The notes below the pieces were generated by a model that had not been told where the DNA came from, ran no database searches, and saw nothing but the letters and a program-made list of their open reading frames with translations. The position numbers and the translations under genes are program-made. A stretch of DNA of 64,000 nucleotides from positions 2,232,001 to 2,296,000 of the forward strand of contig CM022377.1 in the NCBI GenBank assembly GCA_011800155.1, written 5' to 3'. Positions 1 through 64,000 of the stretch are shown piece after piece. Numbering within the stretch: position 1 is the stretch's first letter; every line of letters starts with the position of its first letter. The stretch comes from Flammulina velutipes. Its lineage: Eukaryota; Basidiomycota; Agaricomycetes; Agaricales; Physalacriaceae.

Positions 1-53
1 TTTCCCGCCTGCCCGAGCTTTTTTCCCGCTCACACGAGTATTTTCCCCGCCTA

Positions 54-344
54 CCCGCCACACACGCATTTTTGCGTGCTTCCGCAGGTGTGCACGTGGT
101 CTCCGCTCAAAGAAAGATGTATGAGTGGCTGCGGGAGCGGCATTAATATATTTCCTGCCCCCCCGGTCCTAATGCCCGCCCGCCCGCCCGACCGCTACGC
201 CACACATGAATTATGTGGGAAAGCAATGTCCCAGAGACAAATACTATTGAAGGAGGTGTATATTCGTTATAGTACTACAATAAACTACGACTATTCCCGT
301 TTCCCGCATCTTTTGGGTCGGATACGAATTGTGTGCGCCACACA
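54..344. repeat. Cluster of three CGCCACACA motifs
   Basis: The 9-mer CGCCACACA occurs at 56-64, 198-206 and 336-344, about 140 bp apart and all in this orientation, in GC-rich DNA with TTCCCGC-like runs. The third copy extends to the 11-mer TGCGCCACACA (334-344). The inverse, TGTGTGGCGCA, occurs three times at 9878-10226. A given 9-mer is expected less than once in 64 kb on both strands, so this clustering is not chance. The spacing resembles subterminal transposase-binding repeats of DNA transposons, which is inference. A GC hairpin (GCGGCGGC...GCCGCCGC) lies near 495-515. I see no gene in 1-603. Confidence 0.5.
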
Positions 345-603
345 CGGCATATTTGTATAATATGATTCGGTGCTAGCGTGAGAGCACCTCTCTTCACACG
401 CAGACTAATACGTGGTCGCCGAGCACAGTGTGGTGTACAGGAACCATTTCCCGGATTAAATTTCCCGCCCGTTTTGGGATTTTTTTCTGGCGCGCGGCGG
501 CACAGCCGCCGCGTTGACCGGCAACGCCCGGTCTTAACGGTTATTATGGATTATGGATTAATGGATTTGTGGTAGTTAATGACGAGTGGTTAATAAAGGA
601 GGA

Positions 604-1188
604 TTAAAGCATTTGGCATATGCCAGGGCACGGGATTTGAGTGTTTATATCCAGTTTGTTTGCAAAAGGCCTCACTGGGACCAACCACTGCTTTTTGGAT
701 AATATTACAGTGTGGCCTGCGATTACATCGTCCAAGACGTCCCCCGCGCCGTCCAGCAACTCCTCTGGTTGGCCATGATCCTGCAGTGGAGCATCCCGAG
801 CACTGGTGGTATCTGACACGGCAGCTCCAAAGTCGAGGGTGGTGAAATCTGCGTCCAGGTCCTCCAGCCGTACTCGCCTCCGCTTGGCCGGGCGCGAGAT
901 GAGGGGTTGCGTTGACGATTGGCCCGCATTGTCCAAGTGGTAATGAAAATCCGGAGCCTGAGGGGAGGTGTCGTCTTCGAAAACATCGAAGTGCACTCGG
1001 TTGGGGTCACGACGGTGTCCACTCTTCTTCCTCCTCCGCCTCTGACCAGTCCGCGCCGTAAAAGGGTTCGGAGCCGGGGGCAGACCGTTCTGTTCACGTA
1101 GTTGAGCGTTATACCGGCCTGCTATTGCAATCTCCTCAGGCCCGCGATAGCGCGTCCACCAGGCGTTTGTAGTCTCCGGCGCGGACAT
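604..1188 (-). CDS. AGRY-motif hypothetical protein, kit gene (left copy)
   Basis: Single open frame of about 194 residues, starting at the ATG at 1188 (MSAPETTNAW). A further upstream in-frame ATG exists but the sequence before MSAPETT looks untranslated. Near residues 15-30 it has PEEIAIAGRYNAQ, which resembles PAEYTFAGRYSSQ in the gene at 33,235-34,739, so the two are likely paralogs. Basic clusters follow (GQRRRRKKSG and KRRRVR), suggesting nuclear localisation, then an acidic stretch. No enzymatic domain is recognisable. It is much shorter than its relative at 33 kb and may be truncated at the 3' end. The function is unknown. Confidence 0.5.
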   Translation of the reverse strand: MSAPETTNAWWTRYRGPEEIAIAGRYNAQLREQNGLPPAPNPFTARTGQRRRRKKSGHRRDPNRVHFDVFEDDTSPQAPDFHYHLDNAGQSSTQPLISRPAKRRRVRLEDLDADFTTLDFGAAVSDTTSARDAPLQDHGQPEELLDGAGDVLDDVIAGHTVILSKKQWLVPVRPFANKLDINTQIPCPGICQML

Positions 1189-1514
1189 GGTGGAGGGAAG
1201 GGGAATTGTAATCAACAAGGACATGTGACACAGACCCAATTGTAATCTGATGAGATGAGATGTCAGACCTAGTCGTCACTGTTCGCCGGGAGATAAAAGC
1301 AGCGTAGTCCAGTGGAATATAGTGATGCCCAGTCATCTACGTAGTTCGGGTTCAATCCTCCTTGATGCCAAAAATGGCTGTTTCATTTTTCATTCGGAAG
1401 TTAAGCGCGTTCAAGTCAAACATTCTATGAACCAATCCAAACCTTTAGTTCGCGTGAAAGCCAGAATTAACAAAAACTAGGCATGTTGTCATTTCTATTC
1501 TACTGGGGGGTGAT

Positions 1515-2414
1515 TCACGTCATAGTACGCAAAGCTTCCACAACACTCTGAACAGCAAATGTGCGATGCACCTTCATGCCCCTAGGAGCCTGTTCGTGAC
1601 ACGTAGGGCACTCATATTTACCTCTAAAAAGCCTGTCTCGATGCGAACGGTACTCTTCGATGCACGTGGCACAGAAAGCGTGGCCACACAATGTGAAACT
1701 AAATTATAAGTCAGTCGAGGCCCTATGAGAAGAAAAAATGGAGTACAATGAGGGACGCGTATAGACGCAAAGGCACAACGCACACTCCAAAGCACGCTCA
1801 TACGTAGACACAAGCTAGAATTGCGCACCGATGAGACAGGGGGGAGTCAAGTAGGCAACGAACTCACTTCCAGACGCTCTGTAACTCCTCGCTTCGTTTC
1901 CGCCTCAATCCGCCACTCCGCACGCTCCAGTTCCTTCTTCTGGCGTGCGCCGTCACGTTCCAATCCTTCGATGCGAGCGTATAAGGTGTCCATGCACCCC
2001 ATCATGGTCGGTCTCTGAGCTGCCTTCTTTGTCGCCGCCCGCTCACGCACCAGGTCCCTCGCCTGAAGGGAAACCTGAGCTTCGAGTTCTGCAATGCGCT
2101 GTCGAAATGACTTGGTCAGCTAGGAATATCAAAAAGACAATGTGATCACGCACTTTCTTCAGAGCTGTAAGCTCAAGCTGCTTGAACACGCAAAGTTAGC
2201 AGGAATTTTCACAAGTGCCTATATGACCTGCCTTCTGCGCGGTTCCCTGGCCAGTGACCTTCGAGGTGTCTTCATTCTCTTTCTCGTCCTCCAAGCCCGT
2301 TAGATCAATGAAAATCGCCTTTGTTGAGGAGCCCGATTGGGCAGGAGCTGTTTCATCCCTCGTCGCCGTCACCATATCGACCGACGTTAGCTTGCGCTTT
2401 TTCGACGATGCCAT
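1515..2414 (-). CDS. SIM + coiled coil + C3HC4 RING protein (left copy)
   Basis: Five exons: 2228-2414, 2154-2177, 1868-2119, 1747-1814 and 1515-1698, all with GT...AG introns of about 50 bp. The product is roughly 240 residues. The N-terminus is basic (MASSKKRKL), followed by IFIDLTG, a good SUMO-interacting motif. A charged helical region reads like a coiled coil (RQRIAELEAQVS, LERAEWRIE). The C-terminus is a C3HC4 RING: ECALC, then CGHAFCATCI, then YECPTC. RING proteins with SIMs are typically SUMO-targeted ubiquitin ligases, so an E3 acting on SUMOylated nuclear proteins is inferred. The gene at 42,091-43,032 has the same architecture and an intron at the same codon, just before the CGH motif, so the two are paralogs. 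Confidence 0.75.
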
Positions 2415-3220
2415 GAGAGTCAAGATATGGGGGATCAAGGTCACGAAAGTACATCACCGAATCGCGAATCCATACCGATAAAGGTGAGCTCGGATCAGAC
2501 GATCTAACCGAAAGCATATAAGGTTGTCAAACGTCGCACAATTCACCCTGCGACATAGCCTACGTTGGCCATCTTTCTCAAAACCGCCGTTGTGAGTTTA
2601 TTCCGCCCTCACTGGATTGATATCTGAAAATTATTCAGCCACACTATAGCCGCGCAAGAAATCCATGCAAGACCAACAGCTTGTCTTACTGCCTGCTGTT
2701 GTAGTACCCCGTCCTATCGATGCATATGGACACTGGCTTGAGCTGCTCCGATGTGAGCGCCCCGTGTTAATTTACCCTGCGAGATAGTTCTGATGAACTG
2801 TTCTAGTGAGATTGGACGCCGCTTGGAAGGTACGTTGGGAAAGCTCACCCTCGACTTCATCCGGCTGTTTGACCCCGAAGCGGTACCTTACCGGTGTCGG
2901 ATGCGATGGGGAGGGTGTCGAAGTGATATGGTTGAGACATTGCACGCGAGGGCTTGATGAGACAGGTGCAGCTACTAGTTCAGCTAATGCTTAGGAAATA
3001 GATGTGATTCGGGGCTGCAACACAAAAATTTATTTGAGGTCGGAGGTGCAATTCTGGTCCTGAACGACAAGTACAAACGTAGGTCTCTTGCGGAATTTTT
3101 GCATGATTTGCGGCATCGGGGATTCCAAGTGAGCAGGCAAGTTGAGTGGCGGCACACCCGCCGCGAGAAGCCCAGCATATCGTCCCATGATCATGCGGAA
3201 ATGCCTGTGGCGTGCGGATT
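2415..3220. other. Intergenic, no gene recognised
   Basis: About 800 bp between the RING gene (start at 2414) and the next minus-strand gene. It should contain the promoter of the RING gene. The short reading frames here have no recognisable motif and no paired splice signals that would join them into a longer product. Confidence 0.4.
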
Positions 3221-3625
3221 CTATATGTGGAGAATGAGGATGACTGCAAGACGGCGCACAATGAGAGACTCACTACTGATTCCCGGGCATCCGTCTTGGG
3301 CGGGCTGGCGCAATCCACTCAGCCAGAGATGCAAAATCCGCCTTTTGTACTCGCGTGTGTTCCACCCAAGAGCGTGGTCTAACAGCTGTCGATACTCCCA
3401 CAATGCGCAAAGGCCAGCAAGACGAGCCAGATCGGCCATTGACACGACACCCATCTGGAGGAAGGCAGGACGCAGGAATCCGCCACGGATGCGCTCCAGT
3501 TCTATGTTTAGGGCGTCGATGCTGTCCGTGTGGGTAGAGCAAACAGTAGGGAGTGTAGGCAAAGGGGAGTGTGGTTGTAAATGGCAACGAATTACACTAC
3601 GAAAAAGACATTCAGATATCAGCAA
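3221..3625 (-). CDS. Small helical hypothetical protein
   Basis: An open frame with good composition from about 3560 downwards: THTDSIDALNIELERI, then GGFLRPAFLQMGV, then LARLAGLCALWEYRQLL, ending near 3221. The pattern (FL..., then a short linker, then L..LA.....W...LL) looks like the compact all-helical small proteins found repeatedly in mushroom genomes. I cannot name a family. The N-terminus is uncertain: sequence upstream of about 3570 may be intron or an additional exon (3612-3815). It lies on the minus strand like most of the neighbouring kit genes. No paralog was recognised in the right-hand block. Confidence 0.4.
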   Translation of the reverse strand: MLISECLFRSVIRCHLQPHSPLPTLPTVCSTHTDSIDALNIELERIRGGFLRPAFLQMGVVSMADLARLAGLCALWEYRQLLDHALGWNTREYKRRILHLWLSGLRQPAQDGCPGISSESLIVRRLAVILILHI

Positions 3626-4085
3626 ACACCACTGCGAGTCGAAACATTGGATACTGACAAAATAGACAGGATTGACACCCCCGAGAGCGGTTCGACACCA
3701 GAGAAACCCGTGGAATAAATATCGTTAGAGGCAGGAAGTTTGTGAGGCGGCCTGTCCATGGCGGTTTGTTGAAGAGATGCAAGGAATGATGATCATTGTA
3801 AAGGTGGATCATCATTTAATTGTGTCGCACATAATTATCTAGTGAAAGTACAGTGTCGAAGCCTCGCCGGAGCTGGCAGAGAAAAGGCATTGGCCTGTAA
3901 TTTAGGTAAACATCTTGCAGATATAGTTATTCATAGTTGGCACAGTCCGAAGGCAATTCATCCATGGGTGGGCGACTGCTCGAGTGTTTGTCTAGTGAAA
4001 ATGTCATAGGTTAGGAAGGATCACTGGTATTGATCGACGCGGCTACATCCAACCTTAAGCCTTACCATCATCCATATCCAACTCG
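3626..4085. other. Intergenic region between divergent genes
   Basis: This gap separates the minus-strand gene ending upstream near 3625 from the plus-strand gene starting at 4086, so it likely holds both promoters. An extra 5' exon of the minus-strand gene could lie at 3612-3815. No repeat or RNA gene was seen. Confidence 0.35.
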
Positions 4086-4755
4086 ATGACCTACAAAACT
4101 GCGAGAGAACGGTCTGAGGCGATCTTGGAGTCGAAGAGGGCGTACTGGAACAGGTGGGTAGACGTCCCTCATCTTAAGGTCAATCATACTCATCGCAGCG
4201 TCTGCCAGGGAACAGGTGCGGTTGCGCAAAAAGGCTAGGCAACGTTACGAGGCGAGTCGTCCAGTGGGTTGGGTGGATGGCAGAAGGAAGGCTGCCCAAG
4301 CGCGGGTACCGGTCTCCATTATTGAAGTGTGAGTTGGTTCTTGAAATCCGCTCGATACTGGCTGATTCACGTACAGAGCGACAACGAATGTTGAGCTACG
4401 TGCGGCTCTCCTCGAAATACAAGACGTGCAAGAGAAGGTTCTCCAGCATACTCATGCATCACTGCGACTATGGTCCAGCGGACTAGCGAAATCTCTCTTG
4501 GAGCGCCAGCCTGCGAGCGCCGCACGCTTGTTGGGTCGCGAAAAACGTCTCATATCTTCGCATTTCTCCAGAATCACATCGTGTCTGTCTCTCTTTGATG
4601 CCGACTCTGCGTTATACGAGCTCGCTGTTAAGATGGGTACACAAACACGAGAGGCCGAAGGCTGTCTGCTGGACCTCGAGGAAAAATTGGAGTCGGGGGA
4701 GCTGCTCAATTGTTACGTTCATCGCACACTCTACGCTGACTTGTATGCTTCATAA
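4086..4755 (+). CDS. Basic N-terminal, coiled-coil hypothetical protein (left copy)
   Basis: Three exons: 4086-4153, 4209-4328 and 4377-4755; the introns are 55 and 48 bp with GT...AG ends. The start ATG reads MTYKTARERSEAILES. The first ~45 residues are strongly basic and helical (YWNREQVRLRKKARQRYEAS), resembling a bZIP-like basic region. The rest is amphipathic helix (ELRAALLEIQDVQEK, LDLEEKLESGELL). The product is about 188 residues, likely nuclear and DNA- or RNA-binding by its charge. A similar basic-helix gene lies at 36,663-37,111, so this belongs to the recurring kit. It converges on the gene at 4789-5727 with only 33 bp between stop codons. The biochemical function is unknown. Confidence 0.6.
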
Positions 4756-4788
4756 AATGGAATCATTGATTTAGCTCTACTCCAAAGT

Positions 4789-5727
4789 CTACTCTAAGAC
4801 TTTTATGGCCATTCCAATCTTGCGCTTGCTCACGGCCGCGAAATACTCTTGACGGGCGATTTGGTATGATTTGAAGGTCTCATGAGCCTGTTTGGGAATG
4901 CCAAGCGTCTGAAGCTGGGCCTCCAGGCTACGGAAAAATGTTGAGTAGTGACGCCACATATCACCGGAGATTTACCTTGTCGCGTAGACACCCGGCTTGA
5001 GGCCCACGTAGACCGCATACCAGTGGGTCTCTGTCACACCGTCTGAGATAGGGGTCGAGGCGGTGTGATCCCATGCGCGGGGTGCTGTCCACTCGATGCG
5101 ATAGGTCACATTATTGGCTCCCTCATTGGTAGCGCGAGTCAGTCCCTGCGTGGTTGCATACTCAAATGCGGCCTGGGCAGAATGCAGAGATCGATAACCA
5201 CGATAGATGTTCGCACTGGTGCCTGATACTTGTGCTTCACATTCATCCCTACGCCAGAACATCATTATCTATGCGCGAAAACAGATACTTAGGGAACCCT
5301 ACCAATGAACATAAACTCCTGGTACGATACCCACAAAGACAACATAGGCCTTGGCGGTCTTACGCGATCGGCCACGACGGACGATGGCTCTCGAAGGAGA
5401 TGCAGGCGAGTTCAGGTGCGCTGCCTCAAACCTGGGTGACCTGATCAGTGGCGTCGCAGCATGTGGACGAAGAGATTACCAGTGAGCAGATAAGCCGTTT
5501 CTGGTCTCATAGAGAGTCTGATCCGCAATATCGCGAACAGATAGACTTTCTAGCGCATCCGTTAGCGCGTCAAAATCAGCGTCCTGCCCAGAGCTCCCGG
5601 ACCCGGAGGGCTGCACTGGGATGGGCAGCTTCTTGGGACTGGGCGGATCCAGCACGACGAGAACGGGATCGTCGTCGTCTGAGGAGTGAGTGTCAATGCG
5701 GATGGTATGCCGTTGGGGGGGTTTCAT
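4789..5727 (-). CDS. Protein with two RNase H1 N-terminal (Cauli_VI-like) domains
   Basis: Four exons, approximately 5480-5727, 5303-5440, 4976-5248 and 4789-4927, starting MKPPQRHTIRID. After a Ser/Asp-rich N-terminus, domain 1 reads AYVVFVGIVPGVYVHW, then DECEAQVSG, then NIYRGYRSLHSA; the exons join at HW|DEC. Domain 2 begins HWYAVYVGLKPGVYATR. The pattern [YV]FVG..PGVY..W..C..QV.G....Y.GF..... is the hallmark of the RNase H1 N-terminal hybrid-binding domain, also called the caulimovirus viroplasmin domain. In RNase H1 this domain binds RNA:DNA hybrids. No RNase H catalytic domain is present, so a binding-only role is inferred. The short first intron (39 bp) makes that junction uncertain. 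Confidence 0.7.
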
Positions 5728-5804
5728 GAGGAAGATCAATTGATGTTTGATACTGTGAATGCCCTTAAATATTGCTGGGGAGTGACAGGTGATACTACGA
5801 CTGC

Positions 5805-6498
5805 CTAAACCGAATCACATTTGCTATCGCGAAAAAGTGCCACCCCAAACCCAAAGAGTCCGGCCAAAATGAGGGCGACAATGTGCCCCCATTGAGCGGC
5901 AAGAATGAGCTGCCTGAGATCTCATGAGCATTCCAGTTATCCTGAGGGATGAGAGACTGAGAACTCACGGGCGACTTTCACGAGGGTAGGAGATGGCTAC
6001 ACGGCCCTCTCGACGAAGCCTGTTGAAGGCAGCTAAGGCGTCACCTTGCTTCGCGTAGCGCTTGTTTGCATAATTGCTGATTCCATGTACCATTTCAGTA
6101 GCGAGATTCCTGGAAGATAAAGGCATGAGTAAGAGAGGGACGTCGTTAGGTAGACCACTAACACGTCCAGGAAAACACCAACCATCCGACCTCGGGTCAC
6201 GGCATAGTACCCAGTACTGTCCGACACCAAGACACGAACTGGGAGAAGGTCGTGGGATGGCACGTAGGCGTACGCACGTCCAGTGCACCACGCGTAGGAG
6301 GGTTTAACATAGGCGTCGTCGGGGATACCAGGTTCAACTGCCCACGGGGAGACCTCAGCCACGGGCTGGGCAACAGCTTCATCTACAACTAGGTAAGTAT
6401 AAGTAGATGACAGCATCGCAGGTAGAACACTTACCAGGTTGTTTCTCCGTAACGACTGGGCTGGGGGATAGTTCTGGTGCGAGTGCGGTGTCGTCCAT
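5805..6498 (-). CDS. Cauli_VI-like domain protein with predicted C-terminal membrane tail
   Basis: Four exons: 6435-6498, 6163-6388, 5969-6109 and 5805-5913, each joined by 46-55 bp GT...AG introns. It starts MDDTALAPELSPSP. The middle holds a Cauli_VI/RNase H1-N-like domain: GYYAVTRGRMVGVFLDV, then EMVHGISNYANKRYAKQGDALAAF. The last exon gives a hydrophobic segment (HIVALILAGLFGFGVALF) followed by a short charged tail, which would be a tail anchor. That exon depends on a predicted splice and is less certain. The gene at 40,499-41,137 carries the same kind of domain (WYVITQGRWIGV). The head-to-head neighbour at 6685 is 187 bp away, so they probably share a promoter region. Confidence 0.65.
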
Positions 6499-6684
6499 GA
6501 TGGATTGAGGGAGGAATGAGATTCCGTATCGGGCCGAAAAGCTTTGCCAAAAAATGAAAATTGTAAAGGCGGAATAACGGCCACACGCCACATCGCGTGG
6601 TATTGAATTTGAAGATACAGACTCCAACGTGGCGGCTGGAACCTGACTTGCCCTGTTATCCTTTTTCTCCCCTCCAGTTTCGCG

Positions 6685-9621
6685 ATGACACGCACAGATA
6701 GTCCGCTGGTCGAGCACAGCAAGAATGCCAATACGACCGGCAAGGAGAATACGTCCAAGAAGCGTTCGAAGAGGAAGCTGACGAAGGAGGAACGCCTGCT
6801 ACGGAACAAGAAAGGGTGGATGGAGGGGATGCGGGAGAAAGCGCTTCAGCCGCTGGTGACCGAGTACGCTGACGCACTACTAAGTGGCTCGAAGGCGGAG
6901 AAGGTCAAAATGCGGGAGATTTTGAGCAAGTTTCATTTTTGGTTCCCCTACCCTCTGTGCGACCATGAAGAACCTCTCGAGCTGGCTCCCTACAACCCTC
7001 ACTATGTAGCACCGGAGGGGGATCTGGAGTTTGAGGCGGCAAAGGGTGCACATTTGAAGCTATACAATAAGGTGCGCGTGTCTATGTAGCCCATGTTCAT
7101 TCCGACCTGACGGCGTCCACAGCGAGTCAAGGCGTGGATTAAGGCTCGCGTCCCCAAACCGGCCACACAGGAGGCCAAAGTGAAGAGGGCGCCAACGGAG
7201 CCTTTCAACATCCTAATGGCTCGTCTGGCGAACAAGACGAAACCTCCACGCGGGCGCTCTGGTCAGCAGCAGTGGCAGAAGAACAACTGGGTTACAGGGG
7301 CAATGGTCGAGGCTGTCGTCTTGGAGGAGTGGCAGCGCGAAACGGGGGTTCGCGTGAGTGCTGGCATTATCCTTCCAGAAGGGAGCGAAGGTGATGAGGA
7401 GGGCAGAGAAGAGGGAGAAGTGGAGGGGGTGGGTCCGACGTCCTCACGCGGAGTCGAGTCGGAAGGCGACTACCCGAAGATCGACTTCATTGCAAAGGTG
7501 GCGGGCCGATTGTTCAAGGCGCTGCCCGTAGAGGAACAAGCCCGTTGGAAGGCCGATGCGCGCGAGGAGGCCAGGGTTGAGAGAGAGGCTTACGAAGCCA
7601 GCTTGCTGCTGCCTTTAGGTGGTGACGCTACCTCGCGAGCTATGTGAGAATAAGTTGTTAATTTCTGCACTTAAATCTAACCTCACCTCTAGGTGCGTCC
7701 GAAATGCGCCAGAGTTCATCAGCAAGATCAACAGGGGGATTGAAATGTCCAGCTCGTTGAGGTTGACTACGTTGGCGGCGGGTCCTATGGCTCGTAAGAA
7801 GGGTGATGTTGGATTCTTCATGTATGTACTCACTTGCTGAGGGATATATGTCGGCTGATCTGACGCATTGGCTTCAGGGTTACCACTTCAACAAACCGTG
7901 CGGCGGTCCCAGTATCATTCCAGGAATGGTACGGGGAGGAAAAAATGAACGCTTTGATGGAATCGTATAAAGAGTGGGCGCAATCATGTTTGTCGCCGGG
8001 GGAGATCGAAGAGGTCATGGGAAGCGGATCCGGGGAAGCGCACCTCGTCGAGGCCTACTCAGGAAGTCTGGGTAAGGGCTTTACGACAGACGATGGACGT
8101 GCGGAGCAAGCTCAGCCCCCAGCTTTGACGACCCGATTCGAAGCCATCTCGAATATCCAACCCACTGGGAAGCAGGTCAACGCGAGACGGACGCCTGAAC
8201 AGGAAGGCACGACGAGTAAAAAAAGTCGGAGCAAGCGGGGGAGACGCAAAGGGAGTGATGGGCGCAGTCATAAAGAAGGAGAAGCCGAAGATTCCGCCTC
8301 GACGGACAGTGACAGTGACCTCGATGACTGGAGTGAGAAATCGTCGTCTGAAGACTCCGCTATGGACAGTGACTCTTCCAACGACACAGACGGCGATGTT
8401 CCTGAGGAGGGGGGAGTCGTCGGAGTGGTAAAGCGAAAAAGGATGGAGAGGACAGAGCATAGGAAGAGGAAGAGGGCATCCCGGCACGAAGAGCCATCGC
8501 GGAAGTCATCGAGGAAGTCGAAAAACAGTTTCGCAACGACAGTCCAAGGAATGGACAAAGAGTCGTCTGGCCGTGACATGGGAGGTGAGGGGAACGGAGA
8601 TGTCGAACATACACTCCCTCGACTCCGCAATGACTCGACATCGGAAGCGCTGCCAGCTTTCGGCGGTACCCCGATGATTGACGATCCTCTCGCTCTCCCG
8701 ACGACTCCTGAACGTCTACCTACGCCTCTCCCCACGACGCCTCTCCCCACGACACCTCTCCCTACGACGCCTCTCCCTACGACGCCTCTCCCGACGACAC
8801 CTGAACGTCTCCCGACGCCTCTCCCGACGACACCTGAACGTCTCCCGACGCCTCTCCCGACGACGCCTCTCCCGACGACACCTCTCCCGACTACTCCCGA
8901 AGAAGCTTCGCGGACGTCTTTGCCAACGTCTCCGCAGACGCCTCCTAAAGACGTGCAGGATCCGAACGACATGGTACGGGATATCATCACCCGTTTATGG
9001 CCTGACGCAAGGCTGGGGTTGGAAAAAAATACTCTGCAGATAGCAAGTGGCTTGGACAGTGTGGCAGGGGTGGTGATGTGCGATAAATCAGGATTGGAAT
9101 TCTTGCTGTTGCCTTTCAATGAATTTTGGCAGGCGCCAGGGGGTGAGCGGTTGAAAGGTATCATGGAGTCGTTGATAGCGATTGAGATGATCTTCCTGGA
9201 TGGGTACGTCAGCGATACCAAGGGGAGGAAAAAGGCAGTCTTACCTGTGTCGACGAGACCTCGTGTTCTGTCAGCCTGGATTGGGAAGGGATGTTGTCGT
9301 TTGGGCCAGACGGGCGCTCCTATGCCCCGGATAGTCATAAAATCGGGGGAGTTGGAGGTATTTGTGAACATTTGGAAGATTTGGTGGACAGCGGTCCAAC
9401 CGGCGTGGCGTTCAAGGCAGGAAATGGAGGGGTGGTGGGAGCGAGAGATGTACGGTGATGATTGGCATACTTTGACCATTCCGGGCCAAAACGGACTTCT
9501 CAGTGTTGTTGCGACGCTCTCCTGGTGGGGGTCCGCGGTTTCGTTGGCTGGGGAGGGTGAAGCGGAGTGGTGGGAGGCAGTTGCGGACGTTGAGTGGATG
9601 TTGGAATCTCGTAAGACGTAA
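6685..9621 (+). CDS. Large modular kit protein (left copy)
   Basis: Four exons: 6685-7071, 7123-7643, 7693-7821 and 7878-9621, all phases compatible, giving about 925 residues. The N-terminus has a basic stretch and a helical region (KKGWMEGMREKALQPLV), then PYNPHYVAP. A second helical region holds WKADAREEARVERE. Residues ~430-560 are acidic and serine-rich with basic nuclear-type signals. A PTTPL repeat follows. The C-terminal ~200 residues are tryptophan-rich (FVNIWKIWWTAVQP, PGQNGLLSVVATLSWWG). The gene at 43,430-46,696 shares the overall order and the C-terminal W-rich pattern (WLKWWNSVQP, GLIVFLLGLFHWG), so they are paralogs. No catalytic motif is evident; a DNA-associated scaffold is only a guess. 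Confidence 0.7.
8690..8905 (+). repeat. Coding minisatellite encoding PLPTTP units
   Basis: A degenerate 15-bp repeat (CTCTCCCGACGACGC and variants) lies within the last exon of the 6685-9621 gene and encodes alternating TTPLP and TTPERLPTPLP units. It probably forms a flexible linker between the acidic middle and the W-rich C-terminal domain. The copy number is likely to vary between strains. Confidence 0.85.
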
Positions 9622-10600
9622 TATGGGCAGAGGGCTTCCGCCAATGTGTGTCGTACGTAGTTGGTTGTTTTAAGTAAGTAATCGAGGATGATGTGGCGTA
9701 AACGCGTAAGCAGTGAGGCGGAGCGAGAAGAGGCGATGAAGTGAGAACGACTCGATTGGGACACGATGAGAAGATATCGATCAAACCCTTGGCAGGTACG
9801 ATATCACATGTCGGATTGCTGGCTCTAACGGCTTTTGCCGCGCGTGGGACCGTTTACATTTTTTTCTTCAAGTCGACTGTGTGGCGCAGTATTTTTCGTC
9901 GCCAACGGAATCACATAGAGGCAAGATGGTGTATAAGCAGAGTAGCCAGTTACTGATCACAGGAAGTGTATAATATATATAGTGCCTATTGACTAGATAT
10001 ACCCACAACCTGCATTGCGAGAGTATGGAGGGTGGATTGCCGGATTGTTGTGTGGCGCATTAGCGCTGGGAGTGTTTCTAGTCGAGTGGATCGCCGGATA
10101 GGGAGACATTTATGTCGTGGATACAACATGTAACTATCCTTTGACTGAGGGTAACGGTATCCCGCTCAACGGTGATCCCCCGCCGGCAAAGAGGCCTGGC
10201 CGGATGATATAGTGATGTGTGGCGCACATTTTTAGGGACGAGTTTCGCGGTACGTGCAGTGGTGGTTGCGGTATTCTAGTGTTATGCATGATAGGACGTT
10301 CAAGGAGGGAGGGCAGCATCCGGGATCGCTGCTGGTCTAACCCAACCAACCGCTCGGCATGACGGCAAGATCATGTAGGCGACGCCGGACGGCATCTCTG
10401 ACGGGGCTTTTATCCACGGGACGAGGCGGTGCTTTTAGGGCGCGAGCGCCAGCGCGTTGATCTGTTCCCAATTGGGCATACCAGAAGGGGAATGGCGGTG
10501 TACCTGGTGGCTGTGCCGATGGGTTGTTGCCCAGATTTTGGCGGCCACATGCACCGGATACTGCCCCGGAATTTAGGCTAAATGTTACCACTATGGCTCA
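9622..10600. other. Non-coding gap upstream of KDZ fragment
   Basis: About 1 kb between the modular gene and the first recognisable KDZ exon. It contains the TGTGTGGCGCA cluster. The N-terminal cysteine-cluster part usual in KDZ transposases should lie in or before this stretch, but I could not find it in any frame. A faint resemblance near 10,500-10,590 is broken by a stop. The KDZ gene therefore looks 5'-truncated or decayed here. Confidence 0.4.
9878..10226 (+). repeat. Cluster of three TGTGTGGCGCA motifs
   Basis: The 11-mer TGTGTGGCGCA occurs exactly at 9878-9888, 10049-10059 and 10216-10226, about 170 bp apart and in one orientation, just upstream of the KDZ transposase fragment. The same 11-mer is present once in each arm of both near-palindromic elements (for example 29,824 and 38,290). 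The inverse orientation is clustered at 54-344. Candidate transposase-binding subterminal repeats or promoter sites of the KDZ gene; this is inference from clustering and position. Confidence 0.55.
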
Positions 10601-11387
10601 GTGGACCCTGAAACTTGTGCTACGTTCAGAGCGCTGGAGCACTTTCAAATGATATCGTTCATGTCAAAGGTAAGGCCTCTTGCTATCGTTTGTTTAACGA
10701 TCACGTCTCAATTAATCCCTAGGTCACGGCGTGGGAGTACTTCCATGCTGCTTGCCGCCTTAGTGATAACACGGGCACAGCTGTCCCTCCCGTATGCCTC
10801 GCTCGTCTGCCAGCAGAACGAGTCTCACTCAAATGATCTAGGATCGATACCAGAACTTCCTGCTCATGATCCGGCAGTGGAGGTACCTCAAAATGCTCAA
10901 ACACTTTGGGCGAGCAAACGATGTGTCAGGCCGAGCGGGAACCAAGGAAGGTGACCTCGCCGTACGCTGTCCAGCTTGTCCGTACGTTGGGATCAATTTA
11001 GAGGAACAGTACGTGTTGTCATTTATATTCTTTCACCTGTTAATCGTTCATTATAGAACGAACGATTACAGCGACCAGCTGTTCCTGGCCATGGACGCCA
11101 ACTTTCGACTCCAACAAAGAGGAGGAGGGAGTTCTTTACTCCGAGATCCTACCTTCAATGACGGAGCCGCTTACTTCTGCGCCGACGGACCGTTCCAGGA
11201 GTATTTGAAGGTGTTCGATAAGAACGTTACGGAGGAACGGAACAATTGTAGTCGGTACGATGCTGTAAAACTAGCGAATATGAAGGGCGGCAAAGGAACT
11301 ACAGCTACTGGGGTTGTCGCCATTGTCTGCGCACGTCATGACATGAAACGCCCCACTGCCGTTGTTAATTTAAAGAAGGGAGAACGG
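10601..11387 (+). pseudogene. KDZ transposase, fragment 1 (N-terminal part of catalytic region)
   Basis: Four exons: ~10,601-10,669, 10,723-10,791, 10,842-11,008 and 11,057-11,387, with GT...AG introns of about 50 bp. The translation matches the mushroom KDZ (Kyakuja-Dileera-Zisupton) family as I know it: TCATFRALEHFQM, then EYFHAACRLSDNTGT, then RYQNFLLMIRQWRYLKMLK, then CPACPYVGIN, then LAMDANFRLQ, then ARHDMKRP and KKGER. The LAMDANFRL segment carries an aspartate typical of the RNase H-like transposase core. The reading is interrupted at 11,387 by the gypsy 3' LTR. Removing the insert rejoins GAACG to GTATGT, a consensus 5' splice site. The N-terminus is missing upstream of 10,601. Confidence 0.85.
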
Positions 11388-13113
11388 TGATGTGCAGTGT
11401 AGAAGAACGCCACAAAAACACACACAAAACACACACTAACAAGTCAATGGTGCGATGCGGGAAAGTCCGATGTTTATAGCGGGATTTCACGTTATGGTAG
11501 CAATCGTTCGTTTTGTAATAGGTGGTCTGGGACGGGTTCTTGTTCTTTGTATCTTTGTTTTATGGGACTGTTTCTCTCTATCTTCTGCTCAAAATGCTTA
11601 TACTAGTTCGACGGGGTAACAGGGATCTGATCTTAAACTGAGTTAAGTCACAGGCCGATTGGGATGTGTGTAAAGAGACCTAATGAGGCTCTTCCCAGGC
11701 CAACAACCTTCAACCACACTAGGGAGCGGGAGCTCTGGTATCTATCTGTATAATCAGGACTCTCCAACAACTAGTCGGGGCCTGAATAGATAGCCTAGCA
11801 CAGTCTGAACCACACTTGTATGGGACTTGGGACTCCAACCAGAGTTGGTAGGTTCTTTAGATGGAATTTCCCGCGGAAACTCGGATCGTTGGAATCGCAA
11901 AGGACTTGGCTTCAACTTCTTTAATATGGGAAGTAGCTCCAATGAGTTCTTAGATCTTTGGTTCTGTTTCTTATTTCCACCTATCTAACAGTGGTTCTTT
12001 TTCTAACTAAATCTTAGAGTCTATTCCTCCAGTATATACGGCTTGTGGGCTGCGGATACGGGGGGCGTAAGCTACTGTAAATAGTACAAACGAGCTAGCT
12101 TTATAGTGTTTTCTATATACGTCTGAATAAGGATATAATACCGAGTCCGCTGGTTCGGGGGAATATTCCGATAGGATGTACGGAATATCCCTCTAATGGT
12201 GCCCTTGGCATTGCTGCCTATTCGTTCTGGCTTCTATTTGCTTTGAATCCAACCAATGGTGGCGCCGTAACTGGGTTTGCAGTGGCGCCAGGTTGTTCCT
12301 TGTGCTTGGAAGCTCCACTATTTCATCGTTTTCCACTATTATTAGCGGCCGAGTCCTGTCTAGCAGGAACTCTTAGCCTTTGTTCGTATTCTTATTTCAT
12401 ACTACGAGTCCGAGTAGTACCGACTAGGTTTGGTATACTGGACGCGTAAGTATGTTCTTAGTATCGTGTTCGGACTTTTCCGGTAGTACTCCGGAAAAGC
12501 TATCGTTGTATCTTTACGAGTTGTCGATAGTACTCGTATTGTAGGTCCTTGTAACGATTTACTTGTGGATCCCGAGAATCGATCAGGAACAGTCCACCGG
12601 AGTAAGTTGATCGGTGATCGAGCAGTATCTTTTGAAAGCCTAAAAGGTTACCCTGACTCCTGAGTCTCCTATGTAATATCCCGACGTCTGAGTAGTACGA
12701 ACATTTGGTTTGCTAGTCCAGCAAGCGTTTAACTGCTTGCTGGCGTTGCGTCTCTTTATGTAGAGTTTCCTTGTGTAAGGGTAACTCGCCGAATTCCGTT
12801 AAGTATTTCGGAGTTTCGCGCGTTCAAGTGTATTTGATCACGATGTCTCCATCGGGGTACTTTTGATGATGATATTCAAGATCGTCATGTGTGGTTTGGC
12901 TATACCTACACGCCCTTCAGCGTGTGGCGCTTTTCCGACGAATCTTAGGAGTTTTCCGGTCGTACCACGGAAACTCCTTACACTGTATCGTATACGCGTT
13001 TCGGTCTGTAACTAGAGGTTCTTGTACTCATAGGTTCGTTCTATCACTAAGAATGCTTCTTAGAATCGCAAATTTTGGGGTCTTTCGTACTTGCATTAAT
13101 ACAATGCGCATCA
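11388..13113 (-). repeat. 3' LTR of gypsy element
   Basis: This 1726-bp repeat is nearly identical to 27,024-28,762. It lacks 13 bp present in the other LTR near 27,280 and differs at a few single positions (for example 11,523 versus 27,161). Small open frames inside it are identical in both copies and have no coding features, so they are not annotated. It contains inverted repeats such as CTTTTCCGG...CCGGAAAAG at 12,475-12,499. Confidence 0.95.
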
Positions 13114-13121
13114 TCTCCCAT
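13114..13121 (-). other. Putative polypurine tract of gypsy element
   Basis: On the minus strand ATGGGAGA lies immediately upstream of the 3' LTR, the expected location for the plus-strand priming site of an LTR retrotransposon. It is short, so the call rests on position. Confidence 0.5.
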
Positions 13122-13338
13122 AGACTTATTTGATGGTGTCCGCACCATCCTGGTTCCCCTATCGTTGGATCCCTCAATATTCTTCCTGGACTCGGCTCTT
13201 GGAAAGGCCAATAGGTAGGAGGACAATTCCGCTTATTTCAACGGAATTCTCCCGGCTTTGCACGTTCCATTGCCAATATTTCTTCACTATAAAAGCAGGC
13301 TGAAAACTGTGGCGCTCTCCGTTTTATCCTTCGTTACT

Positions 13339-14969
13339 ATGCCTCCCAAGATCCCTCAATGGCACTCCATTGGTTCTTCAATCTCTGCGGAAGCCCCCAT
13401 TGCTACGCTGGAGCTCGTCCAGTATCGCCTTGCTACTGCCCCGTTGATCAACGACTTCTTGGTTAATTACTCGCTCCCGGATTCGACCAACTCCCTTATT
13501 GTCGACGCCATCGAACAGCTCACTGCCCCAGTGATGGCCTTGTTGCGTACGGTGTCTGCCAATCCGACGCCACGGGATATTCCGATTGTCGTCGTGGACA
13601 AGTTCTTTAGCAAGTTGCTGGTACGTCTTTCCGCTTTCTTTCTATGTCTCATGCTAAGATCTTTATTTATCTTCTAGCTCATCAATCAATCTCTGAAGGG
13701 AACCACCGCCGCGGAGGCTTCCTTCGAGATTTTCTCCTTCTTCTGGAATCTGCGCAACATCCTTGGGGTCTATCTTTTGGAGTTAGGCGTTAGCCCAACT
13801 CATCACCGTATCAACCTTGCGGATATGTTCACTCCAGTTCTTAATACTGTGGGTCGAGGCAAGGCTTATATCGCACCGCCTTATCCCGAGAGCCACCCCC
13901 TTCATGCTGCTTCGCGTGTAGTTCCTAAGGTCAAGGCGCCAGCTCCAGCTCCTGAGCCTACACCTGCACCCAAGCTTACTGCTAAAGCCATGCGGGCTGC
14001 CGCGAAAAAGGTATGGACTTTTCCGCTTATTCTTCGGTCTTTCTAACTTGTATCACTTTCTTAGGCTGGTAAGACTGTTAAGTCTGCCGCCGTTATCGAC
14101 GATGCCCTCGAGGCCGTTGGAGATACTGCCAACACCACCCCTACTGAGGATATCGGTAGGTTCGTTCTTGACCGGCATTTTCCACTTTGCTAAACGGACT
14201 TGCCTGGTTTCTTCAGAAATGGACGATGGTGGGTCTGAATCTGATCTTTCTGACGATGAAGATGTGAGCTTAGTCGCTTACTTCTAGGCGTCTCAAGATT
14301 GACTCAACCCCTGCAGGACTTGACCATTATTGATGGAGATGGAGTGCGCCGCAAGGACTTCCCCCCTTCTCCGGTTCGTACTTGTCTTTTTATTCTAAGG
14401 CTTGAACTAACGGCATTTCTCCTTTATTCATAGCCTGCTGAAGTCGAGGGCCCCCGTGTGGTAACTTATCTTCCCTACTCGATGATCCCAGGTATGCTGA
14501 TCACTTCTCGCGCATACCAGAAGGCCATGGAGGTTATAGGAAGTACGGTCACTTTCGTGGAACCCGCTCCTTTGCTCACTAAACGCAAAGCTACGGAAGA
14601 TGGATCTCCTCGTCCTCTTAAGAGCCTTAAGGTTGACTCCGTTCGTATTGACAACACCTTTGTCGAACAATTCATTGGAGGTGCGTTTAGTTCTTCTTAT
14701 CTTAATCTTGTACTTATCGCATTTTTCCGTGTTTCTTAGCGGGCGCTACCGCTCAGAGTTACGGAAGCTCTGTTGCTCGAGTTATCAAACAAGTCAACCG
14801 ACTCCTCGCCGCCGACGAGTTGACTGAACTCGGACCTGGTCTGGTTTCGACTGAGGTGGCGCATCGCAATGAGTTGATTAGACTCTTGAATCGTATTCAC
14901 GGCGACGTCCAGACGTTCAACCGTACCAAGGACTTGTATATCGCTACTGTCAAGTCTATGCTCGAATAG
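13339..14969 (+). CDS. Gypsy accessory gene 1, seven-exon hypothetical protein
   Basis: Exons 13,339-13,620, 14 kb region 13,678-14,010, 14,065-14,155, 14,217-14,263, 14,317-14,373, 14,434-14,680 and 14,740-14,969 join in frame with six 49-61 bp GT...AG introns. The start is MPPKIPQWHSIG. The product is about 430 residues: a helical N-terminal half, a Pro/Ala/Lys linker (APAPAPEPTPAPK), an acidic SESDLSDDED patch, a KRKATED...RPLKSLK basic stretch, and a C-terminal helix ending VKSMLE. I recognise no family. It lies between the 3' LTR and pol, antisense to the genomic RNA, so its introns would survive retrotransposition. It is fully open despite frame damage in pol. Confidence 0.7.
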
Positions 14970-15411
14970 ATATTTCCCTGTTACAACTAGGTAGTTGCCC
15001 ATCCCTTCTTTCCGGGTGATACTACTGTTTACCTATTGTGTTTCCGGGGCTCTTTATCTTTATCTTTATCTTTCTGATACTGTAGCCATTGCTTATTTGA
15101 CTTAAATATAACTGTCCCCTAAACTTCGTGTGATTTGAACTTCAAGCTAGACCCCGAAGACACTTGTGCGCCACTTCCGTGATTCCTAGCGGAATTTCGC
15201 ATGAAGTCTTCGCCGGTCTCCTTTCTTGTTCTTAGGGGTTTACAATTTTCGCTTTCCGTATTGGCAATCTTCTATAGCCTATACGTTCGTTATTTTCTTC
15301 GCCTTGACGAATACCCGACCCATTAGCCAGTCGATCATACGCCTCCTATTAGATTTGTACATCGTTTATAAGACTGAACTTTTGTAATGTCTCGGTCTTC
15401 GTCTGTCTCAG

Positions 15412-16579
15412 ATGCCTTCTCCTATCGCTTTGATTCCTCTATGGGCCAACTTCAAAATCGCCATGATTCCGGGTTTGGACAAGCGATTTTCCGAGGAGGC
15501 CTTGGACTTTTTGCAGGCTGAGACTGGTCTCGCCGTTGCTATATCGTTATATCGCACTGCTCAAGGCTTTCCTATCGTGGCCACGCCACTCAATAGCTTG
15601 GATCTTACCGCGCGGTATACCGATGCGGCTGCGGACTTGCACTTAGGTCCTGCTCGTCAGATAGACGCTCCTACGTTGAGGTTCACCCTAGGCGTAATGG
15701 TACGTCTCGGATTTTTCCTTACATTTCGCGGGTCTAACGGTCTTGATAGCAACACGCTTCTAGTTTGTGGCATTGCGAACATCCCGACTTTCGTACAGGG
15801 CAAGCCTACAACTTAGCTTCGTTGTATATCGTCTGTCTTCGATTGGTGTCCAACTTCTTTCATGGACGCACGGGAAACTGTACCCTCGATGGTCTTTCCT
15901 TCGAAGGATGGCTTTCCAAAGTATATCGCCAACCCCATATGCACTTTACGGAGTTGTACTTGGACGCTAGCGCCGATTTCATCGTGAGTTCTTTAACCTA
16001 TACGCCTTTTCCGTACTAAATCTCGGGATTTTCCATAGACCAGCGTAATGTTGGGCTATCATAGGGGAGCGCCTGACTCTTTGGGTGGGATCTTTGCCCA
16101 TCCTGAGGTCTTGGATGCTATCCCTGTCCCTCTATCTCGTATGGATGCCAGCGACGTTCAATTAGTCGCTTGGTGGCCTCGTTATCTTTCCGCTAACAAC
16201 ATTCAGCCCGAGTTTGATACTCGTCCTATTATGTATGAACGGGTCGTTACCAACGGTTATTCGCCTTTACACGATTTTCCGGCTGGGTTGGTTGACGCTA
16301 GTGACCTCAGACTTGGTCCCCACGCCGAACGCTTCACTGAGTTCGTACCAGAGCCCCATTGTGTTGCTCAACGGCGATCTAGCTCAACGCCTGAACTTGT
16401 TCCAATCAGTTCTCCAGTACCAGTGGTCAGATCTTTCGTAAGTCTTTCTGTTCGACGTCTAGTGTATTATTCTAACACCTTTCTTCTGATAGACCCACTT
16501 CAATACGCTAGGACAGACTATGTGTACCCACTGTCCCACTAGTCATCCTGCCGTCGAATGTACTCCTCCGACCCAGTAG
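15412..16579 (+). CDS. Gypsy accessory gene 2, zinc-knuckle protein
   Basis: Four exons: 15,412-15,699, 15,750-15,983, 16,039-16,437 and 16,493-16,579, with in-frame GT...AG introns of 50-56 bp. The product is about 335 residues starting MPSPIALIPLWANF. The last exon encodes CTHCPTSHPAVEC, a CX2CX3HX4C zinc knuckle of the kind found in retroelement nucleocapsids. The body (AFSSEE-like helices, FEGWLSKVYR, VAWWPRYLS) has no match I can name. It could be a second, spliced Gag-like or nucleic-acid-binding protein. It is antisense to gag-pol. An alternative start lies upstream at 15,387 in another frame. Confidence 0.65.
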
Positions 16580-17330
16580 TCGGATTTTCCGTTAAAAGTC
16601 TATCATCTTGGTGTTAGACACTTAGTCTATATCGTTTGTCGGTTATCCTATGTCGTAGCGCTATACCTTCAATTTAGACCCTTTCCTTGTTACCAAGTTC
16701 GTTCTGTGGTTCAAATTGATGGTGGCGCGGGAATTCCCGTATCTTCATCGGAGTTGAGTATTCTTCATGCTATTGCATTCGTACTCGTAGCCTCAGGTAT
16801 ATATGGCTTAAGACCTTCGTTGGCTAGTTCTTCTATGTAACTTGAGACGTACTAGCCTTAGCGTAGTCTCTAGTTATAACCAATGTTCGCGCTCCTGATA
16901 AGTCCGGAGATCGTCATGATTTATGGCGTCTCCCATTGACTTATTAGATGCTATCATACTGGTATCTTTGTTAGTCTACTAAGCTTTCATCCTAGAAGAG
17001 TCTGTTTTTCCACTTGAAAACCCGGAGAATCCCTTGTCTCAATGACTTGGTATCTCTTGTTGGTTTTCAAGCTTTTCTTTGATCTTAGTTCACACCATTT
17101 TGTAGTCAAATCAGCGTGCTCGCTATTTTTCACGGTATCGTAAATTGTATGTAAATTTTTGGCACTGAGGCCGCTAAGTCCCATGTTCGTATGAATATCG
17201 TAATATATACATATACAAGTCCGCGAAGAGGAAGAGTCCGACAAAAACCCGGCAAAGAAAACCAAGACTAAAGATTACAAATGTTAGAGGGAGCTAGGCT
17301 TCGACCTCCTTCATTTGCAAACTCCTTCCC
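16580..17330. other. Non-coding interval inside gypsy element
   Basis: About 750 bp between the tail-to-tail accessory genes 2 (plus) and 3 (minus). It contains short TTCCG/CGGAA-type repeats (16,578 and 16,730) and small frames without recognisable motifs. It probably holds the 3' ends of both transcripts. Confidence 0.4.
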
Positions 17331-19477
17331 CTAACGACGACGACTTGGTCCAGCAACGGCATTTTCCGTTGACAACCCATAGTACGTTAGGACGTTGGGA
17401 TCTCCCCAATGCCTAAGTAAATCGTTGACGGCGTCCGTGAGTCTGCCGTTTTGTTCAACCAGTTGGTCGACATCGTTTCGCAAGCCTTGGATCGTCTCAA
17501 GCAAGGCTTGAGGTCGACGTTTGACCACGTCGGATTCTGGGTCCAACTTCTCGCACTTCAACTTCATTACCTGGCAGCGTACACAGGACTTGGTCGTCGG
17601 GGTCGCGTACTTGCATTCCTTGTTTTTCTTGAGACACTCTTTGCAAAGCACTTGGGAGTACTTCCAGAGTTCGTCTTCCGGAATGGGTTCCTTCGCCTTT
17701 CTTTTGCCCTTGGCCTTGCTCGACTTCACGGCTACAGCTCCCTTTGCCGTTTTCTTCTTCTTTCTCGCAGGTCCTTCACTTTCCGACCCATCCTTGGAAT
17801 CGTCCGTTGGTTCGTCGGAGGGTTGGAAGTCGTCGTTGTTGGGCTCGAAGTCCTCATCGTTCGGCGCGAAGTCTTCGTCGTGCTGCTCATCTTCATTCTC
17901 GCCATCATTGCCACTGCTACCATCGGCGTCGCCATCTTCTACTTCGCGAGTCCTCTTCGTTCCTTTGGCTTTCGCGGGCGAATCCGGTTTTGACATCGGA
18001 GTCGACTTGACGCTAGGTTTGGGTTTGGCTGCTGGAGCCACCTTCTTACCCACTGCTTTCGTCGTCGTCTTCTTCGTCGTCTTGGCCTTCTTCTTGGAAG
18101 AAGGTGCTTCTTCATCCACGACCTCCTGTCCGGAGTCATCTTCCATTCGCGCTTGCTTTGCGCGAAAGCTCACCACTCGTATGAATGCCACCTCCGGGTC
18201 TTCTACCGGAGTTGCCGCGGGCGCTGCCATTTTCGATAGCTTTGACAGCTTTTGGTTCCCTAAGCCCTCGATTTCTTCTTGCGAAGGCCTCGCAATGGGC
18301 GGAAGGGGCATCTGCTTGGAACCTTGGGCCGGCTTAGCCATTGGAACTTTAGCAGGCTTTACCATTGCCATGGGAGGCATCTGCATCGGAGCTCGAACTG
18401 GTCGAGGTACCACTACCCTTGGACTTGGAGCCTTTGGGACTGGCATGGTTTTCGTTTTTCGTGGAGGGGGACGTGGAATCTCCGAACTTGGAGACCTTTC
18501 CGGGGTTAGCGCGGACTTTTCCTTGCGCTCCCCGGAATCTTCTTCCTCGCTCTATCGTAGATCGTATTAGCTGTAATATAGCCTTTAGAGCTTAGCTACT
18601 TACCGCTTGCTCTTTGCTCTTGGAAGAGCCTTTCCTTTGTTGTGGCTCCTCTCGAGCCTCGCTATCTTCCTGGTCCTAGGAATTCCGTTAACATTAGCGG
18701 AATTCGCTATAACCAAGTTCGAGTCTCAACCTTTTCTTGAGCAGGCTCTTCAGCTTGCTCGTCTTCTTCTTGTGGCTCATCTTGAGCCTCTTCATCTTCT
18801 TGATCCTTGTCGACGGACTTGTCGACTTGTTCTTCGCCATCGGTACTCTCATTTCCCGAGTCCTATACCAAGTCCGTTAATCATACCGGTATTTGGGTTA
18901 TCTTATTCTTACTTCTTTGCCTTTGGAACTTGTTCCTTGGACTTGGTCTTCTTCGTCGCCAACCTCTTCGTCGGTGGCATCTTTGCCTTTACCTTCAGGC
19001 GTCTAAGGTTTTCCATTGAGTTTCCCGGATTTTACCCGTTCGACTCAAGGAAACTTACCTTGACATTCTCTTCTTTGTCTTTCTTCTCGACTTTACCTTC
19101 GTCGCCACTTTCATCTTCACTTGTCTAAGTCGATTCCGTTAAATTATCGGAATCTGCCGACGTGATCTTTATCTTACCGTTACATCTGGCAACTCTTCGT
19201 ATAGTTGCCAAGCCCTTGTAAGGACTTGCTCCAACCAGTCATTGTTGCTAGCGGCCGAGTGTTTGAATTCATCGGCGGCCTTCTCGAACTGTCTCCAGAA
19301 GACCTGGTAGTCTTCCGGAACGTGGCAGACCGGCAGAGTCCGCCAATTGCCGGGAATGAAACGAAGTCGTCTGATCGCATTTTTCGAAAAGTGGCGGCGC
19401 TCGAATGCGAGCGCCTTGGGTCGGTTTTGTATTTTAAAGAAGCTAGTTGACGACATAGTATTTGAAATGGACGACAT
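17331..19477 (-). CDS. Gypsy accessory gene 3, acidic/basic protein with two-part cysteine motif
   Basis: Six exons: 19,178-19,477, 19,059-19,124, 18,913-19,002, 18,731-18,862, 18,604-18,675 and 17,331-18,551, all in phase, with introns of 50-56 bp. The product is about 625 residues. The N-terminal exon is helical (VFWRQFEKAADEF). A very acidic Glu/Asp-rich region follows, then a Pro/Met/Lys-rich segment, Lys-rich basic stretches, and another acidic stretch. Near the C-terminus is LCKECLKKNKECKY, then SCVRCQVMKLKCEK, a six-cysteine array resembling a fungal Zn-cluster DNA-binding motif. A coiled coil follows. It is in the same sense as gag-pol, so its introns imply a separate or regulated spliced transcript. 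A chromatin/DNA-binding role is inferred. Confidence 0.75.
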
Positions 19478-20080
19478 CGCGTTGATCTGTATCGTGATTT
19501 GCCAAAGTCGCGTCGCTGCGATGGTGGTTGAAGGATGAGTTCGTTTTTCTCAAAATTTCTCTTTAAGTTCACCATCACGGACCCGGTCCGGTGATCCTGT
19601 CGATCAACTCTGAAATGGAAAGGGCCATTCCGTTTCTGATGGGCCTAGCTCTTCGGAATCTTATCTTAGATTGTGGGGAATTTCCCCAACCCCGCATCGG
19701 AATGGTACCTTTTTCTAAAGGAAAGATATTCATCATTTGTACGGTTCGTATGCAGTATATCTTTAACGTTACTGCTATCTTTGTTCTTAATGATAATACA
19801 TCTTGAACGTATCGTTTGTATGTACCAAGTAAAATCGAAAATTCCTGGTAAATTCCGTTCGTTATTCGGGAATACCTCTATATCCCCCACAAGCTTTATA
19901 TGATGGTATCCCTACCATCAGCTCATGCTTTCTTGTTTAATTCGTCCATAACTTTGCCTACAGAGCCACGTATCATGTGTAGTCTCTTGAAGAACAAGTC
20001 TCCTAAGAAGCTAGGGTCTTTCCGTGAATAAAACGGAATAACCCGAAACTGCGCAATCTTGTCTTTGAGTAAGGATCCAT
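19478..20080. other. Interval between accessory gene 3 and integrase end
   Basis: A 600-bp stretch with several TTCCG...CGGAA inverted repeats (near 19,625, 19,680, 19,853 and 20,024). The integrase reading frame resumes in a different phase from about 20,085 to 19,940 on the minus strand, so part of this stretch is the broken C-terminus of pol. I see no other gene. Confidence 0.45.
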
Positions 20081-23000
20081 CTAGCTCACATAGACATAGT
20101 TTCCACCAGTCGTGCGCGATACTACGGCGTATGGACCCATGAATCGTTCTTTGAACTTGTGATTAAGTTCCTCTTCAATCCTAGTATTTCGGACTAATAC
20201 CAGTTCACCAGTTTTGAACTTGTGAGATGGCATTCTGTTCTTATGATCTTCCATGAACTTAGCCGCTGCTCGAATCTTGGCATCTGTGACTCTTTGCTTC
20301 ATACGTTTCACATCTTCTTTGTGTTTAATGAGCTGTTGTGCACGAAACGCTATCAAGTCTGAATGCGACACTAAGGAATCCGGAATATCAACCAACCAAG
20401 TTACCTCGTTTATATCTAACGGTAGGATGGGTTCACATCCTGTTACCGCGTAAAACGGTGACTGTCCAAGTGTTCGTTTAACAGTGATTCGTTCTGCCCA
20501 TAGTACTTCGTGTAGGTATGCCGGCCATTCTTCGGGATTTCCCCTACAGACTTTGAATAAGGATTGTCTTATGTCCCAATGTCCGCGTTCGACCTTCCCA
20601 TTAGCCTGTTTATTGTACGGCGTAATGAGGATACCCTTGACTCCATACTTGGCTTCAATATGAACCATTGCTTTCTTAATGGCAGGACCATTATCTGTTA
20701 TGATCTGCTTTATACATCCCCAACGACATAGGATATCTTCGAAGAGCCAGTCTCCTAGAGTATCCGCGTTCTCGTTGATCAAGGCCCTTGCTTCCGGCCA
20801 ACCACTAAGTCCACATCGAGCCACTGTGACAGCATTATAGCCGTCATACTTTTTGATCTTCGGATTTTTCCCGCCTGATTTCGGCATTCGGAATGTGTCC
20901 ACAAAAGCAGTCTCAAATATTCCTGGTGTTGGTGTAATCGTAGGTTCCTTATGGATGATAATCTTCTGTCGTTTTTGGCAAAGAATACAAGTCTTAACAA
21001 ACCAGTTCATGTCGTCTTCCATGCCTGGCCACCAGAACCTCTTGCCAACTAATTGTCGAACTGAGTATTGTCCTTTATGGCCATGTTTATCATGTACTAT
21101 AGTCACTACTGGCAACCGTTTCCCTACTAAGAGGACTCGACGGTGCTTGTTTTCTTTGTGCTTCTTGTATAACTTCCCACCCGCAATGAAGAAATCCTTA
21201 GATGCCCAGTCCTTCAACGTTGATAGTTGTCTGGTGGACAATTCTTCAGTTTCATATTCACTGTTGCGTAGGCAAGCTTCAACGTGTGGCAAGAGAGTTT
21301 CCCATAGAGCTTCTCTACTTGACCTTTCTAAGTCCGGAAACTCATCAATTGCTACCCATTTCTCAAGGTCTTCTACCGCCATTGCTGCTAGCTGACTAGC
21401 GCGGTATTCTTCTGAGGTCTGTTCGAAGTCGTTTACTGGGTTTTCCGGTAAACTTACGGGAATTTCCCGTACTTCTTGCAGGTAACCTGTCTTAGTATCT
21501 ATAGCATCTTTGAAGTCCTCGAAGGGAAGAGGCTTGTCCTCGTCCGCTAAGTCGTTAGGTTCTTCATACTCAAAGCTAGGCAGCTCGTCTTCTTCTTCAT
21601 CCCTGGAGGACGGGGTATGATAATGTCTTCAGGTGCAGGCACCCTTCGACTCAGTCCGTCCGGACCATGGACTTTTCCAGGTACATGTACCAAAGTGAAG
21701 TGGAACATGAGTATCTCTTCTGCCCATCTTTGTAGGTTCCCGTTGGTGAGGGAGTCGATGTTCGATAGCATTCCCTTAATGTACTTTGCATCGACTTCTA
21801 CCTTCAACTTTCGACAACCTAATAGATAGTACTTGCACGCCATTAATGCGCGGTGAAGTCCGAACAACTCCCTCTTTGATTGTGAGTATCTAGCCTCACG
21901 CTCATCCAAGGTAATCGACAGGAACTTCGCATAGTAACGTTTCTTAGGGTCTTCAGGATCTTCTTGACTAAGATAAAATCCTACCGCCATATAAGAGGTA
22001 TCCACCGATAATATAATCGGAGTATCCCAATCATAGTTCAAGGGCTTCAGCATGGGACTTGTCTCAAGGGCTCTCTTTAATGAGTCCATCGAGGCTTGTT
22101 CTTCTTCTCCCTAATGAAACAACACACCATCTCTTGTTAACCTGGTCATTGCCAGTGCTTTCTTAGAGTAGTCTTTCACAAACGTTCGGAAAACGCCTGC
22201 GGTTCCAAGGAAGGAACGAACGTCTCTCAAGCATTCACAAGGTACCCAATCTGATATGACTTTGACTCGTTCTTCTGCCGGTTTACGGCCCTCATAGCAA
22301 CAGGTATGACCTACTACTACGGTTTCGTTCGCGCAAATGATAGCTTTATGCCCAGAAAAGGTTCCCCCGAGTACTTCATGCGTTGTATGATCCTATTCAT
22401 GTTGATCATATGTTCCCATACGAATCGGCGGATTCCGTTATTTTCACGGATTGTCTCGTAGTTGCCATCTTTATCTTGGTACCTAGTAGCTGGCCCTCTA
22501 ACTGGTACATCGTCTATGTAAGGCCTAGTAAAGGCTGGTATTTCGTCTTTGAGAATATGAGTAACATCTTCGTGGAAGATGGGTACTGAATTCGTCCAAC
22601 CCATGGGTAAGGTTTGAGTCGTAATGCCCCATACGGAGTAGAGAACGTTGTCATGTCTCTGGATTTTTCCGCTAAGTGTCGTTCGTCGTACCCGACATAC
22701 AAGTCTAGGGTACCCCCACAAGCTCTTCCAGCAAACGCTTCCGCTAATTCTTCGGTGGCGGGAGGTAAGCCTGAATGCGCAATAGTAACTGCATTCAATG
22801 GTTCTAAGCTATGGACCAATCGAAGTTTCTTGCCATCTTTCTTAACTACACAGAACCAACGCGACCTGTATGACGAGTTCGAAGGCTCATACACGCCGGA
22901 GTCCAGCTTGTTCTTTATTATCGCGCAGACTTCGTTGAAGATTCCCGGGGAATCTTGATTGGCCTTAGTACCCATGGTACATGAGGTATGACTGGCATGT

Positions 23001-25066
23001 CTACTGGCGGGAAGAAGTCTTCCCGGAATCTTCCCTTCTCTGATTCTTCCCATGCAAAGCCTTCATTCTGCTTGCACATGAGGTCGTCTATCAAATCTCG
23101 TTCTTGAGGCCATAGGAAATTTCCGGTATGGTCCCTCTGTACTTGTTCTCTTCGTTCTTCCGTGTATCGCCCGGTGGGTTGGAACTTAGGTGGATTGGGA
23201 TTCAATACAGGCATTCCCTCCAGGGGATCACCTACAATGTTTCGCACAATTCTGAACTCGTCTGGTAAGGTTCCTAAGTGAGGTTTGACCTTCAACGCCA
23301 CTGGTTTATATTTCTTCGAAGCTAGCACTTGTACAGGAGCGGCTTTCTGTTTGACTTGCTCTAGGAACTTGACTTGTTCTGAGCCCCATGCTTCAGGAGG
23401 TAGTGTAACAGTTAGATTGCTAAACACTTTACTTAGTTCTGCGGGAACGTCGTAGAATATATTCGCTGTATCCAACTGATGGCTAGCTAAGTCCTGTTCA
23501 AAACTTGGAGGATACTTTTGATCGTCTGTTAAAGGCTGACTCCAAGTTTCTATCGTATTAGACAGGTTTCCATGTCTATGGAAGCCCGCTATCTTCTTGC
23601 GTGGAATTTTCCGTTGATTCCCCGGAAATTCCCTTCCTGTGCTATCGTATGCTACAGGCGGTTCTTCGTATTGATATTCATTGCGCAAGGGTTTAACTGC
23701 ATTGTGAATACCCTCTGTGGATTTTCTTAGGTATAGGTTCGTAACGGCTTCGGTTGTGAAAGTTGACCGGGAATCTCCGGGCACATAGGTTTCCACCAAA
23801 TGTATCCCCTGAGACCCTTGATCACTTAGGATTAGAGCAACCTCTCCTTGATCCTCGATCAATTCCTCGAGTGTTGCAGAAAAACCGGTATAGCCACGGG
23901 TTGCTGATACCTAGGCATTTGCCCTCTCTTGTATGTAGGCAAAGTGATTTTCTTCCCATTGCTGGGATCTGTTATAGTCGCTACGACAGCACCATCTTTA
24001 AGGGTGGTTGTATTGATACTCGAGATCACATCAAAGGGTCGTCCTAAAAGGACTTCGTATGCAGGGTCTCTGATGATATGAACTTGTAGATAGAACGTTA
24101 TGCCACCAAAGTCAAATGCAACGTTTCTGGCTAAGCCTGCCGTGCGGGTTTGTCCTTTGTCGGTGCTTTCCATAATAATGTTGAATGAAGGATCGAAGGG
24201 GATTCCTAATTCAAGCGCGGCTTTTAACGACATCGATACAATTTGGGACCCACTATCAAGTAGACTTTCCTTCTTGCCGGCCCCAAAGATCGTGGGCCAT
24301 AAGGTTCGAAGGTCAGCACTTTCAGCTGCAACATTGGATCGTGGTAGTTGGTATGGGCCAGCGTAACCCGTATGGTTGAACAGTTGTTCGACTAAATCAT
24401 GGCATACCACGGATCCTAGAGGTAGCTGACTCGAATTTTGTAAGTTAATTGAGTAGTACATAGGATCTTCACTTGTGTGATATTCCGGGATTTCGTCGGA
24501 TTCCACCGTCTGCTGGTTGACCTTAACGTTCTTTGCTCTTAAGTTTTCTAACAGGTCTTTCTGCCAAGCCTCGTTAGTCGCTAACAGTTCTTCGGGGAGT
24601 AGTTTCTTCCATAGAGAACGCCATCCGGGATTCCGACTAAGGAGATCCTTTAGCTTTGATATGCGTTGGTAGCTCTTATGTTTTTCTACTTCCTTCTTTA
24701 CTGCGGCTTCTTCCGTGGCGTTAGCGGGATTTTCCCGTTTATCTTCAGTCTTGCGACTATCTATGGGTTCTGGTCCTTCCAGTACCTCCTCGAGTATCTC
24801 ACTCAAGTCAGGTTCTTCATCGTCTATTTCCGCCACTGGTGGCTCCACGAATTTTACTTGTTTCTGTCGAGTAGGGATCACTACTTCCATTCTTAGACCT
24901 CTGGGTTGAGGTATCTTCTTTTGTGGTTCAACTGGTTCAGGCTCTTCTGGTTTTTCCTTTTCTATCGCGCTATGACTTCTTGTACGATGCTGAGTATTTT
25001 GGCTCTCAGGAGGGAGGGTTCGCTGTCGCAGTATTTCAGACGAACCTCCGTCCGCCCTCGAGCCTA
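19935..25066 (-). pseudogene. pol: gypsy pol polyprotein, frame-damaged
   Basis: Pol is readable from about 25,066 down to 19,935 but not in one frame. Segments: 25,066-23,880 (protease region, with LLDSGSQIVSMS as the aspartic protease DSG motif), 23,880-22,950, 22,950-22,610 and 22,610-22,360 (reverse transcriptase, catalytic YIDD at about 22,520), 22,360-21,600 (RNase H with SVDTSY, SKRELFGL and DAKYIKGM, containing a stop codon near 22,105), and 21,600-20,085 (integrase). Frame changes near 23,880, 22,950, 22,610, 22,360, 21,600 and 20,085 look like single-base indels. RT, RNase H and integrase order is that of Ty3/gypsy (Metaviridae-type) elements. Confidence 0.9.
20081..21382 (-). pseudogene. 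Integrase domain of gypsy pol
   Basis: The longest open stretch of pol (433 residues). It has the zinc-binding N-terminal domain (VHDKHGHKG, then CILCQ) and the DDE catalytic core: D in FVDTF, D in ITDNGPA, and E in GKVERGHWD. The GPY-like segment (FKERFMGPYAVVSR) follows, as in Ty3/gypsy integrases. No chromodomain is visible. The frame closes prematurely at 20,081, and the C-terminal tail continues in another phase to about 19,935. It integrates the cDNA copy into the host chromosome. Confidence 0.9.
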
Positions 25067-26959
25067 ATCGAAATCCTCCCTTGAATACGCGGGATCGACC
25101 ATCGACTGCTGTTGGTATATGGATGTGTCAATCGTTCCAGATGGAGCAAAGAAGTCCTCCTGTTGGATTCTTTCATATGCTTGCACCTGTGGCGTTTCTG
25201 GTAGAGTAGATCCCGATTCCCTCTGGAACTTTGCCACTTGCTCGAGCGGATTAGGTCCATTCTTGTTTCGTGTAAGAGAAATTCCATTGCGCAGGAAATA
25301 CCAGTTCGAGTTAGCTGGTTTGTAAATCCAGCCTTCCTTCTCTAGTTTGTTCTTTTCCGGGCATTCCATAAGGAAATGTCCGGGTTCGTCACAGAAGAAG
25401 CACTTCCCGTTCACAGCAGCTGGTCTGCGTTGGGGCAAGAAGTTTGCAGGCATAGGGACTAAGCCTTTGGGTGCGGAGGATCCCGAGTTTTGCACGGGAT
25501 ATGGCGCTTGTTGACTTTGTTGTATGTACTGTGGGTATCCCATTTGTTGGGCAGGATACTGCTGTACTTGAACTTGTCTGGCCGTTGACATCCGTTCCAT
25601 GAGGTTCATCATCCTTCGAGTATCTTCTTGTCTGGCTTTCTCCATCTCTTTCATTTCATCCTGTCGTGCTTTTTCCAAAGCCTTCAAGGTATCCGTGAGT
25701 GAGTTGATACTGGCCACTTGATCGTGCATATCTTCAATCTTTACTCGAGCAGTGGAGGGTGTTACTAACTCGCGTTCATTGGTGGTACCTCCATTAACTA
25801 CAGGGGCTCCTCCGAACGTCTCCACTTCTTCTAAGTATTTTTCAGCTACTCTGACCACGTCAACTAAGGTCCATCTTTGTCCAAGAGGATTGTTGGGTGG
25901 GATCGGTAAAACCCGCAAGTCGGTGTATATTGCTGCCCATGCTGGACCAGCAAAGCAATACTGTAACATATTCAACACCGTCTTTTGAGTAACATCTCCA
26001 ATATCGATTAGATACTGTAGTTTGTGTACTACCTCTCTTCTGAACTCCATCAATCTCATCTTAGTTGCGATCGGCCTTGCCCGAAAGTGGCGAGTGACTT
26101 CTTCGACTTCTTCAAGAGTAAACTCTTTATCTTGGTCGCCTTTGTTATACAGTTTTTGTACTGCGTTCTTGAAGGCTTGCCAATCTCCGGCTGAATATTC
26201 GGGTAAAGCCGCCCATTGGCGTCTAATTTCATATCCCACATACAAAGTTGCTATCTCGATTTGGGCTGTAGGGCTCATGATGCCCCTGCCGTAGAATAAG
26301 AACTCGCAACTAGTTAGGAAGTCCCTAATATTATCGCCTTTGAATCTTGGTGTATCTTTGGCACCGGGAACGGGCATACGTTTCCCAGCTATCTGTTCTT
26401 GTGTCTCTGCGCTTAACTGGTTAACATAACCAGCTGCCGCTGGAGGCACGGGATTTTCCTGTCTTCTTGCACCATCTTCGTTGTCTCCTTGGTCTGACAT
26501 TGGGAATAATGGTCTTCCAAGGGGAATCGACTGTCTTAATCGTTCAAGAAAGGGATGCGGAGTGACTGGGAATAGGTTATCGAACTGAGGAAGTTCGTTG
26601 GGAGAGGGGGTTAAACTCGGTAAAGGACTAGGACTCGGAATAATCCGAGGTAGTCTAGGGAAAATAGGGATCGTGGATAGTATATATCCAGGTGGGTAGC
26701 CTGTATCCGTTGATGGATTTGCTTGGGCTTTTTGAGACTGAACGTGTTTTAAACGTTGAGCTTTAGTTCCGTCGAATAATGCGCCTGGAGGCGGTCGTTC
26801 GTGTCGGAGTTCTCTTTCAACTGGAGCACTTGAGTTTTCACCCAAGTTAGCTCTACGGCTGATTTGTTCTTGATCGTTTGAGCTTTGGCTAGGCGCGGGG
26901 TTCGCGTTACTGGCTTTGGGCTTTCGTGCAATTTTGAAGTAGGTGTAGAAGTAACTCAA
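25064..26959 (-). CDS. gag: gypsy Gag polyprotein
   Basis: An intact 631-residue open frame beginning MSYFYTYFKIARKPK. The centre carries a retrotransposon gag-type capsid region (RFKGDNIRDFLTSCEF, then YEIRRQWAALPEYSAGDWQAFK). A Gln-rich segment follows, then a CX2CX4HX4C zinc knuckle (CFFCDEPGHFLMEC). Gag packages the genomic RNA into virus-like particles. The stop at 25,064 overlaps an open pol frame lying one base back, so a -1 frameshift near GATTTCGATTAG would produce Gag-Pol. Gag is the only core gene of the element with no frame damage. Confidence 0.92.
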   Translation of the reverse strand: MSYFYTYFKIARKPKASNANPAPSQSSNDQEQISRRANLGENSSAPVERELRHERPPPGALFDGTKAQRLKHVQSQKAQANPSTDTGYPPGYILSTIPIFPRLPRIIPSPSPLPSLTPSPNELPQFDNLFPVTPHPFLERLRQSIPLGRPLFPMSDQGDNEDGARRQENPVPPAAAGYVNQLSAETQEQIAGKRMPVPGAKDTPRFKGDNIRDFLTSCEFLFYGRGIMSPTAQIEIATLYVGYEIRRQWAALPEYSAGDWQAFKNAVQKLYNKGDQDKEFTLEEVEEVTRHFRARPIATKMRLMEFRREVVHKLQYLIDIGDVTQKTVLNMLQYCFAGPAWAAIYTDLRVLPIPPNNPLGQRWTLVDVVRVAEKYLEEVETFGGAPVVNGGTTNERELVTPSTARVKIEDMHDQVASINSLTDTLKALEKARQDEMKEMEKARQEDTRRMMNLMERMSTARQVQVQQYPAQQMGYPQYIQQSQQAPYPVQNSGSSAPKGLVPMPANFLPQRRPAAVNGKCFFCDEPGHFLMECPEKNKLEKEGWIYKPANSNWYFLRNGISLTRNKNGPNPLEQVAKFQRESGSTLPETPQVQAYERIQQEDFFAPSGTIDTSIYQQQSMVDPAYSREDFD

Positions 26960-27000
26960 GGAACCTCAATAAGAGGGATCGTTTAAGTCAAATTTATCAC

Positions 27001-27018
27001 CCCTCGCGGTGGGTTCCA
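27001..27018 (-). other. Primer binding site of gypsy element
   Basis: On the minus strand, five bases after the 5' LTR, the sequence begins TGGAACCCACCGCGAGGG. It starts with TGG, complementary to a tRNA CCA end, at the correct position for a minus-strand primer site. I cannot name the tRNA. Confidence 0.75.
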
Positions 27019-27023
27019 AAATA

Positions 27024-28762
27024 TGATGTGCAGTGTAGAAGAACGCCACAAAAACACACACAAAACACACACTAACAAGTCAATGGTGCGATGCGGGAAA
27101 GTCCGATGTTTATAGCGGGATTTCACGTTATGGTAGCAATCGTTCGTTTTGTAATAGGTGGTATGGGACGGGTTCTTGTTCTTTGTATCTTTGTTTTATG
27201 GGACTGTTTCTCTCTATCTTCTGCTCAAAATGCTTATACTAGTTCGACGGGGTAACAGGGATCTGATCTTAAACTGAGTTCTAGTTTGCCACTAAGTCAC
27301 AGGCCGATTGGGATGTGTGTAAAGAGACCTAATGAGGCTCTTCCCAGGCCAACAACCTTCAACCACACTAGGGAGCGGGAGCTCTGGTATCTATCTGTAT
27401 AATCAGGACTCTCCAACAACTAGTCGGGGCCTGAATAGATAGCCTAGCACAGTCTGAACCACACTTGTATGGGACTTGGGACTCCAACCAGAGTTGGTAG
27501 GTTCTTTAGATGGAATTTCCCGCGGAAACTCGGATCGTTGGAATCGCAAAGGACTTGGCTTCAACTTCTTTAATATGGGAAGTAGCTCCAATGAGTTCTT
27601 AGATCTTTGGTTCTGTTTCTTATTTCCACCTATCTAACAGTGGTTCTTTTTCTAACTAAATCTTAGAGTCTATTCCTCCAGTATATACGGCTTGTGGGCT
27701 GCGGATACGGGGGGCGTAAGCTACTGTAAATAGTACAAACGAGCTAGCTTTATAGTGTTTTCTATATACGTCTGAATAAGGATATAATACCGAGTCCGCT
27801 GGTTCGGGGGAATATTCCGATAGGATGTACGGAATATCCCTCTAATGGTGCCCTTGGCATTGCTGCCTATTCGTTCTGGCTTCTATTTGCTTTGAATCCA
27901 ACCAATGGTGGCGCCGTAACTGGGTTTGCAGTGGCGCCAGGTTGTTCCTTGTGCTTGGAAGCTCCACTATTTCATCGTTTTCCACTATTATTAGCGGCCG
28001 AGTCCTGTCTAGCAGGAACTCTTAGCCTTTGTTCGTATTCTTATTTCATACTACGAGTCCGAGTAGTACCGACTAGGTTTGGTATACTGGACGCGTAAGT
28101 ATGTTCTTAGTATCGTGTTCGGACTTTTCCGGTAGTACTCCGGAAAAGCTATCGTTGTATCTTTACGAGTTGTCGATAGTACTCGTATTGTAGGTCCTTG
28201 TAACGATTTACTTGTGGATCCCGAGAATCGATCAGGAACAGTCCACCGGAGTAAGTTGATCGGTGATCGAGCAGTATCTTTTGAAAGCCTAAAAGGTTAC
28301 CCTGACTCCTGAGTCTCCTATGTAATATCCCGATGTCTGAGTAGTACGAACATTTGGTTTGCTAGTCCAGCAAGCGTTTAACTGCTTGCTGGCGTTGCGT
28401 CTCTTTATGTAGAGTTTCCTTGTGTAAGGGTAACTCGCCGAATTCCGTTAAGTATTTCGGAGTTTCGCGCGTTCAAGTGTATTTGATCACGATGTCTCCA
28501 TCGGGGTACTTTTGATGATGATATTCAAGATCGTCATGTGTGGTTTGGCTATACCTACACGCCCTTCAGCGTGTGGCGCTTTTCCGACGAATCTTAGGAG
28601 TTTTCCGGTCGTACCACGGAAACTCCTTACACTGTATCGTATACGCGTTTCGGTCTGTAACTAGAGGTTCTTGTACTCATAGGTTCGTTCTATCACTAAG
28701 AATGCTTCTTAGAATCGCAAATTTTGGGGTCTTTCGTACTTGCATTAATACAATGCGCATCA
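27024..28762 (-). repeat. 5' LTR of gypsy element
   Basis: This 1739-bp repeat drives element transcription on the minus strand. Near identity to the 3' LTR indicates a recent insertion. Its outer end abuts the KDZ sequence, where the empty site would read GAACG|GTATGT. Confidence 0.95.
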
Positions 28763-28766
28763 ACGG

Positions 28767-29199
28767 TATGTTTTTCGCGTCTCTTAAAGACTTCCTTTAA
28801 CGTCAGATTTCAGTTATGTGTTCACAGACTACGCCTTACTCAAGACACTTGCACATTCTCCCCCCGCAGATCTTGTTATATCTTACGACATCGCGTGTGT
28901 ATGGTCGAAGAATCTAGCAAAGCGTGTGGCGTCGTACGGCGACCAGTTGAAAGTCCCCGGACGGCATAACGTGAAGTTTTTAGTTCCGAAGTTTCATCTA
29001 CCGGCGCACATTGGTCCTTGCCGCTACCGGTTCTCATTCAACTGGATCCCCTTTATGGGTAGGACGGATGGCGAGGCACCGGAACGAAACTGGGCAGCAT
29101 CCAATGGTCTTGCCAGCAGCACCAAGGTGATGGGCTCTGGTTCACGGCGCGACACCTTAGATGACCACTTCGGAGATCAGAATTGGAGGAAAACTTGTC
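28767..29199 (+). pseudogene. KDZ transposase, fragment 2 (core)
   Basis: After the gypsy element, an intron remnant (TATGTTTTTCGC...TTTCAG, to 28,813) leads into YVFTDYALLKTL, then VISYDIACVWSKNL, then FLVPKFHLPAHIGPC, FSFNW, GRTDGEAPERNWA, STKVMGSGSRRDTLDDHFGDQNWRK. These are the most conserved KDZ transposase motifs: the SYDIAC aspartate, the PKFHLPAH histidines, and the DGE...ERNW glutamate that completes the RNase H-fold catalytic set. The exon ends at 29,199 at the left end of the near-palindromic element. Confidence 0.9.
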
Positions 29200-31568
29200 C
29201 ACCCTATGACATAGACCTAACTAGTTATCCAGCCCTACTAATGGGGCCAAATAACTAGTTGCCAGCTCTTGTTAAGTAGGCCATTTTGGCAGGCTAATAT
29301 GGCTGGCTGGCGGGCAGGGGGTGGGCTGGAATGGGGCGGGATGGGTCCCAAATATGGATAGGAATTGATGGGAGCATGTAGGGATTGATGGGCAGGGGGA
29401 GGGGGAGCAGGGGATGGGGAAATGTGGCCACACATAAATCCGGACCTAGGGATTGATGGGTACTGATGTCATTGATTGCCCAGGGGGATGGGGGATAGGG
29501 ATAGGGATTGTGGCACCAGGAAAATCCGGACCTAGGGTTTGATGGGGGCAGGGGATGGGGGATGGGGGCAGGGGAAATGTGGCCACAGGAAAATCCGGAC
29601 CTAGGGATTGATGGGAACTGATGGGATTGATGGGGGAGGGGATGGGGATGGGGCAGGGGATTGGGGGCAGGGGACAATTGTGGCACCAGGATAAATACTG
29701 GGCTATTGCCAGGGTATGAGGAGGGTATGGGAGAGATGATTGTAGGTTGAAAAATAAAATTCTTTCTAACTATCAGAAACATGAATGGGGATGTGGCAGC
29801 TACTGAAACCAATAATAAAACGATGTGTGGCGCATTTTTAATCGAGGAGCACATACCTCGGATCGACCTGGGGTTGTTCTAGATGTCTTCCTATTGAAAA
29901 ATGAATGTGTGCAGCACAAAGAACCATGTAAAAACACGAAGATTTGGCTGAGAAACAGGCAGAACATTATTGGAAATCCATCAAAAAGCACCAAAAAGGG
30001 AGCAGCACTTTGCCCTCGTTTGGAGGTGACCTGGAACCACTTGTAGGTCGTCCAGACACCTTTGGGGCATTGTATATGTCACTCAGTTAGGTCCCCAGGT
30101 CAACAGAACCCTTGGATATGGTCAAAATGCCAAAAACCCGGACCACACAGCTTTGGGCCACACTATCAACTTGCCATGACCTGGGGACACCTTATATTCG
30201 AAGATATATGTATATAATGCTCTAATCATGAGTTAGATGAAGTCTGGAGTGTGAAAAATGCGGTCAAAACCTGGGTGTATGATGTTAAAATCAATAGTCC
30301 ACCACTCAGATGTGTGATAGTTGGGGTGATTCTTGCTGTAGAAGGAGGGGATATGAATTATTGTACCATTTATATTCGCATTTTGACACACTGGGGGAAC
30401 CTCTGGGGTGCTAATACATCATCTATAATGATAATAGAACACATTGGGACGACCCAGAGGTCAGGAGAAGTTGATGGTATGTGTGCTTTCTTGGGGGACG
30501 ACCGCATTTTTCACACTCCAGACTTCATCTAACTCATGATTAGAGCATTATATACATATATCTTCGAATATAAGGTGTCCCCAGGTCATGGCAAGTTGAT
30601 AGTGTGGCCCAAAGCTGTGTGGTCCGGGTTTTTGGCATTTTGACCATATCCAAGGGTTCTGTTGACCTGGGGACCTAACTGAGTGACATATACAATGCCC
30701 CAAAGGTGTCTGGACGACCTACAAGTGGTTCCAGGTCACCTCCAAACGAGGGCAAAGTGCTGCTCCCTTTTTGGTGCTTTTTGATGGATTTCCAATAATG
30801 TTCTGCCTGTTTCTCAGCCAAATCTTCGTGTTTTTACATGGTTCTTTGTGCTGCACACATTCATTTTTCAATAGGAAGACATCTAGAACAACCCCAGGTC
30901 GATCCGAGGTATGTGCTCCTCGATTAAAAATGCGCCACACATCGTTTTATTATTGGTTTCAGTAGCTGCCACATCCCCATTCATGTTTCTGATAGTTAGA
31001 AAGAATTTTATTTTTCAACCTACAATCATCTCTCCCATACCCTCCTCATACCCTGGCAATAGCCCAGTATTTATCCTGGTGCCACAATTGTCCCCTGCCC
31101 CCAATCCCCCTGCCCCCATCCCCCATCCCCTCCCCCATCAATCCCATCAGTTCCCATCAATCCCTAGGTCCGGATTTTCCTGTGGCCACATTTCCCCTGC
31201 CCCCATCCCCCATCCCCTGCCCCCATCAAACCCTAGGTCCGGATTTTCCTGGTGCCACAATCCCTATCCCTATCCCCCATCCCCCTGGGCAATCAATGAC
31301 ATCAGTACCCATCAATCCCTAGGTCCGGATTTATGTGTGGCCACATTTCCCCATCCCCTGCTCCCCCTCCCCCTGCCCATCAATCCCTACATGCTCCCAT
31401 CAATTCCTATCCATATTTGGGACCCATCCCGCCCCATTCCAGCCCACCCCCTGCCCGCCAGCCAGCCATATTAGCCTGCCAAAATGGCCTACTTAACAAG
31501 AGCTGGCAACTAGTTATTTGGCCCCATTAGTAGGGCTGGATAACTAGTTAGGTCTATGTCATAGGGTG
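29200..31568. mobile_element. Near-palindromic (fold-back) element 1 in KDZ gene
   Basis: Two arms, about 29,200-30,270 and 30,497-31,568, are inverted copies of each other with very few differences around a ~225-bp spacer. Ends are CACCCTATGACATAG. A perfect 7-bp target duplication, ACTTGTC, flanks it (29,193-29,199 and 31,569-31,575). Each arm holds several copies of a unit containing TCCGGACCTAGGGATTGATG and one TGTGTGGCGCA motif (29,824). No transposase is encoded; Pro-rich open frames in the arms are by-products of the repeats. It is a non-autonomous long-TIR element related to the one at 37,740-40,306. Confidence 0.9.
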
Positions 31569-33105
31569 ACTTGTCTTATTCGTGCGTCGCACAGCTGAAC
31601 TGAGGGATAGAATGTGCTCAAATTATCCCTTAGCTGCTGTCTTGCTCTCGAAGCTTCGCGACGCTGTCGAAAATAGAGCGACACAAGTCGTCTCATTTCT
31701 AGGGTTCCAGGAATCCTTGGAATCTACCACAGAGGTTCAGAACTGGCGGACGATGGTTCTCAATTGGGAAAAGTATCCTCAGAATATGTCCATAGATAAC
31801 CCATTTGAACCGAAGACACGAGGTACGTCTAATTATTCTCAGTGCTTTCCTCTCACTGAAGAGTGTCACAAATCAGAGCTGAAAGATAGCACTGTCCAGC
31901 TCACCCTGGCAAGAGAAGAGGCTGGGCAAACTTCTACGGAATATATTCGCCACTCCATTGTTGGCCCTGCGCAGTTTATCACTATGGCTTTGGATCTCCA
32001 AAGTAGCCAGTACGACCATCTCACCTCATACGTCGATATCCTTTCACTCATCATGAATAGGTTGCGGATGAAGAGGGATGCACAGGAGCTAAAGAAACAG
32101 GCTCGAGTCACTGACCTCCAGAACGCCCGATTTCAGGAAAAACTCAATCGACTTCAGCGTCGTGTAGACGCCTTCAAGGAAATCCAAGGCATCTATATGC
32201 CCAGCGCCACTGTTCGTCGAGCTGCTGAAGATCGAATTAGCTCCGGAACGACAGAGCAACCCTATGAACTTCCTCTTCTCTTCCCGTCCGACATGTGTGC
32301 TGTTCACAACAAACTAGATGCTATCCTCATCTCTATAGAGTTCAGACTCCGCGAAGCCCGTGCGGAGGACGCCCTAGCCCGACTGCGCGACCATCTTCTC
32401 TTGCGTAGCAAAATGTACGCCATCAAGGATCGTCAGGTTCGTGGCCAGGTACTCTCGACAAGAGCCAGTAGCACGTTGCAGGCCGTCAACGCCAAAATCG
32501 AGGAAGATGCCCAACACTATCGCATTCATTACAGTGCACTGGAGGCCCTCGACAGATTTAGGGAGACCCATACCTGGAGACTCAACCTGTTTCCTCTACG
32601 CTCGGAGGACATGAGGACGTTAGAAGAGTCGGATGAATCAGAGGGTAGGAGGACGTTGTCCTGGATTTGGATAAGCAAAGTCGACATTTCCTCGGAGGCT
32701 GGCATGCAGGAAGGTGTGTGCTCGCTCACCTTATGTACCCATCTTCTCCTAATTAACATCTAAGCTTTACGTATCGAATGGTGTAAGTCGCGCGCGCGCG
32801 CTCAGCGTTGGCAAGAAGAGTGCACGATACTCCGCAAAGAAATGACACGCGTGATAAAGTCTCTCCAATACGACATACAGCGATGGCAAGACTTCGCCGC
32901 TGATGACGGTGCAGAGGTTATGCGAGTGGTGGACCGGTTCTCTGCCGGTTCTAGGGCGTACGCCTACCGTCAATGTGCTCTTAGACAACGAATGCTGGAA
33001 CACGCCCAACACATTTTTTCGCAAGCGCCGGGCGACGAGAAGGTGGTTGTGGGTGTATTACCTTCTGATATAGTCGATGTAACAGTAGATCTAGACACAA
33101 TTTAA
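31569..33105 (+). pseudogene. KDZ transposase, fragment 3 (C-terminal part)
   Basis: Coding resumes after the palindromic insert. If the empty site is an intron (ACTT|GTCTTA...CCCTTAG, about 60 bp) the reading joins NWRKT to SAVLLSKLRDAVENR, matching KDZ proteins. The body reads YDHLTSYVDILSLIMNRLRMK, then NRLQRRVDAFKEIQGIYMP, then ILISIEFRLREARAEDALARL, then EGRRTLSWIW. A final exon (from about 32,767) encodes RIEWCKSRARAQRWQEE and ends at 33,105. This helical C-terminal half is typical of KDZ transposases. Apart from the insertions the fragment has no stop or frameshift, so gene inactivation is recent. Confidence 0.88.
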
Positions 33106-33234
33106 GCGCCTTGTAAGGGACAAGACTTTATTCAGGCTCTGGGTACAAGAATATGAAGCACTATTACACAAGAAGAGCTGGGTGACACAAGAAAAGATAA
33201 ACAAATAACAAGCACTACAAGCATCTACAAAAAG

Positions 33235-34739
33235 CTACACACGCCTACGTTTAACCTCCACCTGAGAGAAGGCTTCGTCGTCGTGCTCCTTCATCTGGAA
33301 GGAAAAAATTCAGTACATTGCGCTCCTCGCCTGACGATGAACACACTTACCGAGTGTCTCTTCCTTCTAGGAGGACCTGCCTTAGGGGGAACATCTGGAG
33401 CTATGGCTACCAGCATCTCCGGAGGAGGGAGTTCCAGGTTGTCCTCCTCATCGGTGGAGAGAGTATAAGTTGATAGCTTGAAGACCTGTCGGCGAACGCG
33501 TCGTTTGGTGCCGGGCAGGGGCAGAGGCGTCGGGGATAGATTTTGAATGCGAGGGCTACGATGGGGTCCCGTCTTAGCTTGCAGTTGGTCCATGCGCGGA
33601 CGAGCTGCACGAGCGACGGGAGCTTTCGTGGGTGCCGTGGCTGGCGAGGGGACTCCCGAAGGCAGCGTTGATGCGGGTGAGGTGGCAGGCTGTGTCGGTG
33701 GGAAGGGAGAACTACCACGACGAGGAGGGAACGTGTCCTTCAGGGAGTGCGTCCAAGAATCCATCTCGCGGAAATGTTCTTCACCCATTTTGAGTATTGT
33801 GTCCGTGTCTTCGTTCTCATAATCCTCGGGGAGTGGAAGGCGACGTGGAGGTGTGGATAGAAGCAAGGACGGAGGAGGTCGAGGCTTTAGCGATGGGATC
33901 ACGGTGACCATACGCTTAGGTCTACCAGTGGCTGTTACATATCTTTCCTCGCCCACGGGTCTCAGTCGATGGGGGGGAAACGCGGAGGCCGCCTGCGACG
34001 ACTCAGTGGAGGAGGAGGAGGGAGGAGGAGGAGGAGGAGGAGGAGGAGGAGGAGGAGGAGGAGGGGGAGGAGCAGGCGTTGACTGATCATCCGTCGTTTC
34101 TAAACAGGGTCCGTGAATGGTGGGAGGGCGAGATGGTGGTGTACGAGTAGCAACGGGACGTGCACTCTTGCGGGCCAGTAGGCCAGCGTTCCGAATCATC
34201 TGGGTGGTGGATAATACTCGGTCGACGGATTCCGCTGGTTTGCCGAGCGGGTTGGTCGATTTCTTCTCAGTACGCGGAGGTGGAGGAAATGGCCCAGAGA
34301 TCGAGCCTTTTGTTTCGGAGGACGAAGCTTGAACTTCTTTTTCGTCGGCTTGTCGCTTATAGTCTTCCCGCATCTTCTGGTTGGCGGTAGCGTGAAGGAC
34401 CGAGCGGATGTGCTGTAGTAATTTCGTCACATCCTCCGTTACGCAGGGTACAAGGTAACTCACGATGTACTCCTCATACCGCCATTTCAAGTAGCTAGGG
34501 AAGTCGGTCGGATCCAGAGCCTGGAGGCGGGGGATGGCGTCTTGATATTTGAGAAATACGGCATCGATTAGGCGCAAGACGTTTGGTACGCCCTGCAGTA
34601 GAGCATTGCGATACTGACTGCTATAACGGCCAGCGAAAGTATATTCCGCCGGCGTAATCTGTCCTAATGTCAGTCCTAGAGGTCACCACATCACTTAGAC
34701 ACTGACCTGGACTTCCTGGCTGATAGAGTAACTGGTCAT
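33235..34739 (-). CDS. AGRY-motif proline-rich protein, kit gene (right copy)
   Basis: Three exons: 34,707-34,739, 33,351-34,658 and 33,295-removed intron then 33,235-33,294. It starts MTSYSISQEVQ and continues ITPAEYTFAGRYSSQYRN, a motif shared with the gene at 604-1188. The N-terminal ~110 residues are helical (VLRLIDAVFLKYQDAIPRL, YLKWRYEEYIVSYLVPC). A run of about 16 prolines, encoded by a GGA/TCC microsatellite at 34,010-34,070, divides the protein. The rest is Pro/Arg/Ser-rich and disordered. It ends VKRRRV, a basic tail. The gene is convergent with the KDZ transposase (129 bp apart). The function is unknown. Confidence 0.65.
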
Positions 34740-34884
34740 AGAGTTAGAATCAGGAAAAAAATGCGAAAGTGTGATCTTGAGGTTGTGAGGAACGAAGGCC
34801 AATCAGCCAGGACGAGGAAAGGCTAACTGTACAGGACCAAAACTCCGCTCGGCCGGCAGAGTCCTGCACGACGACGAAGTGATA

Positions 34885-34975
34885 TATGAAGACTCATGCA
34901 TGGAGGGCATGGAGGACCTCATGCATGGAGGGCAGGAAAGACCTCATGCATGGAGGGCAGGGCGAAGCACTTGGT
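34885..34975. repeat. ATGCATG array near TET/JBP gene end
   Basis: Three copies of a unit containing CTCATGCATGGAGGGCA lie in tandem between the AGRY gene and the end of the TET/JBP gene. They share the ATGCATG core with arrays at 41.7, 46.9, 47.7, 48.4 and 50.1 kb. Confidence 0.8.
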
Positions 34976-35046
34976 GTCATGGCTTAGGAAAAATATTGTC
35001 ATTTGACGTGCGGCTAGGGGGTACGGAGGGATTGACTTAGCGAGTT

Positions 35047-36490
35047 TTACTCGGATAGATATACAGCGCCGTCACGCTCGAGGGCTTCTCGATCAGCGCG
35101 CTTGAGCAACGTCGCCTCAGCAAAACAAGTAAATACCACCCGTCTGCCAACCAGTGGGGAGCTGCAATGGGCTAAGTAACGGGCGCGCACTGCCAAAACC
35201 TGCCCAGGGCGGATGGGAAACTTGACACCCAGTTGAGGAGCGCAGAACTCTCCTCCCGTCCAATCGCCTACGGCCACCACCCAAGCAAAAAACTCTAAAT
35301 CGTCGGAGTAATCCAAATGGAGCCATTCGCTGGCCCCTTCCTTCACGGCCACAGCGAAGAAACAAGGCCCTAAATCGACGGGTGGACGACACTCAAAGGC
35401 TTCCTTAACACGTGCTATCCTCAACGCACGCGCTCGTGCCCTACGGTAGCCGTGTCAGTCAAGAAGAACATGTTAGACGGAAGAGAAGGCGTACCGTACA
35501 CCGCGCTCGTACATCTGGGGAAACTCTTCCCGCATGATGTTTTCGATTTTCTTCGCCACGACCTCTTTGATATAGAGAAGTAACGTGTCCAAGGCCACCA
35601 GTGTGCTGGCTTTTTGGATTCGGGTTTCTGTAGTCAGGAGTGGCCCTTCCGTGTTGCTGAATTCCCACAGGCCGAAGTGCCAGGCGCGCGTAGCTGAGCG
35701 CCCGTCGTGCTTGCCCATGTGACGAGGTTTGGTTTGGACTAGGGCGTCGAACCGAAGAAGGAGTTCACGACACTCATCCGGTTTCAGAAAGCAAGCGTAA
35801 CGCTTGACTAGAACGGGATTGGAACATGTAAGGCCGTCCCGTTCATCCGCCTGGACCATGGCGGGAGTGAGACTGTATTCGACTGTCGTGTCGTCTTCAG
35901 GCCAAGCGTTGGGGAGAGCAGACGGGATACCAGGGAATTCGTCTGCAATAGTTGCCCGCACCAGGCGTTGGTTTTTGCGAATGTGAAGAAAACGGTTGGG
36001 GTGTTCGTCTACTTCGAGGCGAGCTAGGATACATCAGTTGGCTGCAACCCTTTGTTCAAGAACCGTGTCTACCTGTACGCTTTAGTCTAACGGTCATGTC
36101 GCGGTCTAGGTGTCGTTGAAGGCGCTCTGGCCGACGTTCCGGTTTATTAGCGCTGCGACGTGTCTTCTTGCGCGGGCGACCCCCTACCATTGAATCGTTA
36201 ACGGAGGACGGAGGACGAACTAACTGGAATGTACCGGATACATCTGAGAGTGGGGGGTCACGGTGGTCGTCCATGTCCGAGAAGGTCGGACGGTGATGGT
36301 GGGTAGAAACGTGTAGAGGGTGAGACGAGGCCAGGGTCGGCTGGCTTAACAGAGCGGCCTCCGCTTCCCGGCGCCCCTGTGGGTCTAAGAAATCGTCTTG
36401 GTCGACGGAGCTCTTAGACCACGTCGTCGTCGTGGGGTAGAGGTTGGGTGAAGCCGCGCCAGTGACGAGCTCCCCTCTTCGACCTTGCAT
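35047..36490 (-). CDS. TET/JBP-family 2-oxoglutarate/Fe(II) dioxygenase
   Basis: Three exons: 36,073-36,490, 35,495-36,023 and 35,047-35,440, with 49- and 54-bp introns; about 445 residues. The N-terminus is basic and disordered (GGRPRKKTRR). The catalytic domain is in the last two exons. GPCFFAVAV leads to EWLHLDYSDD, which holds the HxD iron ligands. GDWTGGEFCAPQLG and IRPGQVLAV follow, then YLAHCSS with the distal histidine and GRRVVFTCF with the 2OG-binding arginine. This is the signature of fungal TET/JBP enzymes, which oxidise 5-methylcytosine (or thymine in JBP). All key residues are present, so it could be active. Linkage to a KDZ transposase fits published basidiomycete cases. Confidence 0.88.
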
Positions 36491-36662
36491 GATGTAGCCG
36501 TGCCAGTGCCGTGCTCCTATGCGGGGGCCCCTTCGCTCGTTGCGTCATCGTGTTCACGCCGGTCAGAAAGTGCGGTGAAGAGAGGTGTTATAAACGACTA
36601 GGTACGCAGTTCCTGCAAAAAAAATCAGCAGGATTCTTGACCGACGGAAGGGGGCTCACCGA

Positions 36663-37111
36663 TTAACGATCTTCTACGCTGTCGTCTACCTCTATCTCCG
36701 TAAGGCCTCTCCTCTGCTGAAGCTGCAGCTTTCTTTTGCTCGACTTTCCCATCTCCACCCAATACAAATCCTCTTCACTGTATTCCTCTGGTTTCTTGAG
36801 GTGCGCCACACGACACAATGCCGGCGGGTTCAGGTAGTGTCGACGACCCAGCTCGTTCATCAAAAGACGAAGGCGGTGACGGGCTCGGTAGGTGGCTGCG
36901 TGCTTAGCGTGTTGCCGACAGAATTCTTCTTGCTGGTCAGCTGGAAGCTCTTTCTGTTGAGCCCTCTTTCTGGGGTACGACTGAGCGACCTCGCAGAGGT
37001 CAAAGGACACACTCACCTTCGCATTCGCTCCCTTGCCTGCAGGTTCTTCTTTTCTCGTCGTTCGAGAAGACGGGCTCCCTCAGAGATCGGTTCCTCCTCT
37101 AGTAGGGCCAT
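36663..37111 (-). CDS. Basic helical protein, kit gene (right copy)
   Basis: Two exons, 37,017-37,111 and 36,663-36,969, joined over a 47-bp GTGAGT...CCCCAG intron. The spliced N-terminus reads MALLEEEPISEGARLLERRE, then NLQARERMRR joined to KRAQQKELPADQ. The region HAKHAATYRARHRLRLLMNELGRR is strongly basic and helical, like the first part of the gene at 4086-4755. It is about 130 residues, small and probably nuclear. It lies upstream of the TET/JBP gene on the same strand, with 172 bp between them. The specific function is unknown. Confidence 0.55.
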
Positions 37112-37560
37112 TCCTCGACGACGGAGGGTGAGCAGCAAAATAAGTGGTTTGTTTGGTCCTGCGTGCCTAGCCGGCTTTCAGAGCTTGCGTGGTGAGTTCG
37201 CCCACGGTTACATGGTGAGTTCGCCCTCTTTAAACGTCAAGAACGGCTCTCTCACCTTCAACAAGACAAGGAAATAAAGGAGAAAAGGGACAGTTTCCCT
37301 CCGTTCGAAGCCTAGACGAAAAGAGACGATGATCCTGAGGCCACGCCCGCGACACCATTGTCTTTCTGTTCCCTTAGGCTAATTAAGTTTCATCAAACCA
37401 CTCTTTCGTGCACTTTCCTGTGGATCCTTGAAACCTCCCGCCTTACTTCTCTTACTTTAGAATAAACTATTAGATGAGGCTAAGCTAGCGTAGGGCGTCG
37501 TTACAGGAGCACAGTAGCTTTGCGACGTCGAAGAAAAGGAAAGGAAGTGGACCACTTCAA
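37112..37560. other. Intergenic, no gene recognised
   Basis: About 450 bp upstream of the basic gene. It should include that gene's promoter. No convincing open frame or repeat. Confidence 0.4.
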
Positions 37561-37564
37561 AAAA

Positions 37565-37650
37565 ATGGCAACGTCGAGCGTCGAACTCCGGACCTCATCG
37601 CCTTTGGGACGCAGGAAAGAAACTTAACCACTGAGTTACGACTCCATTTA
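37565..37650 (-). ncRNA. tRNA-like Pol III unit (possible tRNA pseudogene or SINE head)
   Basis: On the minus strand the stretch starts ATGGAGTCGTAACTCAGTGG, with an A-box-like TAACTCAGTGG. About 50 bases on is a B-box-like GTTCGACGC, followed by TTTTTTT, a Pol III terminator. AATGG and CCATT at the ends can pair. The D and T stems do not fold cleanly and the anticodon cannot be assigned, so it is not an intact tRNA. It may be a decayed tRNA gene or tRNA-derived SINE. Confidence 0.4.
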
Positions 37651-37739
37651 ACGATTGGCAGAAGAATACGATTAGTAGTGTAAAACGGTTAGTAGTAGTG
37701 TAATACGGTTAGTAGTGTAGAAGAATACAGTTAAGGGAA

Positions 37740-40306
37740 CACCCAGAGAAGTAGGTAAAACTAGTTATAGGCCTGCTGGCAGAGGGGGTCGTATATAGAT
37801 ATGGTCTTCTATTCAGAGGGTCTCTAAGTAGAGGTCAATAACTAGTTATGTGCACGCTCCGGGGGCGGCTGGGGCAGATAGCACTGGCTAGCTTATATAG
37901 GAATGGGAATTGATGGGGTTGATGGCTAGATGATGGGGGAGCAGGAAATTGGGGGAAATGTGGCACCAGGAAAATCCGGACCTAGGAATTGATGAGAATT
38001 GATGGGGATCATTGACAGGGGATGGGGAATAGGGATAGGAAATGTGGCACCAGGAAAATCCGGACCTAGGGATTGATGAGATTGATGGATTGATGGGCAG
38101 ATAGGATGGGGGATGGGTGATGGGGGATTGATAGCAGGGGGGAAATGTGGCACCAGGATAAATACTGGGCTATTGCTAGGGTATGAGGAGGGTATGGGAG
38201 GGGTGATTATAGGTTGAAAAATAAAATTCTTTCTAACTATCAGAAACATGAATGGGGGTGTGGCAGCTACTGAAAGCAGCAATAAAACGATGTGTGGCGC
38301 ATTTTTAATCGAGGAGCACATACCTCGGATCGACCTGGGGTTGTTCTAGATGTCTTCCTATTGAAAAATGAATGTGTGCAGCACAAAGAACCATGTAAAA
38401 ACACGAAGATTTGGCTGAGAAACAGGCAGAACATTATTGGAAATCCATCAAAAAGCACCAAAAAGGGAGCAGCACTTTGCCCTCGTTTGGGGGTGACCTG
38501 AAACCACTTGTAGGTCGTCCAGACACCTTTGGGGCATTGTATATGTTACTCAGTTAGGTCCCCAGGTCAACAGAACCCTTGGATATGATCAAAATGCCAA
38601 AAACCCGGACCACACAGGTTTGGGCCACACTATCAACTTGCCATGACCTGGGGACACCTTATATTCGAAGATATATGTATATAATGCTTTAATCATGAGT
38701 TAGATGAAGTCTGGAGTGTGGAAAATGCGGTCAAAACCTTGGATATACCCCAAATAATGTCCCTCAAGAAAGCACACATACCATCAACTTCCCCTGACCT
38801 CTGGGTCGTCCCAATGTGTTCTATTATCATTATAGATGATGTATTAACATCCCAGAGATGTCCCCAATGTGTTAAAATGCGAACATTCATGATACTAGGT
38901 GAACCCTTGTTCACCCTTCCTCCTCAAGTACACTCACTGGTTCGCATATTTACATCTTTAGGACTGTTACAATAGTCATTTGACATCATATAGATGATAT
39001 CTTGGGGCCCAGGTCATAGGTAGACCTCGAAGATACACCCCTTTGGTACATGGTGAGGATATGATCTTTGTACTAATTCTCAAATGTCCATGCTCTATAT
39101 TGAAGGGTGTTCAACCTGGGACATATTCTGGGAAGTTAAAAACACATTGTATGATGTTAAAATCAATAGTCCACCACTCAGATGTGTGATAGTTGGGGTG
39201 GTTCTTGCTGTAGAAGGTGGGGATATAAATTATTGTACCATTTATATTCGCATTTTGACATACTGGGGACACCTCTGGGATGTTAATACATCATCTATAA
39301 TGATAATAGAACACATTGGGACGACCCAGAGGTCAGGGGAAGTTGATGGTATGTGTGCTTTGGTGGGGGACATTATTTGGGGTATATCCAAGGTTTTGAC
39401 CGCATTTTTCACACTCCAGACTTCATCCAACTCATGATTAGAGCAATATATACATATATCTTCGAATATAAGGTGTCCCCAGGTTATGGCAAGTTGATAG
39501 TGTGGCCCAAACCTGTGTGGTCCGGGTTTTTGGCATTTTGATCATATCCAAGGGTTCTGTTGACCTGGGGACCTAACTGAGCGACATATACAATGACCCA
39601 AAGGTGTCCGGACGACCTACAAGTGGTTCCAGGTCACCCCCAAGCGAGGGCAAAGTGCTGCTCCCTTTTTGGTGCTTTTTGATGAATTTTCAATAATGTT
39701 CTGCTTGTTTCTCAGCCAAATCTTTGTGTTTTTACATGGTTCTTTGTGCTGCACACATTCATTTTTCAATAGGAAGACATCTAGAACAACCCCAGGTCGA
39801 TCCGAGGTATGTGCTCCTCGATTAAAAATGCGCCACACATCGTTTTATTATTGGTTTCAGTAGCTGCCACATCCCCATTCATGTTTCTGATAGTTAGAAA
39901 GAATTTTATTTTTCAACCTACAATCACCCCTCCCATACCCTCCTCATACCCTGGCAATAGCCCAGTATTTATTCTGGTGCCACAATTGTACCCTGCTATC
40001 AATCCCCCATCCCCCATCCCCCATCCTATCTGCCCATCAATCCATCAATCCCATCAATCCCTAGGTCCGGATTTTCCTGGTGCCACATTTCCCCCAATTG
40101 CCTGCTCCCCCATCATCTAGCCATCAACCCCATCAATTCCCATTCCTATATAAGCTAGCCAGTGCTACCTGCCCCAGCCGGCCCCGGAGCGTACACATAA
40201 CTAGTTATTGACCTCTACTTAGAGACCCTCTAAATAGAAGACCATATCTATATACGACCCCCTCTGCCAGCAGGCCTATAACTAGTTATACCTACTTCTC
40301 TGGGTG
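37740..40306. mobile_element. Near-palindromic (fold-back) element 2
   Basis: Arms of about 1.1 kb (37,740-38,885 and 39,248-40,306) are inverted copies around a ~360-bp spacer. Ends are CACCCAGAGAAGTAGG. A perfect 7-bp duplication, AAGGGAA, flanks it (37,733-37,739 and 40,307-40,313). The arms share long blocks with element 1, including the motif TGTGTGGCGCA (38,290) and a region around ATTCGAAGATATATG. They differ in the outer ~100 bp and in repeat number. No protein of its own is recognised. Together the two elements define a non-autonomous family whose transposase is unknown. Confidence 0.88.
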
Positions 40307-40498
40307 AAGGGAAAAATACCGCACATCCTAGGTACGCCTAATTTCCAGGACCGGACGTTCAAGAGGAAGACAGCGATAGTAAACGTTACTCAGAGGCACC
40401 GATTGCGCGAGATCAACGTCTATAACGCGGTACAAGAAATACAGTGCGAATATTTTTACTACGTTCTAGGCCACTACACGTATCCCCAGCGTCAGCCT

Positions 40499-41137
40499 CT
40501 AATCTGCTACACGACAGGCTCCCACGTCGCGGGTGTTGAGGAAGAGCTCCCTTGCCGCGTACCACGACGACTCTTTTTTCCAGCACGGGTTGGAGAAGCC
40601 ATTGACTTGCTGAGTCACAAAGCCCCTTGAAGAACATTAGCGAAAGACAACCCGTAGCGAAGGGTGAGCTTACAGGTTGTTATGAACACCGATCCATCTC
40701 CCTTGGGTGATAACGTACCACGTTCCTGTGTTGGCGTTGTCGGGAGGTACGTCCAAGTTGAGGTCGTCAAGAGCGATGTTGGTGCGGGTGGTCATCAATC
40801 CCCGGGCGAAGAGAGGAGTGACGCCAGCGGGAGCGATAGCCGTTGGGTTAGCCTGGGTGGTGGACGAGGAGTCGGTGATGAAGGCGGGAGCGACGACCTG
40901 GGCGGCAGACGGGGGTGTCTCCGTGTCCGTTTCGAAGTCGACCTGGGAGGCTTCCGTTTCATCGGGCCACGCTGGCGGGCCCCAGCCGTGCTCAACGCCT
41001 TCGCCGAGGGCGTCGGTAGGCTGAAGAGCCGGGTGGTCGCAACTCTCGCAGACCAACGGAGGCGTAGCGGGGTCGGAAGGGAGAGATCCGAGCAGAGCCG
41101 CAAGGGCACTGATAGAAATGGTTACAGTTGAGTTCAT
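40499..41137 (-). CDS. Cauli_VI-like domain protein (right copy)
   Basis: Starts MNSTVTISISALAALL at 41,137. After a disordered Pro/Thr/Asp-rich stretch it reaches TGTWYVITQGRWIGVHNN. A GTAAGC...CAAG intron (about 50 bp, near 40,630-40,680) then continues GFVTQQVNGFSNPCWKKESSW and AARELF, ending at 40,499. The [WY]YV.T.GR..GV...W....QV.GF......K..S...A pattern is an RNase H1 N-terminal/Cauli_VI-like domain, like that at 5805-6498. The downstream end was probably affected by the palindromic insertion 190 bp away, and additional 3' exons may be lost. Confidence 0.6.
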
Positions 41138-41141
41138 AACA

Positions 41142-41592
41142 CTATCTAGAAACGTGAAGGACCGTGAGCGACGCTGACGTATAACGGACTGGTAACGTAC
41201 CTATTTTTTCTTTTTCACCCCCGCAAGGGCACAACGGAGCGGAAACAACCACAGCGAGCACCGAGCTGATCACTCGAAGCGGTACCTCGATCGTCGCGTT
41301 GAGTGCTTCCGGCAGGCCTAGTAAGATATTCAGCGCAGGCGACGTTCTAAAGGGGGTCGGCTTACCGTGGCCGTACGACGGGGCAGTAGGTGCAGGACCC
41401 GGTTGAGTTTCTGTACCATGCTGGTCAGTGGCCGTCGGATGGGAGGGAAAATGAATAAAAAGGCGCACCCGAGTGTTGCGTAGCTCCAGCGTCGTAGCTA
41501 ATACTGCGCGGGACTCTCCAATCCCTCATAAGAGACGGTAAGGTAAGACGAGCAGTGGGATCGTCCTGCGTGAGCGCCGGTGTTTGAGACAT
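41142..41592 (-). CDS. Uncertain small gene or 5' exons of Cauli_VI-like gene
   Basis: From the ATG at 41,592 the reading gives MSQTPALTQDD and, after a possible intron, LRNTRVRLFIHFPSHPTATDQ and a hydrophobic stretch (VPLRVISSVLAVVVSA). It ends five bases before the ATG of the Cauli_VI-like gene on the same strand, so it may be an upstream part of that gene rather than a separate one. The weak splice signals do not decide. Confidence 0.3.
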
Positions 41593-41663
41593 GGGAGAAT
41601 ACAAAGAAGAGGGACGAAGGCACTCACATTTATAGGGAAAAGGCCAGCTGGCTGGAAGAGGAA

Positions 41664-41738
41664 ACTCATGCATGAAGAGCGAAACTCATGCATGAAGAGC
41701 GAAACTCATGCATGAAGAGCGTATCTCATGCATGATTA
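41664..41738. repeat. ATGCATG array between divergent kit genes
   Basis: Four copies of a ~20-bp unit, ACTCATGCATGAAGAGCGAA, in tandem. The array lies in the ~450-bp region between the Cauli_VI-like gene (minus) and the SIM-RING gene (plus), i.e. where both promoters should be. Related GAAGAGCGTGAAACGGCGAG repeats continue to about 41,970. Confidence 0.85.
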
Positions 41739-42090
41739 CGGGCTTAGTAAGTAGCTGGACGCCAGAGGAGAAACGAAGTTCAAAGAAGTCATGCCTGAGG
41801 AATGAAATGACCAGCTAGAAGAGCGTCATCACGCACGACACTAAGCTCTTGCTACATGACATGGACTTCCTAAGTAGCTGAACACCAGAAGAAGAACCAT
41901 CGAATGAAGTTCTACAAGAAGAGCGTGAAACGGCGAGCAAGAAGAGCGTGAAACGGCGAGCAGGAAGAGTGTAGCTCACGGACCAAGTTTTCGGAAAGAA
42001 CACGAGCACGACACGTGGACGCGGTCCAACGGTCCGGTCCTCCTGAACCTAACCAGATCAACAGAGCTGCGCATCTCACTCTTCACCATC

Positions 42091-43032
42091 ATGTCTTCGA
42101 CCAAGCGCAAAATCCACGTCGACATCGATATTTCCTCCGACGAAGAGGAACCAGCTTCCACCAAAACGACAACAACGAAGGGATCCAAGAAACCCCGCAC
42201 CCTCATCGACCTTACCCAGTCAGACGCTAAAATGGGACGGAATATCGCAGAAGGTAGCGGAGCGAACTCGGCGAAGGACGTAAAGCCAGAACTTGTGGCT
42301 CGGGTGCGCCTCACGACGTATCCCTCCAGTGTCTCCCTCTAATACGTTCCTACAGCGTATCGCCGAGCTTGAGAAAGAAGTATCGGAGAAGGCGAAGAGG
42401 ATGAGTGCGACGCGTAAAAGAATTGAGGTACGCGTCGAATGATACGTCCTCTCTGGGCAAGCTACTTACGACCTTTTCCCAGCGCTTGGTGGAAACCGAC
42501 AAGCGGGTTCCACCTGACATGAAGCAAGGCCTACAAGAATTCCTGGCTCTACATCGAAACATCGCTCATCTGGCAAAGGAACTATACCAAACACGTGAGG
42601 GAAAAGAGGCGAACAAGGACGTACTGGAAATCAAACGTCTCTGACTAGTCGAAGAGTCGAAGGGCCCCCTGGTTAGTACGGCTGGTTTCCAGTCTTCCTT
42701 CTCTTATCCTTCGTCCAGTTGGTGGACTCGATGGAGTCTGCTCTGCAATGTGACATCTGCTTCGACATTGTCAAACGCCCATCGTTGTACGTGATTTTGT
42801 TCCCTAGCTACTTCGGTTGATCAACAATCCTCCCAGTTTCACACCCTGCGGACATACGTTCTGCGCGGAGTGCATCAACAACCATCTGGCCCATCGATCC
42901 AGGCTGGAGAATCCCGATTACCGCTGTCCTTCGTGCAACACGCGACGTCCCAGCGGTTTTCCTATTCAACGTTCGTTCACGCTGCAAAAGGTTGTCGACG
43001 CGTTTCTGGGTGTTAGTACAGAGGAGACGTAG
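42091..43032 (+). CDS. SIM + RING protein (right copy)
   Basis: Exon 1 is 42,091-42,303 (MSSTKRKIHVDIDISSDEEE, then TLIDLTQSD). Exon 2 is 42,356-42,427 and exon 3 starts at 42,483. RING exons are about 42,730-42,786 and 42,840-43,032. TLIDLT is a SUMO-interacting motif. The middle is helical. The RING is QCDICFD, then CGHTFCAECI, then YRCPSC. The architecture and the intron just before FTPCGH match the paralog at 1515-2414. Exon 3 closes on a stop at 42,644 before the RING exons, so either another splice (GTTAGT near 42,672) or a frameshift must be assumed. A SUMO-targeted ubiquitin ligase role is inferred. Confidence 0.65.
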
Positions 43033-43109
43033 ATAGGGCATATTTAGAAACGTAGGCAAAAATGGGAGGCGATATTTAGGTGAACAGGAGATAGAATGTA
43101 CTTATATCG

Positions 43110-43293
43110 CACGTAGGATACCACACCCAAAGCAACCACAGCGACGCTGTATTTCTCATTCCATCCATGCATGAAATCATCAATGAAGCGCCCAAAAACC
43201 TCACGTAGAATACCACACCCAAAGCAACCACAGCGACGCTGTATTTCTCATTCCATCCATGCATGAAATCATCAATGAAGCGCCCAAAAACCT
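43110..43293. repeat. 92-bp tandem duplication
   Basis: Two nearly identical copies (43,110-43,201 and 43,202-43,293) containing CCATGCATGAAATCATC. Non-coding, between the convergent 3' ends of the RING gene and the large modular gene. Confidence 0.9.
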
Positions 43294-43429
43294 AAGATCG
43301 ATTGGTTTGTACTTAGATGTACTACAGGGTAGTATAACTATCCAGATCAAAATTACAGTAAAAATGTTGGAAAATAATTAGACATGGTTTATATACATAA
43401 CGTTCGTCACAATGATCGCAAAAAGGAAG

Positions 43430-46400
43430 CTACTTGGAGACAGAATCCAAGTCCAACGCGTCCACACAAGCACAGAAGTCGGTGAACGCGCTCTGCCATC
43501 CCTCCAATTCGTGACCCGAAGCGCCCCAATGAAACAAACCGAGAAGGAATACGATAAGGCCAGAACGACCACCACAACGTAAAACGCGAAGTGCTTTGCC
43601 GTCGTACTCGGGCGGAGGCAAGGTGGCTTTATCCTCCCGACGACGTGTGACTGGTTGAACACTGTTCCACCACTTCAACCACTGAGTCTTGAAGTGGCAG
43701 GCGTCCTTGGGTGTCAAAGTGACGGGATTCTCAAAGTCGCAGCCGTCCTTCATCCAGCGAAGGAGCTTTGGCGGACATTCGGCACTCGCAGGAAGCTTGC
43801 GCTAGTACGACGGCAGATAATTAGAAATGCCTATTTTGGTAGAGATCTACATACCTTGTGTGCGGGGTCTTCGATGGCAATTTTCCCCAACAGAAGGCGG
43901 AACTTGGTGCTGAGGATGTGATCCCATTCGTCCGCACTTTCACCCATCTTCACCCAACGCATGCGATCCAGCCAACTTACAATACACTTCTCGAGAAGGT
44001 CTGCAGTTGCACTGAGGGGGGGAACGACAGTGCGACGAGACATTCGTCGAAGAGGATCCGAAGTGGACGACTCTTCTGTCGACGTGACGGGAGCCTTTTG
44101 AATGTTATCTTTGGTTCTTTTCTTCGGTGGGGGGCCAGTGTGGCTCGGGAGTTTTCGTTTGCCTTTGCGAGACTGCGTTTTGGCTTTGTTCGGAGAGTTC
44201 GGGAGGTGAGAAGCTGCCGTAGGGGAAAGCGGGGGTGGAACGACCGGAAGGGCAACCTGGCCAAGAGCTGGACTGGGACTAGAAAGTGGCCCCGTCGCTG
44301 GCGTTGGCGGAGGTGAAGACATCGTATGAGCTGGAAGAGAAGGAGTGGGAACAGGACCGTCGGGTAACCCCGCGAACCATGCTGGGTCCATGCCAAGCAT
44401 CTGGGCGCATTGCTCGTAAAAAGCAGAGGCGGGAAGGGGGGCAGAAGAGGGGGCAGGAGCTAAGGGAGGAGCAGGAGGAGAAGGAAGAAGGGCCTTCAAA
44501 TGATCGAAGGCGGTTTGCATGTTGGTAGACGTATGCGGTAACTGGTGCTTGTCGAGAAGTTCGCAGACAGAAAGCATCGAGATTGTAGGTGATATTACCT
44601 GTGCTGGTCCTTGTTCTAGCCGTGTGGTTGGGGGTGCATCTGAGGGTAGGAGATACCTAGAAGGGTTTGTCGATTCCGGCTCGTCCCGTGACATCGACAT
44701 GTCCTGCGAATTATTCGTCCAGCTAGACCCGAAGCCGTAGTCGAGGGAACCAGATTCTAATCCAGAAAAATCTAGTTCGAAGAAATCATCCTGTGCCGAC
44801 AATTCGGGGGAGGAAGAGGGTATGAAAAGGTTAGAAGGGCGAAAAGTGTCGACGGGCGCAATGGGAACATCGAAGGGTGGTGCGAATGGAGCAGTGCCAC
44901 CTAGCGTCGCGGTGGAAGTGGTCGGGTTGAAAGGGGCAGTGGCGACGGCGGGGGGTGGTACGAATGGAGCAGTGCCACCTAGCGTCGCGGTGGAAGTGGT
45001 CGGATTGAAAGGGGCAGTGGCGACGGCGGGGGGTGGTACGAATGGAGCAGTGCCACCTAGCGTTGCGGTGGAAGTGGTCGGATTGAAAGGGCCAGTGGCG
45101 ACGGCGGGGGGTGGTACGAATTGAGCAGTGCCACCTAGTGTAGCGGTGGAAGTGGTCGGATTAAAAGGTTCCTCGACAGCCGCTTCCGTGGTTTGGCTGC
45201 TGCTGCTGGCATGGCCGTCTGCTGTAGTGTCGGAGGAAGGGGCGTGGACGTTTCTCTTCCGGATGTCATCGGGGCCTGTAGGCTTCAAGATTAGGTGAAG
45301 GGACCAAAGTGCGATAGCTCACCGTAACAGGTGAATCCGAAAGCTCGGAAAGGGGAGCAGACCTTAGAGGCGAATTCCTCGTACGATTCCATGAAATTTT
45401 GACCACAAGGGTTGTTACGCCCGAAATACGATCTGTATAAGACGTCAAATTTTGAAAAGGACATGTTTAGTGACGCACATATCGGTGTGCATCGTTCCCT
45501 CTCCGCTGGGTCCTACGCACATGACAACATAGACATGATCGGTATGACGGACTATTGGTGCAAAGAAATTCGCTAGCATGCCGGGGCGCATCCTGAGATT
45601 TCTAGAGGAAAAGGTCAGTAGTCGCCCTGGAGAAGGAGTAAAAAAACAGACTCTGCTAGCTGCGCGGCGGTCAACTCCTGCTCTGGTTCCCCCTTCCCCA
45701 TTTTTCTGGCCAACGCCAAGTCCTTCTTCGCATTCTTCGCTCGTTCGCCGTAGGACTCACGTTCCAAGTCAGTCAGCTTCTGCCAGGCCGCATCGGTGGC
45801 TGCTTTGGTGACTTCGATGGCGGTAGGCGTCTTGTACTGCACGTCGCGCTGGTTGGCCTCCTTTTCCAGTAGTGCTAGAACGACCGTTTCGGCTTCTGGC
45901 AGGTCACCATGTGAATCGCTCATTGACTTTGTCATGTTCGCCACTGCCTCCGGCGTCGTTAAGCTAGCGACATCGACGTGGGCATCCTGAAGTGCGACGA
46001 TCAAGGCCTTGGTGCGTTCGGCCACGTTAAGGGGGATACGGTACTGCGAAGAGATATCTGTGTTGTAAGAATCTCGGGAGAATATCTGCTTCTGGGTGGG
46101 CGCGCGCGTTCTCACTTCCAGCTTGGTGGCTGCGACCAGAGTGCTCTTTGTATCGGTGGAGGGGCCCCGTTTGCGGTTGTTTTTGTCGTTGCTGAACCAG
46201 CTGCGAAGGCGCTGGAAAGCTAGTTCAGAATAATCGGGATGAAGGAACAAAGAAGCTGATGACTGACCTTTCTGATCATGTACATTGTGGACTTGGTCAC
46301 GTCCATGTTTAGGGGCAGATGATTTCCCGTAAGAGAGGGGCACAGGGAATCCCAATGTCCGCGTTTTTCCCTATTGAATTGGATGCAGAGTTTATCGGCG

Positions 46401-46696
46401 TGGAATCGCTTCAAAAATGCTGCTTCCATAGAGCGATTAAAAAGCTTCACTGCATCGTTGCTACGGACTTCTCCCTTCGCGATCCAGTAGTCGTCTACTC
46501 GCTGCGCCAGAAAATCGTACTGAACAGGGTTGGTCCAGCAGCGCCGATCCTTGGGTTTACCGTAGTCTGGATCGAGTGAGGGATCAGGCGCTGTGTGACT
46601 TGTGTCGTTGTCGGGTGTTGAGTCCGGACCGACCGGAGCGAGGATAGGCAGTGGAATCCCCATGGGGCTAGGTTCGGGTGCATTGGCTTCGGTCAT
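43430..46696 (-). CDS. Large modular kit protein (right copy)
   Basis: From MTEANAPEPSP (46,696) through exons 46,268-46,696 and about 45,660-46,219, then 45,490-45,600 and 45,310-45,440, then 43,850-45,290, then 43,430-43,800. The order follows the left paralog (6685-9621): a helical N-terminus (PVQYDFLAQRVDDYW), a charged helix (DAAWQKLTDLERESYGERAK), a short exon (RPGMLANFFAPIVRH), and the exon with NFMESYEEFASKV. A repeat-rich disordered region and a C-terminal W-rich domain (CHFKTQWLKWWNSVQP, FHWGASG) follow. The junction near 45,600 is unclear: a run of seven Ts there may hide a frameshift. Function unknown. Confidence 0.6.
44880..45175 (-). repeat. 84-bp coding tandem repeat
   Basis: About four copies of an 84-bp unit encode a 28-residue repeat (PFNPTTSTATLGG, then FVPPPAVAT) inside the large modular protein. 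Units are nearly identical, which indicates recent expansion. Confidence 0.9.
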
Positions 46697-46894
46697 GCTA
46701 AACACTGCTTTGAGAACGCCTAAAGAGGCGGAAGCAGAAAGGAGAACGTACCTTCACGAGAACGAGTGTATCGGATGGGAAGGTGAATTCGATTTTTACC
46801 TTTCAACTCTATTGGACGTTCAAGACTTCAAGACGCCGATGCGGATTATGCCGGGAAACTGTATAGCTAAGCCACACGTCGCAACGCCGCCTGG

Positions 46895-46990
46895 CCTCTC
46901 CATACATGAAGACTGGTCCCATACATGAAGGAAGAAGTCCCTCTCATACATGATGTTCTTCATGTATGGACCTACTCCATGCATGACTTG
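46895..46990. repeat. ATGYATG array upstream of modular gene
   Basis: Five CATACATGA/CATGTATG/CATGCATG motifs within 100 bp, in both orientations, about 200 bp upstream of the modular gene start and 60 bp upstream of the next plus-strand gene. Confidence 0.75.
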
Positions 46991-47051
46991 GGGATGTACT
47001 ATGTATTCCGAACGCTGTCGAGTTAATTCCAACAAAGGTTAACCTTTCACG

Positions 47052-47529
47052 ATGAACGCTGTGGGAAACAACCAGGAACACGAAGTCTTGCAGTTCGTGG
47101 CGCACCTAAAACATACGATCAAGGAGAGGACATGGCCCTTAAATAGCCCTGCAGGTTGGCAATAAGTTACCCTTCGAAAATCCCCTGATAGATCTAGCAG
47201 GTCCTACAATACCCGTCATCCTTGGCGCTATCTATTGCCTGAAACGCGCACATAAACGTATGATCAGAATACAAACCACAGACACTATTCGCCACAAAAT
47301 GGCTGCGTACGGATACTTCTCTCACTGGGTTGGGGTTCTGGGACGGGAGCTACAGAGGGGAAGAGCAATGTGGTCAGCCGTGTCCGCTGGAGGAGCGGAT
47401 GTGGTTTCACCGACGACAGGGCGGAGGGAGGCATGGAGGGCACTTGCCCCAGCACATATCGCGCTCATGGATGAGCTATTATTAGCTTTTACATCCGTAT
47501 TTGGTCCAACGGCTCTCTGGACCGATTAG
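47052..47529 (+). CDS. Hypothetical protein
   Basis: Two exons: 47,052 to about 47,152 (MNAVGNNQEHEVLQFVAHLK) and about 47,199-47,529, with a GTTGGC...CTAG intron of about 46 bp. The product is about 144 residues, helical, with IPVILGAIYCLKRAH and HWVGVLGRELQRGRAMW. The exon-1 segment (LQFVAHLKHTI) faintly resembles a cyclin fold start, but this is too weak to call. It is followed by an ATGTATG array and the small Cys-containing genes. Confidence 0.4.
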
Positions 47530-47716
47530 GTATTTATAAAAATAGCTCACGGTTCTGTGTCCGTGCCGATTGTTCTCTGAGATTCTACCGTTGACGACAG
47601 ACAGTGCGGAGGCTTAGGATCTCCTACTCTTGGAAGTGGCAAACTAGTTGCGAATGCGGCGCCAGTTAGCGTTAATATTACCCTTTAGACATTCTTTGAA
47701 AATTGATGTAGCCAGG

Positions 47717-47805
47717 TCTCTTCATGTATGGGGACGTCTTCATGTATGGGGACGTCTTCATGTATGGGGACGTCTTCATGCATGGGAACATCTTCACGTA
47801 CGGGA
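47717..47805. repeat. ATGTATG array upstream of small gene A
   Basis: Four tandem copies of an 18-bp unit, TTCATGTATGGGGACGTC, ending about 120 bp before small gene A. The array at 48,415-48,528 uses the reverse complement of the same unit. Confidence 0.88.
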
Positions 47806-47922
47806 TACGCCTCTGTATCTGGCTGATTAGGAAATGAATCGGAATTCATGGCTCGGGGTTCCTTGACCTTTCGAAATTTTTAGCCACCATCACATCGACC
47901 GTTCATGTGCGTTCAGCAACCA

Positions 47923-48362
47923 ATGGTATGTCTCTCCAATAACGATTAACTCTATTCTAAAGCCCATACGCTAGTCCACCCTGGATGATTTTACTGCGGG
48001 CAACGGACCACACTACGGTTTAGCACAAGGAATTCTTCGAGATGAGTGGCGCCTGATTCGAGAACGTGGAAAGCTTCTTGGGCGCCTCAGAGGAATCCGA
48101 CGATGTTGTGCTCAACGTCAAGACAGGGTGCTGGGGAATATTACAGCGGAGGGAAACAGGGATTGGATGAAACATAGTTAGTATTAACCCTCTGTATCTC
48201 GCTATTTCCGTTGACCGTCTTACAGAATGTGTTCGATGTGATCCTGCCGTTCATCGCGCTCAGGAGAGATGGTGTCTGTTCCAGGAGGGCCAAGAGCGGA
48301 GTATAGCCGACAGAAGGGCATTCAAAATTTGGAGAGACAATCTTGAGTTATCTCGAGCATAA
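47923..48362 (+). CDS. Small cysteine-containing protein A
   Basis: Exon 1 is the start codon only (47,923-47,925), followed at once by GTATGT...GCTAG (49 bp). Exon 2 is 47,975-48,176 and exon 3 is 48,226-48,362. The product is about 114 residues: MSTLDDFTAGNGPHYG, then a basic helix (LIRERGKLLGRLRGIRRCCAQRQDRVLGNITAEGN is in two parts), then KCVRCDPAVHRAQ. CC...CVRC could form a small zinc site. Gene B at 48,611-48,933 has the same exon plan and similar residues. The paired structure supports the model despite the unusual ATG|GT start. Confidence 0.55.
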
Positions 48363-48414
48363 TACTGTAGACAAACATATGGTTTCCTAACCATTACCCG
48401 ACGCATGTGTAGCT

Positions 48415-48528
48415 TACATGAAGACGTCCCATCCATGACGACATCCCATCCATGACGACATCCCATGCATGAAGACATCCCATGCATGAAGACATCCCAT
48501 GCATGAAGACATCTCATGCATGGAGTCT
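48415..48528. repeat. ATGCATG array upstream of small gene B
   Basis: About six tandem 18-bp units, CATGCATGAAGACATCCC, some with CATCCATGACGACATCCC. This is the reverse complement of the unit at 47,717-47,805, so gene A is flanked by inverted arrays. Confidence 0.88.
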
Positions 48529-48610
48529 TTTCTGTGCCATAAAAGCTCAGAGTTCCGTAGTCGTTTTGAAAATTTCCCATCATCGACCATTCTTTAGTAT
48601 CCAACAACCA

Positions 48611-48933
48611 ATGGTATGTCTTTTAACTAACGCTGTTACCTATCCTAAACCTCTTACGCTAGTGCAACTGCGACTATCAACCCCTGGCACTTAGAGTTTA
48701 TGTTCAAGCAATCCGATGTCGTTGTGCTCTTCGTCAAGACGCTTTGCAGGGGATCACGAGACCTGAGGGAAACACGGATTGGGTTGAACACAGTAAGTAT
48801 TAGTGCTCGATGTCTCACTATTCCCGTTAACCATGTTATAGGTTGTCCTATATGCAATGCTGCCGTTGTTGCCGCTCAGAATTACCGGTTCCGATTGCGA
48901 AGGCCAACCGAGGGGGATGTTGTGGCCCACTGA
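48611..48933 (+). CDS. Small cysteine-containing protein B
   Basis: The start codon (48,611-48,613) is again followed directly by an intron (GTATGT...GCTAG). Exon 2 is 48,663 to about 48,792 and exon 3 about 48,842-48,933. It reads MCNCDYQPLALRVYVQAIRC, then RCALRQDALQGIT, then WVEHSCPICNAAVVAAQNYR. It is a shortened paralog of gene A (CAQRQDRVLGNIT versus CALRQDALQGIT). Cys pairs (CNC, RCRC, CPIC) suggest a small metal-binding fold. About 87 residues. Function unknown. Confidence 0.55.
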
Positions 48934-50085
48934 TGTGGTTGACCCGAGGAAGCTCAAGCTGCTAAGCCGTTCTGATCCAAGTGTGATACTACAGACTGAT
49001 TGTACGGTTTCGTAATAAAAGAGTAAACCCGTTTGAACTTGAAGACGCCTGTGAGGCTTCCCGTTACGCTGTCATCCCTCTTCGTGAACGGAGGCCAGGT
49101 CGGCATGCCGACCAACCAGCCTTCAGGCTGGTGTTGGCCACGGCTCACAAAAGCTGAATCGCACATGACCTACTGTTCAGATTAGATTAAGCCACGTTTC
49201 GATTCCGTTGAATCCTAACAAGTGCCAAATATCGGTATCCCCTGGCCCGTCCATTTAGGGCTCTGTATCGTACTGATCGCACTCTGTATTCATCTTGGTG
49301 GCTCGTGGTGAAGGTATGTAGGTACAAGAGGCGATAGTATTTCATAGAAGCTCGTACGCGTGGTTCTATCCCCCACAGGTAGTATTTCACTCCCTAGTGA
49401 GTTTTTATTCTCGCTCCTTACCGCTGCTGAAGGCACCTACTAGTTATGTCTTCCCTCTACCTTCCTCGTCGCTTTCCTGCCCATATGACGACCCCTCGGT
49501 CTCCAACGGGGAAGGAAATATTAATATTGGCGACTCAGAACATCGCTGGGAAGTTCCGTGGAAACGATGCGTTTTGGGTCATGACGTGCGTCGTCCTTCA
49601 TTTATACGGGCTCATCTTACTTTAGGAAGGGCTTCCACCCCGGCGTGCAGAGCAGCGCCCTTCTCTCTCTCCCCCCTCCCACGTCACGATACGCGATAAA
49701 TTTATCGCGCAGACAGATGGAGTATTTGGGGCCTTGGGCCGTTCAATGGGCGAATTTGCCCAAATCAGAAGGGTGGGCGCACCTCGGCGGAATGGTCAAG
49801 GCTTTCAGCGCCCAACCGAAGTCCTTCGCCAAATCATGTATCCGTCTGGTGGTATTATCCCCAGTCAGTTTATTGTCCTCGTCTGTCTAACATACATCTG
49901 TAGGTAGTTTCTATAAATTTTGTGACTGGTTTGTATAACGAATGAATACGTCTTACGGTCAGAATATGAATGCACCTCGTTTCGTGGGCAGCCGCGACAT
50001 TCTTTCTGATTCACCTGCGCGAATGGAGGCTGGTGTTGGCTACGGCTCTCAATTTGGCTTGCGCCACAACAATCCTCGTTGACAC
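48934..50085. other. Intergenic, no confident gene
   Basis: About 1.15 kb with only short unrelated frames. A short block, GGCTGGTGTTGGC followed by ACGGCTC, occurs near 49,128 and again near 50,033, hinting at an old duplication. No RNA gene recognised. Confidence 0.4.
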
Positions 50086-50340
50086 ACCGCCATGTATGAC
50101 TTTTGTACGTGCTCATGCATGACTTTTGTACAGGCTCATGCATGACTTTTGTACAGGCTCATGCATGACTTTTGTACAGGCCTATCCATGACTTCTGTAC
50201 GTGTTCATCCATTACTTTTGTACAGGCTCATGCATGACTTCTGAACAGGCTCATGCATGACTTCTGAACAGGCTCATGCATGACATCTGTACAGGCTCAT
50301 GCATGACCTCTCCCGCACACCATGCATGGCTTCCTGCACG
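50086..50340. repeat. 23-bp ATGCATG tandem array
   Basis: About eleven copies of CATGCATGACTTTTGTACAGGCT with minor variants (CATCCATTAC, GACTTCTGAACAGG). This is the largest of the ATGCATG-type arrays. Confidence 0.92.
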
Positions 50341-50940
50341 AAGAGCGATATGATCAAACTAAGCTGACGGATGTATTCGTGCGCACCGATATACACACGG
50401 CCGCGAACACTGGGTAAGCGTTGACATAGGAATCTACGACATACAAATCTACGTTGATGGATTAGCTCAGAGGGCGTTGAACTCATAGAGCTGCTTCCCA
50501 TGGGTGCGCTAAAGAGAACGACGGGTGCGCTAAAGAGAATGACGGGAGATTAGAACGCCTCACCTCCTTACCCATGACTCTAACCTTACCGCCACACAAC
50601 AATCGTGGTCTACGATCTTGAGATATGACGGAAAGGAGAGGTACGATCAAACACTGTTCTGCTGGCTCTCGATCATCATCAGCAGGATCGATCTCGATAC
50701 GAACATAGCGCGCCTCATCCGAAAAGAGATGCGTTGCCGACAGCGTCTAGGACGTGAGGCGGGAGGCATACACTGTGGTCGCCGTGAAGGAGCGCCTTAG
50801 GATCCCCTGTGAATTAACAGTTAATCATGCATAGTGAGTCCCTGTTACTACAGTTAATCATGCATGCCTTGATGGGCTGATCTTACAGGATATCATGCAT
50901 GGCACCTGCGTTTGCAGGTGTTTGAATTAGTTCCTGACCG
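50341..50940. other. Intergenic with scattered ATCATGCATG motifs
   Basis: Contains three further ATCATGCATR sites between 50,826 and 50,903 separated by unrelated sequence. A short plus-strand frame at 50,618-50,800 has no motif. This is where similarity to P450 begins on the right. Confidence 0.4.
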
Positions 50941-51599
50941 ACGAATATGTCCCAGAAGTTCATCTGGATCTCTCAACAACGCAGCCATAAATATGCGTGC
51001 ATTCTTTGTCTCAAGAGACTGGAATGCGACGACCTTTTTCGGCGCCAAGATATCGAACATCAGCTTGCGATATTCGCGAAGCCGGGGACCGTAGGGCGTC
51101 AGAGGGACTGCTTTGTTATATCCCGCACTACATCGTACCGTCAGATCCAGCAAAGACCGTGAATAAGAGAACACGTACAGTTCTCCACCCATGACTAGCC
51201 GGGGTCTGTCAGAGTAAATTGCGCTCCGGCCGTCGAGAAGGTCGAGCAATGACTGAGCAGAGTTCAAGATTACCACTGGTTGGCCTACGGCGCTGAAGTA
51301 CACAACGTCACCTAGGTAGAAGTTAGAAAGGAATTTAGTGGCTGGTAAACGAACATACCATACTGTTTTGCCCATTCTGTGTATTTAATCCAGGGATGAG
51401 GAGAACTCATATCGAGTGCATTTCCGAACAAAGGGAGACCGCGCGGTCCGGGAGGTAATGTTCGGGACTTGAGCGTTGAGAGGATGTAGAATGCTGCCAA
51501 TATCAATGTTGTCGTCAAGAGAGCAAGCGACAATGGATCGAGGAAGCGACTGAAAGCAAGGGGGATATCATGTAGAGTGCTACGCATCGAACGATACAT
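50941..51599 (-). pseudogene. Cytochrome P450, N-terminal fragment
   Basis: The gene starts at 51,599 with a membrane anchor (LSLALLTTTLILAAFYILSTL is in the first 50 residues), then the Pro-rich hinge LPPGPRGLPLFGN. After a 46-bp intron comes GDVVYFSAVGQPVVILNS, then SDRPRLVMGGEL. Another intron leads to AGYNKAVPLTPYGPRLREYRKLM. The reading is open but stops after LLGHIRR near 50,945. The I-helix, K-helix ExxR and the heme-binding cysteine region are all missing. The style (PPGPRG, PYG.R.REYRK) is that of mushroom membrane-bound P450s. It looks cut at the edge of the repeat-rich island, so it cannot be functional. Confidence 0.85.
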
Positions 51600-52038
51600 G
51601 ATGGCAGGTTTGCTAAGGTATGATACTTATAGCTCCAGTGAAGGCCGCTGCACAAGACATGTGGGTTACCACGAGCGCTATAAACCTAAGAAATAACATA
51701 AGAAACGATGTTTGGGACAGAAATACAGGGTATATTATCACCAAGGATCCAAACACCAGCACGTAGAAGTCTTCAAGAGCCGTAGTTTCGATAGCAAGAG
51801 CAAAGCAGGGGCAGCGGCCCAAAAGAACAATGGAGGACTTCACTGACTCGTCGAAAAGCAGCTGGTCAGGTTTTTAGACTGCTACGTACAAATTTCACGA
51901 GCTGGTATTCTGGATACATCAAAAGCTGAGTACTGAGTACTGAGTAACACAGTGAGCGCTGACCGTCGTACGTCGAGAAGGTTTAGGGTTCGGCGACCGG
52001 ACCGGATGCCGATCTTCTGTCTTTCACCGTCATCGTGA
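51600..52038. other. Intergenic between P450 fragment and F-box-like gene
   Basis: Divergent promoter region. A minus-strand frame (51,613-51,843) encodes a hydrophobic stretch but has no further support. Confidence 0.35.
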
Positions 52039-53226
52039 ATGGCACTTGTTGACCTACCGCAAGAGTTGTTCGACCGTATTCTGGAATTTCTCGTCGACGA
52101 ATATCAAGCCCTCCCTCGTCTAGCAATTGTCTGTCGCGCATTTCGTGCGCCTTCCCAACGCAGGATTTTCCGCACTATCCGTATCATTTTTCCTAAGAAT
52201 CCTATCCAATGCCGTACGCGAATCACCAACATCGCCAGAATCATACTGGAGGCACCTCATCTAGCGAAATACACCAAAAACTTGATTCATATGGCACCCT
52301 TCGGCACTCCGTCCATTACACCGAACCCTCTGCTGCATTGCATACTCCCACATCTGTCCTCTTTGAAGCGCGTCAAGCTCATGCTCTCGAGCTCAGATGC
52401 TGTGACAAGACCGCTACTATTGGCGCTCGCGAAGCTTGACCTTGACTTCCTCGACCTCTCCCTCGGGTCCATGTACCCCGATGTTCTCGTCGATCTACTT
52501 CCCGGGAACATGAAGCAGCTTCGTCTAGCGGCGTCGCCGACTGTGTGTATTGGGAAGGCATTGCTGCCTCACCCGGCTTTCCTTCTCCTAGAGGAATTAC
52601 ACGTGGTTTTGCGCACGACGTCCTTAGCTACCATGTTGCCTCTCGGACGATCCTTTCCCCGCCTATCCCGCTTAATTGTTGAATTGGCAAGGGAAGAGGA
52701 TACACGTCAGACGATGCTGATGCTTGGGAGGAAGGGCTCTTTACCGCAGAGCTTGGATGTGTTCAAGATTGTCCTTCGCGGTGGTAAGTCGTCCTTTACT
52801 CGTCTGTCATTATGGCGAATTCTGATATAAAACCTCACAGATACAAAGATCAAATTCGACATTCCCGCGCTGAACCTACACGGTCTCGACGTGGCGCATC
52901 TGATTCTGCAGGTGGATCACTGTTTTTGGAGCGATGCGTCCGACATTTATGCTGAGATTACCCAATGGTGGGCTCAAAGCTTGGACATGTCGGCATCGGT
53001 CGTGGTCAAGAGACTGACACTCGACTTTCCGGAGGCATGGGATGATATCATCGATGCAGATCTGGGTAAAGCATTTCAACGTCTGGATGAGGTATTGTCG
53101 GAGATGCCGATGGACATGTTTTCGATGGAGAAGCTAACACATGTCGGACAGGTGCGAGAGATAAGGAAGTGCTTCCCTCGGATGGTGGAGAACGGCAAGT
53201 TGCGTACTTATTGCAATGATATCTGA
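52039..53226 (+). CDS. F-box-like protein
   Basis: Two exons, 52,039-52,783 and 52,841-53,226, joined in phase over a 57-bp intron; about 376 residues. The N-terminus MALVDLPQELFDRILEFLVD, then LPRLAIVCRAF and QRRIFRTIRI, is a typical F-box pattern (LP.E....I...L......L......CR.F). The remainder shows leucine-rich segments (LPHLSSLKRVKLML, LDLDFLDLSLGS) common in mushroom F-box/LRR-like proteins. Such proteins recruit substrates to SCF ubiquitin ligases. This family is greatly expanded in Agaricomycetes, so substrate and role cannot be inferred. The gene appears intact. Confidence 0.8.
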
Positions 53227-53429
53227 ATGATGCATACATCACTGGCACATCATCCGATTTTGACTAATGGACATGCATATGCGGCGCAGAAGACATGTCG
53301 GGGTGCCTTAGGATCCGAGAGGTGGCTGCCCGGAGAACGATTACTCAACAAATTTGCGTCTCATATTCCACAGTCACGCAATTGCCACTGAGAAAGCTGG
53401 CAGTTCGAATGTGTTAAATATTACAATGC

Positions 53430-55460
53430 ACCTCGAAATTGATGGGTGAGTTCAACGGAGTTCAAGTCTTTCCTGGATGTTTAAAGCATAGGCTGATGTT
53501 ATTTCGTATCTAGTAGCTGCGTACGGCGATGCTCATTACAGCTTCGGGACAGTCTTCATGTCTTCCTCCTTGAAATGTACTCCGGGCTTGTCAACTGGCT
53601 TCTCTAGTGCTTCCTTCAACGTTATCGCATCCTCCTGATCAAGCTTCTTCAATTCCTCCAGAATGAATTCCCGTAGCCTTTCGTCTTGTGTGCGTTCAAA
53701 CGCTACATCGGCAAGAGACTTCGCTACGGCATTGTACTGCCTCCTGGTCGCCTTGAGATACATGTACGCAACATAGGCATGTGATCTAGCCCATGACTTC
53801 GCATAGTTGGGACCTTGGCTGGATGTGGGCTTTTCAATGAATTTCTGTGGATGGGTGGCTCAGCTCTCCTTGTCGCGTATGGGGCACAGAGTTTCTAGCC
53901 GTACCTTGTCAACGTATGTAGACACTTTCCCTTTGACAAAGTTCGGGTCCCTCTGGAGACCACGGAGATTGGCAGTGTCGTCTGATAAAAGTGGAGGATG
54001 AGAACAATTTAGGGCCACAATAAGAAAACGACGTACTGATCACTTCGGCCAGCCTCTTCTTGTCTTGGTTCGTATCCTAATGAGAGATATTAGATCGTCT
54101 CTGCCACAGTCTCACAACTGCGCGCTTACCGAATTCGTGTTCTCCGCCGTCGCTATCTGCATTTTTTCCCAAGCTTCCGCTGTGACATCCTCGGGCTTCT
54201 CACGCTTGAAAAGGTTTTTCATCCTCTGGATCTCCAGCCTGTGATCGATATGCATCTCACCCAACCTAGGTGGCTTGTTTTCATTGGTTCCTTTATAGAA
54301 CTTGAACTCGTCTCCTTCCTTTTTCCCGTAGAAGATACGCTGAGCGGACGGCTTGAGCGCAGCATACGCATTGTAATACAGCATATCTGTGAACACTTGG
54401 CAATTAGAACCGAGTGGCACATCATAAAGGATAGCGGAAACACATACCTTTGGCATTCTTAATGACACGAAAATCCAACGGACTACGCTTGTGCAGATCA
54501 CGTTGACTCGGACGTCCATTGTTCGAGCCCTCCGAGAAGATCTTTCGAACTTCTTCTTTATCAGCGGCATTGTAGTCTTCGTCGTTTTCCACCACTTCGT
54601 CGCTTTGCACATTGGAAACATAGGCTGGCTTTTCGGGCTCGGGATCCTCCTCTGCGTCGTCGTCCTCGAGCTCGGGAACAGGGGAGGACGAGCGACTGCG
54701 AGTTTGTGTTAGTATACTAAAATTATAACCAAAAGTGAATCCATACTCCTCGCCAGTAACAGGTGCTCTTCGGTTGAGAGCGGAGTGGGAGCGCACATTG
54801 AGGTTATGTCCCGTTGCGGTGGACTGAGATGAAGTTAATATTGGCAGGTATACCTATGTACGATCGTACTGACCGAAGGTGCGGCCCATGCGCCTGCGGA
54901 GACAGCGATGACGATATGAATAACAGAGAGACGCATGTTATCGTGGTTTTTTTAGTTATTGTGTTGAGGAAGTGATGTGTGGAGAAGACTGGAATACGAC
55001 CTGCGCTTCCAAAGTGTTCTTGCCGGAAGAAGTGAAGAATAAATGATTGAGTATTTCTGCATTTATAGGAGCTTCAGAGCACCGCATCCCAGGAGAAACA
55101 CGTGAACCAAGAGATACGAGGACGCCTCAAGGTGTAAGTCCACTAGGAGACAATCCCCTTCGGCAAGCAGCATCCTGAGACAATCTTAACCCAGTCTCCT
55201 GAGTGACAGAACAACCAATAGAATGGATCCCGCCAGCTATCATGAGTTTGAGTGTTAGGGTAGAAACCGAACAACACACGGGTCCACCGTGCTTCCGTGC
55301 TTCCGTGCATACGTACCCGAGGCATCCTTGCCCGTAATAGGGCTACCGTATGTATCTGTATCACTTATATTCAGGAATTGCACAAATCAGGCTTCAATAG
55401 GACATATGTACTAGGTTTTAGGGTCTCGCGAAGTTGATTTCCACCGACGCCACATACTGT
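53430..55460. repeat. Segmental duplication, copy 1
   Basis: About 2 kb shared with 57,950-59,955, including the whole secreted-protein gene and its flanks. A second collinear block (55,490-56,070) matches 60,840-61,230 and 63,794-64,000. The two copies differ at scattered single positions. Confidence 0.9.
53536..54936 (-). CDS. Secreted basic hypothetical protein, copy 1
   Basis: Starts MRLSVIHIVIAVSAGAWAAP at 54,936, a clear signal peptide. Exons joined across several ~50-bp introns give about 350 residues. The mature part is first acidic (ELEDDDAEEDPEPEKP), then basic and helical. It includes AYAALKPSAQRIFYG, GEMHIDHRLEIQRMKNLF, TANLRGLQRD, and AYMYLKATRRQYNAVAKSLADV near the C-terminus. 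The HIDHRLEIQ segment recalls an HNH-like or related metal-binding motif, which I cannot confirm. Secretion is well supported; function is unknown. A near-identical copy lies at 58,044-59,446. Confidence 0.7.
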
Positions 55461-56040
55461 GTGGAGTAGTGGTATTATGGGTCACCAAATCAACTTGATT
55501 CCCCGATCTGCTCTACGGCAGGCAACCAGTACTTCTGCTCGTTAGTATCTTTTTTCCTTCCTTGAATGATTGTTACTTTCGTTGACTACACACCCGACAT
55601 ATTCACTGTCTACGTGCCGCTCGCAGGATGATAGTTTGAGAAGGGCTGCGTGCCCATTGAACGCTCACCGTCTCTGTATAGTTGTGCAGTGCTTCTCCTG
55701 TCCCGTTTCATGTATCCGCTGTTCATTATTAATCTGGCTAGAGTCACTACCGTCTTTCCGGCTGCTCGACTTCCTACGGTTATCGGTTGTCGGCATGTTT
55801 GTGATTTGGAAAGACCAAGGGCCGTGCTCTCGTATACCAACATACACCGCACCAAAACATTCTGTCTATTTTGTATTCAGCAATACAAGTTCAATTTTAT
55901 CATCGACGCGCGAAAATCACGTGTCCGTGTGTTTGTCCTTTTTGGAATACGAATCGTTCGGCCTCAGAGTTCTCTTCTACCTACCACCACCATCGTTTCT
56001 GTCCGTCAAAGTCGTGCACAACGCGCAGTATATTATATAG

Positions 56041-57700
56041 ATGGCCGCGCCGCACAGTCTACTGGCCATCGGGATACACTGGGAGGATGAGGAGTCGAAG
56101 CCACATGAGCTCTCAAGGTGAGTGCGCTTATGCCTTTATTTTCGCTCGCTGACGGATGTGGTCGCATACACGCAAGGGGAAACTGCTGTCAGGCCAACAT
56201 TCTGCCTTCTTCTCCAATGCCCAGTGCGGGTACCGCGTCGCAGATAGGAAAAACATAGAGGAATGTTATCGTGCTTGGCCTGTCGAATTTTATGTTTTAT
56301 TCGCTGTCATTGTTTTCCTTGTTGTACGCTATTGTATTCACCCTACTTACATGCCGCAATTATTATCATATCTCGTACGTGATCGAAGACATCTGTAACT
56401 TAGGTCACCTCTCGAATCCTACGCCTATGCAACGCTCGCGAGCCACGTGTCCGCGAGGATGACTAATATTCGACCCTTGCTTCTTACCACCATGTCGACG
56501 TCGACGTCGAGCACAGCGCGCAAGACGCTACCTGAGCGCGTCGTTGAGCCTCTTTGCTTACTTCAGAGTGAGTTGATGGTATGAGCAAGATGGGCGCGCA
56601 GTATGGTGAGCACGATTTATCTATCCATCTTTTTACGAGCTTGAACGTTTTATCAGAGACGACGAGGCAAAGCGCCATATCGACAAGCGCGATGTATACT
56701 GTATCTCTGTATGCTATAGAGTCAAAGTACGTAAGGTGCGTATCCTTGGTCCTGACCTGTTTTGTTTGCTTACGGCCGTACGTTAGTACAGTGCGGGAAA
56801 CGGAGACTAGTCATCGACGACGGCGACCAATCGCATACCATAGGACGAGCCACTTGCTAGGAAGCCTTCTTCCCATCGCGCATTTCAAGATATGGACGAC
56901 TCCATGGCTATGTTCTTTCCGCTCTCGCCCTTATATCTATCGCGATGGCGGAGAAGGAAGGATAGTGGGAACGATGCCAGCCAGTAACGAGGGAATGTGC
57001 CTGCCGACAATAACCATTGGAAGCTCTAGGTGAGAATACTTGTCCTACCCTTCTTTGCCTGCTAACGCGTATGACCGCCTGCAGTAAATAGGAACTGGCC
57101 GCCGACGACACGGATTTAGCAGAGCAACAGGCTACGACCTCTTCTTTTACTCCTTGCGCCGCCAACACTCTGTCTTCTCCTCCAATACCCGACATCTACC
57201 GTTACAAGTGGCATGTTGCAGGTACCACTCTCAACCCAGAGGCACAGTTTTCTGGTGACCTGGTTGACAAGGCGAGTGCGTATGCCCGTCACTGATTCAT
57301 GCTTATCGTCCTTACAGGTACGCTCCGAGAAACGGGATCGTCTACCAGTGGCGACAATCCCACCGCAGCCTCGACAGGCGGTGTATCCCCTTCGAGCTCT
57401 CAGAATGGCAGTAATGACTCCGACGCGAACACTGCTTTGTCGCTATTCATGTCCGACCCATTCTTCTTTCTGTTCTTCTTGGCACTGTACTTTTCGACGT
57501 CGAACCTGCTTTCGACGAGCTCACTACCACTCTCACAGCTGCGCAGGGACTTGCATCCAAGGACCTCAACGAGGCTGAGGCTGTCCATCGTCGATACCAT
57601 CAATGTACGTTTTTCTTTCCTTATACCTCAATATCTGCTTATTGTCAACAGGGCATCTTGAAGCATTCCCATTATCGTTTTCGCTGATCAGTACCATCGC
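56041..57700 (+). other. Weakly coding region, no gene model
   Basis: A possible start (MAAPHSLLAIGIHWEDEE) at 56,041 recurs at 63,975 in the duplicated block. Further on, 57,190-57,480 reads YRYKWHVAGTTLNPEAQFSG, then a Ser/Gly/Asn-rich stretch and a hydrophobic segment. Splice signals exist but the pieces do not join convincingly. It may be one or two decayed genes. Confidence 0.25.
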
Positions 57701-57949
57701 GCTCTTCCTGCTCTTCCTCCTAATCGCCTGCTCCCCTCCCGGGGATCGTAGTTGGTACAACCAGAGTGAGCCTGAGTAGCACGTGCTGAGATTTCTTCGT
57801 CCCGCTGCAGGAAATACTCTAGACCCTGCCGTAAGCACCGAGAGACAAGTATATATGACAGAAGTAATGTGCGCTATACGTGAGCACTTGCATATCCAGT
57901 CAATGGGATAATTGTGTGAGGGACTCGAGTTATGTATGAAATGTTGCAA

Positions 57950-59955
57950 TGCGTTCGAAATTGATCGGCAAGTTCAACTCTTCCTGGATGTTTAAAGCAT
58001 AGGCTGATGTTATTTCGTATCTAGTAGCGTACGGCGACGCTCATTACAGCTTCGGGACAGTCGTCATGTCTTCCTCCTTGAAATGTACTCCGGGCTTGTC
58101 AACTGGCTTCTCTAGTGCTTCCTTCAACGTTTTCGCATCCTCCTGATCAAGCTTCTTCAATTCCTCCAGAATGAATTCTCGTAGCTTTTCGTCTTGTGTG
58201 CGTTCGAACGCTACGTCGGCAAGAGACTTTGCTACGGCATTGTACTGCCTCCTGGTCGCCTTGAGATACATGTAGGCAACATAGGCATGTGATCTAGCCC
58301 ATGACGCCGCATAGTCGGGACCTTCGCTAGATGTAGGCTTTCCCATGAATTTCTGTGGATGGGTGGCTCAGCTCTTCTTGTCGCATATGGGACACACAGC
58401 TTCTAGCCGTACCTTGTCAACGTATGTAGACACTTTTCCTTTGACATAGTTTGGGTCCTCTTGGAGACCACGGAGATTGGCAGTGTCGTCTTATAAAAGT
58501 GGAGGATGAGAACAATTTGGGACCACAGTAAGAAAACGACGTACTGATGACTTCGGCTAACCTCTTCTTGTCTTGGTTGGTATCCTAACATGAACTATCA
58601 GATTGTATCTTTCGTAGGCGCATCTTGATGCACACTTACCGAGTTCGTGTTCTCCGCCGTCGCTATCTGCATTTTCTCCCAAGCTTCCGCTGTGACACCC
58701 TCGGGCCTCTCACGTTTGAAGAGGTTTTTCATCCTCTGGATCTCCAGCCTGTGATCGATATGCATCTCACCCAACCCAGGTGGCCTGTTGTCATTGGTTC
58801 CTCTATAGAACTTGAACTCGTCTCCTTCCTTTTTACCGTAGAAGATACGCTGAGCGGACGGCTTGAGCGCAGCATACGCCTTGTAATACAGCAGGTCTGT
58901 GAACCCTTCGCGATTAGAACCCAGTGGCACATCATGACAGATAGCGGAAATACATACTTTTGGCATTCTTAATGGCATGGAATTTCAACGGACTACGCTT
59001 GTGCAGATCACGTTGACTCGGACGTCCATTGTTCGAACCATCCGAGAAGATCTTTCGAACTTCTTCTTTATCAGCGGCATTGTAGTCTTCGTCGTTTTCC
59101 ACCACTTCGTCGCTTTGCACATTGGAAACATAGGCGGGCTTTTCGGGTTCGGGATCCTCCTCTGCGTCGTCGTCCTCGAGCTCGGGAACAGGGGAGGACG
59201 GGCGACTGCGAGTTTGTGTTAGTATACTAAAATTATAACCAAATGTGAATTCATACTCCTCGCCAGTGACAGGTGCTCTTGTGTTGAGAACGGATTCGGA
59301 GCGCACATTGAGGTTATGTCCCGTTGCGGTAGACTGGGATGAAGTTAATATTGGCAGGTATACCTCTGTACGATCGTACTGACCGAAGGTGCGGCCCATG
59401 CGCCTGCGGAGACAGCGATGATGATATGAATAACAGAGAGACGCATGTTGTCGAGGCTTTTTTAGTTATTGCGTTGAAGAAGTGATGTGTGGAGAAGACT
59501 GGAATACGACCTGCGCTTCCAAAGTGTTCTTGCCGAAAGAAGTGAAGAATAAATGATTGAGTATTCCTGTATTTATACGAGCTTCATCGCACCGCATCCC
59601 CAAGAGAAACACATGAACCAAGAGATACGAGGACGCCTCAAGGTGTAAGTCCACTAGGAGACAATCCCCTTCGGCGAGCAACATCCTGAGCCAATGTTAA
59701 CCCAGTCGCCTGAGTGACATAACAACCAATAGAGTGAATCCTGCCAGCTATCATGATTTAAGTGCTAGGGTAGAAACCGAACAACACACGGGTCCATCGT
59801 GCTTCCATGCATACGTACCCGTGGCATCCTTGCCCGTAATAGACCTACCGTGTGTATCTGTATTGCATTGCGCAAATAAGACTTCAATAGGACATATGTA
59901 CTAGGTTTTAGGGTCTCGCGAAGTTGATTTCCACCTACGCCACATACTGCGTAGA
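57950..59955. repeat. Segmental duplication, copy 2
   Basis: Matches 53,430-55,460. Beyond it, copy 2 has extra DNA at about 59,956-60,837 and 61,231-63,793 compared with copy 1, after which similarity resumes to the end of the window. Confidence 0.9.
58044..59446 (-). CDS. Secreted basic hypothetical protein, copy 2
   Basis: Same exon layout and signal peptide (MRLSVIHI...) as the gene at 53,536-54,936, with scattered substitutions (for example GLGEMHIDHRLEIQR, KPTSSEGPDYAASWARS). The reading stays open through all exons in both copies, which suggests both are maintained or the duplication is recent. The acidic stretch DDDAEEDPEPEKP and the C-terminal VHFKEEDM...VPKL are conserved. Function unknown. 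Confidence 0.7.
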
Positions 59956-60837
59956 GTAATTGTCTCATTGAACAGTGTTGAATATGTATACATCGGTGGG
60001 CCTCGAGCACTATTACGTATGGAGTACTCAACCGTATCCACAGCTTTGACCGTATGTGAACATATGTGTACTAGATGTAATAGCCACGGGCACGCATTGT
60101 GATAGATTGTTCAACGGTTTTCAACGTTGTTTGATGGTAGCAGCAAGTAGATTTAGTTTCGTGTAGTTGGAAAACTGCTCTCCCGCACCTACTGCCTCCG
60201 GTGGCCGTAGCCCGTTGTTGAAGGTGAAGGGCTCGGACTCGGAAATATCATGTCCCAATGACCCTCTCCCGGTAGTTCATACTGTGATACATCTACGGCA
60301 TGTCCCATAGATTTCGCGACAACAGAGTACGAATGGCCAGAACGCTCGAGCAACAAAACCTATTCAGTGGCTCATTGTTCTAACGGACAGATGAATATTC
60401 TGCCCGAAATTCATCAAAAGCAAGATAGCTTTAGTTCTTGATCAGAAAGAGGTTGGTTACTTTGTCTCTAACTTCGTTCGACATGATTTCTGGCGTGCGG
60501 ACATTGGCACGACATGTTGTGGCGAAGCGCCACCGTAGTGGCGTTAGCCTCTTGGGTCGTCTCAGTCTGGGATGCTGCTCATTGCTCGATCTATGCGTCA
60601 ATGCATACAATGTTTAGATCTGATGGAATTATGTACGCATTACAAGCTCATGAGGCTCGGCACAAATCCTAGACTAATGCCGAACGGCTCTCTCCAGGCG
60701 CACGCATATCTTCTACCCGTGATCTTGACCGGACGCTCACTTGTAGGAGACTCAAACAGACCGACGACGACTATCAGAGACCATTCACTGGCATAGCTAA
60801 ACGATAGGCGGTGATAGGTGCTTTTCCGTATGTACTG
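59956..60837. other. Sequence unique to duplication copy 2
   Basis: About 880 bp absent from copy 1. Only short frames; no transposon ends or gene recognised. Confidence 0.35.
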
Positions 60838-61230
60838 TCACCAATCCAACTTGATTCCCCGAGCTGCTCCACGGCAGGCAATCCGTGCTTCTGCTTTGTA
60901 AGGATTTCTTCCTTCTTTCAATGATCATGACTTTTGTTAACTATGCGCTAGACTTATTCACTGTCTAAGCGCCACTCGCAGGATGATAGTTTGAGGAAGC
61001 AAGGCTGCGTGCCCATTGAACGCTCACCGTCTCTGTATAGTTGTGCAGTGCTTCTCATGTCCCGTTTCATGTTTCCGCTGTTCCTTATTAATCTTGCTAG
61101 AGTCACTGCCGTCTTTCCGGCTGCTCGACCTCCTGCAGTTATCGGTTGTCGGCATGGTTGTGATTTGGAGAGACTAAGGGCCGTGCTGTCGTATATCAAC
61201 CTGCACCGCACCAATACATTCTGTCTATTC
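60838..61230. repeat. Duplicated block matching 55,490-55,865
   Basis: Starts at AACTTGATTCCCCGA in both copies and runs to CATTCTGTCTATT. Frames on either strand are shadows of each other and are not annotated. In copy 1 the similarity continues without a break; here it is interrupted at 61,230 and resumes at 63,794. Confidence 0.85.
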
Positions 61231-62477
61231 CCCTTAGACTCTAGCGCGCTGTCTAACTGTACACCAGCCGGACATGTCTTTCACCTCTTCACTTGCTGCT
61301 AATGGAGCCACAAGATCTTCTCTGCTCAACTCTCCAGGCTCGCTTCTCATGTCATGTTCCTCCAGGCGACAATTCAGCGCACCTTTCGAGCATCTTCGTG
61401 AATCACTACCGTCGCTTTCTGGAATCTGCACATGGTCCTACTATTGCGAAGATGTGTTACTTATCATCCATGTTTGTCGCTAACAAGTGTCATACAGTGA
61501 TACCGCTACAATGCTGACATAGGACGCGTACTTCCAGGTATTCCGAGTCGAAACAAGCTGTCGACTGCACCGGCGGTTCCCCTCCGTCATCCTTCCCCAG
61601 CGCTTAACGTTCCCATCCCAGCGTTTCCTACCGAGATGGAATACTCAGATACGTGTCATCCATGACGTGCTGAATGTTTTATCCGACGCCCTTTCAAGCG
61701 AACGTTAAGGCCTAAGGCCTACGGTCCCAACTGTGGCGACGTCGGAAAGACAGTGACCTGATTTCTAAGGACTTTCGTTTGGTACTTACAGCTCGATATA
61801 ATTTACTTATACACGCACGGTATGCTACGCCTTGAATGCTATCACTTCCTTTTTCCTTGGTTTTCTTCTTGTACGTGAGCTTGATTGGTGGCGTGGGAAT
61901 CTTACCATGCCGGCGGGTCCCGTCAACTTCAACTCCAATGGGCACGTCTCATCTCAATCCTGCTCCATTCCTTCTCAATGACACCCCAATACGGCAAAAA
62001 CATATAAAATTACATGTAGGTTTGAGGCGCGCTCCGTTGTCTCGTGTTCCTGCATGATTTACCGAGACGAAAAGCGTAAAAGACGAGAACGACGCGGTAG
62101 TCAACGTTCACCACCAGTACTGTCATATCTTGATTCTTACAAGCTTTCAGGGGTAAGAAATCGTTTAACATTCGCAGTGATAAACCGTTCGAACCTCAAG
62201 TCGTGGGATGGTCATATGTGGCGCAAGAGGATACATCGGGCAGGCTTCGAGTGGCGGATCTCCTGAGAGCGATGCGCGCTTTAACTTACGTCTCAAAGCT
62301 CCTCATTCACCCAAGCTCCCATGTGAAGATGGCACGAAAGAACCAGGATGTCCTTGTTCTTTGGCTTTTGTTTTCCGTTGGGCTTGACTCATGCGGTGCA
62401 ATAGACGTGGGAAAAACATACACAGACACCCTATATATAAGGGTGCGCTACTCAGATCTCTCTTCATCATCATCATC
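61231..62477. other. First part of a 2.6-kb insertion, no gene recognised
   Basis: This stretch splits the duplicated block. Short frames here (for example 61,274-61,483) lack paired splice sites or motifs. Confidence 0.35.
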
Positions 62478-63520
62478 ATGCAGACGCCACCTACACCCCA
62501 ACCAAATCCCTCCATCGATCTGAGCTCTCTCGATGTCACCCAGTTGAGAGCAGCCCATTATCAACTCCACTATCCTTCTCCGTCATTCCTCCCCCTGCAT
62601 CACGCGCCATGGACGGACATGGTCGTCAACATGTATCGCGGTTTTCTAGACAAAGTATCGACAACTACGAAACTCGAGGAAGAAACACGTCTCTATATCG
62701 TGTTTGCGCCGCAAAGGCGCCACTCCCATATAGAGCTCCCATGATAGACAGGTGAGCCTATTCAGTGGCACATTATGATAATATTCTCATGGCGCGCAGT
62801 GAAACGTTTCGCCAGATGTTCGTCTTCGACGATCCTACGATGCAAAAAGAGGTCGATTACTATGTTTCGGGATTCCTTCAAGGCGATTTTCTTGCCTCAG
62901 ATATCGACGACAGGTATTCTAGAGACGAGTGCTGGGGTCTCCCTCTTGGGTTCACCGGTATGTTGAGTGATCTGTGCGCCGATACAGTTCGTCTGGTTGA
63001 TTTCATGGAAGCCTGTATGTATTCCCTCTTGAGATAGATGAGAGGCTAACCATTTTCAGCGGCACGCGGACCCTTTGTCAGTGACATCAACTGCCTAATT
63101 CGTAATTTCTGCTACCACGTCCTGGTGAAGGACATTGCCCAACCAAGATTATGGGAGAAACACGCCACACAGATTTTCCAGACGTACACGATCCTGTTCA
63201 ACGAGCTGAATACCCCGCCACACAAGTATGGTGTCATCAGAGAGTTCCTGAAGAGTCCACACCGTCTCAGCAATAACGGCGCCGCCGGGGATGAAACTCT
63301 TAAGAGATATATGGTATCGACTGCCATGTTCAAGTTCTTTCAGAACGAGACTTCAAGTGTGCGCGCCACACGCGATGCGTTGAGGTGCGCTAAGGTGGCG
63401 GTGGAGGAAGTTGAAGCGTGCTGGTTGAAAGCATCTCATTCAAGTGACTCAAATTCTCCACTACTTGTGCCCAGACTGATTATCATTAGGGTATTCGGAC
63501 ACGATGATCGTTGTTTGTAA
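62478..63520 (+). CDS. Hypothetical protein, probable frame problem in exon 1
   Basis: Exon 1 starts MQTPPTPQPNPSIDLSSLD at 62,478 and reads to about 62,740 (PWTDMVVNMYRGFLDKV). Exon 2 (62,800-63,014) reads SETFRQMFVFDD, VDYYVSGFLQGDFL, ECWGLPLGFTGML. Exon 3 (63,060-63,520) reads FVSDINCLIRNFCYHVLVKD, PRLWEKHATQIFQTY. Exons 2 and 3 join in phase over a 45-bp intron. Exon 1 and 2 do not join without a stop, so a small indel or other splice is needed. The helical pattern is typical of mushroom-specific unknown proteins. The 3' end is uncertain. Confidence 0.45.
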
Positions 63521-63793
63521 TAAACTGAGGAGGGGAATTCGGCTTGCATTCTGGATGCAATTCCTTTGTGATGCTAAGATAAGGAGTGGTATGTGGTACA
63601 GTGGGGGAAATTTAGAAACACACACTCTCCACATCTACGGCACTCTGGCAAGCGAGGGTAGAAGCCTTTCAAGCTCTAAAGACAGTAGAGAGATCGAGAA
63701 GTGGGCTCTGAAGGTGTATGCAAGCCATAATTCTCAGACAGAGACTGAGTCATTGCCCAGCTGGACTACATTAGACACAGTTTAATTTTTCTT

Positions 63794-64000
63794 ATTCTAT
63801 TCAGCAATACAACTTCAATTTTATCATCAAAGCGCGAACATCACGTGTCCGTGGGTGTTTGTCCCTTCGGAATACGAATTGTAATTTGTTCGGCGTTCTG
63901 ATCTCTTCTACCTGGACCACCACCATCGTCTCTGCCCGTCAATGTCGAGCACAACGCCCAGGAAATTGTATACATGGCCGCGCCGCACAGTCTACTGGTT
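63794..64000. repeat. Duplicated block matching 55,868-56,070
   Basis: Begins at ATTCAGCAATACAACTTC and continues to the window end (ATGGCCGCGCCGCACAG). It resumes the duplication interrupted at 61,230. Confidence 0.85.

What the first reader, a model, noticed from the sequence alone, without database searches (positions are those of the whole stretch)
10601..37111. KDZ transposase linked to an apparently active TET/JBP dioxygenase and helper genes
The window shows a KDZ transposase (SYDIAC, PKFHLPAH and DGE...ERNW motifs) 2 kb from a TET/JBP enzyme with all iron and 2OG ligands. KDZ-TET/JBP linkage is established in basidiomycetes. The inference here is that SIM-RING, Cauli_VI-like, basic, AGRY and large modular genes belong to the same mobile unit. 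That would be a transposon carrying a DNA-modification enzyme, a SUMO-directed E3 and a hybrid-binding protein.
Basis: partly seen in the sequence, partly recalled or inferred. Interest (0 to 1): 0.85.

Follow-up and report, generated by a model that had tools for sequence, protein, structure and literature searches.

The report
Multi-gene fungal transposon carrying TET enzyme
A fungal jumping gene of the KDZ type moves as one long block that carries, besides its transposase, a DNA-demethylase-like enzyme and several conserved helper genes; the copy in this window is broken up by other jumping genes, but sister copies with intact ends show that the block moves as a unit.

Summary
The core idea holds; the details need redrawing. 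The window copy is a wreck: its KDZ gene is cut by a 17.4-kb LTR retrotransposon, a palindromic element and, apparently, a 38.6-kb gap beyond which the N-terminus lies (C10:2203540). Genes between 13.1 and 27.0 kb are retrotransposon interior, not KDZ cargo. Five sister copies of this KDZ subfamily in the same genome share exact ends (GAACCTATACC...CTTAGGTGGTG), and 5 of 5 have perfect 7-bp target-site duplications at unrelated sites. The least interrupted is 19,508 bp and holds a two-repeat protein, KDZ, AGRY, a Cauli_VI-like/basic gene, TET/JBP and a long HMG-like gene: one transposon. Genes are under purifying selection (dN/dS 0.04-0.27 where estimable). Genome-wide, helper families hug KDZ genes: AGRY 6 of 6 loci, Cauli_VI 17 of 22 (within 10 kb), HMG-like 60 of 69 and SIM-RING 8 of 10 (within 15 kb). 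SIM-RING was detected in none of the five sister copies. KDZ-TET transposons with 7-bp duplications are known; the bounded multi-gene kit appears new in what I could read. Helper roles are inference, and the TET lacks CcTET's Asp337.

The parts
10577..11387 (+). KDZ transposase piece (rest of the CxC2 region and first half of the KDZ core); a candidate for its N-terminal piece lies at C10:2203540-2203791, outside the window
   Evidence: Pfam KDZ 1.9e-17; tblastx to sister copy C; N-terminal candidate 58% identical, same contig and strand; CxC2 in copy C 8.7e-34
11388..28762 (-). LTR retrotransposon (Ty3-type by gene order, my reading) inserted in the KDZ gene; not KDZ cargo
   Evidence: LTRs 11388-13113 and 27024-28762; RT RNase H, aspartyl protease, integrase H2C2 by Pfam, zinc knuckle below cut-off; related copies on C13, C5, C18, C9
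28763..29199 (+). KDZ transposase, second half of the core (SYDIAC, PKFHLPAH, DGE..ERNW)
   Evidence: Pfam KDZ 1.7e-38
29200..31568 (.). palindromic element P1 (arms 99.7% complementary over 1069 columns), ends CACCC..GGGTG, 7-bp duplication ACTTGTC
31569..33102 (+). KDZ transposase C-terminal region
   Evidence: 58-69% identical pieces at the five sister KDZ genes; tblastx
33294..34682 (-). AGRY gene, tail-to-tail with KDZ
   Evidence: homologues found only at the 6 loci of this KDZ subfamily; selection between C and D/E/F
35050..36544 (-). TET/JBP dioxygenase (ORF pieces 36544-36073, 36023-35495, 35440-35050); place and orientation differ from the sister copies
36666..37739 (-). gene X, 3' part: basic C-terminal domain
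   Evidence: tblastx to copies C, D, E; dN/dS C vs D/E/F 0.22-0.27
37740..40306 (.). palindromic element P2 inside gene X, 7-bp duplication AAGGGAA
40307..41200 (-). gene X, 5' part: RNase H1 N-terminal (Cauli_VI) domain
   Evidence: spliced model hits PF01693, 22.7 bits, cut-off 21; the unspliced ORF did not
41929..43005 (+). SIM - coiled coil - RING gene (IDLT motif and coil read by eye; RING by Pfam on exons joined by eye)
43433..46370 (-). gene Y: long protein, weak HMG-box match, conserved C-terminal domain; may start further right, up to 46753 (by eye)
   Evidence: tblastx to C, D, E; HMG_box_2 E 0.024, below cut-off
48225..48362 (+). last, weak homology to copy C (46 aa, 41%); right end of the window copy not found
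   Evidence: end search without success
607..9618 (.). second helper set, left of the KDZ piece and not part of this element by my reading: AGRY-motif ORF (-), SIM-RING (-), Cauli_VI (-), Y-type gene 6613-9618 (+)
   Evidence: Cauli_VI 1e-7; RING 4e-8; AGRY likeness here is by motif only, not tested

Best explanation
The window holds a decayed copy of a large cut-and-paste DNA transposon of the KDZ class. Sister copies with intact ends in the same genome show what it was: a 19.5-kb element with fixed ends (no perfect terminal inverted repeat, only a weak inverted resemblance) and 7-bp target-site duplications, carrying a KDZ transposase with a CxC2 domain and conserved helper genes: two-repeat protein LG, AGRY, Cauli_VI-like/basic X, TET/JBP, HMG-like Y and further conserved coding stretches. 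SHOWN: co-mobility of what lies between the ends; purifying selection; genome-wide linkage of the helper families to KDZ genes; damage of the window copy by a retrotransposon and two palindromic elements. INFERRED: that the KDZ N-terminus at C10:2203540 belongs to this copy and that other KDZ elements entered between; that the KDZ protein cuts at the ends with a 7-bp stagger; that TET oxidises modified bases on the element to relieve silencing; that the Cauli_VI domain binds RNA:DNA hybrids; that SIM-RING (window copy and other KDZ loci) acts on SUMO-marked silencing or repair proteins; that Y binds or bends DNA. The kit would be an anti-silencing and transposition set.
For: GAACCTATACCGTAGAC occurs exactly at 5 places in the genome, the left ends of the five copies; the right end is shared; 5 of 5 perfect 7-bp duplications CTTATTT, AGAATAC, GCTGTGG, GTACAGT, AAATACT with different flanks; copies B and C are 99.76% identical over 10,580 columns at different sites. 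AGRY: 11 hits at 6 loci, all tail-to-tail, 2.0-4.1 kb from the KDZ core. TET exon: 7 hits at 6 loci, all at these elements. dN/dS 0.04-0.27 for LG, KDZ, AGRY, X, TET and the Y C-terminus where dS is finite. Cauli_VI 17 of 22 loci 5.3-9.7 kb upstream of a KDZ on the same strand; Y-type 60 of 69 and SIM-RING 8 of 10 within 15 kb, against 5.9% of the genome.
Against: No ends or duplication found for the window copy. TET in the window is inverted and displaced relative to the sister copies; LG was not seen in the window or in the 3-kb stretch at the candidate N-terminus; no RING hit in the five sister copies. One AGRY piece of copy E has an in-frame stop, and the N-terminal piece of Y found no match at 1e-4. 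Exceptions to linkage: 5 of 22 Cauli_VI, 9 of 69 Y and 2 of 10 RING loci are farther away. Helper functions are untested; two predicted structures were poor (pLDDT 63 and 55). TET lacks CcTET Asp337. CpG is not depleted in the stretches tested except P1, so methylation-driven decay is not visible.
Confidence: 0.85

Rival explanations
1. Chance clustering: KDZ and the helper families are repeats that pile up in the same gene-poor regions, and the helpers are not cargo.
For: KDZ copies are clustered; the window shows nested insertions; some helper loci lie far from KDZ.
Against: Shared ends and 5 of 5 duplications; fixed order and orientation (AGRY 6 of 6 tail-to-tail; the 17 near Cauli_VI loci all upstream, same strand); purifying selection.
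Confidence: 0.05
2. The copies arose by segmental duplication of a host gene cluster with a KDZ gene, not by transposition.
For: B and C are 99.76% identical over 10.6 kb; several other KDZ loci have identical scores and look like larger duplications.
Against: Similarity stops at the same base on both sides and each of the five copies has its own 7-bp duplication of a different sequence.
Confidence: 0.03
3. The helper genes are passengers without a role in transposition or silencing.
For: Kojima 2025 (PMC12730594, section 4.1 read) describes TET genes as passively transferred between transposons; the TET here lacks CcTET Asp337.
Against: dN/dS 0.04-0.27 between subfamilies and recurrence of the families beside many KDZ loci.
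Confidence: 0.25

Closest known systems
TET+ Kyakuja transposons of Agaricomycetes (Kojima 2025, PMC12730594; first 3 of 7 text parts, sections 3.4 and 4.1, figure legends and search passages read)
   Same: KDZ-class transposase plus HxD-type TET/JBP in one element; 7-bp duplications. The paper also reports extra genes in other TET+ transposons (alpha-kinase in IS3EU, a third protein in Harbinger)
   Different: Reported Kyakuja ends are CA..TG without TIRs, here GA..TG with a weak inverted resemblance; Asp337 reported conserved there, Ala or Thr here; no Cauli_VI, SIM-RING or AGRY gene in the parts I read (supplements not read)
KDZ elements of Iyer et al. 2014 (PNAS; not held; recalled from its abstract only)
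   Same: TET/JBP genes linked to KDZ; recalled: additional proteins including a divergent HMG domain
   Different: Here a bounded 19.5-kb element with ends and duplications; hybrid-binding, SIM-RING, AGRY and two-repeat genes are not recalled from it
Cryptococcus KDZ1-3 (PMC12810828, 12 search passages read)
   Same: KDZ transposase, elements of about 9-11 kb, observed transposition
   Different: TIRs of 139-241 bp, duplications of 4-8 bp, CxC1 domain; helper genes not mentioned in the passages read
Helitron helpo1.3 of Pleurotus ostreatus (PMC4289320, two passages read)
   Same: A Cauli_VI (PF01693) gene carried by a fungal transposon
   Different: A Helitron; 'KDZ' has 0 occurrences in that text

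Membership tests
KDZ superfamily transposon | KDZ catalytic domain | tested here: met
   PF18758 1.9e-17 and 1.7e-38
KDZ superfamily transposon | CxC cysteine cluster N-terminal to the core | tested here: met
   CxC2 8.7e-34 in sister copy C; in the window this region is incomplete
Kyakuja lineage | 7-bp target-site duplication | tested here: met
   5 of 5 sister copies; window copy: ends not found
Kyakuja lineage | no terminal inverted repeats | tested here: inconclusive
   no perfect repeat, but the ends match in register at 16 of 30 positions in copies B and C (7 of 5000 shuffles reach it) and 13 of 30 in D and F (130-136 of 5000)
Kyakuja lineage | CA..TG termini | tested here: not met
   GA..TG
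Kyakuja lineage | position in the KDZ transposase phylogeny | not tested
   no tree built; no set of named lineages at hand
TET/JBP dioxygenase | HxD...H...R ligand set | tested here: met
TET/JBP dioxygenase | Pfam Tet_JBP above cut-off | tested here: not met
   18.7 bits against 34.9 for one exon; the spliced model was not scanned; three whole-genome hits also below
AG-type TET (CcTET-like) | Asp337 equivalent | tested here: not met
   Ala in the window, Thr in copy C
SUMO-targeted ubiquitin ligase | SIM plus RING | tested here: inconclusive
   RING 2.8e-9 on exons joined by eye; SIM motif by eye only
RNase H1 N-terminal (Cauli_VI) protein | PF01693 above cut-off | tested here: met
   22.7 bits, cut-off 21, window copy only; copies C and D gave no hit

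The most novel reading that the evidence does not exclude
KDZ transposons in this fungus are modular counter-silencing machines: a transposase travelling with an exchangeable kit (base-oxidising TET, RNA:DNA-hybrid-binding protein, SUMO-directed ubiquitin ligase, HMG-like architectural protein, AGRY and two-repeat proteins) that disarms host silencing, with different subfamilies shuffling the same modules.
Probability: 0.4. Interest if true: 0.8.

Novelty: new variant of a known kind. Interest (0 to 1): 0.62.

Why it matters
It turns a gene-neighbourhood correlation (KDZ near TET) into a bounded, multi-gene mobile unit with exact ends, so that each helper gene can be tested for a role in mobility or silencing. 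A hybrid-binding protein and a SIM-RING gene recurring beside KDZ transposases would point to R-loops and SUMO as steps that fungal transposons must overcome, beyond DNA methylation.

Tried and rejected
Rejected: that the genes between 13.1 and 27.0 kb are KDZ cargo (they lie between LTRs); that 31.6-33.1 kb is a separate gene (KDZ C-terminus); segmental duplication (own duplication at each of the five sites). No ends found for the window copy. No clean duplication found at the gap that splits the KDZ gene; only 3 kb at its far side were fetched, the 38.6-kb gap itself was not read outside the window. Protein search with AGRY: none at E <= 0.001; LG: two relatives, one nearly identical to copy D by eye; a KDZ exon: 24 relatives, none named. 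Structures of LG and of the Y C-terminus were poor; no fold search was made. Rfam at gathering scores: 0 matches. Literature: the listings (titles and starts of abstracts) show no paper on such a kit; find in PMC8889193 gave no KDZ passage, PMC8290104 passages mention KDZ TIR motifs; Iyer 2014 is not held. Control: the pattern read backwards gave 7 + 7 matches at up to 2 mismatches, against 4 + 3 for the pattern, of which 5 are exact. Binomial P values treat loci as independent; recent duplicates inflate them. The KDZ search reported 166 matches, not all listed; I collapsed the listed rows by hand to 89 loci. One second-exon row was dropped from 70 Y hits, two adjacent C2 rows merged in 23 Cauli_VI hits. 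TET counts join. I first called the ends free of inverted repeats; one search shows a weak resemblance, so that claim was withdrawn.
Full report
What was claimed.

What is there. The window is C10:2232001-2296000 of a 38.1-Mb genome in 23 contigs; that it is a basidiomycete is my inference from its KDZ content. The KDZ gene is real but in pieces. From 11388 to 28762 lies an LTR retrotransposon on the minus strand, with LTRs of 1726 and 1739 bp differing by 2 mismatches and a 13-column gap, and with protease, RNase H and integrase domains by Pfam. From 29200 to 31568 lies a palindromic element with a perfect 7-bp duplication. The KDZ C-terminus continues at 31569-33102; its pieces are 58-69% identical to the same part of five sister KDZ genes. 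The best candidate for the N-terminus is C10:2203540-2203791, on the same strand, 58% identical to that of copy C, the sixth hit after those of the five sister copies; homology there stops 38.6 kb before it resumes in the window. The gap contains other KDZ hits and, in the window, a second helper set at 0.6-9.6 kb.

Right of KDZ. AGRY (33294-34682, minus) is tail-to-tail with KDZ. TET (35050-36544, minus) has an open spliced model of 374 aa, 44% identical to that of copy C. Gene X runs from 41.2 down to 36.7 kb and is interrupted by a second palindromic element (37740-40306; duplication AAGGGAA); its 5' part has a Cauli_VI domain once spliced (22.7 bits, cut-off 21) and its 3' part is the 'basic' gene. 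SIM-RING follows at 41.9-43.0 kb (plus; RING 2.8e-9 on exons joined by eye), then gene Y from 43.4 to at least 46.4 kb (minus), with HMG-box matches below cut-off.

Sister copies. Searches of the genome found AGRY at six loci (11 hits) and the TET exon at six loci (7 hits), all at KDZ genes of one subfamily: the window copy and five others, here B (C5:2319493-2394231), C (C3:3059194-3078701), D (C5:356312-400571), E (C1:3676929-3725027) and F (C1:1610484-1643863). Similarity of B, C, D and F begins at the same base; GAACCTATACCGTAGAC occurs exactly at five places, the left ends of B-F, E included. It ends at the same base on the right. Each copy has its own perfect 7-bp duplication: CTTATTT, AGAATAC, GCTGTGG, GTACAGT, AAATACT. 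Copy C is 19,508 bp; the others span 33 to 75 kb, with other sequence in between. This is direct evidence that what lies between the ends moves together. The two ends are not perfect inverted repeats, but match in register more than shuffles do in copies B and C, less clearly in D and F.

Content of copy C. In order: two-repeat protein LG (minus), KDZ (plus, with CxC2), AGRY (minus), X (minus), further stretches with three-base periodicity at 15.65-16.25 and 16.37-16.61 kb of the 30-kb stretch, TET (plus), Y (minus), and a conserved stretch up to the right end. dN/dS between C and D, E or F is 0.04-0.27 for LG, KDZ, AGRY, X, TET and the Y C-terminus (Y: D and E only) wherever dS is finite; some comparisons, and nearly all with the window copy, are saturated; one AGRY piece of E has a stop and the N-terminal Y piece found no match. 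The genome-wide RING search has no hit in B-F, and I saw no LG in the window or next to the candidate N-terminus.

Genome-wide linkage. With 89 KDZ loci (a lower bound), 4.2% of the genome lies within 10 kb and 5.9% within 15 kb. Cauli_VI: 17 of 22 loci within 10 kb, all 17 upstream of KDZ on the same strand; none of the 22 lies in B-F, so this is about other KDZ loci. Y-type C-terminal domain: 60 of 69 loci within 15 kb, 46 of them upstream in opposite orientation. SIM-RING: 8 of 10 within 15 kb, the window's two included. TET: 7 of 9 within 15 kb; one of the other two lies inside copy D. AGRY: 6 of 6. P values are rough because duplicates are not independent.

TET caveat. In a profile search of the PDB the only matches up to E 10 were two CcTET sequences and CMD1, at E 0.06-0.13. 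The aligned core keeps the H, D and distal H, but CcTET Asp337 is Ala in the window and Thr in copy C. Kojima 2025 (parts read) reports Asp337 as essential for 5mC activity of CcTET and conserved in AG-type Kyakuja TETs. Activity and substrate are therefore open.

Known and new. KDZ elements with TET and 7-bp duplications are known (Kojima 2025), and other TET+ transposons with an extra gene too; Iyer 2014 is recalled to mention extra proteins including an HMG domain. What I did not find in the listings and passages seen is the bounded multi-gene kit with Cauli_VI-like, AGRY and LG genes, and SIM-RING beside KDZ. Supplementary tables were not read, so priority cannot be asserted.

Mechanism. 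Best reading: cut-and-paste by KDZ at fixed ends with a 7-bp stagger, with TET and other helpers countering host silencing. Only co-mobility, conservation and linkage are shown; the roles are inferred from domain families.

Noticed in passing
window 29200-31568, 37740-40306; copy B, C5:2342533-2345182: Three palindromic elements, each with ends CACCC..GGGTG and a perfect 7-bp duplication (ACTTGTC, AAGGGAA, CACGCCC). The duplication length matches the KDZ element; they may be non-autonomous elements mobilised by a KDZ transposase.
   Followed up: partly
window 13114-18499: The LTR retrotransposon carries 5.4 kb between its 3' LTR and the point where the C18 copy resumes; it holds a basic Cys-containing ORF (17334-18551, minus) and plus-strand ORFs, one of which was scanned without a Pfam match. 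Part of it is shared by the C13 and C5 copies.
   Followed up: partly
C1:3686193-3722128 around copy E: 13.9 kb of copy E are flanked by inverted copies of one sequence (about 40 nt compared), apparently each with a KDZ and a Y-type gene.
   Followed up: no
C8:945-959 kb: Another KDZ locus lines up KDZ(-), Cauli_VI(-), Y(+) and a Pfam TET_JBP hit(-) within 14 kb, suggesting a different arrangement of the same modules.
   Followed up: no
window 53459-55468 and 57971-59958: A 2-kb direct repeat (91.9% identical, spacing about 4.5 kb), outside the element; not identified.
   Followed up: no
window 50091-50307: Tandem array of a 23-bp unit (9.4 copies, CATGCATGACTTTTGTACAGGCT).
   Followed up: no
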